Shown one piece after another: positions 1 through 64,000 of a DNA stretch of 64,000 nucleotides. Location of the stretch: positions 930,001 to 994,000 of the forward strand of contig NZ_JAQSIO010000001.1 in the NCBI RefSeq assembly GCF_028649455.1, in the 5' to 3' direction. The notes beneath the pieces were generated by a model. It was given only the letters and a program-made list of their open reading frames with translations, was not told the origin of the DNA and searched no databases. The position numbers were made by a program, and so were the translations under genes. Each line of letters starts with the position of its first letter. Position 1 is the stretch's first letter. Source of the stretch: Curvibacter microcysteis. Its GTDB lineage: Bacteria; Pseudomonadota; Gammaproteobacteria; Burkholderiales; Burkholderiaceae_C.

Positions 1-1
1 G

Positions 2-772
2 CACGCCCGCATCTTGCTCAACGACGCGCCCGAGCGGGGCCCGCTGCACGCGGTCGAAGACGAGGGCGCGCTGCGCCTGGACGATGGCCGCCGCGTGGCC
101 TTTGACGCGGTGCGCTGGCTGCCGCCGCTGGCCCCGGTGCCGCGTGCGCGCAGCATCTTCGCCCTGGGCCTGAACTACGCCGACCACGCCAAAGAACTGG
201 CCTTCAAACCACCCACCGAACCGCTGGTTTTCTTGAAGGGCGAGGCCTCGCTGATTGGCCACCGCGAACACACGCTGCGCCCCGCCAACGCCCAGTACAT
301 GCACTACGAGTGCGAACTCGCGGTGGTGATCGGGCGCACAGCCCGCCATGTGAAGCGCACCGAGGCCTACGACTTTGTGCAGGGCTACACGGTGGCCAAT
401 GACTACGCCATCCGCGACTACCTGGAGAACTGGTACCGCCCGAACCTGCGCGTGAAGAACCGCGACACCTGCACCCCGCTGGGGCCCTGGCTGGTGGATG
501 CGGCCGACGTCCACGCCCGCCCCGGTGGTCCGATGAACCTGGCGCTGCAAACCACCGTCAACGGCGTCGTGACCCAAAGCGGCAACACCCGCGACATGGT
601 GTTCGACGTGCCGTTTTTGATCGAGTACTTCAGCGCCTTCATGACGCTCTCGCCAGGTGACCTGATCCTCACCGGCACCCCCGATGGCGTGGTCGACTGC
701 CCGCCTGGCGCCGAGGTCGTGACCGCCATCGAGGGCCTGGGCGCGCTTCACAACTTCATTCGACAAGGTTGA
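2..772 (+). CDS. hpaG2: HpaG2-type 2-hydroxyhepta-2,4-diene-1,7-dioate isomerase/decarboxylase half (5' end cut by window)
   Basis: Fumarylacetoacetate-hydrolase-fold protein of the homoprotocatechuate pathway; it acts after HpaE on 5-oxo-pent-3-ene-1,2,5-tricarboxylate (decarboxylation/isomerisation). The family signature is visible: GLNYADHAKE near the start, then MHYECELAVVIG with acidic metal ligands, NDYAIRDY, and LILTGTPDGV near the C-terminus. The reading frame is open to the left edge of the window (HARILLNDAP), so the true start probably lies a few codons outside. A TTG at 14 is the first start-like codon inside the window but is unlikely to be used. The stop lies 4 bases before hpaE, in a single plus-strand operon. 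Cytoplasmic. In enterobacteria two such domains are fused in HpaG; here this appears to be a one-domain protein. Confidence 0.85.
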   Translation, partial: HARILLNDAPERGPLHAVEDEGALRLDDGRRVAFDAVRWLPPLAPVPRARSIFALGLNYADHAKELAFKPPTEPLVFLKGEASLIGHREHTLRPANAQYMHYECELAVVIGRTARHVKRTEAYDFVQGYTVANDYAIRDYLENWYRPNLRVKNRDTCTPLGPWLVDAADVHARPGGPMNLALQTTVNGVVTQSGNTRDMVFDVPFLIEYFSAFMTLSPGDLILTGTPDGVVDCPPGAEVVTAIEGLGALHNFIRQG

Positions 773-776
773 CCCC

Positions 777-2249
777 ATGCAGCAGATCCAGCACCTGATC
801 AACGGCCAGTCGGTGGCCAGCAGCGACTACTTTGAAACCATCAACCCCGCCACCCAGGAGGTGCTGGCCGAGGTCGCCAGCGGCGGCCAAGCCGAGGTCC
901 ACGCCGCCGTGGCCGCCGCCAAAGCCGCCTTCCCCGGCTGGGCCAACACGCCCGCGCCCGAGCGCGCCAAGCGCATCCGCCAGCTCGGCGAACTCATCGC
1001 CCGCCACGTGCCCGAGATTGCCCAGACCGAGACCAACGACTGCGGCCAGGTCATCGCCCAGACCGGCAAGCAACTGGTGCCCCGCGCGGCCGACAACTTC
1101 AGCTACTTCGCCGAGATGTGCACCCGCGTGGACGGCCACACCTACCCCACGCCCACGCACCTGAACTACACCCTGTTCCACCCGGTCGGCGTGTGCGCGC
1201 TGATCAGCCCCTGGAACGTGCCCTTCATGACCGCCACCTGGAAGGTCGCGCCCTGCCTGGCCTTTGGCAACACCGCCGTGCTCAAGATGAGCGAGCTGTC
1301 GCCCCTGAGCGCGGCCCGCCTGGGCGAGCTGGCCCTGGAGGCGGGCCTCCCGGCCGGCGTGCTCAACCTCGTGCATGGCTACGGCCAGCAGGCCGGCGAA
1401 CCCCTGTGCGCCCACCCTGATGTGCGCGCCATCAGCTTCACCGGTTCGACCGCCACCGGCAACCGCATCGTGCAAACGGCGGGCCTGAAGAAGTTCAGCA
1501 TGGAGCTGGGCGGCAAGAGCCCGTTTGTGATCTTTGCCGACGCCGACCTGGACCGCGCGCTCGACGCCGCCGTGTTCATGATCTTCAGCAACAACGGCGA
1601 ACGCTGCACCGCGGGCAGCCGCATCCTGGTGCAGAAGTCGATCTACGCCGACTTCGCCCAGAAGTTCGCCGAGCGCGCACGCCGCATCACCGTGGGCGAC
1701 CCGCTGGACGAGAAGACCATCGTCGGCCCCATGATCAGCCCCGCCCACCTGGCCAAGGTGCGCCACTACATCGAGCTGGGCCCCAAGGAAGGCGCCACGC
1801 TCTTGTGCGGCGGCCTGGACCGCCCGAGCTACGCGCCCGAGCTGCCCGAACGTGTGAAGCGCGGCAACTACGTCTGGCCCACCGTGTTTGCCGACGTGGA
1901 CAACCGCATGAAGATCGCGCAGGACGAAATCTTTGGCCCCGTGGCCTGCCTGATCCCGTTCGAGGACGAGGCCGACGCCATCCGCATCGCCAACGACACG
2001 CAGTACGGCCTGTCCAGCTACGTCTGGACCGAGAACCTGGGCCGCGCCCACCGCATGGCCGCCGCCATCGAAGCCGGCATGTGCTTTGTCAACAGCCAGA
2101 ACGTGCGCGACCTGCGCCAGCCCTTTGGCGGCACCAAGGCCAGCGGCACCGGGCGCGAGGGCGGCACCTGGAGCTACGAGGTGTTCTGCGAACCCAAGAA
2201 CGTGGCCGTCTCGCTGGGCGGCCACCACATCCCGCACTGGGGGGTTTGA
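777..2249 (+). CDS. hpaE: 5-carboxymethyl-2-hydroxymuconate semialdehyde dehydrogenase
   Basis: NAD-dependent aldehyde dehydrogenase of 490 residues that oxidises the ring-cleavage product of homoprotocatechuate to 5-carboxymethyl-2-hydroxymuconate. Aldehyde dehydrogenase hallmarks are visible: the SPWNVPFM motif, the SFTGST nucleotide-binding turn, the general-base glutamate in MELGGKSP and the catalytic cysteine in NNGERCTAGS. The length is normal for the family. The gene sits between hpaG2 and the rest of the meta-cleavage genes, which makes the HpaE assignment much more likely than another ALDH. The next gene begins with GTG one base after the stop, so translation is probably coupled. Confidence 0.92.
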   Translation: MQQIQHLINGQSVASSDYFETINPATQEVLAEVASGGQAEVHAAVAAAKAAFPGWANTPAPERAKRIRQLGELIARHVPEIAQTETNDCGQVIAQTGKQLVPRAADNFSYFAEMCTRVDGHTYPTPTHLNYTLFHPVGVCALISPWNVPFMTATWKVAPCLAFGNTAVLKMSELSPLSAARLGELALEAGLPAGVLNLVHGYGQQAGEPLCAHPDVRAISFTGSTATGNRIVQTAGLKKFSMELGGKSPFVIFADADLDRALDAAVFMIFSNNGERCTAGSRILVQKSIYADFAQKFAERARRITVGDPLDEKTIVGPMISPAHLAKVRHYIELGPKEGATLLCGGLDRPSYAPELPERVKRGNYVWPTVFADVDNRMKIAQDEIFGPVACLIPFEDEADAIRIANDTQYGLSSYVWTENLGRAHRMAAAIEAGMCFVNSQNVRDLRQPFGGTKASGTGREGGTWSYEVFCEPKNVAVSLGGHHIPHWGV

Positions 2250-2250
2250 G

Positions 2251-3237
2251 GTGCAGCGCCGCCACACGCTGCAAGCCCTGGGCGCCACCCTGTTGGCACC
2301 GCTGGGCACGCTCACAGCCCGCGCTCAAGGCCCCGCCCCCGTCTGGCCTGCGCGGCCGCTGAAGCTGATCGTGCCCTTCCCGCCCGGCGGCACCACCGAC
2401 CTGGTGGCGCGCCTGGTCGCCGCCCAGATGGCCAGCGGCCTGGGCCAGCCCGTGGTGGTAGACAACAAGCCCGGCGCCGGCACGGTGATCGGCGTGGACG
2501 CGGGCGCCAAAGCCGCGCCCGATGGGCTGACCCTGACCTGCGTGGCCAACAGCTTTTGCGTCAACCAGACCCTGGTGAAAAACCTGCCGTACGACGGCCT
2601 GCGCGACCTGCGCCCGGTGGGGCTGATGGGCCAGTCTGAACATGTGCTGGCCAGCCACCCGGGCAGCGGCCTCCGCACCCTGGCCGATCTGCGCGCCGCT
2701 GCGCAAAAGCCCAGCGCGCGGCTCAGCTACGCATCGTTCGGCAGCGGCACCTCGGCCCACCTGGCGGGCGAAATGCTGCGCGAGCAGATGGGCATTGAAC
2801 TGACCCACATCCCCTACAAAGGCCAGGCCCCGGCGCTCAACGATCTGCTCGGGGGGCAGGTCACGCTGATGTTTGGCAACTGGCCCGAATTCCGCGGCCA
2901 TGTGCAGTCGGGCAAGCTGGTCGCCGTGGGCATGGCCACGGCCAAGCGCTCGGCCCTTGCGCCCGACATCCCCACCCTGGCCGAGCAAGGCGTGGCCATC
3001 GAGTCCAACTCCTGGAACGGCCTGCTGGTGCCGGCGGCCACGCCCGATGCCCTGGTGCAGCGCCTGAACACCGAGCTGCGCCGCGCACTCGACACAGCGG
3101 CCGTGCGCGAGGCCTTTGCCAAGGGCGGCATCAGCTCGCTGGCGGGCACACCCGAGCAGTTTGGCGCCTTCATCCAAAGCGAAATCAGCCGCTACGCGCA
3201 GGTGATCCGCAGCGCGCGCATCAGCGCCGACAGCTGA
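2251..3237 (+). CDS. Bug/TctC-family periplasmic substrate-binding receptor
   Basis: Periplasmic receptor of the tripartite tricarboxylate transporter (Bug) family, 328 residues. The start chosen is the GTG one base after the hpaE stop; it gives a VQRRHTLQALGATLLAPLG leader with a twin arginine and a hydrophobic core, ending near TARAQ. The family motif region IVPFPPGGTTDLVAR and the VVDNKPGAG segment are clear. No TctA/TctB membrane subunits are adjacent, which is usual for Bug receptors in Burkholderiales. Its place inside the hpa operon suggests it captures an aromatic acid such as 4-hydroxyphenylacetate or homoprotocatechuate. The ligand itself is inference. Confidence 0.88.
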   Translation: MQRRHTLQALGATLLAPLGTLTARAQGPAPVWPARPLKLIVPFPPGGTTDLVARLVAAQMASGLGQPVVVDNKPGAGTVIGVDAGAKAAPDGLTLTCVANSFCVNQTLVKNLPYDGLRDLRPVGLMGQSEHVLASHPGSGLRTLADLRAAAQKPSARLSYASFGSGTSAHLAGEMLREQMGIELTHIPYKGQAPALNDLLGGQVTLMFGNWPEFRGHVQSGKLVAVGMATAKRSALAPDIPTLAEQGVAIESNSWNGLLVPAATPDALVQRLNTELRRALDTAAVREAFAKGGISSLAGTPEQFGAFIQSEISRYAQVIRSARISADS

Positions 3238-3271
3238 TCGCCAGCCCACCTCTGACCTGGAGACACACCGC

Positions 3272-4195
3272 ATGGGAACCCTCGCCCTGGCCGCCAAAAT
3301 CACCCACGTGCCCTCGCTGTACCTCAGCGAGCTGCCGGGCCCGCGCCTTGGCACGCGCCAGGACGCCATCGACGGCCACGTCGAGATCGGCCGGCGCTGC
3401 CGAGCGCTCGGCGTGGACACCCTGGTGGTGTTCGACACCCACTGGCTGGTCAACGCCAACTACCACATCAACTGCGGGCCGCACTTCAAGGGCGTCTACA
3501 CCAGCAACGAATTGCCGCACTTCATCAGCAACCTGCCGTTTGAATGCCCGGGCAACCCGGCCCTGGGCCGACTCCTGGCGCAGTCCTGCAACGCCTTGGG
3601 CGTGGAGACCCTGGCGCACGACGCCACCACCCTCAACCCCGAGTACGGCACCCTGGTGCCGCTGCGCTACATGAACCCCGACCAGCACTTCAAGGTGGTC
3701 TCGGTCTCGGCCCTGTGCACCGGCCACTACCTCAACGACAGCGCGCGCCTGGGCTGGGCGCTGCGCCGCGCGGTAGAAGACCACTACGACGGCACGGTGG
3801 CCTTCTTGGCCAGCGGCTCGCTGAGCCACCGCTTCGCGCAAAACGGCCTGGCGCCCGAGTTCGCCTTCAAGGTCTGGAGCCCCTTCCTCGAAATGATGGA
3901 CCGCGAGGTGGTCGAGCTGTGGCAGCGCGGCGACTGGGCGCGCTTTTGCGACATGCTGCCCGAGTACGCCACCAAGGGCCACGGCGAAGGCTTCATGCAC
4001 GACACCGCCATGCTGCTGGGCGCGCTGGGCTGGTCGGCCTACCGGGGCCAGGCCGAGGTGGTGACGCCTTACTTCGGCGCCTCGGGCACGGGCCAGATCA
4101 ACGCCCTCTTCCCGGTCACGCCGCAGGACGGGCTCGCGATTCCCGCCGCCCAGGCCTCGGCGGCCAGCGCCTACCAGGCCTTCCCGCGCCTTTGA
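3272..4195 (+). CDS. hpaD: 3,4-dihydroxyphenylacetate 2,3-dioxygenase
   Basis: Extradiol ring-cleavage dioxygenase of the LigB (class III) superfamily, 307 residues, converting homoprotocatechuate plus O2 to 5-carboxymethyl-2-hydroxymuconate semialdehyde. An early THVPSLYLSE segment supplies one iron-ligand histidine and VVFDTHWLVN another. A further conserved patch, SGSLSHRF, is near residue 190. The ATG is preceded by a CTGGAGA ribosome binding site. It follows the Bug receptor and precedes hpaF and hpaH, in the usual order of pathway genes. The family and length match the HpaD/HpcB group, and the operon context makes other LigB substrates unlikely. Confidence 0.9.
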   Translation: MGTLALAAKITHVPSLYLSELPGPRLGTRQDAIDGHVEIGRRCRALGVDTLVVFDTHWLVNANYHINCGPHFKGVYTSNELPHFISNLPFECPGNPALGRLLAQSCNALGVETLAHDATTLNPEYGTLVPLRYMNPDQHFKVVSVSALCTGHYLNDSARLGWALRRAVEDHYDGTVAFLASGSLSHRFAQNGLAPEFAFKVWSPFLEMMDREVVELWQRGDWARFCDMLPEYATKGHGEGFMHDTAMLLGALGWSAYRGQAEVVTPYFGASGTGQINALFPVTPQDGLAIPAAQASAASAYQAFPRL

Positions 4196-4233
4196 ACCTC
4201 ACACTTTTCCCTCCCGCACCCGCGCCACGCCCC

Positions 4234-4668
4234 ATGCCCCACCTCGTCATCCTCTACACCCCGCAACTCGACGCCGAGACCGACCTCAGCGCCCTGTGCC
4301 GCCGCCTGGCCGACACCATGCTCGCGCAGCGTGACGCCGAAGGCCGGGCCGTCTTCCCACCGGGCGGCACACGGGTGCTGGCCTTCCCGGCCGCGCACCA
4401 TGCCGTGTCGGACGGTGGCGCCGCAGGCCGGGCGGCCGGCGGCAACGGCGACTACGCCTTTGTCTACCTCAACCTGCGCATGGCCAGCGGCCGCCCGCCC
4501 GCCGTGGTGCAGGGCGCGGGTGACGCCTTGCTGGCCGAGGTGAAAGCGCATTTCGCGCCGCTGTTTGCGCAGCGCCACATCGGCATCACCTTGCAGGTGG
4601 ACGAGGGCGCCCCCGCTTTTGATGGCAAGCACAGCAACCTGCACCCCTTGTTCAACCGAGCGGTCTGA
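4234..4668 (+). CDS. hpaF: 5-carboxymethyl-2-hydroxymuconate delta-isomerase
   Basis: Small tautomerase-superfamily enzyme of 144 residues, isomerising 5-carboxymethyl-2-hydroxymuconate to 5-oxo-pent-3-ene-1,2,5-tricarboxylate. The start at 4234 gives a protein beginning MPHLV, so proline becomes the N-terminal residue after methionine removal, as required for the catalytic Pro1 of this family. The C-terminus ends in a typical NLHPLF motif. It lies 38 bases after hpaD and 40 bases before hpaH. An upstream extension of the same frame over hpaD is not coding. Family members of about 126-130 residues are slightly shorter; the extra residues are in a Gly/Ala-rich loop near residue 70. Confidence 0.85.
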
Positions 4669-4708
4669 GCCGCCCCGATGCCCTTTTTTGTCGAAAGCGA
4701 GCCCGTCC

Positions 4709-5512
4709 ATGTTCACCCCCGAGCAGATCGCCACCCTGGCCGCCGAACTCGATCAGGCCGAGAAAAACCGCCAGCAGGTCGAGCACTTTTCCAAGCGCTT
4801 TCCCGGCATGACGATCGAGGACGGCTATGCCGTGTCGCGCGAATGGGTGCGGCAGAAGATCGCCGCCGGGCGCAGCGTGCGCGGCCACAAGATCGGCCTG
4901 ACCTCGCGCGCCATGCAGCTGTCCAGCCAGATCGACGAGCCCGACTACGGCACCTTGCTCGACGACATGTTTTTTGCGGAGGGCGGCGACATCCCCTTCA
5001 GCCGCTTCATCGCACCGCGCATTGAAGTGGAGCTGGCCTTCATCCTCGGCAAGCCGCTGCGCGGCCCGGGCGTCACGCTGTACGACGTGCTGGATGCCAC
5101 CGACTGGGTGGTGCCCGCGATCGAGATCATCGACGCGCGCATCGAGCAATTCGACCGCCACACCAAGGCCCCGCGCAAGGTCTTTGACACCATCGCCGAC
5201 AACGCGGCCAATGCCGGCATCGTCACCGGCGGGCGCCCGGTACGGCCGGACGCGGTGGACCTGCGCTGGGTCAGCGCCCTGCTGTTCAAAAACGGGGTGA
5301 TCGAAGAATCCGGCGTGGCCGCCGCCGTGCTCAACCACCCGGCCCAGGGCGTCGCCTGGCTGGCCAACAAGCTCGCGCCCTGGGGCGAGGGCCTGGCGGC
5401 GGGCGAGGTGGTGCTGGGCGGTTCCTTCACGCGTCCCACGCCGGCCCTGCCGGGCGACACCTTCCATGCCGATTACGGCCCCCTGGGGTCGATTGCCTTT
5501 CGGATGGTCTGA
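4709..5512 (+). CDS. hpaH: 2-oxo-hept-4-ene-1,7-dioate hydratase
   Basis: Hydratase of the fumarylacetoacetate-hydrolase/MhpD superfamily, 267 residues, adding water to 2-oxo-hept-4-ene-1,7-dioate to give 4-hydroxy-2-oxoheptanedioate. The ATG at 4709 gives the expected N-terminus [14 protein letters not shown] and the exact family length. Conserved segments include [12 protein letters not shown], the metal-binding region around [12 protein letters not shown], and the C-terminal GGSFTRP. The in-frame extension upstream overlaps hpaF and was rejected. Two bases separate it from the following SDR, so the two are probably co-translated. Confidence 0.92.
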
Positions 5513-5514
5513 AC

Positions 5515-6300
5515 ATGGCACAGCCCCCATCCTCCGCCCGCCCCGTCGTGCTCATCACCGGCGCGGCCACCGGCATTGGCGCAGCCTGCGCGCGCGAGTT
5601 TGCGCGGCAAGGCTGGGACCTGGGCCTGGCCTACTTCGAACCCACGGCGCCCGAGCTGGCGGCGGTGGTGCGCGACTGCGAAACCCTGGGCGCGCGGGTG
5701 CTGGCCCTGCCGCTGGATGTGCGCGATGACGCGCAATGCCGCGCGGTGGCAGCCCAGCTGCAGGCGCACTTCGGTGGCCTGCGAGCCCTGGTCAACTCGG
5801 CCGGCAGCACGCGCTTTGTGCCGCACGCAGACCTGGACGCGCTGGACGCGGCGGACTTCGAGCACACCCACGCCGTCAACCTGGTCGGCCCCTGGCAGGT
5901 GACACGCGCCTGTCGCGACCTGCTGGCCGAATCGGGCCAGGGTGCGGTGGTCCACATCTCCTCGGTGGGCGGGCTGTTGGGGCGCGGGTCGTCACTGGCC
6001 TATGCGGCCAGCAAGGGCGCGCTCAACACCCTCACACTGGGCCTGGCGCGGGCGCTGGCACCCGCCATCCGGGTCAACGCCATCGCACCGGGCTTTGTCG
6101 ACGGCGGCCTGCCCAGCCGGGTGCTGGACGCCACTCAGCACGAGGCCGTGCTGGCACGCCAGCAGCAGGCCTCGGTGCTGGGCCGCGTCTCCCGGGCCGA
6201 CGAAGTGGCGGCGCTGGCCTGGTTTGTGGCAGCGCGCGCGCCCGGCATGACGGGCTCGGTGCTGTTGATGGACAACGGGCTGCACCTCAATGCAGGCTGA
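5515..6300 (+). CDS. SDR-family NAD(P)-dependent oxidoreductase
   Basis: Short-chain dehydrogenase/reductase of the classical FabG type, 261 residues. Visible are the dinucleotide-binding TGAATGIGAA, the NSAG motif (at NSAGSTRF), the active-site serine in ISSVGG and the catalytic YAASK. The C-terminus ends GSVLLMDNGLHLNAG, a typical SDR ending. It starts two bases after hpaH and is the last tightly linked gene of the hpa operon; 158 bases then separate it from the next gene. SDRs are not core enzymes of homoprotocatechuate catabolism, so its substrate is unknown; it may process a side product or an upstream aromatic alcohol. Confidence 0.85.
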   Translation: MAQPPSSARPVVLITGAATGIGAACAREFARQGWDLGLAYFEPTAPELAAVVRDCETLGARVLALPLDVRDDAQCRAVAAQLQAHFGGLRALVNSAGSTRFVPHADLDALDAADFEHTHAVNLVGPWQVTRACRDLLAESGQGAVVHISSVGGLLGRGSSLAYAASKGALNTLTLGLARALAPAIRVNAIAPGFVDGGLPSRVLDATQHEAVLARQQQASVLGRVSRADEVAALAWFVAARAPGMTGSVLLMDNGLHLNAG

Positions 6301-6458
6301 AACCAGGCCCTCAATTGGTTATGAATTGGAACCAACTGTGCAGGTAAACACGGGTGGCGCCAGGGCTTGCAGACTGGAAAAATCCCAGACACCGGCGACT
6401 GGTCCTGCAACACGGCCAGCGCTGCACTGACACCCCAGCCACCTCACAGGAGACCCGC

Positions 6459-7478
6459 ATGAGCCACCCCTTTGATTCCGCCTCGTCCTTCTCGCGCCGC
6501 CAATGGCTGCAAACCGCCGGCGCCAGCGCCCTGCTGGCCGGTCTGGGCCAACAGGCCCTGGCCCAGGCCAGCGCCCTCGAAAACGTGAAAATCATCACTG
6601 GCTTTGCTGCCGGCGGCACCTCCGACACCATCTGCCGCCGCGTGGCCGACAAGCTGCCGGGCACGGGCTACACCAAGGCCGCTTTTGTCGAGAACAAAAC
6701 CGGCGCGGGCGGCCAGATCGCCATCCAGTTCGTCAAGGGCCAGAACCCCGACGGCCAGACCCTGCTGCAGACGCCCATGTCCATGCTGGGCATCTACCCG
6801 CACATCTACAAGAAGCTGGCCTATGACCCGGTCAACGACCTGACCCCGGTCTCGCTGGGCTGCGTGTTTGACTTCGGCTTTGCCGTCGGTCCCTCGGTGC
6901 CGGCCAGCGTGAAGACCGTGCCCGACTTCCTGGCCTGGTGCAAGGCCAACCCCAAGGACGCCAACTTCGGTTCGCCCGCTGCCGGCTCCACCCCTCACTT
7001 TGTGGGCGCCCTGCTGGGCCACCATGCCGGCATCGACCTCAAGCACATCGCTTTCCGGGGCACCCAGCCCGCCATCCTGGACATGATTGGCGGCCAACTG
7101 CCCGCCGTGTCGGGCCCGGTGGGTGAGTTCACCCAGCACGTGGCCGCCGGCAAGTGCCGCCTGCTGGCCACGACCGGGGCCCAGCGCAACAAGTTCGCGC
7201 CCAACACCCAGACCATGGTCGAACAAGGCCTGAAGGACATGGTGTTCAACGAGTGGTTTGGCTTCTACCTGCCGGCCAAGGCCCCTCGCGACTTGGTGAC
7301 CCGACTCAACACCGCCTTGCGCAGCGCACTGGCCGCCCCCGATGTGGTGGACGGCCTGGGCGCCATGGGCCTGGAGGCCAAGTCCTCCAGCCCGGCCGAA
7401 CTGGCCGCCATGCTGAAAGCCGACTTTGAACGCTGGGGCCCGTTGGTGAAGACCATCGGGTTCACGGCCGACGCCTGA
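6459..7478 (+). CDS. Bug/TctC-family periplasmic substrate-binding receptor (second)
   Basis: Second Bug receptor, 339 residues. The start at 6459 is preceded by an AGGAGA ribosome binding site and gives a twin-arginine leader (SRRQWLQTAGASALLAG) ending near QALAQA. The mature protein carries the typical ITGFAAGGTSD and VENKTGAGG segments. It is separate in sequence from the Bug protein at 2251, so it probably binds a different ligand. It sits 158 bases after the SDR and 47 bases before a class II aldolase-like gene, so it may start a second small transcription unit. The ligand cannot be read from the sequence. Confidence 0.87.
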   Translation: MSHPFDSASSFSRRQWLQTAGASALLAGLGQQALAQASALENVKIITGFAAGGTSDTICRRVADKLPGTGYTKAAFVENKTGAGGQIAIQFVKGQNPDGQTLLQTPMSMLGIYPHIYKKLAYDPVNDLTPVSLGCVFDFGFAVGPSVPASVKTVPDFLAWCKANPKDANFGSPAAGSTPHFVGALLGHHAGIDLKHIAFRGTQPAILDMIGGQLPAVSGPVGEFTQHVAAGKCRLLATTGAQRNKFAPNTQTMVEQGLKDMVFNEWFGFYLPAKAPRDLVTRLNTALRSALAAPDVVDGLGAMGLEAKSSSPAELAAMLKADFERWGPLVKTIGFTADA

Positions 7479-7525
7479 GGCGCCCGCCACGCGCGGGGGC
7501 CCACCACCACCCGAGGAGACCCACC

Positions 7526-8338
7526 ATGAACGCCCCCACCCCGGCCAGCCTGCTGGCCCCCCGCGCACCGCAGCCGGCCACGCCCGCCGGCATGCACCCT
7601 GACGAGTGGACGCAGCGCGTCCAGCTCGCCGCCTGCTACCGCGTGTTCGCGATGCTGGGCTGGACCGAGATGATCTACAACCACATCACGGTGCGCCTGC
7701 CCAACAGCGTCAGTGGGCCGGACAGCAAGCAGTTCCTGATCAACCCTTTTGGCCTGCATTACAGCGAGGTGACGGCCAGCAACCTGGTCAAGATCGACCT
7801 GCAAGGCCGGGTGCTCGACGGCTCGCCCTACCCCGTCAACCCAGCCGGTTTTGTGGTGCACGGCGCCATCCATGAGGGCCTGCCCGAAGCGCACTGCGTG
7901 ATGCACACCCACACCACCGCCGGTGTGGCCGTGGCCTGCCTGCAAGGCGGCCTGCAACAGACGAACTTCTACACCGCCCAGCTGCACGGCATGGTCGGCT
8001 ACCACGACTTTGAAGGCATCACGGTGCACGCCGAAGAAGGCCCGCGCCTGGTCAACAACATCCGCGGCAAACCCGCGGTGATCCTGCGTAACCACGGCCT
8101 GCTGGCCTGGGGCCAGACCCTGCCGCAGACCTTCGCCATCCTGTGGACGCTGCAGCGCGCTTGCGAGATCCAACTCGCCACGCTGTCGATGGGCGCACCG
8201 ATCCCGGTCACCGAAGACGCCGCCATCAAGAGCAGCCGCGACGCACTGCAGTTCAGCCCCGCGCACGGCGCTGGCCAGGACGTGTTCGACGCCCTGGTGC
8301 GCCAGGTGCAGCGCCAAGACAGCAGCTACCTGCAATGA
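7526..8338 (+). CDS. class II aldolase/adducin-family protein
   Basis: Zinc-dependent class II aldolase/adducin-fold protein of 270 residues. The metal-binding histidines are visible in the MHTHTTAGVA motif and the ILRNHG motif; the AIHEG segment preceding them is also conserved. Known relatives include L-fuculose-phosphate aldolase, RhaD, AraD and many uncharacterised decarboxylase or aldolase homologues. A strong GAGGAG ribosome binding site precedes the ATG. It follows a Bug receptor. It is not of the HpcH/HpaI aldolase family, so it is not a direct match to the last hpa enzyme. The substrate is unknown. Confidence 0.85.
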   Translation: MNAPTPASLLAPRAPQPATPAGMHPDEWTQRVQLAACYRVFAMLGWTEMIYNHITVRLPNSVSGPDSKQFLINPFGLHYSEVTASNLVKIDLQGRVLDGSPYPVNPAGFVVHGAIHEGLPEAHCVMHTHTTAGVAVACLQGGLQQTNFYTAQLHGMVGYHDFEGITVHAEEGPRLVNNIRGKPAVILRNHGLLAWGQTLPQTFAILWTLQRACEIQLATLSMGAPIPVTEDAAIKSSRDALQFSPAHGAGQDVFDALVRQVQRQDSSYLQ

Positions 8339-8462
8339 CGCCCCGCCGCCAGCCCTGAACAGGCGCTGGCGGCTTCAAAATAGACTTTTGGTGGGCAGGC
8401 CCCAGGCCTGCCTGTGAACCGACCCCAAGCCGCCCTGCAGCAGGGCAGAAGACACAGTTCCC

Positions 8463-9449
8463 ATGAAAGCATGCATTTACGGCGCCGGCGCCATCGGTGG
8501 CTGGATCGGCGCCGGCCTGGCCCGCACGCCCGGGCTTGAACTCAGCGCCGTGGCGCGTGGCGACACTTTGCAGGCGCTGCAAAGCCAGGGCCTGCTGATC
8601 GAGCAGGACGGCCAGACCCACCGCCTGCCGATCCGCGCCAGCGCCGACCCGGCCGAACTGGGCCCGCAAGACCTGGTGGTGATCGCCGTCAAGGCCCCGG
8701 CCCTGGCCGCCGTGGCGCGCCAGATCGCTCCATTGATCGGCCCCGACACCCTGGTGCTGACCGCCATGAACGGCGTGCCCTGGTGGTTCTTGCACGGCTT
8801 TGGCGGCGCGCTGGCCGGCACACGGCTGCGCGCGGTGGACCCGGACGGCGTGATCGCAGCCGCCATCCCGCCGGAGCAGGTGATCGGTTGTGTGGTGCAC
8901 GCCAGTTGTTCACTCAACGGGCCGGGCCAGGTCAAGCACCACTTTGGCAATGGCCTGATCATCGGCGAGCCCGGCGGGGGCCTGAGCCCGCGCGTGCAGG
9001 CCTTGCAGGCGCGCCTGGTGCAGGCAGGCTTCAACGCCACGGTCTCGCCGCAAATCCAAAAGGACACCTGGTACAAGCTGTGGGGCAATATGACGGTGAA
9101 CCCGGTCAGTGCCTTGACGGGCGCCACCACCGACCTGATCCTGGGCGACGAGCTGGTGCGCAACTTCATCTCGGCCGTGATGCTGGAGGCGCGTGAAATT
9201 GGCGCGCGCATCGGCATCCCGATCGACCAACAACCCGAGGACCGGCACCAGGTCACGCTCAAGCTCGGCGCCTTCAAGACCTCCATGCTGCAAGACGTGG
9301 AAGCCGGCCGCAGCGTGGAGCTGGACGCCTTGGTCGGCGTGGTGCGCGAATTGGGCCAGTTGAGCGGCGTGGCCACGCCCTTCACCGACGCCTTGCTGGG
9401 CCTGGCCCGGCTGCAGGCGCAACAGCGGGGCCTGTACCCGCGCGGCTGA
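8463..9449 (+). CDS. 2-dehydropantoate 2-reductase-like (ApbA/PanE family)
   Basis: NADPH-dependent ketopantoate-reductase-family protein, 328 residues. The N-terminal GAGAIGGWIGAGLA Rossmann motif and the central KLWGNMTVNPVSAL segment, holding the catalytic lysine region, are clear. Authentic PanE makes pantoate for coenzyme A, but this family has many paralogues in catabolic clusters that reduce other 2-oxo acids. The location after a Bug receptor and an aldolase-like gene (124-base gap) suggests a catabolic paralogue as readily as true PanE. A GC-rich hairpin follows the stop codon (CGCCCCG/CGGGGCG arms near 9456) and may reduce readthrough. Confidence 0.8.
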   Translation: MKACIYGAGAIGGWIGAGLARTPGLELSAVARGDTLQALQSQGLLIEQDGQTHRLPIRASADPAELGPQDLVVIAVKAPALAAVARQIAPLIGPDTLVLTAMNGVPWWFLHGFGGALAGTRLRAVDPDGVIAAAIPPEQVIGCVVHASCSLNGPGQVKHHFGNGLIIGEPGGGLSPRVQALQARLVQAGFNATVSPQIQKDTWYKLWGNMTVNPVSALTGATTDLILGDELVRNFISAVMLEAREIGARIGIPIDQQPEDRHQVTLKLGAFKTSMLQDVEAGRSVELDALVGVVRELGQLSGVATPFTDALLGLARLQAQQRGLYPRG

Positions 9450-9593
9450 CGCGGACGCCCCGATCGGCCGGGGCGCTGCAAAGCGGCCCCTGGCTGGCTA
9501 AACTGCCTGTCCAGCCCGGCGCGCGCCCTGACCCCAGATCCAACACGCGCCGCGCTGGCCCGGTTCTGTCCCATCCCTACGGAGTGTTTGTCC

Positions 9594-10235
9594 ATGTCCC
9601 GCCTCAAGCTCTACCTCGCCCCGGGCACCTGCGCCCTGGCCGTCCACATCGCCTTGCACGAGGCCCAAGCCGACCATGAACTGGCCTTGGTCAATTTCGC
9701 GGCCACCCAGCAGCGCAGCCCCGAGTACCTGGCCATCAACCCCAAGGGCCGCGTGCCGGCCCTGGTGACCGAACGCGGCGTGCTGACCGAAACCCCGGCC
9801 CTGCTGCTGTACGTGGCCCAGACCTTTGCCGCCGCCAACCTGGCCCCGCTGGACGACCTGTTTGCCCTGGCCCGGATGCAGGAATTCAACAGCTACATGG
9901 CCTCGACCGTGCACATCAACCACGCGCACCGGCCCCGGGCCTCGCGCTGGGCCGACGAGCCTGAAGCCATTGCCGGCATGCAGCGCAAGGTGGCGCAGAA
10001 CATGACGGAGAACTTCCGCTACATCGAAGCGACCTACCTGCAAGACGGCCCCTGGGTGCTGGGTCAGCGCTACTCGGTCGCTGATGGCTACCTCTACACC
10101 GTGGGCGACTGGCTGGCCAGCGACGGCGTGGACATCCGTGACTTTCCGCTGGTCTTCGCCCACCGTGAGCGCGTGCTGCAACGCCCGGCCGTGCAACGCG
10201 CTCTGGCCACGGCCCAGCTGCCCAAAACGGCCTGA
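9594..10235 (+). CDS. glutathione S-transferase family protein
   Basis: Cytosolic GST-fold protein of 213 residues. An N-terminal thioredoxin-like domain starts LKLYLAPGTCALAVHI, the beta-class GST hallmark with a cysteine near residue 12. It includes NPKGRVPAL and a TETPALLLY segment for glutathione binding, followed by an all-helical C-terminal domain. The ATG at 9594 is preferred to the in-frame TTG two codons upstream. It is the last plus-strand gene of this block and converges on the binding-protein gene at 10340. The physiological substrate is unknown; related enzymes detoxify electrophiles from aromatic metabolism. Confidence 0.85.
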   Translation: MSRLKLYLAPGTCALAVHIALHEAQADHELALVNFAATQQRSPEYLAINPKGRVPALVTERGVLTETPALLLYVAQTFAAANLAPLDDLFALARMQEFNSYMASTVHINHAHRPRASRWADEPEAIAGMQRKVAQNMTENFRYIEATYLQDGPWVLGQRYSVADGYLYTVGDWLASDGVDIRDFPLVFAHRERVLQRPAVQRALATAQLPKTA

Positions 10236-10244
10236 CGCGCAGGC

Positions 10245-10280
10245 AAAAAAAACCCGCTCGCCCAGCGCAGGGCGAACGGG
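10245..10280 (-). terminator. Rho-independent terminator for the binding-protein gene
   Basis: Read on the minus strand, a hairpin (CGCCC/GGGCG core with outer CCCG/CGGG pairing, positions 10253-10280) is followed by eight U residues (A-run 10245-10252 on the plus strand). It lies between convergent genes and correctly terminates the minus-strand gene ending at 10340. Confidence 0.8.
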
Positions 10281-10339
10281 GGAGCGGGCCCTGCGCCGGG
10301 CCCTGAGGACGGCACGCGGCCGTCCCCGAGACCGCGGCC

Positions 10340-11932
10340 TCAGTTGACGCGCAGGGCGCGCCAGTCGATGCGGTTGTCCGCGCGGTGCGGCACGTCCACG
10401 TTCTGGCGCAGCGCCCAGGGAATGATCTGGTGGTACAGCGGGATGTGCGAGATCAGCTCATGGTCTTGCAGCAGGGCTTTTTCGATCAGCCCATTGCGCG
10501 TCACCAAGTCGGTTTCCTTGCGGATGCGTTCCACCAGCGCGTCTTGCTGCGGGCTGCTGAAGCGGCCCAGGTTGAAGTTGCCGTCGCCGCCCGCACCCGG
10601 GCTGCGCACCAGGGACTGCAGGCTGTAGAAGGCGTCAAAGGTTGGCACCCCCCAGCCCAGCAGGTAGATGCTGGCTTCGTTGCGCTGGATCATCGGGAAG
10701 TAGGTGCTGAAAGGCAGCGAACGCAGGCGCGCCTTCACGCCCACGCGGGCCCACTGGGCGGTGATGGCCTGGCACAGCTGTTCGTCGTTGATGTAGCGGC
10801 CGGCGCTGCAGGCAAAGTCCACTTCAAAACCTTGCGGGTAGCCGGCCTCGGTCAGCAGCTGCTGCGCGGCCTTCACGTCATACGGCCAGCGGGTGTCGGC
10901 CTTGCGCGTCCAGCCATTGACCTGGGGCGCGACCAGGGCGCCTGCAGGCTGGGCCAGACCGCGCTGCACCACGCGCTGGATGCTGGCGATGTCGATGGCC
11001 TGGTACAGGGCCTTGCGCACGCGCACGTCCTTGAGCGGGTTCTGACCCTTCACGCTGGAGCCAGGCAGCTCGTCGCGGAACTGGTCCATGCCCAGGAACA
11101 GGGTGCGGTTTTCAGGGCCTTCCAGCACCTTCAGCTGCGCCGTCTGACGCACACGGGCCAGGTCTTGCAGGCTGGGGTCGAGCACAAAGTCCACCTCACC
11201 CGAGAGCAGGGCCGCCATGCGGGTGGCGTCCGACTTGATGGGCGTGTAGATGATCTGGTTCACATTGCCACCGAACTTGCCCTGGCCCCACCAATGGGGA
11301 TTGGGCTCCAGCACCACGCGCTGGTCGGGCGTCCATTCCTTCAACTGGAACGGGCCGGTGCCCAGCGCATGGCGGTGGGCGTAGGTTTCGTCCTTGTTGC
11401 GGATGTCCTTGGGCTCCACCGAGTTGTTCTTCTCGGCCCAGGCCTTGCTCAGGATGCGCAGCTCGGTGAGCTGGTTGACCAGCACCGGGTTGGGCAGGTT
11501 GGAGAAGATGTCGATGACGGTCGGGCTGACCTTTTCGACCCGGTCGATGCCCAGGGTGTAGACCGCGTAGTTGGAGCTCTTGGCCTTGGCGCGCTCCAGC
11601 GAGAAGCGCACATCGTCGGCGGTCAGCAGGCTGCCGTCGCTGAACTTGACGCCCTGGCGCAGGGTCAGGCGCAGCTGGGTGGGCGAGACCTGCTTCCACT
11701 CGGTGGCCAGCGAAGGCTCTGGCTTGAAGGTCTTGCTGTTGTACTCCACCAAGGTGTCGTAGATGGCCGAGTGCAAGGCGTTGTTCACGCCCACGTTCTG
11801 GGCATGCACGTCCCAGGACGACAAGTCCACGGCGCGGGTCCAACGGAAGGGTTTGGCCTGCACGGCCAGGGGGGCGGCGGCGCTCAGGGCCAGCGAGGCG
11901 GCCAGCAGCCAGGGGGTGGATTTGTGTAGCAA
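10340..11932 (-). CDS. ABC transporter substrate-binding protein, oligopeptide/dipeptide family
   Basis: Extracytoplasmic solute-binding protein of family 5 (DppA/OppA-like), 530 residues. A Sec signal peptide with a Leu/Ala-rich core ends around AVQAKP. The domain contains LRQGVKFSDGSLLTADDV, the family signature for peptide-binding proteins, and later RVRKALYQAID. The start is a TTG at 11932 with a GGAG ribosome binding site a few bases upstream; no better ATG gives the whole signal peptide. No permease or ATPase genes are adjacent, so it is an orphan receptor that must work with a transporter encoded elsewhere. A U-tract terminator follows it. The ligand may be a peptide, an opine or glutathione. 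Confidence 0.87.
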   Translation of the reverse strand: MLHKSTPWLLAASLALSAAAPLAVQAKPFRWTRAVDLSSWDVHAQNVGVNNALHSAIYDTLVEYNSKTFKPEPSLATEWKQVSPTQLRLTLRQGVKFSDGSLLTADDVRFSLERAKAKSSNYAVYTLGIDRVEKVSPTVIDIFSNLPNPVLVNQLTELRILSKAWAEKNNSVEPKDIRNKDETYAHRHALGTGPFQLKEWTPDQRVVLEPNPHWWGQGKFGGNVNQIIYTPIKSDATRMAALLSGEVDFVLDPSLQDLARVRQTAQLKVLEGPENRTLFLGMDQFRDELPGSSVKGQNPLKDVRVRKALYQAIDIASIQRVVQRGLAQPAGALVAPQVNGWTRKADTRWPYDVKAAQQLLTEAGYPQGFEVDFACSAGRYINDEQLCQAITAQWARVGVKARLRSLPFSTYFPMIQRNEASIYLLGWGVPTFDAFYSLQSLVRSPGAGGDGNFNLGRFSSPQQDALVERIRKETDLVTRNGLIEKALLQDHELISHIPLYHQIIPWALRQNVDVPHRADNRIDWRALRVN

Positions 11933-12082
11933 GGGGTCTCCAATTCAACAGCTTGCTGACTCTGGCACAAGCCGTCCGTCGGGCGCAAGCCGTATTTGCG
12001 CGCTTGCTTATGCGCGCAACGAGTTTAGAAACCCACCGCCATGCAAAAAACCAGCCAAGCCGAGCGCTGGCGGGGGGCGTGC

Positions 12083-13201
12083 TCAGGGGCTGCCTTCGTC
12101 CACCGCGAAGTTGACGCGCGGGGCCACGGCGCACATCAGCTCGTAGCCCACCGTGCCGGCGGCGCGGGCCACCTCGTCGATGGACAGGCTGCGGCCCTGG
12201 CTGGAGCGGCCCCACAGCGTGACCTCGGAGCCAAAGCCAAAGGACACGCCGGCTTGTTCCAGCGGGGTCAGGTCGAGCATCAGCATGTCCATGCTGACGC
12301 GGCCCAGCAAGCGGGTGCGAACGCCGTTGACCAGCACGGGCGTACCGGTGTCGCACAGGCGCGGGTAACCGTCGGCATAGCCGCAGGCGGCCACGCCCAC
12401 GCGCAACGGCTGCTCGGCCACAAAGCGTGAGCCGTAGCCGACGCTGTCCCCAGCTTGCAAGGACTGCACCGCGAGCAGCTTGCTGCTCAGGGTCAGGGTG
12501 GGCTGTAAGCCCCAGTCGGCGGCGCTGCGCTCGGGGAAGTCGGGCGCGCTGCCGTACAACACGATGCCGGGGCGCACCCAGTCGCTCTTGATGCGGGCGC
12601 TGTCGGCGTGGCGCAGCGTGGCCGCGCTGTTGGCCAGGCTGCGCTCGCCGGGCAGGTCAGCGGTGGCGTGCAAGAAGACCTCTTCCTGGTGGGCGATGCC
12701 ACGCGGGCCATCGGCGTCGCTGAAGTGGGTCATCAGCGAGATCTCATCCACCTGGGGCAAGGCGTTGAGCCGGGTCCATGCCGAGCGGTAGCGCTCGGGC
12801 GTGAAGCCCAGGCGGTTCATGCCCGAATTCATTTTCAGGAACACGCGCTGGGGCAGCTGGGTCTTGTGCGCGGCCAGCATGTCGATCTGCTCGTCGCAGT
12901 GCACGGCGTGCCACAGGTCCAGGCGCGAGCACAGCTCCAGGTCGCGCGGCTCGAACACGCCTTCCAGGAGCAGAATCGGGCCGCGCCAGCCCAGGCGGCG
13001 CACGCGCTCGGCTTCCGCCAGGTCCAGCAAGGCGAAGCCGTCGGCACCGCGCAGGCCCTCAAACACCCGCTCGATGCCATGGCCGTAGGCATTGGCTTTG
13101 ACGACGGCCCAGACACGGGCGTCAGGGACGGACTGGCGCACGCGGGCCAGGTTGTGCTGCAGTGCAGCAGTGTGGACAGTGGCCTGGATCGGGCGGGGCA
13201 T
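12083..13201 (-). CDS. alr: alanine racemase
   Basis: PLP-dependent alanine racemase of 372 residues, supplying D-alanine for peptidoglycan. The PLP-binding lysine is in [10 protein letters not shown] at about residue 34, and the catalytic tyrosine of the other face is in VGYGSRF. The conserved [10 protein letters not shown] and GRVSMDM segments are present. Length and start are normal. It is divergently placed from lplT, a recurring neighbour pair in Burkholderiales. Both Alr and DadX belong to this family; no dadA is adjacent, so the biosynthetic role is favoured. Confidence 0.94.
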
Positions 13202-13338
13202 AGGGCAATCAGGGAGAGGAACTGAGGGGATTTTGGCACCGCCCCCAAGAGGTGGCGTGATATAACCAACTGCCTTTTTGAGGCCATGTTCAACATTACC
13301 AAAGTATCAGTTTTCCTGATGCTCGAATCAGCCACTCA

Positions 13339-14643
13339 ATGAAGCGCGGTTTCTACACCATCATGTCGGCGCAGTTTTTCAGCTCGCTGGCCGACAACGC
13401 CATATTCGTGGCCGCCGTGGAACTGCTCAAAAGCGATGGCGCACCCGAGTGGCAACGCGCCGCTTTGGTGCCCATGTTTGCGCTGTTCTATGTGATCCTG
13501 GCGCCCTTCGTGGGCGCTTTTGCCGACGCCCAGCCCAAGGGCAAGGTGATGTTCATCAGCAATGCCATCAAGGTGGTGGGTTGTCTGTTGATGCTGTTCG
13601 GCACCCACCCGCTGATGGCCTATGCCGTCATCGGCCTGGGCGCGGCGGCGTACTCACCGGCCAAATACGGCATCCTCACCGAGCTGCTGCCGGCCTCGCA
13701 ATTGGTCAAGGCCAATGGCTGGATCGAAGGGCTGACCATCGCCTCGATCATCCTGGGCGTGTTGCTGGGCGGCCAGCTGGTGGGGCATTCGGTGTCCGGC
13801 CTGCTGCTGTCCTTTGACTTCCCGGTCTTCAACACCGGCATCGACACACCGCCTGAAGCCGCGATCTTTGTGCTGATCTTCATTTACGCGCTGGCAGCCT
13901 GGTTCAACACCCGCATCCCGCATACCGGCGTGACCATGCGCCCGATGCGCCAGGACCCCGAACTCAGCGTGGCGCGCAACGCGCTGAACCTGCTGCCCGA
14001 CTTCTGGAGCTGCAACTCGCGCCTGTGGAACGACAAGCTGGGCCAGATCTCCCTGTCCACCACCACCTTGTTCTGGGGTGTCAGCGGCAACCTGCGCTAC
14101 ATCGTGCTGGCCTGGAGCGCCGCCGCCCTGGGCTACAGCACCACGCAGGCCTCGTCCCTGGTGGGCGTGGTGGCCATCGGCACGGCCGTGGGCGCCGTCT
14201 TGGCGTCAGTGCGCATGCGCCTGGACCAGGCCACCAGCGTGATCCCGCTGGGCATCGGCATGGGGGTGCTGGTGGTGTTGATGAACTTCATTGACAACGT
14301 CTGGGTGGCCGCGCCCTTCCTGATCCTGCTGGGCGGCCTGGGGGGCTTTCTGGTCGTGCCCATGAACGCCTTGCTGCAACACCGGGGCCACAACCTGATG
14401 GGCGCAGGCCGCTCGATCGCGGTGCAGAACTTCAATGAACAGGCCTGCATCCTGGCGCTGGGCGCGTTGTACAGCCTGTCGACCAAGTACGGCATGTCCG
14501 CCTTTGGCGCCATCACCGGCTTTGGCCTGATCGTGGCCTCGGCCATGTGGCTGATCAAGCGCTGGCACCAACGCAACACCGTGCAGCACGCGCAAGAGCT
14601 CAAGCGCCTGCTGGCCATTGCCCGCAACGACCGGGGGCACTGA
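13339..14643 (+). CDS. lplT: lysophospholipid transporter LplT
   Basis: MFS-family inner membrane flippase of 434 residues that takes lysophospholipids inward for re-acylation. The N-terminus, KRGFYTIMSAQFFSSLADNA, is characteristic of LplT. About twelve hydrophobic helices follow, with an FADAQPKGKVMFISN loop between helices two and three. In E. coli lplT is joined to aas; here no acyltransferase/acyl-ACP synthetase gene is adjacent. It is divergent from alr with a 137-base gap and ends at a perfect hairpin terminator. Confidence 0.9.
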   Translation: MKRGFYTIMSAQFFSSLADNAIFVAAVELLKSDGAPEWQRAALVPMFALFYVILAPFVGAFADAQPKGKVMFISNAIKVVGCLLMLFGTHPLMAYAVIGLGAAAYSPAKYGILTELLPASQLVKANGWIEGLTIASIILGVLLGGQLVGHSVSGLLLSFDFPVFNTGIDTPPEAAIFVLIFIYALAAWFNTRIPHTGVTMRPMRQDPELSVARNALNLLPDFWSCNSRLWNDKLGQISLSTTTLFWGVSGNLRYIVLAWSAAALGYSTTQASSLVGVVAIGTAVGAVLASVRMRLDQATSVIPLGIGMGVLVVLMNFIDNVWVAAPFLILLGGLGGFLVVPMNALLQHRGHNLMGAGRSIAVQNFNEQACILALGALYSLSTKYGMSAFGAITGFGLIVASAMWLIKRWHQRNTVQHAQELKRLLAIARNDRGH

Positions 14644-14674
14644 GGTCCACACCGGTCCTGCTCCCTTCCTTTCC

Positions 14675-14699
14675 AAAAGGCCGGTCATGCCGGCCTTTT
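14675..14699 (+). terminator. Rho-independent terminator after lplT
   Basis: A perfect ten-base inverted repeat, AAAAGGCCGG / CCGGCCTTTT, with a five-base loop. The 3' arm itself ends in four T residues, so the structure works as a terminator. It ends 11 bases before the EamA start. Confidence 0.85.
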
Positions 14700-14709
14700 G
14701 CTTTTGGTC

Positions 14710-15621
14710 ATGCCATTGAACCCCTCCTCCGCCCCCCACCCGCCGCTGTTCAGCGTGCTGGCCCTGATGTTCAACGCCTTGGTCTGGGGCGTGTCCTGGT
14801 GGCCGCTGCGCCAGCTGGAGCTGGCGGGCCTGCACCCCTTGTGGGCCACCGCCCTGATCTACCTGCTGGCCATCGCCTGCACCCTGCTGGCCTTCCCGGG
14901 GGCGCTGCGCCAATGGCTGGGCCAGCCTGCGCTGTGGGCCCTGGCCCTGGCCGCCGGCATGACCAATGTGTGCTTCAACTGGGCCGTCACCGTGGGGGAT
15001 GTGGTGCGCGTGGTGCTGCTGTTTTATTTGATGCCGCTGTGGGCCAGCCTGCTGGCCTGGTGGCTGCTGGGCGAGCGCCCGCGCGGCGCTGACCTGTTGC
15101 GCATGCTGCTGGCTTTGGCCGGCGTGGCCGTGGTGCTGAAGACACCCGGCAGCGACTGGCCGCTGCCGCAAAGCCTGTCGGACTGGCTGGGCCTGGCCGG
15201 CGGCTTCAGCTTTGCGCTGACCAATGTGATGTTGCGCCGCCTGCACCAAACACCTGCACCTGCGCGGGTGCTGGCCATGTTTGGCGGCGGCTCGCTGCTG
15301 TCGGCGCTGACCGCCCTGGTCGGTCTGGGCCAGGGCCTGGTCACCCCCCTGCCGGCACCTGCACTGGGCTGGTTGCTGCTGGCCGCCGGCCTCAGCCTGG
15401 CCTACCTGGGCGGCAATGTGGCGCTGCAGTATGGCGCCGCGCGCCTGCGCTCCAGCACCACCGCCTTGGTGATGCTGTCCGAGGTGCTGTTCGCCAGCGT
15501 CTCGGCCATGGCCTTGGGTGCAGCCGAGCTGTCGATGCGGGTGTGGCTGGGCGGCGCGCTGATCGTGGCGTCCGCAGCCTGGTCAGCCTGGGCCCCCGCT
15601 CAGCCCAAGACCAGCGCCTGA
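14710..15621 (+). CDS. EamA/DMT-family transporter
   Basis: Inner membrane protein of the drug/metabolite transporter superfamily, 303 residues, with about ten hydrophobic helices arranged as two EamA repeats. Typical features are NALVWGVSWWPLRQLE in helix one and LLGERPRGADLLRM after the fourth or fifth helix; the second repeat carries STTALVMLSEVLFA. The ATG at 14710 was chosen because an upstream TTG lies in the terminator stem. The substrate is unknown; family members export amino acids, nucleosides or toxic metabolites. Confidence 0.85.
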   Translation: MPLNPSSAPHPPLFSVLALMFNALVWGVSWWPLRQLELAGLHPLWATALIYLLAIACTLLAFPGALRQWLGQPALWALALAAGMTNVCFNWAVTVGDVVRVVLLFYLMPLWASLLAWWLLGERPRGADLLRMLLALAGVAVVLKTPGSDWPLPQSLSDWLGLAGGFSFALTNVMLRRLHQTPAPARVLAMFGGGSLLSALTALVGLGQGLVTPLPAPALGWLLLAAGLSLAYLGGNVALQYGAARLRSSTTALVMLSEVLFASVSAMALGAAELSMRVWLGGALIVASAAWSAWAPAQPKTSA

Positions 15622-15701
15622 CACAGGGCATGCCCCGCCAGGCCGGCGCCTGGTGGCGGAGCAGGGCTACCATGGCCCCTCTCCGTCTTGAAGGACCTGC
15701 C

Positions 15702-16187
15702 ATGAGCACTTTGTACGACTTTGAAGCCCTGTCCATCGCGGGCGAAACCGTGCCCCTGCGCCAGTTCGAGGGCCAGGTGCTGTTGATCGTCAACACGGCC
15801 AGCGCCTGCGGCTTCACGCCCCAGTTCGCCGGCCTGGAAGACCTGCACCAGCGCTATGGCCAGCGCGGCCTGACGGTGCTGGGCTTTCCCTGCAACCAGT
15901 TTGGCCGCCAGGACCCGGGCAGTGACGAGCAAATTGCCAGCTTTTGCCAGCGCAACTACGGCGTGAGCTTTCCGATGATGAGCAAGATCGACGTCAATGG
16001 CGGCGACGCCCACCCGCTGTACCGTTGGCTCAGCGCCGAAGCGCCCGGCCTGCTGGGCAGCAAGGCCATCAAGTGGAACTTCACCAAATTCCTGGTCGGC
16101 AAGAACGGTCAGGTGATCCGCCGCTACGCACCGCAGGACACCCCCGCCAAGCTGGCCAGCGACATCGAAGCCGCCCTGGCCGCCTGA
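15702..16187 (+). CDS. glutathione peroxidase
   Basis: Thiol peroxidase of the glutathione peroxidase family, 161 residues, reducing hydroperoxides in the cytoplasm. The peroxidatic site VNTASACGFTPQ has cysteine in place of selenocysteine, FPCNQFG carries the family glutamine motif, and the WNFTKFLV tryptophan/asparagine motif completes the active site. Such bacterial Cys-type enzymes often use thioredoxin rather than glutathione. It is a single-gene unit between two EamA transporters and converges on the minus-strand one. Confidence 0.93.
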   Translation: MSTLYDFEALSIAGETVPLRQFEGQVLLIVNTASACGFTPQFAGLEDLHQRYGQRGLTVLGFPCNQFGRQDPGSDEQIASFCQRNYGVSFPMMSKIDVNGGDAHPLYRWLSAEAPGLLGSKAIKWNFTKFLVGKNGQVIRRYAPQDTPAKLASDIEAALAA

Positions 16188-16194
16188 GCCCGGC

Positions 16195-17148
16195 TCAGGC
16201 CGAGGCCGGGCGCTGGAAGGCCCGCACGCCCATCAACACGCCGGCCACCAGCAAGGCAATGCCGGCGCCCGTCACCGGCGCGGGCCACTCGGCGCGGTGC
16301 CAAAAGCCGTAAGCCAGGGCCGACAGGGTTTCGAACACGATCAGCTGGCCGGTCAGCGAGGTGGGCAGCAGCTTGCTGGCCCGGCTCCAGGCCAGGGTGC
16401 CCGCCCAGGAGGCGAACAAACCCATGGCCAGCATCAGGCCCAAAAACAAGCCCGGGCGAGGCCCCCAACCCATCACCAGCGCTTGGTCGGGCTGGCTCAG
16501 GCCCTGCCACAGGCCCCACAGCAACCACCCCAGCACCGCCAGCGGCAAGGTGGCCAGGCCCTGGGCCGTGGTCCAGGTGGTGGCCGACAAGCCCGGGTGG
16601 GCCTTGAGCCAGCGCGCGTTGCGGATCGGGTACCAGGTCCAGGCGGCGACCGCCACCAGGGTCAGGCCGGCGCCCAGGGCGTAGGCCGGGCCATGGCCGG
16701 CCTCGATGCGGCCCATCTCGGTGTGGTTGACGAAGGCAATGCCCAGTGCGATCAAGCCCAGCGAGGGCATCAAACGCGCCCAGGGCAAGGACCGGTCGTG
16801 CCAGTTGGCGCACACTGCAATCACCACCGGCAGCGTGCCGATCAAGACACTGGCCAGGGGCACGCCCGCGGCCTGGATGCCGGCCGACAGGAACAGGTAG
16901 TAAATGATGTTGCCCACCAGCGCCAGCTTGAAGGCCTCCGCCCAGTCGGCGCGGCGCAGCGCCGCCAGGCGTTGCCGGTCCGGCACGGCGAGCAAGAGCG
17001 CCACCAGGCCGAACGCGATGTAGCGACCAAAGGCCAGCGCCGCAGGCGCGTAATCCGGCAGCAGCGCTGGCGCCACGAACACCAGCCCCCACATCAGTCC
17101 AGCGGCCAGCGCATACGCCACCCCACGAATCAAATCCCCTGCGGCCAT
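16195..17148 (-). CDS. EamA/DMT-family transporter (second)
   Basis: Inner membrane protein of 317 residues with about ten predicted transmembrane helices and two EamA domains. The N-terminus GVAYALAAGLMWGLVFVAP and the internal repeat TWYPIRNARWL mark the family. It is only distantly similar to the transporter at 14710, so the two are not recent duplicates. Its 3' end is 7 bases from that of the glutathione peroxidase on the opposite strand. The substrate is unknown. Confidence 0.85.
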   Translation of the reverse strand: MAAGDLIRGVAYALAAGLMWGLVFVAPALLPDYAPAALAFGRYIAFGLVALLLAVPDRQRLAALRRADWAEAFKLALVGNIIYYLFLSAGIQAAGVPLASVLIGTLPVVIAVCANWHDRSLPWARLMPSLGLIALGIAFVNHTEMGRIEAGHGPAYALGAGLTLVAVAAWTWYPIRNARWLKAHPGLSATTWTTAQGLATLPLAVLGWLLWGLWQGLSQPDQALVMGWGPRPGLFLGLMLAMGLFASWAGTLAWSRASKLLPTSLTGQLIVFETLSALAYGFWHRAEWPAPVTGAGIALLVAGVLMGVRAFQRPASA

Positions 17149-17234
17149 CCGTCACCCGTTCCAATTCAAGCAAAGAGGCGCAGTGTGCCTGGGCCCGGCC
17201 CGGCTTGTCTTGGACCAGATTGCGCTGTGCGGCC

Positions 17235-18125
17235 TCAGGCGGTGCAGGCCAACTGACGCTGGTACGCCCCCGGCGTGATGCCGTAGAGCCGGCGCAGCAA
17301 GCGGTTCAGGTGGGGTTGGTCCGACAGGCCCACGCTGGCGGCCACCTCAGCGGGCGCCAGGCCACGCGCCAGCAAGGCCTTGGCGCGTGCGCCCCGCCGC
17401 GCTTGGACAAACACCTGCGGGGTGTGGCGGGTGCTCTGCTTGAAGCGGCGCAAAAAATGGAAGGGCGACAGCGCGGCTTGCGCGGCCAGGTCTTCCAGGC
17501 GCATCGGCTCGTGCAGGTGCGCCTCGATGTAGTCGCGCACCCGCGCCAGCACGTTCGGCGCCAGGCCCGGGGCCGGGTCGGCCGCCCCGCCTTGGCCATG
17601 GCGCGCCACCAGTTCGCCGGCCAGCAGGACCAGCTGGCTGTCAAAAGCCAAGGGGTCATCCGCGCCCTGCCACAGCGCATCCAGCGCGGCGGTGACGCGC
17701 CGGCCCAGGGCGGGGTCGTCCACCGTGGGCTGGGCAAATCGGCGCACCGGCTGGCCGGTCAGCTCACGCAGGGTGGCGGACTCAATGTAGACCATGCGGT
17801 AGCGCCAGCCCTGGGCGGTGGCGGCGTGGCCGGTGTGCAGCTCATCTTCATCCATCAGCACCAGCGAGCCCGGCCCGGCCAGGTGCTCGCTGCCGCGGTA
17901 GCGAAAGCGCTCCACGCCCCACTCCACCGAGCCGATGCCAAACGCGTCGTGCGCGTGCGGTGCGAACGCGTGGTCGACGATCTCGGCCCGGTACAGCTCC
18001 ACACCCTCGCGGTGTGGCACGCGGCGGTACAAGGCCCGGTCGCGCGGCGAATCGAACTGCTGGGGCACCCCGCTGGGGCGGGGCCCCGCGCTGAGGGGGG
18101 GAGCGTCGGCAGGCATGGGCGCCAT
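17235..18125 (-). CDS. AraC-family transcriptional regulator
   Basis: Regulator of 296 residues: an N-terminal cupin-like sensor domain (HAHDAFGIGSVEWGVERFRY, then GSLVLMDEDELHTG) and a C-terminal double helix-turn-helix. The latter is seen in LEDLAAQAALSPFHFLRRFK and VAASVGLSDQPHLNRLLRR, followed by the family ending YGITPGAYQ. It resembles the AraC regulators that control RhtB/EamA-type exporters, and the neighbouring EamA gene at 16195 on the same strand could be its target. The start is either 18125 or the ATG at 18116. Confidence 0.85.
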   Translation of the reverse strand: MAPMPADAPPLSAGPRPSGVPQQFDSPRDRALYRRVPHREGVELYRAEIVDHAFAPHAHDAFGIGSVEWGVERFRYRGSEHLAGPGSLVLMDEDELHTGHAATAQGWRYRMVYIESATLRELTGQPVRRFAQPTVDDPALGRRVTAALDALWQGADDPLAFDSQLVLLAGELVARHGQGGAADPAPGLAPNVLARVRDYIEAHLHEPMRLEDLAAQAALSPFHFLRRFKQSTRHTPQVFVQARRGARAKALLARGLAPAEVAASVGLSDQPHLNRLLRRLYGITPGAYQRQLACTA

Positions 18126-18153
18126 CTTAGCCAGCCAGCGGGCCCCCAGGCGC

Positions 18154-18543
18154 TCAGGCGCGGCCGGTCGAGACCCAGGCGTGCTGCTGCAGCTCGGCCA
18201 GGGTGACGAACTGCAAGGCGCGTTCGTGGGTGGCCTCCAGCACCACGGGCGGGGCCACACCAGCCTCCAGGGCCTCGCGCCAGCGCAGCGCGCACAGGCA
18301 CCAGCGGTCGCCTGGCCGCAAGCCGGCAAAGCGCCACTCGGGCCGCGGTGTGGACAGGTCGTTGCCACGCGCCAGCGAAAACGCCAAGAAATCAGCCGTG
18401 ACCCGGGCACAGACCACATGCGAGCCGGTGTCGGCCGCCTCGGTGTGGCAGCAGCCGTCACGGAAGTAGCCCGTCAAGGGGTCGAAGGAGCAGGCCTGCA
18501 GCGCGCTGCCCAGCACGTTGCGGGCGGGGATCGGAGAAGACAT
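18154..18543 (-). CDS. DUF2237-family protein
   Basis: Protein of 129 residues of the DUF2237 family. The conserved core is complete: DPLTGYFRDGCCHT, GNDLSTPRPEWRF, GDRWCLCALRW and PPVVLEATHERAL. Several conserved cysteines (the GCC pair and CLC) suggest metal or redox chemistry, but no function is established that I know of. It lies 28 bases upstream of the AraC gene on the same strand and may share its transcript. Confidence 0.88.
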   Translation of the reverse strand: MSSPIPARNVLGSALQACSFDPLTGYFRDGCCHTEAADTGSHVVCARVTADFLAFSLARGNDLSTPRPEWRFAGLRPGDRWCLCALRWREALEAGVAPPVVLEATHERALQFVTLAELQQHAWVSTGRA

Positions 18544-18631
18544 CGGTCACCTGAACAAAAACAACAGCAGCCGCCAGTGTGCGCCAAGCCGCATGACCGT
18601 GGCGCAGGTCGGGATAGGGACAGCGCCGCCA

Positions 18632-19330
18632 TCAGCCGGCGCGTTGGCGGCGCTCGGCCTCGACCTGGCGGAACAAATCGGCCAGGGTGCGGCCCGGCTC
18701 GTCCCGGAAGCGCACCTCGAGGCGCTGCAGCGTGGTGATGCGGTCGATGCGAAAACTGCGCAGGGCCTGGCGTTCCTCGCACCAGGCGGCCAACGTCCAG
18801 ACGCTGCCCCAAAAAAAGCAGCCCAGCGGGCGCACGGTGCGCGCGCTGTCGGCGCCGTCCAGTGCGCGGTAATGCAGCAGCACCTTGTGCCGCGCCTGGG
18901 CCGCCTCGCGCAGGGCCTGCAGGCGCTGCTGCACCTCGGGGCTCTGGCCCACGGCCGGCGCGAACAAGGCCAGGGATTCCGCAGCGGCCCGCGCGTCGCG
19001 CGGCAGCACGGACAGGATCTTGCTCAGCGCGGACTCGGCCTCGCGCGCCAGCGCCGGGTCCAGCCAGGCCTGGGCCAGGCGCACCGAGGCCACCAGCGCA
19101 CTGGCCTCGGCCTGGGAGAACATCAGCGGCGGCAGCTCAAAGCCCGCGCCCATGCGGTAGCCCACACCGGCCTCGCCTTCGATGGGCACGCCCTGGTGCT
19201 GCAGCTCGGCCACGTCGCGGTAGACGGTGCGCTCGGACACCTCCAGCCGCTCGGCCAGAAAGGCCGCCGTGCTGAGACGGCGCCCGCGCACCAGTTGAAC
19301 GATATGGAACAAACGGTCGGCGCGGCGCAT
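18632..19330 (-). CDS. YafY-type transcriptional regulator with HTH and WYL domains
   Basis: Regulator of 232 residues. The N-terminal winged helix (FHIVQLVRGRRLSTAAFLA, then VSERTVYRDVAEL) is the HTH_11/DeoR-like type. A WYL domain (around HYRALDGADSARTVRPLG and WTLAAWCEERQALRSFRIDR) is expected to sense a ligand, probably a nucleic acid or nucleotide. The ATG at 19330 gives the usual MRRADRLF start. It is followed on the opposite side of a 55-base gap by EVE and VOC genes on the same strand, which it may control. Confidence 0.87.
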   Translation of the reverse strand: MRRADRLFHIVQLVRGRRLSTAAFLAERLEVSERTVYRDVAELQHQGVPIEGEAGVGYRMGAGFELPPLMFSQAEASALVASVRLAQAWLDPALAREAESALSKILSVLPRDARAAAESLALFAPAVGQSPEVQQRLQALREAAQARHKVLLHYRALDGADSARTVRPLGCFFWGSVWTLAAWCEERQALRSFRIDRITTLQRLEVRFRDEPGRTLADLFRQVEAERRQRAG

Positions 19331-19385
19331 GGTGGAAGGGGTGGCAAGCCAGTGGAATGGGAGCAGAGCCCCCAGCATAAGGGAC

Positions 19386-19880
19386 TCAGTCCAGCCAAGC
19401 CGCCACGCCCATGGCCTGCGCGATCAAGCCCATGTCATGGGCGCTGACCTCGAACAGGCCAAAGCGAAAGCGCGCGCCCCAGCGCTGGCGGTCTTCCACA
19501 AACTCGAACCGATCGAGCAGGGGCGCAATCGGCACCTCGCGGGCTGCCGAGGCGTAGTGCACATCCCGCCGGAAGGGCACAAAGCCGCCCCCCATGTCGA
19601 AGGCGTAGGGCTCACCGGCGGCCACACGGCCGAGGGAAACAAAGCTTTGCAGGCGGTCATGGCCGGCCATGCGGGTGGCCGGCGCGTAGTAGGCCACCGA
19701 GTCACCTGGGCGCAACCGGGCCAAGGGCGCGCGCCGGCCATGGCAGACCTGCATGAAACCCAGCGGCTGGGCCTCGCGGCCGCGGCGGGCATGCTCGGCG
19801 CTGGCCACGGCAATCCAGTGGCGCGGTGCCACGGCCGGGGGCGCCGGGGCGAGAGGGAACCCGGGCAACACAGTCTGCAT
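19386..19880 (-). CDS. EVE domain-containing protein
   Basis: Protein of 164 residues with an EVE fold (related to YTH/PUA-like readers of modified bases). Visible are the HWIAVASAEHARRGRE start, then GFMQVCHGRRAPLARLRPGDSVAYYAP and the C-terminal RFGLFEVSAHDMGLIAQAMG. EVE proteins are proposed to bind modified nucleobases, and some occur in defence contexts. Here the neighbours are a WYL regulator and a VOC protein, not restriction genes. It ends 55 bases before the WYL gene and begins 14 bases after the VOC gene, so the three are likely one unit. Confidence 0.83.
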   Translation of the reverse strand: MQTVLPGFPLAPAPPAVAPRHWIAVASAEHARRGREAQPLGFMQVCHGRRAPLARLRPGDSVAYYAPATRMAGHDRLQSFVSLGRVAAGEPYAFDMGGGFVPFRRDVHYASAAREVPIAPLLDRFEFVEDRQRWGARFRFGLFEVSAHDMGLIAQAMGVAAWLD

Positions 19881-19894
19881 GGTGCGGCTCCGCT

Positions 19895-20308
19895 TCAGCG
19901 TTGCACGGTGTGCAGGCCGACGGTGTTGCCTTCGGTGTCCCGCACATGGGCGATGAAACCGATGCCGTGCGGCAGCTCGATGCAGGCGTCGAGCACGGCG
20001 CCGCCCGCGCTGGCCACCCGGGCCACAGCCGCGTCCAGCGAGGGGGCACAGTCCAAATAGAGGCGCACGCCGGCATCGGCGGCGACGCAGCGCTGCGGGC
20101 CGGCCACCAGGCAGCCGCCGGGTTGGGGCTTGTCGTGCGGGAAAACGGCCATGGGGCCACCGCCAAAGTCTTCGCGGTGCAGGGGCCGGGCCAGCACGGC
20201 CTCGTAAAAGGCCTGGGCGCGGTCCAGGTCGGCGCAGGGGATCTCAAACCAGTTGAGGGCCGAGCCAGCGCGGGAGGGGGTGGCAGGGGTGGAGGGGGTG
20301 TGCGACAT
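19895..20308 (-). CDS. VOC-family (glyoxalase/bleomycin-resistance fold) protein
   Basis: Small protein of 137 residues with a vicinal-oxygen-chelate fold: NWFEIPCADLDRAQAFYEAV at the start, a central MAVFPHDKPQPGG segment and the C-terminal HVRDTEGNTVGLH, which carries the usual acidic metal ligand. The start at 20308 omits an unlikely 20-residue extension. It is first in the VOC-EVE-WYL group. The substrate is unknown. Confidence 0.87.
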   Translation of the reverse strand: MSHTPSTPATPSRAGSALNWFEIPCADLDRAQAFYEAVLARPLHREDFGGGPMAVFPHDKPQPGGCLVAGPQRCVAADAGVRLYLDCAPSLDAAVARVASAGGAVLDACIELPHGIGFIAHVRDTEGNTVGLHTVQR

Positions 20309-20422
20309 GGCAGCGTCTTTCAGTCGTTGTGAAACAGGACTGCCATGGTGCGGGGGGGCTGCTGACAACGGGATGTCAGCAGGCTGCAGACCGGGGGCGA
20401 CCAGGCCCCCGTGGAGGAGGCC

Positions 20423-21442
20423 TCAGGCCGGGTCGGCGGCCACCGGCGTGGCCGGCGCGGCGCGGCGCTGGCGGGCCCGGTCCAGGGTGCGGGCGGCGTC
20501 GCGCGCGTCCAGGCCGTACATGTCGGCGAAGGCGTCCAGGCTCTGGCCGCTGGCCTCGAAGGCGCGCAGCTGGGCCTCGTCGCGGGCGGCTTGGCTGGCG
20601 GCCTCGGCCAGGGCTTCGTCGAGCACCGCGTTGGCGGCCACGTCGCGGCTCAACACCAGCGCGGCATAGGCCTCACGGCTCAGGCCAGAGGCCTCGAAGG
20701 CCTGGATGATGCGGCGGCGCAGCTTGGGACGCAGGTCCTCCCCGGCGCGCTGCTGGCGACGGCGGAACACCTCGGTCAGCGCGTGGTAGATGTGCTCGGG
20801 CGCCATGGCTTCGACCGACTGGCCTTGCAGGTCATGACGGGCCAGGCCCGAAGCGACGGCCGTCAGGTAGCGGCTGGAGCGGGTGTGCAGGGCCAGCGCG
20901 GCCTTGAGCGCCTCACGCTCGAACAGCTCCGGTTGGGCGTCTTGCAGGTCTTGGAAGATGCCGCGCTTGAGCGGCAAAAAGACCTCGCCAAACAAGGCGG
21001 GATACAGACCGGCCAGTTGCTCCAGCACCGGGTGGCTGCGCGGTGCGCGCGGGGCGGCGGCCTTGGCGCCGGCCTGGGCGGCGGCACCTGGGCCAGCCCC
21101 CTGGGCCGCAGGGTCGCGGCGCGGGGCGCGGCGACCATCGGCCCGGCCTGCGGGGGCCCGGCCGGCGTCACGCGCGGCGTCGCGGCCATCGGCACGACCC
21201 TCGGTGCGCGCGGCGCCTCGGCCGGCACCGCCTCGGCGTCCCCGGCTGTTGCGCGGGCTGCGCTCGGCCACGGCAGGGGCCTCAGAGGCCTCAGAGGCCT
21301 CGGCAGGGCTGCCGGCGGTCACAGCGGTGGCCTCAGGGGCTGCGGCAGCCACAGGGCTCACGGCAGCAGCGTCGGACGCCCCCAACACCACGGGGGTGTT
21401 GGCGGCCTGGCTTTGTTCTTTTTCGGACACGGAGTCGGTCAT
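20423..21442 (-). CDS. ProQ/FinO-domain RNA chaperone with long extensions
   Basis: RNA-binding protein of 339 residues. Residues from about 135 to 230 form the ProQ/FinO domain: HPVLEQLAGLYPALFGE, PLKRGIFQDL, then HTRSSRYLTAVASG. Such proteins bind structured sRNAs and 3' ends globally. The first 130 residues are low-complexity: Ala/Glu/Ser-rich, then Arg/Gly/Ala-rich, with RRGGAGRGAA-type patches likely to add nonspecific RNA affinity. The roughly 100-residue C-terminal helical extension is unlike the short E. coli ProQ. A nine-base direct repeat (GCCTCAGAG units near 21285-21305) encodes an EASEASEA stretch and may vary in length between strains. Confidence 0.88.
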   Translation of the reverse strand: MTDSVSEKEQSQAANTPVVLGASDAAAVSPVAAAAPEATAVTAGSPAEASEASEAPAVAERSPRNSRGRRGGAGRGAARTEGRADGRDAARDAGRAPAGRADGRRAPRRDPAAQGAGPGAAAQAGAKAAAPRAPRSHPVLEQLAGLYPALFGEVFLPLKRGIFQDLQDAQPELFEREALKAALALHTRSSRYLTAVASGLARHDLQGQSVEAMAPEHIYHALTEVFRRRQQRAGEDLRPKLRRRIIQAFEASGLSREAYAALVLSRDVAANAVLDEALAEAASQAARDEAQLRAFEASGQSLDAFADMYGLDARDAARTLDRARQRRAAPATPVAADPA

Positions 21443-21544
21443 GACGTGGCGGTATTGAAGAGAGGGCTAACCCGCCATCATGCCAGCCCCGGGCCGGGCC
21501 GGGGTCAAGAAGCCTTGGCGCGTGGGGGCGCCAGGGGGCAGGTC

Positions 21545-22774
21545 TCAGGCCTGCAGCGCCTCATCCAGCACCTCCACCCAGTGCCGCACGGGCGTGGCGG
21601 TGCCGCTTTGCAGGTGGGTGATGCAGCCGATGTTGGCGCTGACGATGACCTCGGGCGCCAGGGCCTCCAGGTGGCCGACCTTGCGGTCGCGCAGCTCATA
21701 GGCGATGTCGGGGTTGAGCACCGAGTAGGTGCCGGCCGAGCCGCAGCACAGGTTGGATTCGGTGCGCGTGAGCTGCACCTGGAAACCCAGCGCGCCCAGG
21801 TGCTGCTCGACCCCACCGCGCAGCTGCTGGCCGTGCTGCAAGGTGCAGGGCGGGTGGTAGGCCACCACGCCCTTGGGCGCCTCCCGCAGGCGGGGCTGCA
21901 GCAGGGGCACCAGGTCGGGCAGCAGCTCGCTGAGGTCGCGCGTCAAGGCGCTGATGCGGGCGGCCTTGTCGGCGTAAGCTGGGTCGTCGCGCAGCTGGTG
22001 GCCGTAGTCCTTGACGGTGACACCGCAGCCTGAGGCGTTCATGACCAAGGCCTCGACCGCGCCGCTGGCCACATGGGGCCACCAGGCATCGATGTTGGAG
22101 CGCATCTGGGCCAGGCCGCCGGCCTGGTCGTTGAGGTGGAACTTGACCGCGCCGCAGCAGCCGGCCTCGGGGGCCAGCACGGTTTCGATGCCGGCGGCGT
22201 CCAGAACGCGGGCGGTGGCGCTGTTGATGTTGGGCGACATGGACGGCTGCACGCAGCCGGCCAGCATCAGCACCTTGCGGGCATGCGAGCGGCTGGGCCA
22301 GGTCCCGGCGTCCTGCGGCAGCGGCACCTTGGCGCGCAGCGTCGGCGGCAGCAGGCCGCGCACGCTTTGGCCCAGCTTCATGGCCGGACCAAACAGCGGC
22401 GAGCTGAGGCCTTCTTTGAGCAGCCAGCGCACCGCCTTCTCGCCGGTGGGGCGCGGCACCTGCTCGTCCACGATCTGACGCCCGATGTCGACCAGGTGGC
22501 CGTACTGCACGCCGCTGGGGCAGGTGCTTTCGCAGTTTCGGCAGGTCAGGCAGCGGTCCAGGTGCTGCTGGGTTTTGCGCGTGGGGGTCTGGCCCTCCAG
22601 CACCTGCTTGATCAGGTAGATGCGGCCGCGCGGGCTGTCCAGCTCATCGCCCAACAGCTGGTAGGTCGGGCAGGTGGCGGTGCAAAAGCCGCAGTGGACG
22701 CACTTGCGCAAAATGGCTTCGGCTTCGCGGCCGGCGGCGCTGTCCTGGTACTGGGGGGCGAGGTGGGTTTGCAT
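21545..22774 (-). CDS. glcF: glycolate oxidase iron-sulfur subunit GlcF
   Basis: Iron-sulfur subunit of glycolate dehydrogenase, 409 residues. Two ferredoxin-type clusters near the N-terminus are seen in CVHCGFCTATCP and CLTCRNCESTCP, and two CCG domains follow (GCCGAVKFH and CCGSAGTY). It passes electrons from glycolate oxidation to the membrane quinone pool. Its partner glcE lies on the same strand, but a DUF1275 gene is inserted between them, and glcD is not in the window. Confidence 0.92.
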   Translation of the reverse strand: MQTHLAPQYQDSAAGREAEAILRKCVHCGFCTATCPTYQLLGDELDSPRGRIYLIKQVLEGQTPTRKTQQHLDRCLTCRNCESTCPSGVQYGHLVDIGRQIVDEQVPRPTGEKAVRWLLKEGLSSPLFGPAMKLGQSVRGLLPPTLRAKVPLPQDAGTWPSRSHARKVLMLAGCVQPSMSPNINSATARVLDAAGIETVLAPEAGCCGAVKFHLNDQAGGLAQMRSNIDAWWPHVASGAVEALVMNASGCGVTVKDYGHQLRDDPAYADKAARISALTRDLSELLPDLVPLLQPRLREAPKGVVAYHPPCTLQHGQQLRGGVEQHLGALGFQVQLTRTESNLCCGSAGTYSVLNPDIAYELRDRKVGHLEALAPEVIVSANIGCITHLQSGTATPVRHWVEVLDEALQA

Positions 22775-22830
22775 GGTGGGGTTCAGGAATATTCAAAAAA
22801 GGGGCAGCACGCGCAGCGGGTAGGGGCCGT

Positions 22831-23613
22831 TCAATCCAAACCCTTTGGCGCCGTGGGCTCGGGCTCCAGCATCCGCCCCAGGCGGCGCAGGTCACCCAGC
22901 AAGGGCGGCAGCGACAAGGCCAGCAGCACGGTGGCCAAGGGCAGCACCCAGATGAAACCAATGTGCTTGAACCCCGCCGCACCCACCACACCGCCCACGG
23001 TGAACAGGCCCAGCAAGGTGGTGAACAGGCGCAGCCGGGCGCGGTTGGCCCGCACCTGGGACTGGGGTGGGGCCTGGCCGTTCCAGTACAGCAGCTTGCC
23101 CAGTTCAATGCCCAGGTCGGTCAGCACCCCGGTCATGTGGGTGGTGCGGATCTGAGCGGCGGACATCTTGGTCACCACCGCGTTTTGCAAGCCCATGATG
23201 AAGGCCAGCAACAGCACGGTCACGGGCACGGGCACGGCAAACGGGGTCTGGTGGTTGAGCGTGCCGCCAATCAGGCCAAACAGCAGCATCAGCAAGGCCT
23301 CCAGCAGCAGCGGCAGGGCATAACCGCTGCGCAGGTGATGCACCCGGGCCCAGTTGAACAGCACCGCTGTCACGGCCGCCCCGCAGGTGAAGGACAGCAG
23401 CACGCCGCAGGCCGAGCCCACCAGCAGCAGGTTGCCCAGCACCAGGTGGTCGGCCAGCATGGAGACAAAGCCCGACATGTGCGAGGTGTACATGCCCACC
23501 ACCAGAAAGCCCCCCGCGTTGATGGCCCCGGCGTTGAACGCCAGCAAGAAACCCAGCGTCCGGTTGATGGACGGGGTGCGGTGCAGGCCGGTGAGGTGGC
23601 GCAGGCGGCGCAT
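22831..23613 (-). CDS. DUF1275 (YoaK-like) membrane protein
   Basis: Inner membrane protein of 260 residues with about six hydrophobic helices. The family signature is clear: AFNAGAINAGGFL, YTSHMSGFVSMLAD, then GLQNAVVTKMSAAQIRTTHMTG. No transport substrate is known. It lies between glcE (25 bases upstream) and glcF (56 bases downstream) on the same strand, so it is co-transcribed with glycolate oxidase genes. A role linked to glycolate or a small organic anion is possible, but this is only context. Confidence 0.88.
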   Translation of the reverse strand: MRRLRHLTGLHRTPSINRTLGFLLAFNAGAINAGGFLVVGMYTSHMSGFVSMLADHLVLGNLLLVGSACGVLLSFTCGAAVTAVLFNWARVHHLRSGYALPLLLEALLMLLFGLIGGTLNHQTPFAVPVPVTVLLLAFIMGLQNAVVTKMSAAQIRTTHMTGVLTDLGIELGKLLYWNGQAPPQSQVRANRARLRLFTTLLGLFTVGGVVGAAGFKHIGFIWVLPLATVLLALSLPPLLGDLRRLGRMLEPEPTAPKGLD

Positions 23614-23638
23614 GGCGGGGCTGCTGGCGGCGGCGGGC

Positions 23639-24709
23639 TTACCAGCCGCGGTACAGGCGCCCGTGGCCAAAAATGCCCACCGGGTCAAACTGCTGCTTCA
23701 GGCCGCGCTGGATGCGCTCAAGAGGGGGTGACAAGGGGGTGAACACCTCCAGCGCCGGATCCGGCCCGCGAAACCGCGTGGCATGGCCGCCCGCCGTGAC
23801 GGCGTGGTGGCGCAAGCGCTTGGCCTGGTCTGAGGGGGCCTTGATCCAGCGCTGGGCGCCGCCCCATTCGGTCAGCACCGGGCCCAGTTGCAGCGGCACC
23901 GCCGTGTCGGGCACGGACAGGCGCCAAAGCGACTCGTCGCCTTGCAAGGCAAAGAAGGGGTGGGTTTGTTCGCGCAGGGCCAGCCAGAAGGCTGCCGCCT
24001 CGGCCTCGGCCAGGCGCTCGCCGCCCAGGCGCTGGCAGGCCGACTGCACGGCCGCCAGGGCGCCGCGCAAGCGCAGCGTGAGCTGCCCTTCAAACCAGCA
24101 CGAGGCATTCAGCGGCAGCGGCTGACCAGCCCATTCATTGTGCTTTTTCAGGGCCGTGGCCTCGTCCATGGCAAAGCGCAAGGTGGCCTCGGCCACCGGC
24201 ACCGGCAGCACCTTGAGGGACACCGAAGTCACCAGCCCCAGGGTGCCCAAGGCACCGGCCAGCAGGCGCGACACGTCGTAGCCCGCCACGTTTTTCATGA
24301 CCTGGCCACCAAAAGTAAGGTGTTCGCCCCGGCCGTTGACCATTTCCAGACCCAGCACGTAGTCGCGCACGCTGCCCACGCTGGCCCGGGCCGGGCCCGA
24401 CAGGCCTGCGCCCAGCATGCCGCCCACGGTGGCGCCAGGGCCGAAGTGCGGGGGCTCAAAGGGCAGACACTGGCCTTGCGCGGCCAAGGCCGCCTCCAGC
24501 TCAAGCAGCGGGGTACCGGCCCCCACCGTGACGACCAGTTCGCTGGGTTCATAGGCGCTGATGCCGTTCAGGCCGCGCGTGTCCAGCACCTGACCATGCA
24601 GGGTCTGGCCGTAAAAGTCTTTGGTACCGCCGCCACGGATGCGCAGTGGGGTGGCCGCTTCGGCGGCAGCGCGGATGCGCTCGATCAGGGTTTGCAGGGC
24701 AGTCTCCAT
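23639..24709 (-). CDS. glcE: glycolate oxidase FAD-binding subunit GlcE
   Basis: FAD-binding subunit of glycolate dehydrogenase, 356 residues. The PCMH-type FAD-binding domain is visible: RIRGGGTKDFYG, the GAGTPLLELEAAL segment, HFGPGATVGGMLGAGLSGP and QVMKNVAGYDVSRLL. The C-terminus ends with the typical DPVGIFGHGRLY. The ATG at 24709 is chosen; an upstream in-frame extension is Pro/Arg-rich and noncoding. The catalytic GlcD subunit is not adjacent on either side. Confidence 0.9.
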   Translation of the reverse strand: METALQTLIERIRAAAEAATPLRIRGGGTKDFYGQTLHGQVLDTRGLNGISAYEPSELVVTVGAGTPLLELEAALAAQGQCLPFEPPHFGPGATVGGMLGAGLSGPARASVGSVRDYVLGLEMVNGRGEHLTFGGQVMKNVAGYDVSRLLAGALGTLGLVTSVSLKVLPVPVAEATLRFAMDEATALKKHNEWAGQPLPLNASCWFEGQLTLRLRGALAAVQSACQRLGGERLAEAEAAAFWLALREQTHPFFALQGDESLWRLSVPDTAVPLQLGPVLTEWGGAQRWIKAPSDQAKRLRHHAVTAGGHATRFRGPDPALEVFTPLSPPLERIQRGLKQQFDPVGIFGHGRLYRGW

Positions 24710-24828
24710 CTGGCTGATGGTAAGGCGACCGACGGCTTTTGCGTCGTGTACGGGGGCTGAATTTTTTGAATGCGCAGCGTGCAGAAATTTGCGCTGGCTC
24801 GGGGCACGGTGGCCCGGAAGGGGCGGGA

Positions 24829-25281
24829 TCAGGCCTGAGGTTGGCCGGTGGCGGCGGTGGCCAGTTCGGCCCCGGGGTAGCTCAGACCGGGGCATTCCAG
24901 CTCAAGGCCCACCAGTTCGCGGCGAAAGAAGCGCACCCGCAGGTGGTCACCCGCCGTGGTCTGGTCGCGGTACTCCACCAAAGCCAGTTGCTGTTCGGCG
25001 GGCAGCAGCACGTGGCGCAGGCCCGGCCGGTGCGCCAAGGCGGCCGCCATCGACATGCCCAGGCGCAGGCCCTCGAATTGGAAGGCGCTCGGGAACGCGC
25101 GGTAAAAGCCCAGCAGCCCCAGGCGATGCTGCACGTCGATGCGGGCCAGGCAGCAGTGGTTGGGGCCCCAGAGGCAGCCTTGGTCTTCGGGTGGCGGGGG
25201 ACGCCAATCGGACCCCAGGGCCTCCACAAGGGCGGCCAGGGGTTGGCGCGGGCGAAGTTGGGCAAACAGCTTGGGGTTCAT
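24829..25281 (-). CDS. hypothetical protein
   Basis: Protein of 150 residues that I do not recognise. Codon use and GC pattern are like neighbouring genes, it starts with a good ATG, and no better overlapping gene exists, so it is probably real. It has no signal peptide or membrane segment. A GCLWGPNHCCLARIDVQHR stretch holds three cysteines and a histidine, and the last 20 residues are Ala-rich and probably unstructured. It lies 119 bases upstream of glcE on the same strand and could be first in that unit. No function is proposed. Confidence 0.55.
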   Translation of the reverse strand: MNPKLFAQLRPRQPLAALVEALGSDWRPPPPEDQGCLWGPNHCCLARIDVQHRLGLLGFYRAFPSAFQFEGLRLGMSMAAALAHRPGLRHVLLPAEQQLALVEYRDQTTAGDHLRVRFFRRELVGLELECPGLSYPGAELATAATGQPQA

Positions 25282-25385
25282 GCGGACGCTCAGAGTGGAC
25301 AGGGCAACACACCCGGCGCATTCTTGACTGCCCGCTTAGCCGTTCATCTGCTTCTGTAAGAGGGCTCAGCCCAGCCGCACAAGAC

Positions 25386-26342
25386 TTACATTTCCTCGAA
25401 AAAATCCACTGGCAAGCCGGGCACGTCGACCCGCGCCGCCAGGACCCGGCCGTTGTCGGGCCACAGATCAGCCTCTCCCTCGGGTCGGCCCTTGGACGCG
25501 GTGGTGACGTACAGGGTGCGGCCGTCCGGCCCGCCAAAGCAAGGCATGGTGGGGCAGCGCGCGGACAGTGGGATCTGAGCCAGGCATTCACCACTGGGCG
25601 CAAAGCGCAACAAACGGCCGCCTTCGAACTGGGCGCTCCAATAGCAGCCTTCGGCGTCCACGGCCGCGCCATCGGGCCGGCCGCCGTAGCGCGACGCACC
25701 GGTCAAGTCGTCAGAGCGAAAGCCCTCTGGCTTGCCAGGCAGCTGCGCGAAGACACGTTGGTGGCTCAGGTTGTTGGCCTTGGCGTCCCAGGTCCAGGCA
25801 TCGATGCGGTGGCCCATGGTGTCCGCCCAGTAGAGGGTGGTGCCCTCGGGTGACCAGGCCAGGCCATTGGCGATGACGTTGTTCAAGGCCTGCAGCCGCA
25901 CCTCGGGGCGGCGTCCGCCGCGTGCGTCCAGGCTGTAGAGCTCGCCCAGGCGGCGGTCGCGGGGCTCGTACATGGTACCGCCCCAAAAACGTCCCAGCGG
26001 ATCGCACTTGCCGTCGTTGAAACGGGTGGTGGCCGGGTCATGGTTGAAACGCATCAACAAGCTCAAGGCCCCGCCCCATTGCGGGGCGCGGTACATGCCG
26101 TCCCGCAAGGCGATCACCAGGCCACCGGTGCGCGCAGGCGCTATGCAACCGGGCTCGGACGGCATGGCCCAGCGCTCCAGGACACCGCTGACCGGGTCTT
26201 GGCGCAGCACTTCGCGCCCGGGGATGTCGACCCAATACAGGCGCTGCTCCTCGGGGTGCCAAAAAGGTGACTCCCCCAATTGGCTGCGCTCGGGGCCCAG
26301 GGCCTGCCAATCCAGGGATTGTGTGGGGACAGGGGTGCTCAT
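25386..26342 (-). CDS. SMP-30/gluconolactonase-family protein
   Basis: Six-bladed beta-propeller lactonase/esterase of 318 residues. Conserved metal-site segments are ERSQLGESPFWHPEEQRLYWVD (the glutamate is a calcium/zinc ligand), RFNDGKCDPLGRFWGGTM and NGLAWSPEGTTLYWADT. The family hydrolyses sugar lactones such as gluconolactone or arabinolactone. It overlaps the aldose 1-epimerase gene by four bases (ATGA), so the two are translationally coupled and form a small sugar-handling unit. Confidence 0.9.
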   Translation of the reverse strand: MSTPVPTQSLDWQALGPERSQLGESPFWHPEEQRLYWVDIPGREVLRQDPVSGVLERWAMPSEPGCIAPARTGGLVIALRDGMYRAPQWGGALSLLMRFNHDPATTRFNDGKCDPLGRFWGGTMYEPRDRRLGELYSLDARGGRRPEVRLQALNNVIANGLAWSPEGTTLYWADTMGHRIDAWTWDAKANNLSHQRVFAQLPGKPEGFRSDDLTGASRYGGRPDGAAVDAEGCYWSAQFEGGRLLRFAPSGECLAQIPLSARCPTMPCFGGPDGRTLYVTTASKGRPEGEADLWPDNGRVLAARVDVPGLPVDFFEEM

Positions 26343-27238
26343 GCGGGACTTCCTTCGTCGGTGCTGACTTCGATGCTCATTTGCAGGACCAGGGACTCAC
26401 CCGGGGCCAGGGTGCGCAGGCCGAGCTCGGCGGCGGGGCGCCCGCCCGCCTGCTGCAAGGCCAGAGCGTTGTTGACGTGGCTGACGGGCTCGATGGCCAC
26501 CGCATCCCGGCTGGGCTGGGTGCAGACCACCAAGTAAGGCGTGCTGCTGCGCACCCGCACGGTCAGGCGGGGGTCGCGCAAGGTGACCAGGCCGCGCCAA
26601 CCTTCAAAGCAATGGTCCAGGTCCAGGGCGGCCGCCGCGGCGTGCAGGCCGGTGGACGGCGTGCGGTGGGTGGGCAGCTTGTCGTCGCCCATTTCCCAGC
26701 GCGCCGTGGCCTCAAAGGCCAGGTGGGCCTGCGGGCGCTTGATGAACCACGGGTGCCAGCCCAGGCCCGCGGGCGCGGGGTGGTCGGCTTGGTTGGTCAG
26801 GCCCAGGACCAGTTCGAGCGTGTTGCCGTGCAGGCGCACGGTCTGGGAGGCGTCAAAAGCGAACGGCCAATGCGCGTCGGCGGCGTGCTCGAAGCTCAGC
26901 AGGGCGTGGTCGGCGCTGTGCTCCAGCACCGACCAGGGACGCTGCCAACCCACGCCGTGGATGGCGTGCGGCTCGGGGGCGTTGTTCTGCACCAAGGGGT
27001 GGTCGGTGCCCTGCCAATGCAGCACGGCGCGTTCGATGCGGTTGCTGAAGGGCACCAGGGGGTAGCTGGCCGACTGGCGGGCCCCGCTCAGGCCCTCGGG
27101 CGGCGGCTGGCGCAGCACAGGCTCGCCACGCCACCACAATCCGGCGATGCAGCCACCCAGGTCAGGGCGCAACTCACAACGCCATCCACCGCCGGTGGCG
27201 GTGTTGTCCAGAACGAGGGCAGCAGGGGGCAGGGTCAT
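26339..27238 (-). CDS. aldose 1-epimerase family protein
   Basis: Galactose-mutarotase-like protein of 299 residues. Motifs include VPFSNRIERAVLHW, NNAPEPHAIHGVGWQRPW (catalytic histidine), and GWHPWFIK. It interconverts alpha and beta sugar anomers; the lactonase partner suggests an oxidative sugar pathway. The ATG at 27238 has an AAGG ribosome binding site and is preferred to a start six codons upstream. Confidence 0.88.
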   Translation of the reverse strand: MTLPPAALVLDNTATGGGWRCELRPDLGGCIAGLWWRGEPVLRQPPPEGLSGARQSASYPLVPFSNRIERAVLHWQGTDHPLVQNNAPEPHAIHGVGWQRPWSVLEHSADHALLSFEHAADAHWPFAFDASQTVRLHGNTLELVLGLTNQADHPAPAGLGWHPWFIKRPQAHLAFEATARWEMGDDKLPTHRTPSTGLHAAAAALDLDHCFEGWRGLVTLRDPRLTVRVRSSTPYLVVCTQPSRDAVAIEPVSHVNNALALQQAGGRPAAELGLRTLAPGESLVLQMSIEVSTDEGSPA

Positions 27239-27338
27239 GGGAAAGCCTTGGCGCAATGGGGCTTTGATTGTGCCTGGGACAGGGCCCTGGGTCAGTGGCT
27301 CGGTGCACGCAGGACCGGTTCATGGGAGGGCTGCGCCC

Positions 27339-27366
27339 AAAAAAAAGGGCCCGCCTAAGCGGGCCC
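27339..27366 (-). terminator. Rho-independent terminator of the torF-glnK-amtB operon
   Basis: Perfect eight-base stem GGGCCCGC/GCGGGCCC (27347-27366) with a four-base loop. On the minus strand it is followed by eight U residues (A-run 27339-27346). It is placed 75 bases after the amtB stop. Confidence 0.9.
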
Positions 27367-27440
27367 AATATCCAAGGGAGACTCTCACTGAAAAAACACA
27401 CCGGGGGGTCGCAGGGCAGCTACGCCCCCCCGGTTGGGGT

Positions 27441-28988
27441 TCAACGGTTGTAGGCCGTTTCGCCGTGCGAGGTGATGTCCAGGCCTTCGCGTTCGTCTTC
27501 TTCACTGACGCGCAGGCCGATGGTCAGGTCCACCACCTTGTAGGAGATGAAGGAAACCACACCCGACCAGACCACCGTCAGCAGCACAGCCTTGGCTTGC
27601 ACCCAGACTTGCGAAGCGATGGAGTAGTCAGCGGCGGTGATGCCGGTGGCCGTGACCCAGTCAGCCACGAAACCGGGGCCGCCCAGGGAAGGCGAGTTGA
27701 ACACGCCGGTCAGCAAAGCACCCAAGATGCCGCCCACACCGTGCACGCCGAACACGTCCAGGGTGTCGTCAGCGCCGAGCAGCTTCTTCAGGCCGGTCAC
27801 ACCCCACAGGCAGATGAAGCCCGCCAGCAGACCGATGACCAAGGCACCGCCGATGCCGACGTTGCCAGCAGCCGGGGTGATGGCGACCAGACCGGCCACA
27901 GCACCCGAAGCAGCACCCAGCATCGAAGCCTTGCCCTTGTGCAGGGCTTCACCCACGGACCAGGACAGCACAGCCGCAGCGGTGGCCGCGAAGGTGTTGA
28001 TGAAGGCCAGGGCAGCGAAGCCGTTGGCTTCCAGAGCGGAGCCGGCGTTGAAGCCGAACCAGCCCACCCACAACAGCGAGGCACCGACCATGGTCAGCGT
28101 CAGGCTGTGAGGCGCCATCGATTCCTTGCCGTAGCCAATGCGCTTGCCGACCATGAAAGCACCCACCAGGCCAGCCACAGCGGCGTTGATGTGCACCACG
28201 GTGCCGCCGGCGAAGTCCAGCGCGCCCCATTGCCAGATCAGGCCAGCCTTGCCAGTCATCTCGTCAACGACTTCCTTGCTGGTGTAGGCGTCCGGGCCCA
28301 TCCAGAACCAGACCATGTGGGCGATCGGCGCGTAGCTGAAGGTGAACCACAGGACCATGAACATCAGGACAGCAGAGAACTTGATGCGCTCAGCGAAGGC
28401 ACCGACGATCAGCGTGCAGGTGATGCCCGCGAAGGTGGCCTGGAAGGCGGCAAACACGATCTCCGGAATCACGACGCCCTTGCTGAAGGTGGCCGCGTTG
28501 GCGAAGGTGCCCGCTGCGTTGTCCCAGATGCCCTTCATGAACAGGCGATCAAAGCCGCCGATGAAGGAGCTGCCTTCCGTGAACGCGAGGCTGTAGCCGT
28601 AGATGAACCACAGCACCACGATCAGCGAGAAGGTGACCATCACCTGCATCAGCACGGACAGCATGTTCTTGCTGCGGACCAGGCCGCCGTAGAACAGGGC
28701 CAGGCCAGGCACGGTCATCAAGATGACCAGCAGGGTGGAGACCATCATCCAGGCGGTGTCGCCCTTGTTGGGAACCGGTGCCGGAGCGGCAGCAGCGTCG
28801 GCCGGAGCGGCGGCAGCAGCAGCCGGGGCGGCCGCGTCAGCGGGCTTGGCGTCCGCCTTCGCTTCAGCAGCGGGCGCGGTGGCGGCTGGGGCTTCCGCGG
28901 CCGGGGCAGCGGGGGCCTGTGCGAGCACGGCGTTGCCGGCGAACATCAGACCGAAACCCAGTGCAAGTGTTGCTAAGAGTTTTTTCAT
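27441..28988 (-). CDS. amtB: ammonium transporter AmtB
   Basis: Inner membrane ammonium channel of 515 residues with eleven expected helices after a signal peptide. The core begins KGDTAWMMVSTLLVILMTVP; the WQWGALDFAGGTVVHINAA segment holds the conserved aspartate and first pore histidine, and VFGVHGVGGILGALLTG the second. Between the signal peptide (end near VLAQA) and the first membrane helix is an Ala/Pro/Glu/Lys-rich stretch of about 50 residues not needed for transport, which would lie in the periplasm. It is the last gene of the torF-glnK-amtB operon and its activity is expected to be gated by GlnK. Confidence 0.95.
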   Translation of the reverse strand: MKKLLATLALGFGLMFAGNAVLAQAPAAPAAEAPAATAPAAEAKADAKPADAAAPAAAAAAPADAAAAPAPVPNKGDTAWMMVSTLLVILMTVPGLALFYGGLVRSKNMLSVLMQVMVTFSLIVVLWFIYGYSLAFTEGSSFIGGFDRLFMKGIWDNAAGTFANAATFSKGVVIPEIVFAAFQATFAGITCTLIVGAFAERIKFSAVLMFMVLWFTFSYAPIAHMVWFWMGPDAYTSKEVVDEMTGKAGLIWQWGALDFAGGTVVHINAAVAGLVGAFMVGKRIGYGKESMAPHSLTLTMVGASLLWVGWFGFNAGSALEANGFAALAFINTFAATAAAVLSWSVGEALHKGKASMLGAASGAVAGLVAITPAAGNVGIGGALVIGLLAGFICLWGVTGLKKLLGADDTLDVFGVHGVGGILGALLTGVFNSPSLGGPGFVADWVTATGITAADYSIASQVWVQAKAVLLTVVWSGVVSFISYKVVDLTIGLRVSEEDEREGLDITSHGETAYNR

Positions 28989-29025
28989 GGTTGTGACTTT
29001 CTTGTGGGCAGGACCGGGGTCTCGC

Positions 29026-30184
<1,159 letters not shown>

Positions 30185-30229
30185 AGAGTTCTCCTGTTAA
30201 AAAAAATCATCGGGTTGACGCTCCACTTA

Positions 30230-30246
30230 TGCAGACTTCGTGCCAG
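30230..30246 (-). promoter_or_regulatory. sigma-54 promoter of torF-glnK-amtB
   Basis: Minus-strand CTGGCACGAAGTCTGCA matches the -24/-12 consensus with one departure (CTGC for TTGC) and keeps the diagnostic GG-N10-GC spacing. The predicted transcription start near 30219 leaves about 35 bases before the torF GTG. Confidence 0.85.
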
Positions 30247-30310
30247 CTTGCTTGAAGTCCTGCGCTTCGCCCCCATGCCCCTGCAGCGCGCCCCAAAACG
30301 GTCGCCCAAT

Positions 30311-30330
30311 TTGTCACAAGGCGGTGACAA
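30311..30330. promoter_or_regulatory. perfect inverted repeat between torF and comM
   Basis: TTGTCAC-N6-GTGACAA, two perfect seven-base arms, immediately beside the NtrC-like site and about 70 bases upstream of the sigma-54 element. The binding protein is unknown; the geometry suits a dimeric helix-turn-helix regulator. Confidence 0.5.
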
Positions 30331-30331
30331 A

Positions 30332-30348
30332 TGCACATAAATGGTGCA
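30332..30348. promoter_or_regulatory. NtrC-like enhancer site
   Basis: TGCACATAAATGGTGCA is a 17-base palindrome matching the NtrC consensus (TGCACCA...TGGTGCA type) except for two inner bases. It is centred about 100 bases upstream of the sigma-54 element, a usual enhancer distance. Confidence 0.75.
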
Positions 30349-30422
30349 AACGGCCCCAGCGTACGCCGATCTGGTCCTCAATGCACCTGTCTGGGGGCTA
30401 TTGAATTGGGAGCACAACGCAC

Positions 30423-31961
30423 ATGAGTCTTTCTTTGGTGCAAAGCCGAGCCCTGTTGGGCTTTGAGGCGGTGTCGGTCACCGTGGAGGTGCATCTGGCC
30501 AATGGGCTGCCGAGTTTCACGCTGGTCGGTCTGGCCGAGGTGGAGGTGAAGGAGGCGCGAGAGCGCGTTCGCTCGGCACTGCAAAACGCGGGGCTGGAGT
30601 TTCCGCACAACAAACGCATCACCGTCAACTTGGCGCCCGCCGACCTGCCCAAGGACTCGGGGCGCTTTGACCTGCCCATGGCCCTGGGCCTGCTGGCGGC
30701 CAGCGGCCAGATTGACGGCGCGCGCCTGGCCGGCTGGGAGTTCGCTGGCGAGCTGTCGCTGTCGGGCGAGCTGCGCCCGGTGCGCGGCGCCCTGGCCATG
30801 AGCCTGGCGCTGCGCCACACAGCCCGCCCGACCCGACTGGTGCTGCCACCGGGCAGCGCCGAAGAGGCCGCCCTGGCGCCTGGCACCCAGGTCTGGCGCG
30901 CGCGCCACCTGTTGGATGTGGTGCAGGCCTTTGCCCCGCCCCAGCCGGATGCGCCCCCGCCCGCCGAGGCCACCGACTGGGCCCGCGTCGAAGGCCAGCC
31001 GCCCGCCGCTCAGCCCGACTACCCCGACATGAGCGAGGTCAAAGGCCAGGCCGGGGCCCGCCGGGCGCTGGAGATCGCCGCCGCCGGCGCGCACAGCCTC
31101 TTGATGTGCGGCCCGCCCGGGGCCGGCAAGTCCATGTTGGCCCAGCGCCTGGCGGGCCTGCTGCCCAGCATGACGCTGGACGAGGCCCTGGAAAGCGCCG
31201 CCTTGCGCAGCCTGGAGCGGCACTTTCCGCTGGATCAATGGGCCGTGCGCCCCACGCGCCAGCCCCACCACACGGCCAGCGCCGTGGCCCTGGTGGGCGG
31301 TGGCTCGCCGCCCCGCCCCGGGGAAATCTCCCTGGCCCACCATGGCGTGCTGTTCCTCGACGAGCTGCCGGAATTCCCACGCGCCGCGCTCGAAGCCCTG
31401 CGCGAACCGCTGGAGACCGGGCGCATCAGCATCTCACGCGCGGCGCGCCAGGCGGACTACCCGGCCCGTTTTCAACTGGTGGGCGCTTTCAACCCCTGCC
31501 CCTGCGGCTACCACGGTGCCGGCAGTGGGCGTTGCCGCTGCAGCCCTGACCAGATCGCGCGCTACCAGGGCCGGCTCAGCGGCCCGCTGCTGGACCGCAT
31601 TGACCTGCATGTGGAGGTGGCCGCGCTGAGCCCCAGCGAGCTGCTCAACGCCCCGCCCAGCCCCAGCAGCGCGGAGCTGCGCCTGCGCGTGCAGGCCGCC
31701 CGCGACCGCGCCCTGCAACGCCAGGGCCTGCCCAACCAGCAACTGCAAGGTCAGGCCCTGGAGCAGCACACCCAGTTGAGCGCCGAGGCCCAGCGCTTCA
31801 TCGAGGCCGTGGCCCAGCGCCTGGGCTGGTCCGCGCGCAGCCTGCACCGGGTCTTGCGGGTGGCACGCAGCGTGGCCGACCTGGAGGGCGCCACCGACAT
31901 CGCCATCCCCCACCTGGCCGAAGCCGTGCAGTACCGGCGCGGACCAGGTCAAGGGGGTTGA
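30423..31961 (+). CDS. comM: YifB/ComM-family Mg-chelatase-like AAA ATPase
   Basis: ATPase of 512 residues. The N-terminal ChlI-like domain begins SLVQSRALLGFEAVSVTVEV; the AAA core holds the Walker A GPPGAGKSMLAQ and Walker B LFLDELPEF; a C-terminal Mg-chelatase domain follows. A cysteine cluster (NPCPCGYHGAGSGRCRC) typical of the family lies between them. ComM is a hexameric helicase that promotes branch migration in natural transformation in Vibrio and relatives; the family is widespread, so competence here is only suggested. A GC-rich hairpin (31972-32004, ten-base arms) follows the stop without a T-tract. Confidence 0.9.
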   Translation: MSLSLVQSRALLGFEAVSVTVEVHLANGLPSFTLVGLAEVEVKEARERVRSALQNAGLEFPHNKRITVNLAPADLPKDSGRFDLPMALGLLAASGQIDGARLAGWEFAGELSLSGELRPVRGALAMSLALRHTARPTRLVLPPGSAEEAALAPGTQVWRARHLLDVVQAFAPPQPDAPPPAEATDWARVEGQPPAAQPDYPDMSEVKGQAGARRALEIAAAGAHSLLMCGPPGAGKSMLAQRLAGLLPSMTLDEALESAALRSLERHFPLDQWAVRPTRQPHHTASAVALVGGGSPPRPGEISLAHHGVLFLDELPEFPRAALEALREPLETGRISISRAARQADYPARFQLVGAFNPCPCGYHGAGSGRCRCSPDQIARYQGRLSGPLLDRIDLHVEVAALSPSELLNAPPSPSSAELRLRVQAARDRALQRQGLPNQQLQGQALEQHTQLSAEAQRFIEAVAQRLGWSARSLHRVLRVARSVADLEGATDIAIPHLAEAVQYRRGPGQGG

Positions 31962-32105
31962 GGGGCCGTGAGGCCGGGGCGCTCACGCCCCGCACGCCCC
32001 GGCCCTGCTGACGCCTGCTGGACAGCGCCCGCGCGACAAAACCCGCCCCGCCGGGCACACTGAGGGGCTTTGCCGCCTAAGGCCGCCATCCGGCCCTTTG
32101 TCCTC

Positions 32106-33347
32106 ATGCCAGCCGCACCCGCCCCCCTGCCCCCAGCCGCCCCCGACACCCAGCGCGCCCGCTTTGTCGCCTGGCTGTCCCTGCCGCAGCTGATCAGCTG
32201 GGGCAGCGTGTTCTACGGCTTTGCCTTGTTGATGGAGCCGCTGGAGCGCGAACTGGGCATGGGGCGCGCCGAGTCCTCGCTGGCCTTCAGCCTGGCCCTG
32301 CTGGTCGAAGGCTTGATGGCCTGGCCCGTGGGCCGCTGGATCGACCGGGGCCTGGAGCGCCGCGTGATGGCCGGTGGCTCGCTGCTGCTGGCCGCCGGCC
32401 TGCTGCTGCACAGCCAGGTGCACAGCGTGGCGGGCTTTTACGCGGTCTGGGCCCTGCTGGGCGGGGGCATGGCGTGCGCGCTGTACATGCCCTCGTTTGC
32501 CGTGGTGACGCGGCGCTACCCACACGACTTTCGGCGCGCCATCATCACCCTGACCTTTCTGGGCGGGCTGGCCAGCACGGTGTTCATTCCGCTGACCGAC
32601 TGGCTGATCAACGCGCTGGGTTGGCGCTGGGCCGTGGCCTGGCTGGGCGCCCTGCAGCTGCTGGTGTGCCTGCCGCTGCACCTGCATTTGCTGCGCGACG
32701 CGCCGCCCCCAGCTGCGGCCAAGCTGGCGGCCAGCCACAGTGACCAGCCCGGCGTGGCGCAGTTGCTGCGCAGTCCCACCTTCTGGCTGGTGGCCTGCTT
32801 CAGCGTGCTGCTGATGTCGGTCACCACCGCCGTGCCGGCCCACATGGTGCCGCTGCTGCGCGAAAGCGGGCTGTCGCCCGCCTGGGTGGTGGCCCTGCCC
32901 GCCAGCATGGGCATCGTGCAGGTGCTGGGGCGCTTGCTGTTGTACTTTTTTGAGCAGCACTTTGACCTGCACCTGGCGAACCGGCTGATCCCCTGCCTGA
33001 TCCCGCTGGGCCTGGCGGTGCTGCTGCTGGGCCACGGCATGACGGCCATGGCCTTGCTGTTCGCCGCGCTGTACGGCATGGGCAACGGCATGCTGACCAT
33101 CGTCAAAGGAACAGCCATTGCCCAATACGTGAGCCGCGAGCACGCCGCCACCTTGAATGGGGCGCTGGGCCTGCCCAGTGCACTGGCGCGCGCCGCCGCG
33201 CCGCTGTTGCTGGGCCTGATGTGGCAGGCCGACACCGGCTACCGCAACGGCTTGCTGTTCTTGTTGGGGGTGGCGGTGCTGGCCGTGCTGGCCCTGGTGC
33301 AGGCACAGCGCCTGCACTTGCGCGCGCAAACCGTCCTGGGCGCCTGA
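32106..33347 (+). CDS. major facilitator superfamily transporter
   Basis: Inner membrane transporter of 413 residues with about twelve helices. The N-terminal ISWGSVFYGFALLMEPLERE and the loop VGRWIDRGLERRVM resemble MFS carriers of the monocarboxylate type. The ATG at 32106 is preferred to an upstream TTG. It converges on nicB with only eight bases between the two stop codons. It might move a pathway compound, but nothing in the sequence shows this. Confidence 0.83.
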   Translation: MPAAPAPLPPAAPDTQRARFVAWLSLPQLISWGSVFYGFALLMEPLERELGMGRAESSLAFSLALLVEGLMAWPVGRWIDRGLERRVMAGGSLLLAAGLLLHSQVHSVAGFYAVWALLGGGMACALYMPSFAVVTRRYPHDFRRAIITLTFLGGLASTVFIPLTDWLINALGWRWAVAWLGALQLLVCLPLHLHLLRDAPPPAAAKLAASHSDQPGVAQLLRSPTFWLVACFSVLLMSVTTAVPAHMVPLLRESGLSPAWVVALPASMGIVQVLGRLLLYFFEQHFDLHLANRLIPCLIPLGLAVLLLGHGMTAMALLFAALYGMGNGMLTIVKGTAIAQYVSREHAATLNGALGLPSALARAAAPLLLGLMWQADTGYRNGLLFLLGVAVLAVLALVQAQRLHLRAQTVLGA

Positions 33348-33360
33348 GAAGCCTCTCAGG
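33343..33360. terminator. hairpin covering the facing stop codons of the MFS gene and nicB
   Basis: CCTGAGA-AGCC-TCTCAGG, a perfect seven-base stem whose two arms contain the stop codons of both convergent genes. It has no T-tract on either side, so intrinsic termination is uncertain. Confidence 0.4.
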
Positions 33361-36300
33361 GGTGGGCGGGTCCCGCGCGCACCCGCGCCAGGGCGGCGGG
33401 CACATCGGTCCAGGGAGCTTGGTCGGGCGCAAAGCGCTGACGCATGTAGCCGGCCAACTCGGTGATCTGGGCGTCGCTGAAGGTGTCGCCAAAAGCCGGC
33501 ATGAAGCCCAAAGCGGGAGAGGCCGGCTGGCGCAGGCCGTGCACGATGGCCTGCAGCAGGTTGTCTGGCCGCGCGCTGTGCAGGTTGCTGTTGAGCGACA
33601 AGGGCACGTTGACGCCCAGCAGGCGCGGGCCGTCGCCGTCGTGGTGGCAGGCGCCACACGCCCCTTCAAACAAGCGCGACACCGGGCTGCCCAGCGGCGC
33701 GCGCGCAGCGGCCTGGGCCACCTGGCGCTGGGCCTGGGCCGGCGCCTCGGGCGCGGGGGTGTTGAAGCTGGCCAGGTAGGTGGCCATGGCCTGCACATCG
33801 GCATCGGGCAAAGCGGCCATCTCGCGCACCACGGGCGCCATGGGGCCACTGGCGCTGCCGTGCTCGGCGCTGTGCCCGTGGCGCAGGTACTGGTAGAGCG
33901 AGGCCTGGGTCCAGGGCACAGGCGCGCGTGACAAGGCGGTCAGCGCGGGCGCCTCCCAGCCGTCCACCAGCGCACCCGACAAATAGGCCGGGCCGCCGCG
34001 CTCGGCGCCCAGCGCGTTGCGCGGGGTGTGGCAGGCGCCGCAGTGGCCCACGCCCTGCACCAGGTAGGCGCCGCGGTTCCATTCGGGCGAGCGGCTGGGC
34101 TCGGGCTGCCAGGGGCTGGGGTCATGGAACAAGGCGTTCCAGCCGGCCATCAGCGGGCGCAGGCTGAAAGGGAAGGCCAGCTGGGTCTGGGGCGCCTGCG
34201 CGGGCACGGGCGGCTGGGCCATGAGCCAGGCGTAAAGCGCGGTCAGGTCCTCGTCGCTCATCTTGGCGAAGGAGGTGTAGGGGAAGGCCGGGTACAGGTG
34301 GTGGCCGTCGCGCGACACGCCCTCGCGCATGGCGCGCTGGAAGGCACTGAAGGACCAGCGGCCCAGGCCCGTGTCGGGGTCGGGCGTGAGGTTGGTGGTG
34401 TAGATGGTGCCAAAGGGCGTGTCCATGGCCCGGCCGCCGGCGTTGGGCACACCACCCGGCGCGGTGTGGCACACGGCGCAGTCGCCGGCGGCGGCCAGCA
34501 GGCGGCCGCGCTCCAGCGTGGCCTGGGTGTAGATGGAGCCACTGGCCGGCTGCACCGGTGCGATCGCCGAGCGCGCGCCCAGCAGGCCCAAGGTGATGCC
34601 CACCGCCGCCGTCAGCAAGGCGCCCACGCGGGCCCAGCGGCGGCGCGAACGCGGGGCCAAAGCGGATTCGGGCCAGGCTTGGGCGAGCTGAGGCTCCGGC
34701 GTGGCACGCGGGCCCGTGTCGGTGGCACCTGGCCGCTGCGGCCCGTCGGGGCCGTCCGGGCCGGGCAAGGGGTTGAGCGCGGCGCGCACCACCTCGGGGG
34801 TGAAGGGCGGCGCGCGAAAGCGCACACCGGTGGCATCAAAAATGGCGTTGGCAATGGCCGCCGTGCCGGGCACCGAGGCCGACTCGCCCGCGCCCAGCGG
34901 GGCCTCGCCAGGGCGCGGCATGTGCAGCACCTCGACCACCGGCACCTCGCGAAAGCTCAGGATCGGGTAGCTGCCCCAGTCGCGGCTGGCCAGGGCCTGG
35001 GGCGCGGCCACCAGCGGGCCGGACGCCGGGGACGTGGGCGACGCGGTGGGCTGGGGCGTCAGGGGCTCAAACTGCACCTGTTCTTTCAAGGCCCGGCTGG
35101 TGGTCTGCAGCACATTGCCGTGGATTTGCTGCTCAATGCCCGCCGGGTTGACCACCAGGCCCGCGTCGTGTCCCACGACCACGCGCTTGACGTGCACCTC
35201 ACCCGTGACCTGGTTGACCTCCACATCGGCCACCCAGGCCGCCCAGGCGGCACCAAAGCCGGGCCACTTGCTGTGCACGTAGCGCGCATAGGCAAAGCCC
35301 TGGCCTTGCAGCCAGTCCCCCTCGCGGCGCTGCTGCGGGCCGGTGTGGGGGCGCCAGCCGGCGCGCTCGGCGGTGGACTGCACCAGCTCGACCGCGCGCG
35401 GGTCGCTCAGGTGCTGCAGACGGAACGCGACCGGGTCGACGCCAGCCGCGGTGGCCAGTTCATCGACAAAGGACTCGTGGGCAAACGAGTTCGGCAGCGC
35501 CGACACCCCGCGCAGCCACGAGGCACGGATGATCGGCGGCATGTCGTTCACCGCGACGCGCAGGTCGCGGTAGTCGTAGGGCGGGCGCGCCGTGCGGTCC
35601 CCCATCTCGTAGGCCTGGGCCAGGGGCTCGACCGTGCGGGTCAGCAGCAGGGCCAGGGTGGGCGCGCCGTTGCTGGGGTAGGACGCCTCGAAGTCGTAGC
35701 CGGCGACCGAGCCGTCGGCATTCAGCCCACCGCGCACCTGCATCAGCTGGGCCGTGCCCTTGGGCTCCCACAGGTGCTCTTGCTCGCGCGTGAGCTGCAC
35801 CCGCACCGGGGCCCCCACCGCGCGTGACAGCAGGGCCGCGTCGGCGGCCACGTCGTCGGCGCCGTTGCGGCCGTAGCAACCGGCGGCCTCCATGCGGATC
35901 AGGTCGATGGCGACGTCGGGCAGGCCCGTCAAGCGGGCCAGGTCGGCGCGCAGCACATGGGGGTTTTGCGTGCCGGCCCAGACCGTCATGCGCGCCTCGG
36001 CCCCGCCCTCCCCGGCACGCCAGTCGGCCACCGCGCAGGACGGGCCGATCGAGCCATGCAGCTGGTAGGGCCAGACATAGCTGCGCGCCATGGGCTGGGC
36101 CGCGCCCGCCAGGGCGGCATCCACATCGCCCTCGTCGACCAGGCGGCGCTGGGTCGCGGGGTTGTTGCGGATGGCCTGGCTCAACGCTTCGGGGCTGGAC
36201 TGGTCGGGGAAGCCGGGCCAGGACTTCCAGCGTACGCGCAGCGCACGCAAGGCTTGCTCGGCGTGTTCTTCGCGCTCGGCCACCACGCCGACAAAGTCAC

Positions 36301-37132
36301 GGATGACCACCACGGCGCGCAGGCCGGGGATGTGGGCCACCGAGCTTTCGTCCACCGACTCCAGCGTGTTGCCGATGAAGTCGCCGTGGTCGGCGCCCGC
36401 GTATGGCGGTCGCAGCACGCGGCCGTGCAGCATGCCGGGCACGCGCATGTCGTGCACAAAGACCAGCTCGCCGCTGACCTTGGCGGGGATGTCCAGGCGC
36501 GGCGCGGACTGGCCCACCAGGCGGTAATCAGCGCTGGGTTTGAGGGGCGTGTCCGGGTCCAGGCGCAGCGCGTGTTGGGACCCGCCCAGCAGCTCGGCCC
36601 AGGGCAAGCGACGCTCGGGCTGGGCGGCCACCACGACCTCACCAGGCCGCACTTGCAAGGCTTCGGGCAGCAGGCGCCAGCGCTGGGCGGCCTGGGCCAG
36701 CAGCCACTGCCGCGCCTGGGCCGCCGCCAGTCGCAGGGGCTGGGCGTGGATCTGGATCGAGGTGCTGGCGATGGTCGCGCCCTGGTTGGGCGCGCGGGTG
36801 GTGTCGCCCAGCACCATGTGCAGGTCGCTCAGGGGCAGGTCCAGCTCTTCGGCCACGATCTGGGCCAGCGCGGTGCGGATGCCCGTGCCCAAGTCCACAT
36901 GGCCACTGAGCGCGGTGACGCTGCCGTCGTCCCACAGGGCCAGCAGCGGCTCGGGCCCTTCGGCCGGGTGGCTGCTCACGAAGGCGGGTTGGCCTTTGAC
37001 GGGCGGCGGGGCGGGCAGCGGGTCGCGCCAGACCAGCAGCACGCCGCTGGCAGCCCAGAAGTCGGCCCGGGTCAGGGGCTGGGTGGCGCGGCGCGGGACG
37101 GCGGGGTGGTCAGCGGGGGGCACGGCGCTCAT
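33356..37132 (-). CDS. nicB: nicotinate hydroxylase large subunit: molybdopterin subunit fused to three-haem cytochrome c
   Basis: Xanthine-dehydrogenase-family protein of 1258 residues. Residues 1 to about 800 form the molybdopterin-binding part, with the catalytic glutamate in GAGESASVPGTAA near residue 747. A membrane helix near residues 830-855 (ALLTAAVGITLGLLGA) is followed by a cytochrome c region with three CXXCH sites: CAVCH near 884, CGACH near 1031 and CGACH near 1159. This layout is that of NicB of the NicAB nicotinate hydroxylase of aerobic Pseudomonas, which makes 6-hydroxynicotinate and passes electrons to cytochrome c. A similar layout occurs in isoquinoline and aldehyde oxidoreductases. 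The N-terminus (LTRADFWAASGVLLVW) resembles a Tat leader with one arginine lost. It overlaps nicA by four bases. Confidence 0.8.
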   Translation of the reverse strand: MSAVPPADHPAVPRRATQPLTRADFWAASGVLLVWRDPLPAPPPVKGQPAFVSSHPAEGPEPLLALWDDGSVTALSGHVDLGTGIRTALAQIVAEELDLPLSDLHMVLGDTTRAPNQGATIASTSIQIHAQPLRLAAAQARQWLLAQAAQRWRLLPEALQVRPGEVVVAAQPERRLPWAELLGGSQHALRLDPDTPLKPSADYRLVGQSAPRLDIPAKVSGELVFVHDMRVPGMLHGRVLRPPYAGADHGDFIGNTLESVDESSVAHIPGLRAVVVIRDFVGVVAEREEHAEQALRALRVRWKSWPGFPDQSSPEALSQAIRNNPATQRRLVDEGDVDAALAGAAQPMARSYVWPYQLHGSIGPSCAVADWRAGEGGAEARMTVWAGTQNPHVLRADLARLTGLPDVAIDLIRMEAAGCYGRNGADDVAADAALLSRAVGAPVRVQLTREQEHLWEPKGTAQLMQVRGGLNADGSVAGYDFEASYPSNGAPTLALLLTRTVEPLAQAYEMGDRTARPPYDYRDLRVAVNDMPPIIRASWLRGVSALPNSFAHESFVDELATAAGVDPVAFRLQHLSDPRAVELVQSTAERAGWRPHTGPQQRREGDWLQGQGFAYARYVHSKWPGFGAAWAAWVADVEVNQVTGEVHVKRVVVGHDAGLVVNPAGIEQQIHGNVLQTTSRALKEQVQFEPLTPQPTASPTSPASGPLVAAPQALASRDWGSYPILSFREVPVVEVLHMPRPGEAPLGAGESASVPGTAAIANAIFDATGVRFRAPPFTPEVVRAALNPLPGPDGPDGPQRPGATDTGPRATPEPQLAQAWPESALAPRSRRRWARVGALLTAAVGITLGLLGARSAIAPVQPASGSIYTQATLERGRLLAAAGDCAVCHTAPGGVPNAGGRAMDTPFGTIYTTNLTPDPDTGLGRWSFSAFQRAMREGVSRDGHHLYPAFPYTSFAKMSDEDLTALYAWLMAQPPVPAQAPQTQLAFPFSLRPLMAGWNALFHDPSPWQPEPSRSPEWNRGAYLVQGVGHCGACHTPRNALGAERGGPAYLSGALVDGWEAPALTALSRAPVPWTQASLYQYLRHGHSAEHGSASGPMAPVVREMAALPDADVQAMATYLASFNTPAPEAPAQAQRQVAQAAARAPLGSPVSRLFEGACGACHHDGDGPRLLGVNVPLSLNSNLHSARPDNLLQAIVHGLRQPASPALGFMPAFGDTFSDAQITELAGYMRQRFAPDQAPWTDVPAALARVRAGPAHP

Positions 37133-37644
37133 CGGGAGGCTCCGGCCGGGGCGGCGCTGGTGCTGCGGTTCGCCATCAGCAGGGCCGCTTTTTGCACCGC
37201 GCGCAGGATGGACAGGTGGGTGCCGCAGCGGCACAGGTTGTGCGACAGCTCGCGGCGGATGTCGGCCTCGCTGGGCTGGGGCTGGCGCGCCAGCAGGGCC
37301 GCCGCCATCATCACCATGCCGTTCAAACAGTAGCCGCACTGGGCGGCCTGCTCGTCGACAAAGGCTTGCTGCACCGGGTGCCACTGGCCGGGCGGGGCCA
37401 GGCCCTCCAGCGTGGTGACCTCGCGGCCCGCCACGCCCACGGCCGGGATCACGCAGGCGCGTGCGGCCACCCCATCCACCAGCACGGTGCAAGCGCCGCA
37501 CTGGCCCAGGCCGCAGCCGTACTTGGGCCCGTTGAGGCCCAGGTCGTTGCGCAGCCAATGCAGGAGGCTGGCGTCGGCGGCGCCCTCGGGCAGGGTGCAG
37601 ACCTGGCCGTTGACGCTCAGGCAGGGGGCGGCGCAGCCGGTCAT
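37129..37644 (-). CDS. nicA: nicotinate hydroxylase small subunit, two [2Fe-2S] clusters
   Basis: Iron-sulfur subunit of 171 residues. The plant-type cluster ligands are C44, C49, C52 and C64 (CGLGQCGAC then C), and the second cluster ligands C103, C106, C138 and C140 (CGYC and CRC). It should carry electrons from the molybdenum centre of NicB to its haems. It overlaps nicB by four bases and lies 19 bases after the nicotinamidase gene. Enzymes of this family act on many N-heterocycles and aldehydes; nicotinate is inferred from neighbours. Confidence 0.82.
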   Translation of the reverse strand: MTGCAAPCLSVNGQVCTLPEGAADASLLHWLRNDLGLNGPKYGCGLGQCGACTVLVDGVAARACVIPAVGVAGREVTTLEGLAPPGQWHPVQQAFVDEQAAQCGYCLNGMVMMAAALLARQPQPSEADIRRELSHNLCRCGTHLSILRAVQKAALLMANRSTSAAPAGASR

Positions 37645-37663
37645 GCGGGGCTCGCTCGAACGA

Positions 37664-38392
37664 TCAGACGAGTTCGATGTCGCTGGACTGGATGCGCTTG
37701 ACGCCCTTGGCGCCCATTTGCTTCCAGGCCGCGGCCAGCGAGCCATTGAGGTCGATGGCGCGGCAGGCGTCTTCGACCACATAGGTCTTGAAGCCCAGGC
37801 GGCGCGCATCCAGCGCGGTCCAGGCGACGCAGAAGTCGGTCGCCAGCCCGGTCACGTAGACGGTCTTGATGCCGCGCGCCTTCAGGTAACCGGCCAGGCC
37901 GGTGGCGGTCTTGCGGTCGGCTTCTTCAAAGGCGGAGTAGCTGTCCACATGCTTGTGGAAGCCCTTGCGCAGGATGACCTGGGCTTGCGGCACCTTGAGG
38001 TCTTTGTGCAGCGCGGCGTCGTCGGTGCCTTGCACGCAGTGGTCGGGCCACAGCACTTGCTGGCCGTAGGCAAGCTTGGTGCTTTCGAAGGGCTTTTTGC
38101 CCTCGTAGCTGCTGGCGAACGAGGCGTGGCCCTGGGTGTGCCAGTCCTGGGTGACGACCACGTTCTCAAACGCGGCGGCGATGCGGTTGATCACCGGCAC
38201 CACCTCGTCGCCCTTGGCCACCGGCAGCGTGCCGCCGGGCACAAAGCAGTTCTGCACGTCGACCACGATGAGGGCGCTGTCAGCGCCGGGCTTGAGGCCG
38301 GCGGCCCAGGCCCGGGTGGACAAGGCGCTGCCGGCCAGGCCCATGAGGGCGGCGGACTGCAGGAACTGGCGGCGCTGAGAGATCAAAGACAT
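37664..38392 (-). CDS. nicotinamidase (PncA family) with Tat signal
   Basis: Isochorismatase-fold amidohydrolase of 242 residues, hydrolysing nicotinamide to nicotinate and ammonia. The catalytic triad is visible as D45 (VVDVQNCF), K143 (ILRKGF) and C188 (LATDFCVAW); metal-site residues lie in QDWH (83-88) and WPDHC (115-119). It resembles E. coli PncA closely in these blocks. Unlike PncA it starts with a twin-arginine leader (SQRRQFLQSAALMGLAG) and an AWA cleavage site near residue 30, so it is expected in the periplasm. Upstream in-frame codons were rejected because the leader fits the ATG at 38392. It lies between livF and nicA in one operon. Confidence 0.82.
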   Translation of the reverse strand: MSLISQRRQFLQSAALMGLAGSALSTRAWAAGLKPGADSALIVVDVQNCFVPGGTLPVAKGDEVVPVINRIAAAFENVVVTQDWHTQGHASFASSYEGKKPFESTKLAYGQQVLWPDHCVQGTDDAALHKDLKVPQAQVILRKGFHKHVDSYSAFEEADRKTATGLAGYLKARGIKTVYVTGLATDFCVAWTALDARRLGFKTYVVEDACRAIDLNGSLAAAWKQMGAKGVKRIQSSDIELV

Positions 38393-38470
38393 GGCATCAC
38401 TCCTGGAAAGTTGAGGGCACTGACAAAACAACACGAAAGCGCACAGCCTCAAGCAGAAGCCGTGCCGCCT

Positions 38471-39217
38471 TCAAACACTCAGGTAGGCCCGGCGCACGGC
38501 CTCGTTCTCGGCCAGTTCGGCCATGCTGGCCTGGTAGCGGATCTGGCCTTTTTCCAGCACGTAGGCGCGGTCGGACACCAGCTCGGCAAAGTGCATGTTC
38601 TGCTCGGACAGCAGAATGCTCACGCCCTGCGCCTTGAGCTCGAGGATCATGTGGGCCATCTGCTCGACGATCACCGGGGCCACGCCCTCGGAGGGCTCAT
38701 CGAGCAGCACCAGGTAGGGGTTGCCCATGAGGGTGCGCGCCACGGTCAGCATCTGCTGCTCGCCGCCGCTCATGCGGCCGCCGGGGCGCTGCTGCATCTC
38801 GCCGAGGTTGGGGAAGAGCTTGAACAGGCGCTCGGGCGTCCATTCGGGCGCGGCACTGCCATCGGGCCAGCGGCGCGGCGGCTGGCGGCCCACGGCCAGG
38901 TTCTCGGTGACGGTGAGGTCGGTGAAGATGCGCCGGTCTTCCGGCACAAAGCCCAGGCCCAGGCGCGCGGCGGTGTGCGGTTCGCCACGCGAGATGTCCT
39001 GGCCCATGAAGTGGATCTGGCCTCGGCGCTTGGCCAACATGCCCATCAAGGCCTTCAAGGTGGTGGACTTGCCGGCGCCGTTGCGGCCCATCAAAGCCAC
39101 GACTTCGCCACGGCGCACCTCCAGGTCCACGTCGTAGAGGATTTGCGCCGCGCCATACCAGGCGGCCAGGCCCTGGGCCTGCAACAAGGGGGTGGAAGAA
39201 GGGACGGCAGCGCTCAT
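38471..39217 (-). CDS. branched-chain-type ABC importer ATPase LivF
   Basis: ATP-binding subunit of 248 residues. Walker A is GRNGAGKSTTLKALMG, the ABC signature is MSGGEQQ and Walker B is PYLVLLDEPSEGVAP. It pairs with LivG and the LivH-LivM fusion encoded just upstream and overlaps livG by four bases. It energises import of the ligand bound by the periplasmic protein at 42042, here predicted to be a pyridine carboxylate or a related compound rather than an amino acid. Confidence 0.9.
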   Translation of the reverse strand: MSAAVPSSTPLLQAQGLAAWYGAAQILYDVDLEVRRGEVVALMGRNGAGKSTTLKALMGMLAKRRGQIHFMGQDISRGEPHTAARLGLGFVPEDRRIFTDLTVTENLAVGRQPPRRWPDGSAAPEWTPERLFKLFPNLGEMQQRPGGRMSGGEQQMLTVARTLMGNPYLVLLDEPSEGVAPVIVEQMAHMILELKAQGVSILLSEQNMHFAELVSDRAYVLEKGQIRYQASMAELAENEAVRRAYLSV

Positions 39218-40017
39218 GCAACAGACTCCACCGCAGACGCGGCTGCGGGATCGGGGGCTTGGTTTTTCTCGAAGGTCTTGCCGGAGCCGAAGTACACCTC
39301 CTGCACCTTGGGGTGGTCGCGCAGTTCGAGGGGCTTGCCCTCGGCAATCAGGCGGCCCCGCGCCAGCACGATCATGCGGTCGGCGTAGGCGAACACCACG
39401 TCCATGCTGTGCTCGGTGAACAGCACGGCCATGCCCCGGTCGACCACCAGTTGCTTGGTCAGGGCCATGAGGTCATTGCGCTCTTTCGGGGCCATGCCGG
39501 CGGTGGGCTCGTCCATCAACAACAGCTTGGGCGAATTGGCCATGGCGATGGCCAGCTCGACACGCTTGACGTCGCCGTAGGCCAGCTCGCTGCAAGGCCG
39601 GTCGGCCTGGGCCCGCATGCCCACCTGGGCCAGCAGGTCGAGGGCCTGGTCGCGCTTGTGCTCGGAGGCCTTGCGCCAGAAGGAGAACAAGCGGTCGTCC
39701 ACCGACAGCAAGGCCATCTGCACGTTCTCCACCACGCTCAGCGAGGCAAAGGTTTCGGCGATCTGGAAGGTGCGGCCCACGCCCATGCGCCAGATGTCGC
39801 GCGGCTTGCGGCCGACCAGCTCCTGGCCGTTGAGCAAAATGGAGCCGCTGTCGGCCGGCAACTGCCCGTTGACCATGTTGAAGGTGGTCGACTTGCCCGC
39901 GCCATTGGGCCCGATCAAGGCCAGCAACTCGCCTGCGGCCAGCTCGAAGTGGATGCCATCCACGGCCTTGACGCCGCCAAAGGCCTTGCCCAGGCCGGCA
40001 ACTTTCAACAAGCTCAT
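39214..40017 (-). CDS. branched-chain-type ABC importer ATPase LivG
   Basis: ATP-binding subunit of 267 residues. Walker A is GPNGAGKSTTFNMVNG, the signature segment is LAYGDVKRVELAIAM (degenerate signature, usual for LivG) and Walker B is LLLMDEPTAGMAP. It overlaps both neighbours by four bases (livF downstream, livHM upstream), so stoichiometric translation is likely. Confidence 0.9.
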   Translation of the reverse strand: MSLLKVAGLGKAFGGVKAVDGIHFELAAGELLALIGPNGAGKSTTFNMVNGQLPADSGSILLNGQELVGRKPRDIWRMGVGRTFQIAETFASLSVVENVQMALLSVDDRLFSFWRKASEHKRDQALDLLAQVGMRAQADRPCSELAYGDVKRVELAIAMANSPKLLLMDEPTAGMAPKERNDLMALTKQLVVDRGMAVLFTEHSMDVVFAYADRMIVLARGRLIAEGKPLELRDHPKVQEVYFGSGKTFEKNQAPDPAAASAVESVA

Positions 40018-41948
40018 GCCTGCTCCTTGGTGGTGGTGTGGATGGCGGCTGCCGCGCGGTGGCGGCGGCGTTCTTGCCAGCTGTCAATCAGGTGCTTGAT
40101 CGAGCCCGCAATGCCCTGCGGGAACAAGAGCACCAGCAACAAAATGATGGCGCCCAGCATGGCGCGCCAGTAGTCGGTGTTGCGCGCCACGGTGTCGTGC
40201 AGCCAGGTGAAGGTGACCGCGCCCACCACCGGGCCCGACAGGGTTTGAATCCCGCCCAGCAGCACCATGACCAGGCCGTCCACCGACTTGCCCACGGCCA
40301 GGGCCTCGGGCGAAATGCTGCCCTTGGAGAAGGCAAACAAGGCGCCGCCCAAGCCGGCAAAGCCTCCCGCGATGATGAAGCCCACCCACTGCATGCGCTT
40401 GACGTCGATGCCAATCGCGTCAGCGCGCAGCGCCGAGTCCCGGCCCGCGCGCAGGGCATAGCCGAAGGGCGAGAACAGCACGCGGCGCAGCAGCAGCACG
40501 GCCCCGGTGACCAGTGCCAGGGTCAGGTAGTAGTAGTTGACCTTGTCCGCCAGCCAGGCCGCCGGCCACACCCCGGTGAGGCCATTGCTGCCGCCGGTGA
40601 AGCCATCCCACTGGTAGCAGATGGCCCAGGTGATCTGGGCAAAGGCCAGGGTCAGCATGGCCAGGTAGGTGCCTGACAGGCGCACGCAGAACCAGCCGTA
40701 GATCAGGGCGCCCACCGCCGCCGCAAAGGGCGCCAGCACCAGGGCCAGCTCCATGGGGATGCCGGCCGAGCGCACCAGCAGCGCGGCCGCATAGGCACCC
40801 AGGCCAAAGTAAGCCGCGTGACCGAACGAGTGCATGCCGGCCGGGCCCATGATGAAGTGCAGGCTGGCCGCAAACAGGGCGGCGATCATGAGGTCGATCA
40901 TCAACACCGACAGGTAAGGCGAGCCCGCCGTGAGCCAGGGCAGCAGCACCAGGGCGGCCATCAGCGCGGCACCGCCCAGCTTGAACCAGCGCCCGGGGTG
41001 GCGCAGCGGCGCCTCGGCCAGGCCGGTGTGCCGGCTGTTGGCCTGGGCCTTGCCCATCAGCCCCCAGGGCCGCACCACCAGCACCACGGCCATGACGAGG
41101 AATTCGACCACCAGGGTCAGTTTGGAAAACGACACACTGACGCCAAACAGCTCCACCACGCCCAGCCAGATGCAGATGGCCTTGATCTCGGCAATCAACA
41201 AGGCCGCCGCATAGGCGCCCGGGATCGAACCCATGCCGCCCACCACCACCACCACGAAGGCGGCGCCGATGGTGTTCAGGTCCATCTCCAGCGTGGCGGG
41301 TTCACGCGGCAGTTGCAGCGCCCCACCCAGACCGGCCAGCAGCGCGCCCAGGGCAAACACCGCCGTAAACAACCAGGCCTGGTTGACGCCAAGCGCACTG
41401 ACCATCTCGCGGTCTTGCGTGGCGGCGCGCACCAGCGTGCCCCAGCGGGTGCGGGTCAGCAGCAGGGTGAGCGCGCCCAGCACCAACGGGCCGACCACAA
41501 TCAGGAACAGGTCATAGGCCGGGAAGTTGCGGCCCAGGATGTCGACCGAACCCGCCAGCCCTGGGGCGCGGGGGCCCAACAGTTCTTCGGGTCCCCAGAT
41601 CCACAGCGCGGCGTCCTTGATCACCAGCACCAGCGCAAAGGTAGCCAGCAGCTGGAACAGCTCGGGCGCCTTGTAGATGCGGCGCAGCAGCACCATCTCC
41701 ACCAGCGCGCCGAGCACCCCGGTGATGACGGCGGCCAGCAGCAGCGCGGGCCAAAAGCCCAGGCTGGCGCCGAACTTGCCGACCAGGCTGTAGGCCAGGT
41801 AGATGCCGACCATGAAGAAGGAACCGTGCGCAAAGTTCACGATGCGCGTGACCCCGAAGATCAGTGACAGCCCCGCCGCCACCAGGAACAGCGAGGACGC
41901 CCCCGCCAGCCCATTGAGCAGCTGCACCACAAAGCTCGAAACACCCAT
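40014..41948 (-). CDS. fused ABC importer permease (LivH-LivM)
   Basis: Membrane protein of 644 residues combining both permeases. The LivH half begins FVVQLLNGLAGASSLFLVAA and includes the GVTRIVNFAHGSFFMVG motif; the LivM half begins near residue 330 with a new set of helices and the MHSFGHAAYFGLGAYAAA motif. The coupling helix regions for LivG and LivF appear twice. In most bacteria the two permeases are separate, but fusions of this type occur in proteobacteria. The ATG at 41948 is preferred to an upstream in-frame start, which lacks membrane character. Confidence 0.88.
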   Translation of the reverse strand: MGVSSFVVQLLNGLAGASSLFLVAAGLSLIFGVTRIVNFAHGSFFMVGIYLAYSLVGKFGASLGFWPALLLAAVITGVLGALVEMVLLRRIYKAPELFQLLATFALVLVIKDAALWIWGPEELLGPRAPGLAGSVDILGRNFPAYDLFLIVVGPLVLGALTLLLTRTRWGTLVRAATQDREMVSALGVNQAWLFTAVFALGALLAGLGGALQLPREPATLEMDLNTIGAAFVVVVVGGMGSIPGAYAAALLIAEIKAICIWLGVVELFGVSVSFSKLTLVVEFLVMAVVLVVRPWGLMGKAQANSRHTGLAEAPLRHPGRWFKLGGAALMAALVLLPWLTAGSPYLSVLMIDLMIAALFAASLHFIMGPAGMHSFGHAAYFGLGAYAAALLVRSAGIPMELALVLAPFAAAVGALIYGWFCVRLSGTYLAMLTLAFAQITWAICYQWDGFTGGSNGLTGVWPAAWLADKVNYYYLTLALVTGAVLLLRRVLFSPFGYALRAGRDSALRADAIGIDVKRMQWVGFIIAGGFAGLGGALFAFSKGSISPEALAVGKSVDGLVMVLLGGIQTLSGPVVGAVTFTWLHDTVARNTDYWRAMLGAIILLLVLLFPQGIAGSIKHLIDSWQERRRHRAAAAIHTTTKEQA

Positions 41949-42041
41949 GCCAAATCCTTTAGGGAAGTGCGCCACCCAGCTGGCGGGCGGCCACAGCGGC
42001 GCCCGGACTCCCGTCCGGCACGCCGTCAAACAAGGTCCAAC

Positions 42042-43247
42042 TCAGTCGGCGGGACGCAGCTTCTTGACCTCTTCGGCCGTGGGCTGGAACTTGGCACCAT
42101 CGAGGTAACGGTAGTCCACCATCACGCCCTTGCCACCGTCGTTCTTGGTGCGCCCGATGTAGCCGCCCATGGTCGATTGGTTGTCTTCGGGGCGGTAGGT
42201 GATGCGGCCAAACGGCGTCGGCACCTGCAGGCCCTTGAAGGAGGTGATCAGCTTCTCGGTGTCGGTGGAGCCGGCCTTCTTGATGCCTTCGGCCAGCGAC
42301 TTGATGGCGCTGTAGCCCACGATGGAGCCCAGGCGGGGGTAGTCGTTGAACTTGGCTTGGTAGGCCGTCAGGAAGGTCTTGTGCTCTGGGGTCTGGATGC
42401 CATACCAGGGGTAGCCGGTGACGATCCAGCCGTTCGGGCTTTCGTCCTTGAGCGGGTCCAGGTACTCGGGCTCGCCCGTGAGCAGGCTGGCCACTTCACG
42501 GCCCTGGAACAGGCCACGGGTGTTGCCTTCGCGCACGAACTTGGACAGGTCGGCACCGAACAGCACGTTGAACACCGCATCGGGCTTGGCGTCCGCCAGG
42601 GCCTGCACCACGCTGCCGGCGTCGACCTTGCCCAGCGGCGGGGCTTGTTCAGCCACGAACTCGACATCGGGCTGGGCCGCCTTGAGCAGGGTCTTGAAGG
42701 TGGCGGCTGCAGACTGGCCGTACTCGTAGTTGGGGTAGACCAGGGCCCAGCGCTTTTTCTTCAGTGCAGCGGCCTCGGGCACGATCATGGCCACCTGCAT
42801 GTAGGTGGACGGGCGCAGGCGGTAGGTGTAGCGGTTGCCGTTTTGCCAGACGATCTTGTCGGTCAGCGGCTCACCGGCCAGGAAGAAGACCTTCTTTTGC
42901 TTGGCAAAGTCGGTCAGGGCCAGACCGATGTGCGACAGGAAGGAGCCCGTCAGCACGTCGACTTTTTCACGCGACAGCAGCTCTTCGGCCACACGCACGG
43001 CGTCGCCGGGGTTGGCGTTGTCGTCGCGCGTGATCAGCTCGACCTTCTTGCCCAGCAAGCCGCCGCCGGCGTTGATTTCGGAGATCGCCAGCTCCATGCC
43101 TTTTTTGTAGGGCTCGAGGAAGGCGGGCTGCGCCTTGTAGCTGTTGATTTCACCGATCTTGATGACGTTGTCGGCATGGGCCAGGCCCAGGCTGGTGGCC
43201 AGGGCGGCCAGTGCGGTGGCACGCATGAGGGAAGGGGTCAGCGGCAT
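42042..43247 (-). CDS. ABC importer periplasmic binding protein (LivK-like)
   Basis: Periplasmic binding protein type I fold, 401 residues, with a signal peptide ending near GLAHA. The mature start IKIGEINSYKAQPAFLEPYKKG and the INAGGGLLGKKVELI segment are typical of family 4 receptors used for branched-chain amino acids, amides, aromatics and heterocycles. A GGAG ribosome binding site precedes the ATG. It lies 93 bases upstream of the permease gene and 79 bases after a DUF1185 gene. A ligand of the nicotinate/nicotinamide type is inferred from the operon. Confidence 0.87.
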   Translation of the reverse strand: MPLTPSLMRATALAALATSLGLAHADNVIKIGEINSYKAQPAFLEPYKKGMELAISEINAGGGLLGKKVELITRDDNANPGDAVRVAEELLSREKVDVLTGSFLSHIGLALTDFAKQKKVFFLAGEPLTDKIVWQNGNRYTYRLRPSTYMQVAMIVPEAAALKKKRWALVYPNYEYGQSAAATFKTLLKAAQPDVEFVAEQAPPLGKVDAGSVVQALADAKPDAVFNVLFGADLSKFVREGNTRGLFQGREVASLLTGEPEYLDPLKDESPNGWIVTGYPWYGIQTPEHKTFLTAYQAKFNDYPRLGSIVGYSAIKSLAEGIKKAGSTDTEKLITSFKGLQVPTPFGRITYRPEDNQSTMGGYIGRTKNDGGKGVMVDYRYLDGAKFQPTAEEVKKLRPAD

Positions 43248-43326
43248 GGGAAGCACTCCTGTGGGTGGGTGGGGGTGAGTGAGTGAGCGGGAGCTGGTGG
43301 GGGAAGCGGGGGCGGTCGGCGCGGCT

Positions 43327-43911
43327 TCAGCGCAGGCCGTCCTGGCCTTTGATTTCATGGGCTTGCAAGCCGCCGATGCGGGGCAGCGGACGGCCCCCGT
43401 CGGTGACCACCACGGCGACCACGATCTCGTTGGCGCGCGGTGCGTCGGCCACGCGCGCCTCCATGGCGTCAAAGTGGCTGCGCACGTAGGCGGCGTCCTT
43501 GTGGCCCAGGGGCACGTCGATGGCGGTGCCCAGACCGCCGCGTTTCTTGGACGAGGGCACCAGGGCCGCGCCTTTTTCAACCGCTTCGCGCAAGGGGGCG
43601 CCCAGTTTGGGGTGCAGGATGGCGGCGGCGTGCTCCAGCTCGCCGGCCTCGCCCACGATGGCGGCCTTGCCGTAGCTGTGGGCCTGACCAGGCTCAATGC
43701 CCAAGGCCTGCACGCAGCGGCGGCCCAGCAGGCCGCCGAGTTCTTCACCGATGGCCACCAGGGCGTCGAGGTTTTCTTCGTAGCGGCCGGCAAAGGGGTT
43801 GTCGATCACGGCCATGGCCAGCGCCTTGCGCACCGGCGGGTTCACGGGGCGGCCCATCTCGACGCGGACTTCGTCCACCTGCACGATGATTTTGCGGATC
43901 TTGGCACTCAT
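43327..43911 (-). CDS. DUF1185 (amino acid synthesis family) protein, copy 1
   Basis: Protein of 194 residues, paralogous to the next gene. Shared blocks are NPFAGRY near residue 38, a YGKAAIVGEAGELEHA segment, and VPSSKKRGGLGTAIDVPLGH followed by YVRSHFDA; both end in DGLR. A structural-genomics structure exists for this family, but no enzymatic activity has been established that I know of. There is no signal peptide. The conserved acidic and histidine residues (GELEH, DVPLGH) suggest an active site. It lies 50 bases after copy 2. Confidence 0.85.
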   Translation of the reverse strand: MSAKIRKIIVQVDEVRVEMGRPVNPPVRKALAMAVIDNPFAGRYEENLDALVAIGEELGGLLGRRCVQALGIEPGQAHSYGKAAIVGEAGELEHAAAILHPKLGAPLREAVEKGAALVPSSKKRGGLGTAIDVPLGHKDAAYVRSHFDAMEARVADAPRANEIVVAVVVTDGGRPLPRIGGLQAHEIKGQDGLR

Positions 43912-43961
43912 GTTCTGTTCCTCGAATCGGTTCTCGTTGGGGGCGGTGCGGGCGGCGGCGC

Positions 43962-44603
43962 TCAGCGCAGGCCGTCCCATTGGCTGATGGCGTCGGCGGC
44001 CAGGCCGGCCACCCGGGCATGCACGCGGGGACCGGTGCTCATGGCCAGGATGAAGACGATCTCGTCGGGCAGCGGTGCGCCGGGCACGCGCACCTCGATG
44101 GCGTCAAAGTGGCTGCGCACATAACTGGCGTTGATGTGGGTCAGCGGCACGTCCAGTGCGGCGCCCGGGCCACCGACCTTCTTGGTCGAGGGCACGATGG
44201 ACAAGGCGTTGCCAGGTTGGCCCGTCTTGACCTCGGCAGCACCTTTTTTGTAGGCGTCGCGGTCGCCCTTCCAGCCCAGCAGTTCGCGCATGGCGTAGCC
44301 GCCGGGCACATGCCACAGCGCACCGTGTTCCAGTTCGCCGGCGGCGCCAATGATGGCGCCCTTGCCGTAGCCTTCGATGCGCTCGACGGGCACGTCCATG
44401 GCGGCGCGCAGGCGCTGTGCCATGTCGATGCCCACCGCCTGCAGCGCGTCCATCATGGGCAGGATGTCTTGCACATAGCGGCCAGCAAAGGGGTTGGTGA
44501 GCACGGCCCCAATGGCACCACGCTGGAGCGGCACGGCCGCCGGCGGCCCGAATTCGTGCCGGATTTCTTCAACATGGGTGAAAACGCGTCGGATGTCGAT
44601 CAT
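43962..44603 (-). CDS. DUF1185 (amino acid synthesis family) protein, copy 2
   Basis: Protein of 213 residues with the same conserved blocks as copy 1: NPFAGRY, YGKGAIIGAAGELEHG, VPSTKKVGGPGAALDVPLTH, YVRSHFDA and a final DGLR. It carries an insertion of about 15 residues (around GGYAMRELLGWKGDRDAYKK) absent from copy 1. The pair may form a hetero-oligomer or act on related intermediates. It begins 21 bases after the UPF0280 gene. Confidence 0.85.
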   Translation of the reverse strand: MIDIRRVFTHVEEIRHEFGPPAAVPLQRGAIGAVLTNPFAGRYVQDILPMMDALQAVGIDMAQRLRAAMDVPVERIEGYGKGAIIGAAGELEHGALWHVPGGYAMRELLGWKGDRDAYKKGAAEVKTGQPGNALSIVPSTKKVGGPGAALDVPLTHINASYVRSHFDAIEVRVPGAPLPDEIVFILAMSTGPRVHARVAGLAADAISQWDGLR

Positions 44604-44624
44604 GTCTGGTGCCTGTGCATTTCG

Positions 44625-45548
44625 TTAAGCAAATACTGAACCAACTTCATTTTTGAGCCATGGCGCCGGGCTATTTTCGGGCCTGCTGAGCGCGCCTGGG
44701 TGTTCGGTGCTGAGCACCTGCTGCTGGCAGCTCAGCAGGGCGAACCATACCAGCCCCGCAGCCCTCAATTCTTCCGCTTTTTTCAAGCCCCGGTGCAGGG
44801 CCTGGCGCAGCAGCGCCTCGGGCAGGGGAGGCACCGCCACCGTGACGGGAATCGACCCCAGGTCGCTGTCGTCGCGCAGCTCGCCGGCCGGGCGGCGCTC
44901 GATGCCGGGATGGTCCACATTGACGGCGTTGGCGATCACCGTGGCCGCCGCATCGGCCTGGGCCGCTGTGGCGGCCAGCACGGTGACGCTGTCGGCAATG
45001 CCCAGCGAGTGGCTGCGCCCGCGCCAGCCGCTGGTGGCCACCCCGCGCACCGGCCACTCGGCGGGCAGCTCGAACTGGCCATCGAGCTGCAGGCCTTGCC
45101 GCAGCTGCGGCAGGTCCAGCCGGGCCAGGTCGGCAAACAAGCCGATGCGGGCGCGCTGACCGGGTTGCAGGTGCAAGGCGATGTCGCCGCCGTTGTTGAC
45201 CCAGGCGCGGCGCACACCGGGCACGGCGTAAGCGGCCACGATCTCTTGCGCCACCGCGCCCGCCACCGCCGCCATGGGGGTAATGAATTGCTGCGGTGCA
45301 AACGGAAGGCAGGCCTGCCACATGCGGCGCGCCACCGGACCTTGCAGCGCACAGTGCGTGCCGACGGGCTGGCGCAGCGTGGGCAGCTCGGCCACCAGCT
45401 CGGGCAGCACCTGTTCAAAGCGCTGCCAGGCGCGCTCGTGCGCGGCCGCCAGCGCCGGGGCGTCGCCCTCGGCGCCGATCACCAGGTCGATGGGGCCGTG
45501 CTGAAAATGCCAGCGGGCGTCGGGCAGCAGGTGGCGGGTGGCGTGCAT
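44625..45548 (-). CDS. UPF0280 family protein, ApbE-like
   Basis: Protein of 307 residues of the UPF0280 family. ApbE-like features can be seen: a VNNGGDIALH segment, then GVATSGWRGRSHSLGIAD with the TSG and histidine positions of ApbE, and an SVTVLAATAAQADAAATV helix (ApbE: SVTV...ADA.AT). ApbE proteins attach FMN to target proteins. The gene lies 25 bases after the reductase gene at 45574, whose characterised relative carries covalent flavin, so a flavin-transfer or maturation role is attractive but unproven. No signal peptide is seen, unlike most ApbE lipoproteins. Confidence 0.78.
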   Translation of the reverse strand: MHATRHLLPDARWHFQHGPIDLVIGAEGDAPALAAAHERAWQRFEQVLPELVAELPTLRQPVGTHCALQGPVARRMWQACLPFAPQQFITPMAAVAGAVAQEIVAAYAVPGVRRAWVNNGGDIALHLQPGQRARIGLFADLARLDLPQLRQGLQLDGQFELPAEWPVRGVATSGWRGRSHSLGIADSVTVLAATAAQADAAATVIANAVNVDHPGIERRPAGELRDDSDLGSIPVTVAVPPLPEALLRQALHRGLKKAEELRAAGLVWFALLSCQQQVLSTEHPGALSRPENSPAPWLKNEVGSVFA

Positions 45549-45573
45549 GGGTGGGTGCGGTGGAGACGGTGGC

Positions 45574-47190
45574 TCAGCCCAGCAGCGGTGGCTGGCCCAG
45601 CGGCCACGGGTTGGCCTCGGGCAGGGTCAACCACTGCAGGGACTGCGGCGCGCCGTCGTTGTGCCAGGCGCCGCGCTGCAAGACCTCTTGCAAGCCACGG
45701 ATCTGGCCCATGTGCCCGCCCAGGGCCTCGTAATCACTGCGCCGCATGCTGAACTCGATGGGCGCCACGATGGCGGGCGTGGGCACGGTGCCAAAGCTGT
45801 TGTCGGGCATGCGCAGCACGTCGGCCATGACGGTGATGCCGCCACCTGGCCACACGTAGGCGGGCGCGCCCCCCACGGTGACATTGACCAGCGCTTGCTT
45901 GATGGAGCGCGTGAGCAGCACGGGGTTTTCAGTGACGCCCGCGCGCAGGCTGCCGCCCGCCCCCGCCAAGAACAGCACGGTGGACAGCGAGGGCTCGCAG
46001 TTCTCGCCGATGCGGTCGACGATGCGGCGCACTTCGGCCGGCATCTCGGTTTCGACCGGCTGCAACTGCGCGTCCAGCACGTACCAGCTGGCGTGTTCGC
46101 CGGTGGTGGACGTCATCAGCAAGCGCAGGCCGGGCCAGGCCACCACCGGGTCCCACGGGTCCAGGATGGACAAGGGCTCGGCAATGTCGGTGCCGCCCCA
46201 GCCATTGCCCGGGTTGGCCACCTGGAAGTAGCGGCCCGGCGTGGACTTGCGCCCGCGCATGGCAATCCCCGAAGGCTTCATGTCCAGGCAGCGCCCGGCC
46301 TGGTGCTCGGTCAGCACGCCGGTGATGTGGTCGTCCACCACCACCACCTCGTCCACCAGACCAAAGAACTGGCGCGCAAAAATGCCCACCGCGGCGGAGC
46401 CGCAGCCCACGCGCATGCGCTGCTCGGCCACGCCATTGACGATGGGGGCACGCCCCGCCTGGATGACGATCTGCGAGCCGCCGTCGATGGTGAACTCAAC
46501 CGCTTGCTTGTTGCCCAGGGCCTGCATCATCTCGGCGGTGATGCGCCCTTCTTTCTTGCTGCCGCCGGTGAGGTGGTGCACCCCCCCGAGCGACAGCATT
46601 TGCGAGCCGTACTCGGCCGTGGTGACGTGGCCCACCACCTCGCCCTTGCAGCGCACATTGGCCTGCTCGGCGCCCAGAAAGCGGTCGGTGTCGATCTTCA
46701 CCTTGAAGCTGCAGTAGCTGAAGATGCCCTCGGTGACCACCGTCACCATGTCCACCCCCTGCTGCTGAGAGCCGACAATGAAGGGCGCGGGTTTGTAGTC
46801 GGGGTAGGTGGTGGACGAGCCCACACCGGTGACAAACACCTGCTCGCTGTGCAGCAGGTCGCCGGACCAGGCTGGCATGGGGGCTGCCGTGTCGGATGCC
46901 GCCACCTCGGCGCTGCGCCCGGCAAAGGGGACCAGGGCTGCTTCACCGGCGTCCAGGCTGCGGCGCAAGACCACCACCGGATCCAGGCGAACCAGGGTGC
47001 CGCCATGGTTGGCGTAGCGGTCGCAGGCGCCGGCGCGGCCTTCGGAGATTTGGCACAACACGGGGCAGGCATTGCACTCGACCTTGGCGCTGTTCATGCG
47101 CTCATTGCGGGGCCGGGCCCGCTCCATCACCTGCGGCAAACCCGGGGCATCGAGTCCCGGCAATCCATCGGTCTTGGTGTGTTCAGTCAT
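45574..47190 (-). CDS. 6-hydroxynicotinate reductase-like flavo/iron-sulfur protein
   Basis: Protein of 538 residues, first gene of the operon. Residues 39-56 hold a cluster motif C-X2-C-X3-C-X9-C (CNACPVLC then GACDRY). Only five more cysteines follow (near 160, 181, 263, 301 and 398). It resembles proteins annotated as 6-hydroxynicotinate reductase, after the Eubacterium barkeri enzyme that reduces 6-hydroxynicotinate to 1,4,5,6-tetrahydro-6-oxonicotinate and contains covalent flavin, one [2Fe-2S] and two [4Fe-4S] clusters. Nine cysteines could not bind all of those, so this member has fewer clusters. The ATG at 47190 is preferred to a TTG nine codons upstream. The DDHITG segment near residue 290 only partly resembles the DXX(S/T)GAT flavinylation motif. 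Confidence 0.65.
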   Translation of the reverse strand: MTEHTKTDGLPGLDAPGLPQVMERARPRNERMNSAKVECNACPVLCQISEGRAGACDRYANHGGTLVRLDPVVVLRRSLDAGEAALVPFAGRSAEVAASDTAAPMPAWSGDLLHSEQVFVTGVGSSTTYPDYKPAPFIVGSQQQGVDMVTVVTEGIFSYCSFKVKIDTDRFLGAEQANVRCKGEVVGHVTTAEYGSQMLSLGGVHHLTGGSKKEGRITAEMMQALGNKQAVEFTIDGGSQIVIQAGRAPIVNGVAEQRMRVGCGSAAVGIFARQFFGLVDEVVVVDDHITGVLTEHQAGRCLDMKPSGIAMRGRKSTPGRYFQVANPGNGWGGTDIAEPLSILDPWDPVVAWPGLRLLMTSTTGEHASWYVLDAQLQPVETEMPAEVRRIVDRIGENCEPSLSTVLFLAGAGGSLRAGVTENPVLLTRSIKQALVNVTVGGAPAYVWPGGGITVMADVLRMPDNSFGTVPTPAIVAPIEFSMRRSDYEALGGHMGQIRGLQEVLQRGAWHNDGAPQSLQWLTLPEANPWPLGQPPLLG

Positions 47191-47564
47191 CTCTGAAGAT
47201 TGGTTTGTGGGGGCCAAAAGACAGCTTGTGCAGCCATTTCATTTTGTGTAGCATCCACTTAACAAAAATGTGGCGTTCACTACATTGGAGGTCAATGTAG
47301 CGCATTCACTGCAGCCCCGCAACGGTATTTTTCCGCTCCCAAAAAGGGGGCATCAGGAGCCCCGATTTGATGCACACCCCGCTCAGCGCCCCGCTTCGGT
47401 GCCCCCGGCCAGCCCACCCTGACAGCGCCCAAAAAAGAGGGCCATGCAACTTGCGGAACAATGGAGGGGCGTGAGCCAGTCGCCTGCCCGGCCAAAAAAT
47501 CGGAAAATCCCCCGCCCCAGCGCCCTGCCTTCACCCCTTTATTCAACTTTGTGACCTGAACACC
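47191..47564. other. 374-base divergent regulatory region between the reductase operon and fpr
   Basis: No gene is seen. It is less GC-rich than its surroundings at 47225-47300 and holds the inverted repeat at 47280-47300. Related TGTAGC/TGTGGC units occur at 47247, 47269 and 47296. On the minus strand a TTGACC (47294-47289) could serve as a -35 element overlapping the repeat, with a poor -10. The rest, near fpr, shows no clear signal beyond A-rich patches at 47494-47505. Confidence 0.7.
47280..47300. promoter_or_regulatory. candidate TetR operator upstream of the reductase operon
   Basis: CTACATTG-GAGGT-CAATGTAG, a perfect inverted repeat of eight-base arms. It lies about 90 bases upstream of the operon's first ATG and overlaps a possible -35 element. 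The nearest regulator is the TetR gene at 48429. Confidence 0.65.
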
Positions 47565-48338
47565 ATGAGTGCCTTTCTTGAAGAAACCGTGCTGTCCGTC
47601 CACCACTGGACTGACCGCCTCTTCTCCTTCACCACCACCCGCGACACTGCTTTGCGTTTCTCCAACGGCCACTTCACCATGATCGGCCTGCGCGTGAACG
47701 AGAAGCCGCTGCTGCGCGCCTACAGCATCGCCAGCGCCAACTACGAAGAACACCTCGAGTTCCTCAGCATCAAGGTGCCCGAAGGCCCGCTGACCTCGCG
47801 CCTGCAGCACATCCAGGTGGGTGACAAGATCGTGGTGGGCAAGAAGCCCACCGGCACCTTGCTGATCGACTACCTGCTGCCTGCCAAGCGCCTGTACATG
47901 CTGTCCACCGGCACCGGCCTGGCCCCGTTCATGAGCCTGATCCGCGACCCCGAGACCTACGAGAAGTTCGAAGAAGTCGTGCTGGTGCATGGCGTGCGCC
48001 AAGTCAATGAACTGGCCTACCACGACTACATCACCCAAGAACTGCCCCAGCACGAGTTCCTGGGCGAGATGGTCAGCCAGCAGCTCAAGTACTACCCCAC
48101 CGTGACCCGCGAGGCCTACAAGCACCAAGGCCGCGTGACCACCGTGATCGAAAACGGCCAACTGGCCGCCGACCTGGGCCTGCCCGCGCTGAACCCGGTC
48201 GAAGACCGCGTGATGATTTGCGGCAGCCCCGAGATGCTGCGCGACCTCAAGCACATGATGGAAGCGCGCGGCTTCAAAGAAGGCAACACCACCAAACCCG
48301 GCGACTTCGTGATCGAACGCGCCTTTGCCGACCAGTGA
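47565..48338 (+). CDS. fpr: ferredoxin-NADP+ reductase
   Basis: FAD-dependent reductase of 257 residues of the bacterial Fpr type. Visible are the FAD-binding RAYSIASA motif, the TGTLLIDYLLP segment, the NADP-binding STGTGLAPFMSLIRD, and the C-terminal CGSPEMLRDLKHMM. It exchanges electrons between NADPH and ferredoxin or flavodoxin in the cytoplasm. It often serves oxidative-stress and Fe-S functions, but its place between the reductase and the enamidase genes suggests it could feed the low-potential reductase. It ends at a strong terminator. Confidence 0.92.
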   Translation: MSAFLEETVLSVHHWTDRLFSFTTTRDTALRFSNGHFTMIGLRVNEKPLLRAYSIASANYEEHLEFLSIKVPEGPLTSRLQHIQVGDKIVVGKKPTGTLLIDYLLPAKRLYMLSTGTGLAPFMSLIRDPETYEKFEEVVLVHGVRQVNELAYHDYITQELPQHEFLGEMVSQQLKYYPTVTREAYKHQGRVTTVIENGQLAADLGLPALNPVEDRVMICGSPEMLRDLKHMMEARGFKEGNTTKPGDFVIERAFADQ

Positions 48339-48346
48339 ACGGCCCG

Positions 48347-48384
48347 GTGGGCCCCGCCACGGAGGCACGGGCCCACTTTTTTTT
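48347..48384 (+). terminator. Rho-independent terminator after fpr
   Basis: Eight-base stem GTGGGCCC/GGGCCCAC (48347-48354, 48369-48376) followed by eight T residues, starting eight bases after the fpr stop. It separates fpr from the tetR-enamidase unit. Confidence 0.9.
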
Positions 48385-48428
48385 GCAGCCGCTGCGGCGG
48401 CTGGCCCATCCCTTGCTCTGGATCCACC

Positions 48429-49181
48429 ATGTCTGCCACCCCCAGAAAGACCCGGACCGCAGCGAAGTCAAGCCCCCTGGCGCGCCGCCCGGGCGTGCGC
48501 GAGCAAGCGGCTCAAACCACCCGCGACAACATCTTGAAAGCGGCCATCAAGGTGTTTGCCCGCTATGGCTACGATGGGGGCAGCCTGGAGAAGATCTCCA
48601 AAGCGGCGAAGTCCTTCGACCGCATGATTTACTACTACTTCGGTAGCAAGGAAGGTCTCTACATCGAGGTCATCGAAGAAATCTACCGCCGCATGAACGA
48701 GGCCGAGGCCAAGCTTGATCTCGATCCCGATCAGCCGGTGGACGCTTTGCAGGCGGTGATCCGTTTTGTGGTCGGTTACTACCGGCGCAACCCCGAATTC
48801 GTCACCCTGCTCAACACCGAGAACCTGCACAAGGGCAAGCACATCGTCAAATCGGTGCGCGCCCGCGAGTACTCCTCGCCCGCGATCGAAGTGATCCGCC
48901 AACTGCTGGCCAGTGGCCAGGCCCAGGGCCTGTTCCGGCCCGACATGGCCGCGCGCGACCTGTACCTGCTGATCGCCGCCAACGGCTACTTCTACATGTC
49001 CAACCGGCACACGCTGTCGGCCTTTCTGGGCGAAGACCTGGAAGCCCCCGAGGCCCTGGCGCACTGGGAAGAATTCGTCATCGACACCGTGCTGCGCGCC
49101 GTGGCCCCGCACCCCCCGTTGGCCGCGCCCACCCCTGCGCGATCGCGTGCCAGCACCAGGCCACCAGCCGCCAGCGCCTGA
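48429..49181 (+). CDS. TetR-family transcriptional regulator
   Basis: Regulator of 250 residues. The N-terminal helix-turn-helix spans about residues 30-80 (DNILKAAIKVFARYGYDGGS, then YYYFGSKEGLYIEVI). A ligand-binding all-helical domain follows, and a Pro/Ala/Arg-rich tail of about 25 residues ends the protein. It lies 72 bases before the enamidase gene on the same strand, and opposite the reductase operon, so it probably controls both. The ligand may be nicotinate or 6-hydroxynicotinate. Confidence 0.87.
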   Translation: MSATPRKTRTAAKSSPLARRPGVREQAAQTTRDNILKAAIKVFARYGYDGGSLEKISKAAKSFDRMIYYYFGSKEGLYIEVIEEIYRRMNEAEAKLDLDPDQPVDALQAVIRFVVGYYRRNPEFVTLLNTENLHKGKHIVKSVRAREYSSPAIEVIRQLLASGQAQGLFRPDMAARDLYLLIAANGYFYMSNRHTLSAFLGEDLEAPEALAHWEEFVIDTVLRAVAPHPPLAAPTPARSRASTRPPAASA

Positions 49182-49253
49182 ACCCGACCCTTGCCTGACC
49201 CGCCGCCCCGCCGGGGTGGGGGTCTTCCGACCTCACCCCCACAGGAGCACACC

Positions 49254-50453
49254 ATGGCAGAACCCGCCGCCGGCGCCAAGTCCGGCAAAGTCGTCATCCA
49301 GAACATCGGCCTCTTGCTGTCAGGCGATCTCGATCACCCGATCCTCGACGCTGACACCGTGGTCGTGCATGACGGCCTGATCACGGCCGTGGGCCGCTAC
49401 AAGGACTGCGACACCGAGGGCGCGCAAACCGTCATCGACGCACGCCAGACCTGCGTGGCGCCAGGCCTGATCGACAGCCATGTGCACCCGGTGTTTGGCG
49501 ACTGGACCCCGCGGCAAAACCAGATCGGCTGGATCGACTCGACCATGAACGGTGGCGTGACCACCATGGTCTCGGCCGGCGAAGTGCACCTGCCTGGCCG
49601 CCCCAAGGACATCGTCGGTCTGAAGGCGCTGGCCATCACCGCGCAGCGCTCGTTTGACAACTTCCGCCCTGGCGGTGTGAAGGTGATCGCGGGCGCGCCG
49701 GTGATTGAAAAAGGCATGACCGAGCAGGACTTCAAAGACCTGGCCGACGCGGGCGTGACCTTGCTCGGCGAAGTGGGCCTGGGCTCGGTCAAGGCCGGCT
49801 ACGAAGCCCAGCAAATGGTGGCCTGGGCGCGGCAACACGGCATCCAGAGCACCATCCACACCGGCGGCCCCTCGATCCCGGGCTCGGGCCTGATCGACAA
49901 GGACGTGGTGCTGGAGGCCGATGCCGACGTGATCGGTCACATCAACGGCGGCCACACCTCCTTGCCCTGGAAGCATGTCTGCGAGCTGTGCGAGAAGTCC
50001 TCGCGCGCCATCGAACTGGTGCACAACGGCAATGAAAAAATCGCCATCCAGGCCGCGCGGGCCGCGATGGAACTGAAGTGTCCGCACCGCGTGATCCTGG
50101 GCACCGACGGGCCCGCCGGCTCGGGCGTGCAGCCCCTGGGCATGCTGCGCATGATTGCGCTGATTTCGAGCTTCGCCAACATCCCGGCCGAGCTGGTGTT
50201 CTGCTTTGCCACCGGCAACACGGCGCGCATCCGAAACCTGAACTGCGGACTGATCGAGGTGGGCCGGGCCGCTGACTTTGTCTTCATGGACCGGGCCCAG
50301 CACACCGCCGGCAAGACCTTGCTGGAGAGTGTCGAGCTCGGCGACATCCCAGGCATCGGCATGGTGATGATCGACGGCCTGGTGCGCTGTGGCCGCAGCC
50401 GCAACACGCCGCCGGCCACCGAGATCCCGGTGGTCCTCAGCGGCGCGCACTGA
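49254..50453 (+). CDS. enamidase (amidohydrolase family)
   Basis: Metal-dependent amidohydrolase of 399 residues resembling enamidase of the E. barkeri nicotinate pathway, which hydrolyses 1,4,5,6-tetrahydro-6-oxonicotinate to ammonia and 2-formylglutarate with an Fe-Zn centre. Metal ligands can be placed: H76 and H78 (DSHVHPVFGD), E173 (LGEVGLGS) in the bridging position, H202 (IHTGG), H229 (GHINGG) and D285 (GTDGPAGSG). The TPRQ, AGEVHLPGRP and NFRPGGVKV segments fit the enamidase subgroup rather than dihydroorotase or imidazolonepropionase. An AGGAG ribosome binding site precedes the ATG. Confidence 0.82.
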   Translation: MAEPAAGAKSGKVVIQNIGLLLSGDLDHPILDADTVVVHDGLITAVGRYKDCDTEGAQTVIDARQTCVAPGLIDSHVHPVFGDWTPRQNQIGWIDSTMNGGVTTMVSAGEVHLPGRPKDIVGLKALAITAQRSFDNFRPGGVKVIAGAPVIEKGMTEQDFKDLADAGVTLLGEVGLGSVKAGYEAQQMVAWARQHGIQSTIHTGGPSIPGSGLIDKDVVLEADADVIGHINGGHTSLPWKHVCELCEKSSRAIELVHNGNEKIAIQAARAAMELKCPHRVILGTDGPAGSGVQPLGMLRMIALISSFANIPAELVFCFATGNTARIRNLNCGLIEVGRAADFVFMDRAQHTAGKTLLESVELGDIPGIGMVMIDGLVRCGRSRNTPPATEIPVVLSGAH

Positions 50454-50569
50454 ACCCCGCTGAGGGGCAGGCAAGCGGGGCACGGCGCTATCGCCCAGGC
50501 GACGGCAGCCCTGGGCAGGGCTTCCTAGAATCGCGCAGCGCCCCACCTCTGCGGGCGCGGAGACCTGTC

Positions 50570-51706
50570 ATGCACGCCCCTGCCCTGCACCAGCTGCAAG
50601 CCCATTTGCAGCAGCTCATCGACCAAGGCCTGCTGCCCGGGGCGGTGGCCCTGATCCAGCAACGCGGGGACACCGTGCTGTTCGAGGCCCTGGGCGCGCA
50701 GCGCCCCAGCGGCCCCCCCATGGCGCGCGACACCTTGTTCCGCATCTACTCGATGACCAAGCCCATCGTGTCCTTGGCGGTGCTGAGGCTGATGGAACAA
50801 GGCCGGCTGCAACTGGCCGACCCCGTGTCGCGTTACGTTGCGAGCTTTGCCCAGCAGCAGGTGTGGACGCCGCAAGGCCTGGTCCCGGTGCAGCGCGACG
50901 CCACCCTGCACGACCTGCTGCGCCACACCGCCGGCCTGAGCTATGCCTGGGAGCCCGGCCCGGTGGCCGAGGCCTACCTCGGGGCGCGCATCGGCTCGCG
51001 CCGGCACAGCAATGAACAACTGGTGGCCGCCCTGGGCCCCCTGCCCTTGCAGCACCAGCCGGGCAGCACCTGGGAATACAGCCGTGCCACCGACGTGCTG
51101 GGCGCGGTGCTGGAGGTCGTCACTGGCCAAACCCTGGGCGAGGCGCTCAACACCCTGGTGCTGGGCCCGCTGGGCATGGACGACACCGGCTTTTGCGTGC
51201 CCGCCGGCCAGCAGCACCGCCTGGCCGAGCCTTTTGAGCGCGACCCGCAAACCGGCGCTCCCGTGCAACTGATCGATGTGAGCCAGCCGCCGGTGTTTGA
51301 GTCAGGCGGCGGGGGCCTGGTGTCCAGCGCCAGTGACTACGCGCGCTTTTTGCAACTGATGCTGGGCGGCGGCAGCCGCCACGAGCCCACCACTGGGCAG
51401 ACGCTGCGCTTGCTCAGCCCGGCCACCCTGCGCTTCATGACCACCGACCACCTGGGTCCACGCCCGGTGGCGGGCGACATCCTGGCACCCGGCCACGGCT
51501 TTGGTCTGGGCGTGGCGGTGCGCCGTGAAACCGGCCTGGCCGCGCGCCCAGGCTCGGCCGGCCAGTACAGCTGGAGCGGCCTGGGCGGTACGGTGTTCTT
51601 TGTCGATCCCGCCGAAGACCTGTTGGCCGTCTTGCTGACCCAGGCCCCGGGCCAGTTGCGCCACCTGATCGAGCTGTGGCCCGCCTTGGTCTACGCGGCG
51701 CTGTGA
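50570..51706 (+). CDS. serine hydrolase, beta-lactamase/esterase class C family
   Basis: Serine hydrolase of 378 residues with the penicillin-binding-protein-like fold. The nucleophile motif SXXK is in IYSMTKPIVS, the tyrosine of the YXX motif is in WEYSRATDVLG, and a third element lies in the C-terminal SGLGGTVFFVD. It has no signal peptide, so it is more likely a cytoplasmic EstB-like esterase than a secreted beta-lactamase. It follows the enamidase gene by 116 bases and may not belong to the pathway. Confidence 0.85.
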   Translation: MHAPALHQLQAHLQQLIDQGLLPGAVALIQQRGDTVLFEALGAQRPSGPPMARDTLFRIYSMTKPIVSLAVLRLMEQGRLQLADPVSRYVASFAQQQVWTPQGLVPVQRDATLHDLLRHTAGLSYAWEPGPVAEAYLGARIGSRRHSNEQLVAALGPLPLQHQPGSTWEYSRATDVLGAVLEVVTGQTLGEALNTLVLGPLGMDDTGFCVPAGQQHRLAEPFERDPQTGAPVQLIDVSQPPVFESGGGGLVSSASDYARFLQLMLGGGSRHEPTTGQTLRLLSPATLRFMTTDHLGPRPVAGDILAPGHGFGLGVAVRRETGLAARPGSAGQYSWSGLGGTVFFVDPAEDLLAVLLTQAPGQLRHLIELWPALVYAAL

Positions 51707-51779
51707 AGCACACGCCGCCGCGCTGAGCCCCCCTCACACGCAGCACACGGCGCCCCGGGTCAGGCTTGAACACGCCTGC

Positions 51780-52583
51780 TCAGCGCGTGCCGTAGCTCTT
51801 GCCCGTGGCGGCCGGTGAGGCGTTGGCGTTGGCCGCGCTGCTGGTGCCCGTGGTGGCGCCTGAACGCGCGCTGCTCAGACGGGCCACGCCCCCTTCCAGC
51901 ACGACCGCCGCGCCCAAAGGCAAGGGCTCGGCCTGCTGCAGGTCGCGCTGGCTGCCGTCTTCCATGCGGATGCGGATTTGGTAGCCGCCCTGAGGCTGGC
52001 CCGCCATGGCCGAGGCCCCGACCACGGCGCCAGCGGCGGTGGCAGCCACGTTGTGACCGCCAGGACGAGCAGACGAGGTGCCATAACCCGCGCCGGCTTG
52101 CGCCCCCACCGCCGCACCGGCAGCCCAGGCCGCCCCCGGCGGCAAACCGCCCGAGCTGATCGCCTGCACCGACTCCACCCAACCGCAGTTCGGGCAGGCC
52201 GGGGCCGTGCCGTAAACGCCTTGCAGGGCACGCGGCGGCTCGCCCTGGGGCGGCAGGGCCGGTGGACGCAACAATGCGGGGGGCGGTGGCAGGGCCGGGC
52301 CAGAACGGGGGGCATCGTCGACACGGGCCCCTGGCGCCTCAGGGCGCGAGGCTGGAGCCGTGACCACGGGCGGCCAGGCCGCCTCAGGCGCTGCTGGGGC
52401 CGGTGACCGCTGCGGCAAGGCCGGTGGCACAGGCTCAGCGGGCCGGGTCTGGATGTGGATCACCGTGGCCAGCAAGGCCAGGCCCACCACGCCCAGCCAA
52501 GGCAGGACTGAAGTCCACCAGCGGGGCCAGGAAGGCCTGTTGCCCGCAGGCGGCAGCGGCGAAGCGTGGACAGAGACAGCCAT
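51780..52583 (-). CDS. glycine-zipper (2TM) envelope protein
   Basis: Protein of 267 residues with one N-terminal membrane anchor (VLPWLGVVGLALLATVIHI), a long Pro/Ala-rich periplasmic linker, and a glycine-zipper segment (AAWAAGAAVGAQAGAGYGTSS and AATAAGAVVGASAMAG). The C-terminal piece YQIRIRMEDGSQRDLQQ resembles the 17-kDa surface antigen family. The start at 52583 has an AAGAAGG ribosome binding site. It is probably an envelope structural or stress protein; no enzymatic role is expected. Confidence 0.72.
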   Translation of the reverse strand: MAVSVHASPLPPAGNRPSWPRWWTSVLPWLGVVGLALLATVIHIQTRPAEPVPPALPQRSPAPAAPEAAWPPVVTAPASRPEAPGARVDDAPRSGPALPPPPALLRPPALPPQGEPPRALQGVYGTAPACPNCGWVESVQAISSGGLPPGAAWAAGAAVGAQAGAGYGTSSARPGGHNVAATAAGAVVGASAMAGQPQGGYQIRIRMEDGSQRDLQQAEPLPLGAAVVLEGGVARLSSARSGATTGTSSAANANASPAATGKSYGTR

Positions 52584-52721
52584 GGCAAACCCTTCTTCAA
52601 GGCGGGCCCGAACAGACCCGCTCAACATCAGGTGGCAATTTAAGAGGCTCAGGTCACAGCTTGCTGACAAAGCGTGAACTTCGCGTCAAAGCCGGGCAAA
52701 AACCGCGTCGGTGCGCGGGTT

Positions 52722-55454
<2,733 letters not shown>

Positions 55455-55620
55455 GAGACTCACCTGGAGGGACGGCTGGGATCAGGTGAGCGTCGTTGAA
55501 ATCACGAAAAGCCTCAAGCCTGACAGGCCCCGGGGGGCCTGCTGCAACGCTCCTTGAGATACCATGATTTTACTGCGTCAAGCATTTCCCCTGATCGCCC
55601 CCTGTTCCAAACGCCCCACC

Positions 55621-56199
55621 ATGTTCGAATCCTTGATGAACCGGCTCCATCCCCGCAAGCGCCGGCGCTTGTCGGTGCAGGACTCGCCGGCGGCCGAATT
55701 GGCCGCGCAAATGCTGCACGCGCCCGCGGCGCTGATCCAGCTCTCCGCCGACGATGCCCGCCGCGTCGTGAGCTACATGGAGCCCTACCGCCTGCTGGCC
55801 GGCCAGTGCTTCATGCGCGAAGGCCAGACCGAGGACACGGACTACATGCTGCTGATCCTTGAGGGCGATGTGATGGTGGAGAACTTCATCGTCAGCCGCC
55901 GCACCCCCATCACCACCGCCGTGATCGGCGCCGGGGCCCTGGTGGGTGAACTGGGCCTGCTGGATGGCTCGGCCCGCTCGGCCACCTGCACCACCTGCAC
56001 CGATGTGCTGGCGGCCAAGCTGACCCGCCAGGCCCTGGGCGATTTGCTGGAAGAAGACCCCACGCTGGGCGTGAAACTGCTGCTGGCCATTGGCGTGCAC
56101 ATGAGTAACCGGGTGCGCGAACGCACCGACAAACTCAAGAGCTACGCCGCGCTGATCCAGACCATGCAGCAGGAGATGGACCGCCTGATCCCGTCCTGA
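55621..56199 (+). CDS. cyclic nucleotide-binding domain protein without DNA-binding domain
   Basis: Protein of 192 residues. Residues about 40-160 form a cNMP-binding fold (FMREGQTEDTDYMLLILEGDV, then GALVGELGLLDGSARSATCT, the phosphate-binding cassette). Unlike Crp or Fnr it ends in a short coiled helix (LKSYAALIQTMQQEMDRL) rather than a helix-turn-helix, so it should act through another protein. The start at 55621 was chosen over one 19 codons upstream. It is divergent from metH with a 166-base gap. Confidence 0.83.
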   Translation: MFESLMNRLHPRKRRRLSVQDSPAAELAAQMLHAPAALIQLSADDARRVVSYMEPYRLLAGQCFMREGQTEDTDYMLLILEGDVMVENFIVSRRTPITTAVIGAGALVGELGLLDGSARSATCTTCTDVLAAKLTRQALGDLLEEDPTLGVKLLLAIGVHMSNRVRERTDKLKSYAALIQTMQQEMDRLIPS

Positions 56200-56216
56200 G
56201 CCCAGCCAACCCGCAC

Positions 56217-56717
56217 TCAGGGTGCGGCGGACGCGGGCAGGCCAAACACGCGGTCAAACACCCAGTTGAAAACCAGGGTGTAGACCAGAAAAAACACCAG
56301 CAGGCCCACATCCATGACCAGGGACTGCCACAGGCTGACCTCGAACCACCAGGCAAACAGGGGCACGAAAAACAGCAGCAAGCCGCCCTCAAAGCCCACC
56401 GCGTGGGCCGCACGCCGCGCGAAACTGCGCCCACGCACCGCCTGACGGGCCTCCCAGCGCTCGAACAAGGCGTTGAACACCAGGTTCCACAGCACCGCAA
56501 TCGCCGACGAAGCGACCCCCATCACCCCCGCATGGCCCAGGCCGTCGCCCGACATCTGGGCCAGGCCCCAGCTGGAGCACACGATGGCCAGGCCCTCGTA
56601 GCAAGAGACAAACACCAGGCGGCGGCGCCAACCCTGCAAAACGACCCACCCAGCGCGGGGAGCAATGGGGGCCGCCGTCGGGGCGGTGGGCAAAGAGGGG
56701 GGCAAAGGCGTGGACAT
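56217..56717 (-). CDS. PACE-family antimicrobial efflux transporter
   Basis: Inner membrane protein of 166 residues with four helices forming two bacterial transmembrane pair domains. Hallmarks are RRLVFVSCYEGLAIV in helix one, WNLVFNALFERWE in helix two and RRAAHAVGFEGGLLLF in helix three; the glutamates are those expected for proton coupling. PACE pumps such as AceI export chlorhexidine and other cationic biocides, and probably polyamines. It is divergent from a LysR gene, the usual arrangement for AceI and AceR. Confidence 0.87.
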   Translation of the reverse strand: MSTPLPPSLPTAPTAAPIAPRAGWVVLQGWRRRLVFVSCYEGLAIVCSSWGLAQMSGDGLGHAGVMGVASSAIAVLWNLVFNALFERWEARQAVRGRSFARRAAHAVGFEGGLLLFFVPLFAWWFEVSLWQSLVMDVGLLVFFLVYTLVFNWVFDRVFGLPASAAP

Positions 56718-56764
56718 GGCCGCTACTTTATGTGCTCATGGTTGATACTTAAAGTCAGCTCCTT

Positions 56765-56777
56765 TCAGAATTTCTGA
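56765..56777. promoter_or_regulatory. LysR box between the PACE pump and its regulator
   Basis: TCAGAA-T-TTCTGA is a perfect 13-base palindrome of the T-N11-A form. It lies 13 bases before the LysR start. A second pair of arms, ACTTTA (56725) and TAAAGT (56750), flanks the middle of the region. Confidence 0.65.
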
Positions 56778-56789
56778 CATATCAAAGCC

Positions 56790-57716
56790 ATGGCCTTCAG
56801 CTCCGACAACATCGACGTCTTTCTCAGCGTGCTGGACCGGGGCTCGTTTTCGGCCGCTGCCCGCGCCCTGGGCCGGGTGCCCTCGGCCGTGAGCATGGCC
56901 ATGGCCCAGCTGGAGGCCGAACTGGACCTGAGCCTGTTCGACCGCAGCAGCCGCGAACCGCGCCCCACCCCAGCCGCACGCGCCCTGGAGCCGCAGGCGC
57001 GCCAGCTCGCGGCCCAGCTGCGCCAGCTCAACACCCAGGCCCTGGCACTGAACCAGGGCCTGGAAGAGCGCCTGACGCTGGCGATTGCGCCCGAGTTGCT
57101 GGCCGCGCAGTGGAGCGGCCCACTGGCCACGCTGGCGGCCGAGCACCCGCTGCTGCAGGTCGAGGTGCTGGCCGCGCCCCAAACCGATGCCCTCAAGCTG
57201 CTGCACAGCGGCCGCGCCCAACTGGCCCTGGTCTTTGAGCGCCCCAGCCTGGATGGCCGCGAAGGCTTTCAGGAAGTGGGCAGCGAAACCCTGGTGGCCG
57301 TGCTGGCGCCCAGCCACCCCGCCCTGCGACAAAGGGCGGGGTCCGACCCTGCCGCGGCCCCGGATGCGTTTCGGGAAAACCTGCTGACCGAGTTGCGCCA
57401 GATCGTGGTGGCCAGCCGCGACCTGGCCCAGAGCGACCCGCGCTTCGTGTTTGGCCGCCACTGTTGGCGCACCGACAACCAGGTCGCTGCGCTGCGCCTG
57501 ATCGAGGCCGGCCTGGGCTGGGGTTGGCTGCCGCAGTCCTTTGTGCGCTCGCCACTGGCGGCGGGCACCCTGGTCGAGCTGCCATTTGAGAACCTCACCA
57601 ACGGCCTGACCCTGTGGGTGGACGTGGTCTGGTCCAAAGAGCGCCCGCTGGGCCTGGGCGCGCGGCGCTTCATTGAGCTGATTCAGGCGCAGGACGGGCG
57701 CCCCCCACGGGCTTGA
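56790..57716 (+). CDS. LysR-family transcriptional regulator
   Basis: LysR regulator of 308 residues. The N-terminal helix-turn-helix is IDVFLSVLDRGSFSAAARAL followed by RVPSAVSMAMAQLE, with the LFDR turn. The C-terminal effector domain spans about residues 90-300. It is divergently transcribed from the PACE pump with only 72 bases between them, so it most likely activates that pump in response to its substrate. Confidence 0.9.
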   Translation: MAFSSDNIDVFLSVLDRGSFSAAARALGRVPSAVSMAMAQLEAELDLSLFDRSSREPRPTPAARALEPQARQLAAQLRQLNTQALALNQGLEERLTLAIAPELLAAQWSGPLATLAAEHPLLQVEVLAAPQTDALKLLHSGRAQLALVFERPSLDGREGFQEVGSETLVAVLAPSHPALRQRAGSDPAAAPDAFRENLLTELRQIVVASRDLAQSDPRFVFGRHCWRTDNQVAALRLIEAGLGWGWLPQSFVRSPLAAGTLVELPFENLTNGLTLWVDVVWSKERPLGLGARRFIELIQAQDGRPPRA

Positions 57717-57926
57717 GGCCCAGAACCAGCGCCACGTGGACGCCGGTCACGCGCGCCGCGCACCGCCCTTGTGGGCGCAGCGGCGGCCTGCTTGACAACC
57801 GGTCCCGGGGGTCTGGACAGCAGGCGCGCTTCACTCAGTCAACGGCGTCAGGCATCCGACCCTGGGCTTGCAACATGGTGACCCTTCAAGCCCTGGTTTT
57901 TGGGGCGCTCAGCTTGAGGGCTGCAC

Positions 57927-58745
57927 ATGGACGACCATTCCTTACCGACCCTGAAACTGTCGGGCCTGGGCCAGGACGCCCGACGCGACCTGCTGGGCGC
58001 TTTGCGCATGCTCAACAGCGTTCACAGCGGCCTCCACAGGCCTTGGCGAATGGGCATCATGAAGGCGCTGGACGACCCCACGCGCTGGGGTCAATACGAC
58101 GGACTGATACAAGACCTCGTGCGCGAATTCCAGGAAAGACTGCACCCCACCCGCATGCCTCCGCTGGATTGGCACCTGATCAAGGCCATGCTTTGGACTG
58201 AAACCGGCGGTGAAGTCAAGCACTGGTACACGAACCCCATGCAGATCGGCCTGTACGACGACCCCGGAATCGACGTGGTGCTGGGCGGCAAAGAAAAGAT
58301 CGACCTGATCCTGCCACCTGCGGCCCGGCAAGGGCTGAGCCGGGAGGCAATCACCACAGACCCCGTGTTCAACCTGCGCGCCGGACTGGCCTACCTGCTC
58401 AATCGCCTGGCCCTCTCTGAACTGCGCACCGAAGCAGCCCCGGAGGCACCCGTGGTGAACGACGTGGTGCGCCCGGGGGACACCTGGCCCCGGATGGCCT
58501 CCCGACACAGGTCTTCCGTGGACCACCTCCACGCCCTCAACCCCACACTGAACACCGCCCTGCAGCCTGGTCAGGCCTTTCGCGCCCAGTGTGTGCGCAC
58601 CGTGAGGGTCATCACGGGCTGGCGCGACTTCACGCCCGAAACGCTGGCGCTCTACAACGGTCGGGGCGACCCCATGTACGCCCAGAAGATCCGCTATGTC
58701 GTCGAGCTCCTCCACCTGGGCCACCTGTACGGCCTGATGTCATGA
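57927..58745 (+). CDS. lysozyme-like/LysM protein, candidate secreted effector
   Basis: Protein of 272 residues. Residues 80-130 resemble a lytic transglycosylase/lysozyme core: an AMLWTETGG segment with candidate catalytic E92, then YTNPMQIGLYDDPG, the NPMQIG motif of SLT-type enzymes. Residues 177-222 form a LysM-like peptidoglycan-binding domain (VVRPGDTWPRMA and LNPTLNTALQPGQ). It has no signal peptide, so it would reach the periplasm of another cell only by a specialised route such as type VI secretion. Its stop overlaps the next gene by four bases (ATGA). An antibacterial role is inference from domain content and neighbours. Confidence 0.68.
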   Translation: MDDHSLPTLKLSGLGQDARRDLLGALRMLNSVHSGLHRPWRMGIMKALDDPTRWGQYDGLIQDLVREFQERLHPTRMPPLDWHLIKAMLWTETGGEVKHWYTNPMQIGLYDDPGIDVVLGGKEKIDLILPPAARQGLSREAITTDPVFNLRAGLAYLLNRLALSELRTEAAPEAPVVNDVVRPGDTWPRMASRHRSSVDHLHALNPTLNTALQPGQAFRAQCVRTVRVITGWRDFTPETLALYNGRGDPMYAQKIRYVVELLHLGHLYGLMS

Positions 58746-59239
58746 AGCGCCCAACACGTCTGCTGAGGCCAGTCGCGCTGGCCGCGCTGATGGCCCTGTC
58801 CTCAGCGGCGGCCCCGCGCGTTCTGGTGCCCCAGTTGGAGACCCAGGGCCGCGTCTGCCACGGCCACTTCCACGCCACCGACCGCCGGGTGAGCTTTCGT
58901 TCTCAAACCCTGAACTGCCTGAACCGCCGCTACACCCGCTACCGCGAAGAAGCCATTTCGCGGCCCGACATCCCTTTGTTCGGCACCCGCAGCCAGGTCT
59001 TCCACCTGCCCCGCGCCACCGCCCAATGCCGTGTCACCGTCATCGAAGTGGTCGAACCGGCTGACCCCGACGCCGGGTATTGGTACCTCTTCTTTTATGC
59101 CAATGAAGAGGCGTTCAGCACCAACCGTTTCTACGAGAACACGGCGCAGAACAATGTGCTGCCCTGCATGGGCTACGAAGTCGTCTGGCCCAGGCCGACC
59201 CCACCGTCGGGTGGCAAGGCCGCCCACGGCTCGCCCTGA
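58742..59239 (+). CDS. secreted four-cysteine protein, candidate immunity protein copy 1
   Basis: Protein of 165 residues with a signal peptide (LLRPVALAALMALSSAAA) and a mature domain of about 128 residues holding four cysteines, probably two disulfides. I do not recognise the family. It overlaps the lysozyme-like gene by four bases, so the two are produced together. Its near-copy follows nine bases later. A periplasmic protein co-made with a peptidoglycan-cleaving protein fits an immunity role; a substrate-presenting role cannot be excluded. Confidence 0.7.
   Translation: MKRPTRLLRPVALAALMALSSAAAPRVLVPQLETQGRVCHGHFHATDRRVSFRSQTLNCLNRRYTRYREEAISRPDIPLFGTRSQVFHLPRATAQCRVTVIEVVEPADPDAGYWYLFFYANEEAFSTNRFYENTAQNNVLPCMGYEVVWPRPTPPSGGKAAHGSP
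58810..59194 (+). repeat. tandem duplication, unit 1
   Basis: 385-base segment repeated at 59308-59692 with a constant 498-base offset and no gaps. It covers the mature part of the first candidate immunity gene. Confidence 0.9.
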
Positions 59240-59248
59240 AGCAGCACC

Positions 59249-59760
59249 ATGAGCCGTCTTTGGCCACTCATCGCAATGGCGGCACTGGCTGCCCAGCCCG
59301 GCCTCACGGCCCCGCGCGTTCTGGTGCCCCAGTTGGAGACCCAGGGCCGCGTCTGCCACGGCCACTTCCACGCCACCGACCGCCAGGTGAGCTTTCGCTC
59401 TCAAACCCTGAACTGCCTGAACCGCCGCTACACCCGCTACCGCGAAGAGGCCATTTCGCGGCCCGACATCCCTTTGTTCGGCACCCGCAGCCAGGTCTTC
59501 CACCTGCCCCGCGCCACCGCCCAATGCCGTGTCACCGTCATCGAAGTGGTCGAACCGGCTGACCCCGACACCGGGTACTGGTACCTCTTCTTCTATGCCA
59601 ACGAAGAGGCGTTCAGCACCAACCGTTTCGATGACGACCCAGCGCAGCACAATGTGCTGCCTTGCATGGGCTACGAAGTCGTCTGGCCCAGGAAGGCCCG
59701 GCTCGGGGGCCGGGGGACGCCCGGGGTGGGCCCTGCCTCGCCCGGCTTAGCGCCCCAGCC

Positions 59761-59779
<19 letters not shown>
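59249..59779 (+). CDS. secreted four-cysteine protein, candidate immunity protein copy 2
   Basis: Protein of 176 residues, second copy of the preceding gene. The mature 128 residues differ at seven places only, five of them within one short patch (YENTAQN versus DDDPAQH). The signal peptide is different ([16 protein letters not shown]) and the C-terminus carries an extra Gly/Pro-rich tail of about 28 residues. Its 3' end overlaps the 3' end of metH1 on the other strand by 19 bases. Confidence 0.7.
59308..59692 (+). repeat. tandem duplication, unit 2
   Basis: Second unit of the 385-base repeat (first at 58810-59194). Confidence 0.9.
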
Positions 59780-60846
<1,067 letters not shown>

Positions 60847-61059
60847 CCCCCGATTGTAGAAAACCCGCCCGGGCCGCCCAGACAACAGGGTTTTGCGATG
60901 GCGCGCCTGGCCGCGCCGCCAGCTTGAAACCCCCTGTTACAAATAAAGCTTCTTTGCTAGACTGGATGGTTATTTGGTGCAGATTTGAATGCTCAAGCCT
61001 GCCCACGTTCGCAGGCATTCCGGTGCCCCTCGGGGCCGACCTTCGCATCAAGGAATCGC

Positions 61060-62481
61060 ATGGCCATCTGGCACAAGCAAGTCTGGAGCTCAATCGACAG
61101 CGCGGTGGACAACCCCGATGTCCTGGCGCTGCACCGCCTGTGGAGCCGCCTGCAAGGAGGCCAGCCGGGGCACTTGCCCAGCCTGGCTGCGCTGTCCATG
61201 GAGGGGCCGCTGGCGCCCTTCGCCGCCCGCATGACGGCCTACGAAGCCCTGCCCGACGGGGACTACCTCGGCCGCTACTGCGGCGAGCAGTTTCGCCACG
61301 ATGCGCGCGGCGACCCGACCGGCCAGCGCCTGAGCCAACAAGAGCCCGAGATCGCCGCTTTCCAGCGGGACCACTTCAACCAAGCCGCACAACGCGGCCA
61401 GGCCGTGTACGTGCTGCACGCCAGCCACACCAATCCCTGGGTGCTGACCTGGGAGCGCCTGGTGATGCCCGTGCGCGCAGACGACGGCCGCCCCTGGGTG
61501 CTGGTCTTCAACGACCCGCTCGAGTCACGGGCACGCCTGCTCGAAACCGTGCTGGACAGCGCCAGCGACGCCATCCTGACCCTGCGCAGCCTGCGCGACC
61601 CGCTGGGCGTGCAGCACCGCTGGCTGATCACCGTGGCCAACCGCGCGTTTGCCCGCTTGGGCGGTTGCACCTTGCCCAACCTGCGTGGTCACTTGGTGCA
61701 CGAATCCGTGCCTTTGTGGGAGCAACTGGGCCTGGAGGCCGACTGCCGCGCCGTGGTGCAGACCCGCCAGCCCTGCCGCCGCGAACTGGAGCAACGCCGG
61801 GGCGAGGGCAGCCAGTGGTACAGCGTGCACATCGATCCCTTGCTGGATGGCTGCGTGCTGCGCCTGACCGACATCACGGCCAGCAAAGACAAGGAACACG
61901 CCCTGCTGGCGGACAACGCCGAACTGCGCCAACTGGCCTGGCAGGATGGGCTGACCGGCCTGCTCAACCGCCGCGCACTGGACGTCATCCTGGAGCGCGA
62001 GGTGGCGCGCGCCCTGCGCCTGAGCGAGCCGCTGGCGGTGGTGATGTGCGACATCGACCACTTCAAGGCCTTCAATGACTTTTATGGCCACCTGATTGGT
62101 GACGACTGCTTGCGCGAGGTGGGCCAGGTGCTGGGTGGCGTGATCCAACGCGCCACCGACATGGTGGCCCGCTATGGCGGTGAAGAATTCACCCTGGTGC
62201 TGCCCAACACCCGCCTGACCGGTGGCCTGGACCTGGTGCAGCGCATCCAGCAAGCCCTGCACGACCGGGGCCTGCCCGACGCCACCTCGCCCAATGGCAA
62301 GCTCCTGACCCTGAGCTTCGGCGTGGCCGAGTTCGACCCCCGACGCGACCCCACAGCCCACGCCTTCATGCAGCGCGCCGACAGCGCGCTCTACCGCGCC
62401 AAACACCAGGGGCGCAACCGCGTTGGTCTGGCCCACGCGCAGGACATCGAGGTGCTGGAGAGCACATTGACCCTGGCCTGA
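61060..62481 (+). CDS. diguanylate cyclase with PAS-like sensor
   Basis: Soluble protein of 473 residues. Residues about 40-150 form an unrecognised sensor segment, 165-290 a PAS-like domain ending in a LRLTDITASKDKE linker, and 300-470 a GGDEF domain. The active site is RYGGEEF, with an inhibitory I-site RATD five residues before it; CDIDHFKAFNDFYGH supplies the metal site. It should make cyclic di-GMP and be feedback inhibited. The ATG at 61060 has an AAGGA ribosome binding site. Confidence 0.9.
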   Translation: MAIWHKQVWSSIDSAVDNPDVLALHRLWSRLQGGQPGHLPSLAALSMEGPLAPFAARMTAYEALPDGDYLGRYCGEQFRHDARGDPTGQRLSQQEPEIAAFQRDHFNQAAQRGQAVYVLHASHTNPWVLTWERLVMPVRADDGRPWVLVFNDPLESRARLLETVLDSASDAILTLRSLRDPLGVQHRWLITVANRAFARLGGCTLPNLRGHLVHESVPLWEQLGLEADCRAVVQTRQPCRRELEQRRGEGSQWYSVHIDPLLDGCVLRLTDITASKDKEHALLADNAELRQLAWQDGLTGLLNRRALDVILEREVARALRLSEPLAVVMCDIDHFKAFNDFYGHLIGDDCLREVGQVLGGVIQRATDMVARYGGEEFTLVLPNTRLTGGLDLVQRIQQALHDRGLPDATSPNGKLLTLSFGVAEFDPRRDPTAHAFMQRADSALYRAKHQGRNRVGLAHAQDIEVLESTLTLA

Positions 62482-62503
62482 GATAATCCGCCCCCGACCG
62501 ACT

Positions 62504-62526
62504 GCGCGGCGCCTTGGGCGCCGCGC
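62504..62526 (+). terminator. GC-rich hairpin after the GGDEF gene
   Basis: GCGCGGCGCC-TTG-GGCGCCGCGC, a perfect ten-base stem 23 bases after the stop. It lacks a T-tract, so it may be only a weak terminator. Confidence 0.5.
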
Positions 62527-62593
62527 CTGTTTCGGGCCTGCGGCCACTGCACCGCCCGGCCTTGTTTTTGTTCCACCCCATCCTGAGTCCAGC

Positions 62594-64000
<1,407 letters not shown>

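Follow-up and report, generated by a model that had tools for sequence, protein, structure and literature searches.

Here we report a gene cluster of Curvibacter microcysteis that very likely belongs to the Azorhizobium-type reductive nicotinate pathway, as a Burkholderiales (Acidovorax-like) member, and that appears to degrade vitamin B3 via ring reduction. The cluster lies in a window of 64,000 nucleotides, the whole stretch of DNA that was analysed. The pathway itself has been described before in a small number of other aerobes, and the host is a soil-type bacterium; what is new are the specific, testable roles that three widespread unassigned families, UPF0280, DUF1185 and a hydantoinase-type pair (HyuAB), may gain from it. 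The joint proposal is that UPF0280 (which we take to be COG2122) is a cytosolic flavin transferase for Hnr, the 6-hydroxynicotinate reductase-type protein, with an activity that may extend to DUF39, that DUF1185 is the missing 2-formyl-dicarboxylate decarboxylase of nicotinate and trigonelline degradation, and that HyuAB is an alternative ring opener; as a whole it is unlikely to be correct in every part.

Eleven closely packed genes form one minus-strand run (33356..47190) from hnr to the end of nicB. The run starts with hnr (45574..47190), identified by the names of its plasmid relatives, and continues with UPF0280, a divergent member of the ApbE superfamily (44625..45548; NF003322, 402 bits, cut-off 290), and two DUF1185 (AA_synth) genes, copy a (43962..44603; PF06684, 9.2e-67) and copy b (43327..43911; 1.5e-73). 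An ABC importer follows, with a substrate-binding protein (42042..43247; Peripla_BP_6, 4.5e-70), a fused LivH-LivM permease (40014..41948) and ATPases of the LivG (39214..40017) and LivF (38471..39217) types, the last three assigned from their translations and both ATPases having relatives that adjoin Hnr elsewhere. The run ends with a nicotinamidase (37664..38392; NF008623, 193.7 bits, cut-off 174), a NicA-type subunit (37129..37644; Fer2_2, 1.8e-28) whose cysteines form two [2Fe-2S] motifs, and a NicB-type molybdopterin subunit (33356..37132; domains MoCoBD_1/MoCoBD_2 and cytochrome c) whose fused cytochrome c part carries three CXXCH motifs. The gaps calculated from the coordinates are 25, 21, 50, 79, 93, 78 and 19 bases, and the LivHM/LivG, LivG/LivF and NicA/NicB pairs overlap by 4 bases each. 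The plus strand carries the divergent genes fpr, for a ferredoxin-NADP reductase (47565..48338), tetR, for a regulator with TetR_N and TetR_C_29 domains (48429..49181), and the enamidase gene (49254..50453); the region between hnr and fpr (47191..47564) is a likely control region. The re-derived coordinates agree with the eleven-gene run, the gap sizes and the divergent orientation described in the earlier note.

From these genes we infer the following order of substrates and electron flow. Nicotinate would be imported, or made from nicotinamide by the nicotinamidase, which is possibly exported, judging by eye from its twin-arginine-like N-terminus (SQRRQFLQS). NicAB would then hydroxylate nicotinate to 6-hydroxynicotinate and pass the electrons to cytochrome c, and Hnr would reduce the product to tetrahydro-6-oxonicotinate. 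The electron donor to Hnr is probably Fpr, which was assigned from its translation and is 54% identical to a Sagittula protein that is annotated as ferredoxin-NADP reductase and adjoins Hnr. Ring opening by the enamidase would yield 2-formylglutarate, which DUF1185 would most likely help to convert to glutarate semialdehyde and CO2, while UPF0280 would most likely attach the Hnr cofactor, a covalent flavin. The gene identities and the front end from nicotinamide to 2-formylglutarate proposed in the earlier note fit the comparisons; the note placed the genes that use 2-formylglutarate outside the window, possibly in error, as both DUF1185 genes may act on this compound.

By sequence, the reductase gene belongs to the family annotated as 6-hydroxynicotinate reductase, a name borne by 17 of the 26 relatives on plasmids (57-79% identity). 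The CX2CX3CX9C motif of Hnr, with cysteines of a predicted iron-sulfur-binding type, is conserved (C39 in all 115 sequences of the alignment; a single gap each at C42, C46 and C56, leaving 114). A distant relationship of Hnr to DUF39 was also considered. Searches with Hnr gave no Pfam family above cut-off, no DUF39 match in Pfam at E <= 10 and no PDB relative, and its predicted structure (pLDDT 67) matched no PDB fold at E <= 0.001; DUF39 (PF01837) itself was found in 0/20 genomes and 0/398 Pseudomonadota genomes. The hydroxylase has the NicAB make-up, a [2Fe-2S] subunit and a molybdopterin subunit fused to a multihaem cytochrome c; the closest PDB match of the cytochrome part is 8gy3_A (323 bits), and those of the molybdo part are 8gy3_C (137 bits) and the nicotinate dehydrogenase 3hrd_B (103 bits).

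A hydroxylase of this type with a fused cytochrome c is also found in the nic cluster of Pseudomonas putida, where it is followed by the oxidative NicC and NicX, and the nicotinate hydroxylase of Azorhizobium is reportedly respiratory. Eubacterium barkeri, in contrast, is said to hydroxylate with an NdhFSLM enzyme of the selenium type and to proceed by way of methyleneglutarate to propionate and pyruvate. Shared with the E. barkeri fermentation (PMC9304392) are the reduction of 6-hydroxynicotinate, which is predicted for our cluster, and the enamidase, which aligns with the E. barkeri enzyme 2VUN along almost all of its length (residues 11-391 to 2-382; 367 bits, 1.1e-108). A closely similar system is found in the nicotinate clusters with Hnr and the genes of the first three steps described in A. 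caulinodans, Bradyrhizobium, Rhodopseudomonas and Bradyrhizobiaceae strain SG-6C, the last of which uses nicotinate for growth, with 6-hydroxynicotinate as a transient, and has an Hnr-type protein 42% identical to that of E. barkeri (PMC3511419). The Azorhizobium and SG-6C clusters share with ours the Hnr-type reductase, genes for the first three steps, an ABC transporter, conserved proteins without an assigned function and a presumably aerobic reductive route, and as expected for this kind of cluster the Curvibacter reductase adjoins a hydroxylase, an importer and a ring opener; compared with the text and figure legend of that report, the Curvibacter cluster differs by the nicotinamidase in the operon, the TetR regulator, two DUF1185 genes and the Burkholderiales host.

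We surveyed the best 80 Burkholderiales Hnr loci, and the neighbour counts are based on the 50 of them that are flanked by 8 kb or more on either side. Both DUF1185 genes were present in 50 of these loci, the enamidase and NicA in 48 each, TetR in 47, fpr in 36 and nicotinamidase in 26, and the conserved order indicates that the grouping is not due to chance. Judged by its sequences, the cluster for reductive vitamin B3 degradation is frequent among Burkholderiales and made up of interchangeable modules; Paraburkholderia xenovorans LB400 also carries it (L103). The hydroxylase and transporter types differ between Hnr loci, and 15 of the 31 typed genomes have NicAB beside Hnr. The joining of NicAB to a reductive route, which the earlier note had singled out, is therefore not special to C. 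microcysteis. On a tree, which omits one genome with Hnr split over two frames (G016), we counted at least two swaps of the ring opener and at least three of the hydroxylase, so the genome counts are not independent. The co-occurrence survey that had been suggested found UPF0280 in 32, DUF1185 in 31 and the enamidase in 18 of the 32 Hnr-plus genomes.

The enamidase has the HxH, GEVGLG, HTGG and GHINGG stretches that presumably form its metal site. Each Hnr-plus genome encodes a ring opener, with enamidase alone in 16, a specific HyuA alone in 14 and both in two, and neither was found at that level in any of 80 Hnr-minus genomes, one of which has a 41% relative of the enamidase. This complementarity indicates from sequence that enamidase and HyuA are interchangeable, and the hydantoinase-type HyuAB pair seems to replace the enamidase as ring opener. 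In 8 of 16 cases HyuA and Hnr are on different contigs or 70 kb or more apart, so the link of these genes to Hnr is one of co-occurrence only.

DUF1185, still labelled 'amino acid synthesis', was found in 31/32 Hnr-plus vs 11/48 Hnr-minus genomes; one Hnr-plus genome (G139) lacks it, which indicates that it is not strictly needed. Outside Hnr clusters it is found within operons of the trigonelline type and next to stand-alone enamidases. The trigonelline ring is reportedly opened by a luciferase-like oxygenase, in contrast to the ring reduction proposed here, and the presence of DUF1185 in the degradation of a nicotinate derivative is common to our cluster and the tgn operon, where it is TgnF (PMC7913881). 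In addition to its Pfam match, the predicted structure of DUF1185 copy b (pLDDT 86.8) has the fold of 2qtp and 3byq, both DUF1185 entries and the only matches at E <= 0.001; an AtzD/barbiturase-like ring opener, also considered for this family, found no support in these matches and was set aside rather than refuted.

We tentatively regard DUF1185 as a candidate decarboxylase of 2-formylglutarate to glutarate semialdehyde and CO2, a role to which we give well below an even chance. A role in enamine/imine deamination, or in assisting a semialdehyde dehydrogenase, is doubtful but a serious possibility: TgnF is said to stimulate the TgnE-dependent oxidation of succinic semialdehyde (PMC7913881), and opening of the HyuA type would yield an enamine requiring deamination. 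Its fold, however, matches none but DUF1185 itself at E <= 0.001, the HcdD homologue gave no stimulation in the same coumarin paper (PMC7913881), and DUF1185 co-occurs with the enamidase, which is bifunctional in E. barkeri (PMC9304392) and should need no deaminase. The whole cluster might also act on another pyridine or hydroxypyridine carboxylate, with nicotinate a mere side substrate. The variable hydroxylases and transporters would suit such a substrate, as would a Rieske oxygenase within the run of one relative, but the nicotinamidase in the operon (though present in only 26/50 Burkholderiales loci), the match of the enamidase to the E. barkeri enzyme, and the growth of SG-6C, which has an Hnr cluster, on nicotinate and 6-hydroxynicotinate (PMC3511419) make it quite improbable.

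Of 398 Pseudomonadota genomes, 32 had UPF0280 above cut-off, and these were the very 32 that had strict Hnr; UPF0280 was on the same strand as Hnr in all 30 genomes examined. Among the best 80 Burkholderiales loci, of which 79 were scored (L066 left no room for UPF0280), it directly follows Hnr on the same strand at 5-165 bp in 78 and follows it at 558 bp in the other (L047). An ordinary ApbE above cut-off is missing in 13 of the 32 Hnr-plus genomes, the set covered by this tally, including C. microcysteis. Pfam ApbE is matched by 13 of 18 UPF0280 members at E <= 1 (best 1.1e-5; C. microcysteis copy 0.056), and an hhalign comparison of the two families gave 94.3% (E 9.8e-8, 97 columns), with common GGD/GE, TSG and ADA motifs and the TSG serine and ADA aspartate kept in 18/18 members. 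UPF0280 is, from its sequence, not a canonical ApbE: when positions are matched to ApbE by inference, the segment holding the histidine of the Ser-His-Asp catalytic triad (PMC12052999) is absent. The exact ApbE target motif D-x-x-[ST]-G-A-[ST] was not found in 115 Hnr sequences, which share a degenerate target-like motif, D287-H-I-T-G-V-L-[ST]294, with D287, T290 and G291 invariant.

That UPF0280 is the dedicated flavin transferase of Hnr, attaching its cofactor, we consider a tentative proposal somewhat short of an even chance; the missing histidine segment and the degenerate target motif speak against it. UPF0280 could also serve Hnr in a non-flavin role, for example persulfide or iron-sulfur handling in the manner of COG2122/DUF39, which is possible but somewhat unlikely. 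The absence of the triad histidine segment and the conserved CX2CX3CX9C of Hnr would fit such handling, against which stand the ApbE homology with its common motifs and the covalent flavin that E. barkeri Hnr reportedly carries. The non-flavin role is further favoured by the requirement for COG2122 together with DUF39 for homocysteine in Desulfovibrio, where Rauch and colleagues suggested a persulfide role (PMC5764234). That module likewise pairs an ApbE-related family with a dedicated partner, which is DUF39 there and Hnr in Curvibacter. If the flavin transferase proposal is true, UPF0280 may act likewise on DUF39 in homocysteine synthesis.

As a separate observation, the Hydrogenophaga plasmid pBPS33-1 encodes UPF0280 without Hnr. 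Just upstream of UPF0280 and beside IS1071, it has a 55-residue stretch resembling the Hnr C-terminus (30.8% identity; E 1.7e-4 in a comparison against that stretch alone), which is probably a remnant of Hnr.

The earlier note described eleven minus-strand genes and three divergent genes (fpr, tetR and an enamidase gene), and all of them are present in the window where it placed them, the eleven at 33356-47190; the spacing that it claimed also holds, with gaps of 19-93 bases plus three four-base overlaps. This is a real, conserved pathway operon of a kind already known, and its interest lies in three accessory assignments, every one of which can be checked by a simple test.

The 6-hydroxynicotinate reductase-type protein Hnr (45574-47190, minus strand) matched no Pfam family above cut-off and had no relative among PDB chains. 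Its name appears, as annotation only, on 17 of the 26 plasmid records with an Hnr relative (57-79% identity), and an excerpt of PMC3511419 reports 42% identity for the Hnr-type protein of SG-6C, compared with E. barkeri Hnr. We found Hnr in 33 of 398 Pseudomonadota genomes at E <= 0.001, and 32 were counted as Hnr-plus, leaving out a 36-residue match at 9e-4 (G245) and including G016, whose gene is split over two frames. In the latter genome, sequencing error or decay has left Hnr as two overlapping parts that are read in different frames, and the cluster (L172) retains UPF0280, DUF1185, importer and HyuA genes despite the split. At least 590 Hnr stretches were confirmed in GTDB species genomes, the best 80 of which carry Burkholderiales or betaproteobacterial names with one exception, 'uncultured bacterium'. 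Among the same best 80, the nearest named genomes are mostly Acidovorax (85-88% identity), with one Curvibacter MAG at 86%, so that the host is of Comamonadaceae type. Hnr occurs in six of nine genomes of the window's genus, the three without it being small (2.3-2.5 Mb).

UPF0280 is likely an obligate partner of Hnr. The UPF0280 model scored above cut-off in 32 of the 398 genomes, which are the identical 32 of the Hnr-plus set, with sub-cut-off partial matches in two more. Both genes lie on one strand in all 30 genomes examined, and UPF0280 follows Hnr by 5-165 bp on the same strand in 78 of 79 loci (those of the best 80 of at least 590 with room for the gene, or the gene present). On plasmids, Hnr was found in 26 records and UPF0280 in those 26 plus one Hydrogenophaga plasmid, where an apparent Hnr scrap (30.8% identity over 55 residues) lies by UPF0280 and IS1071. 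The record of this plasmid, pBPS33-1 of Hydrogenophaga sp. BPS33, has UPF0280 at four places, and its fetched stretch (L141, 1035-22495) holds two copies of a repeated segment with IS1071, UPF0280, MarR, Rieske oxygenase, tripartite-transporter binding proteins and a PDR/VanB oxidoreductase, which looks like an amplified catabolic transposon.

Profile comparisons show UPF0280 to be divergently related to ApbE. At E <= 1 the Pfam ApbE model matches 13 of the 18 family members (best 1.1e-5, window copy only 0.056), and a profile-profile alignment against 12 ordinary ApbE proteins scored 94.3%, with E 9.8e-8 across 97 columns. A TSG serine and an ADA aspartate are invariant in all 18 members and appear, by our matching of positions, to correspond to the Ser and Asp of the ApbE triad named in an excerpt of PMC12052999; the segment with the triad histidine was absent from UPF0280 in the sequence comparison. 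Across the 32 Hnr-plus genomes, ordinary ApbE scored above cut-off in 19 but not in the other 13, which include the window's own genome, and the sole sub-cut-off match (G159) falls inside that genome's UPF0280 gene. A covalent flavin is reported for the E. barkeri Hnr (Alhapel 2006). A single D-x-x-[ST]-G stretch occurs in Hnr, D287-H-I-T-G-V-L-[ST]294, in which D287, T290 and G291 are invariant among 115 sequences and residue 294 is Thr (79) or Ser (36); this stretch differs from the exact ApbE target motif. A flavin transferase role for UPF0280 is plausible, and we propose it tentatively.

The ring-opening step appears modular. In Alphaproteobacteria, clusters that contain Hnr, UPF0280 and DUF1185 can have a HyuA/HyuB hydantoinase pair in place of the enamidase. 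Full-length enamidase (528 bits or more) was found in 18 of the 32 Hnr-plus genomes and the Hnr-linked HyuA type (61-100% identity, 880 bits or more; next paralogue 46%, 629 bits) in 16, with both present in two genomes and neither in none. The enamidase lies within about 20 kb of Hnr in 16 of 18 cases, the exceptions being the two genomes with both ring openers. Eight of the 16 HyuA genes are near Hnr; the other eight, separated from it by 70 kb or more or placed on a different contig, are linked to it by co-occurrence only. Among the 80 of 365 Hnr-minus genomes searched, neither ring opener was found at Hnr-plus level; the best HyuA reached 477 bits (limit 1e-100) and the one enamidase relative, in G238, 41% and 291 bits (limit 1e-40). 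A plain Fisher test on ring openers gives 5e-7, a figure behind which independent events may be few because of repeated swaps on the reductase tree, with at least two ring-opener changes (double genomes omitted) and at least three hydroxylase-type changes (one untyped genome omitted; G016 is omitted from the tree). Literature searches under the spellings hydantoinase and 6-hydroxynicotinate found no paper joining the two.

Of the 399 residues of the window enamidase, 11-391 align with the E. barkeri enamidase 2VUN at 367 bits, and the HxH, GEVGLG, HTGG and GHINGG stretches are kept. NicA has both [2Fe-2S] motifs. In NicB, a molybdopterin protein is joined to a cytochrome c that bears three CXXCH motifs; its closest solved chain is aldehyde dehydrogenase 8gy3, and nicotinate dehydrogenase 3hrd of E. 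barkeri also matches. The nicotinamidase passed the NCBIfam cut-off, and it has a twin-arginine-like stretch at its N-terminus, so that deamidation of nicotinamide may take place outside the cytoplasm.

DUF1185 occurs in 31 of the 32 Hnr-plus genomes, G139 being the one without it. Of 48 Hnr-minus genomes picked by hand, 11 have it. In three of these 11 contexts (L234, L237, L238) DUF1185 shares an operon with genes for an alpha/beta hydrolase, a flavin reductase, a luciferase-like monooxygenase and an aldehyde dehydrogenase, resembling the trigonelline operon reportedly described by Perchat in 2018. Another (L232) has the hydrolase and flavin reductase, L233 the hydrolase and aldehyde dehydrogenase, and L228 a 40% enamidase relative; the remaining five gave no clear theme with one neighbour scanned per context. 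An excerpt of PMC7913881 describes TgnF of the trigonelline pathway as homologous to the DUF1185-family HcdD and as stimulating succinic semialdehyde oxidation, and states that the paper's own attempts to detect an effect of HcdD failed. The DUF1185 fold search gave no pointer to function. What the trigonelline and nicotinate pathways would have in common is a 2-formyl dicarboxylate product from which CO2 has to be removed, and Azorhizobium reportedly decarboxylates at this point (Kitts 1992), so that we favour DUF1185, with rather low confidence, as a putative decarboxylase or tautomerase there.

Second loci in G123 and G194 (L226, L227) have an enamidase adjoining two DUF1185 genes, together with a weakly MarR-like gene; the 18 kb examined contain neither Hnr nor UPF0280. 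The neighbours, scanned in G194, also include a PnrA-like importer of nucleoside type, a nucleoside hydrolase and an isochorismatase-family protein, and these loci possibly serve uptake of a nicotinamide nucleoside. Near the Hnr cluster of a Sagittula stellata plasmid (L142, 1-2872), genes annotated as fumarylacetoacetate hydrolase family, methylisocitrate lyase and PrpF-domain protein are reminiscent of the methylitaconate/dimethylmalate steps in E. barkeri. The window operon is flanked by genes named from reading their translations: MFS transporter-like (32070-33347), beta-lactamase-fold serine hydrolase-like (50570-51706) and cobalamin-dependent methionine synthase-like (52722-55463). Four Acidovorax loci (L032, L033, L035, L037) have a relative of the serine hydrolase near the enamidase.
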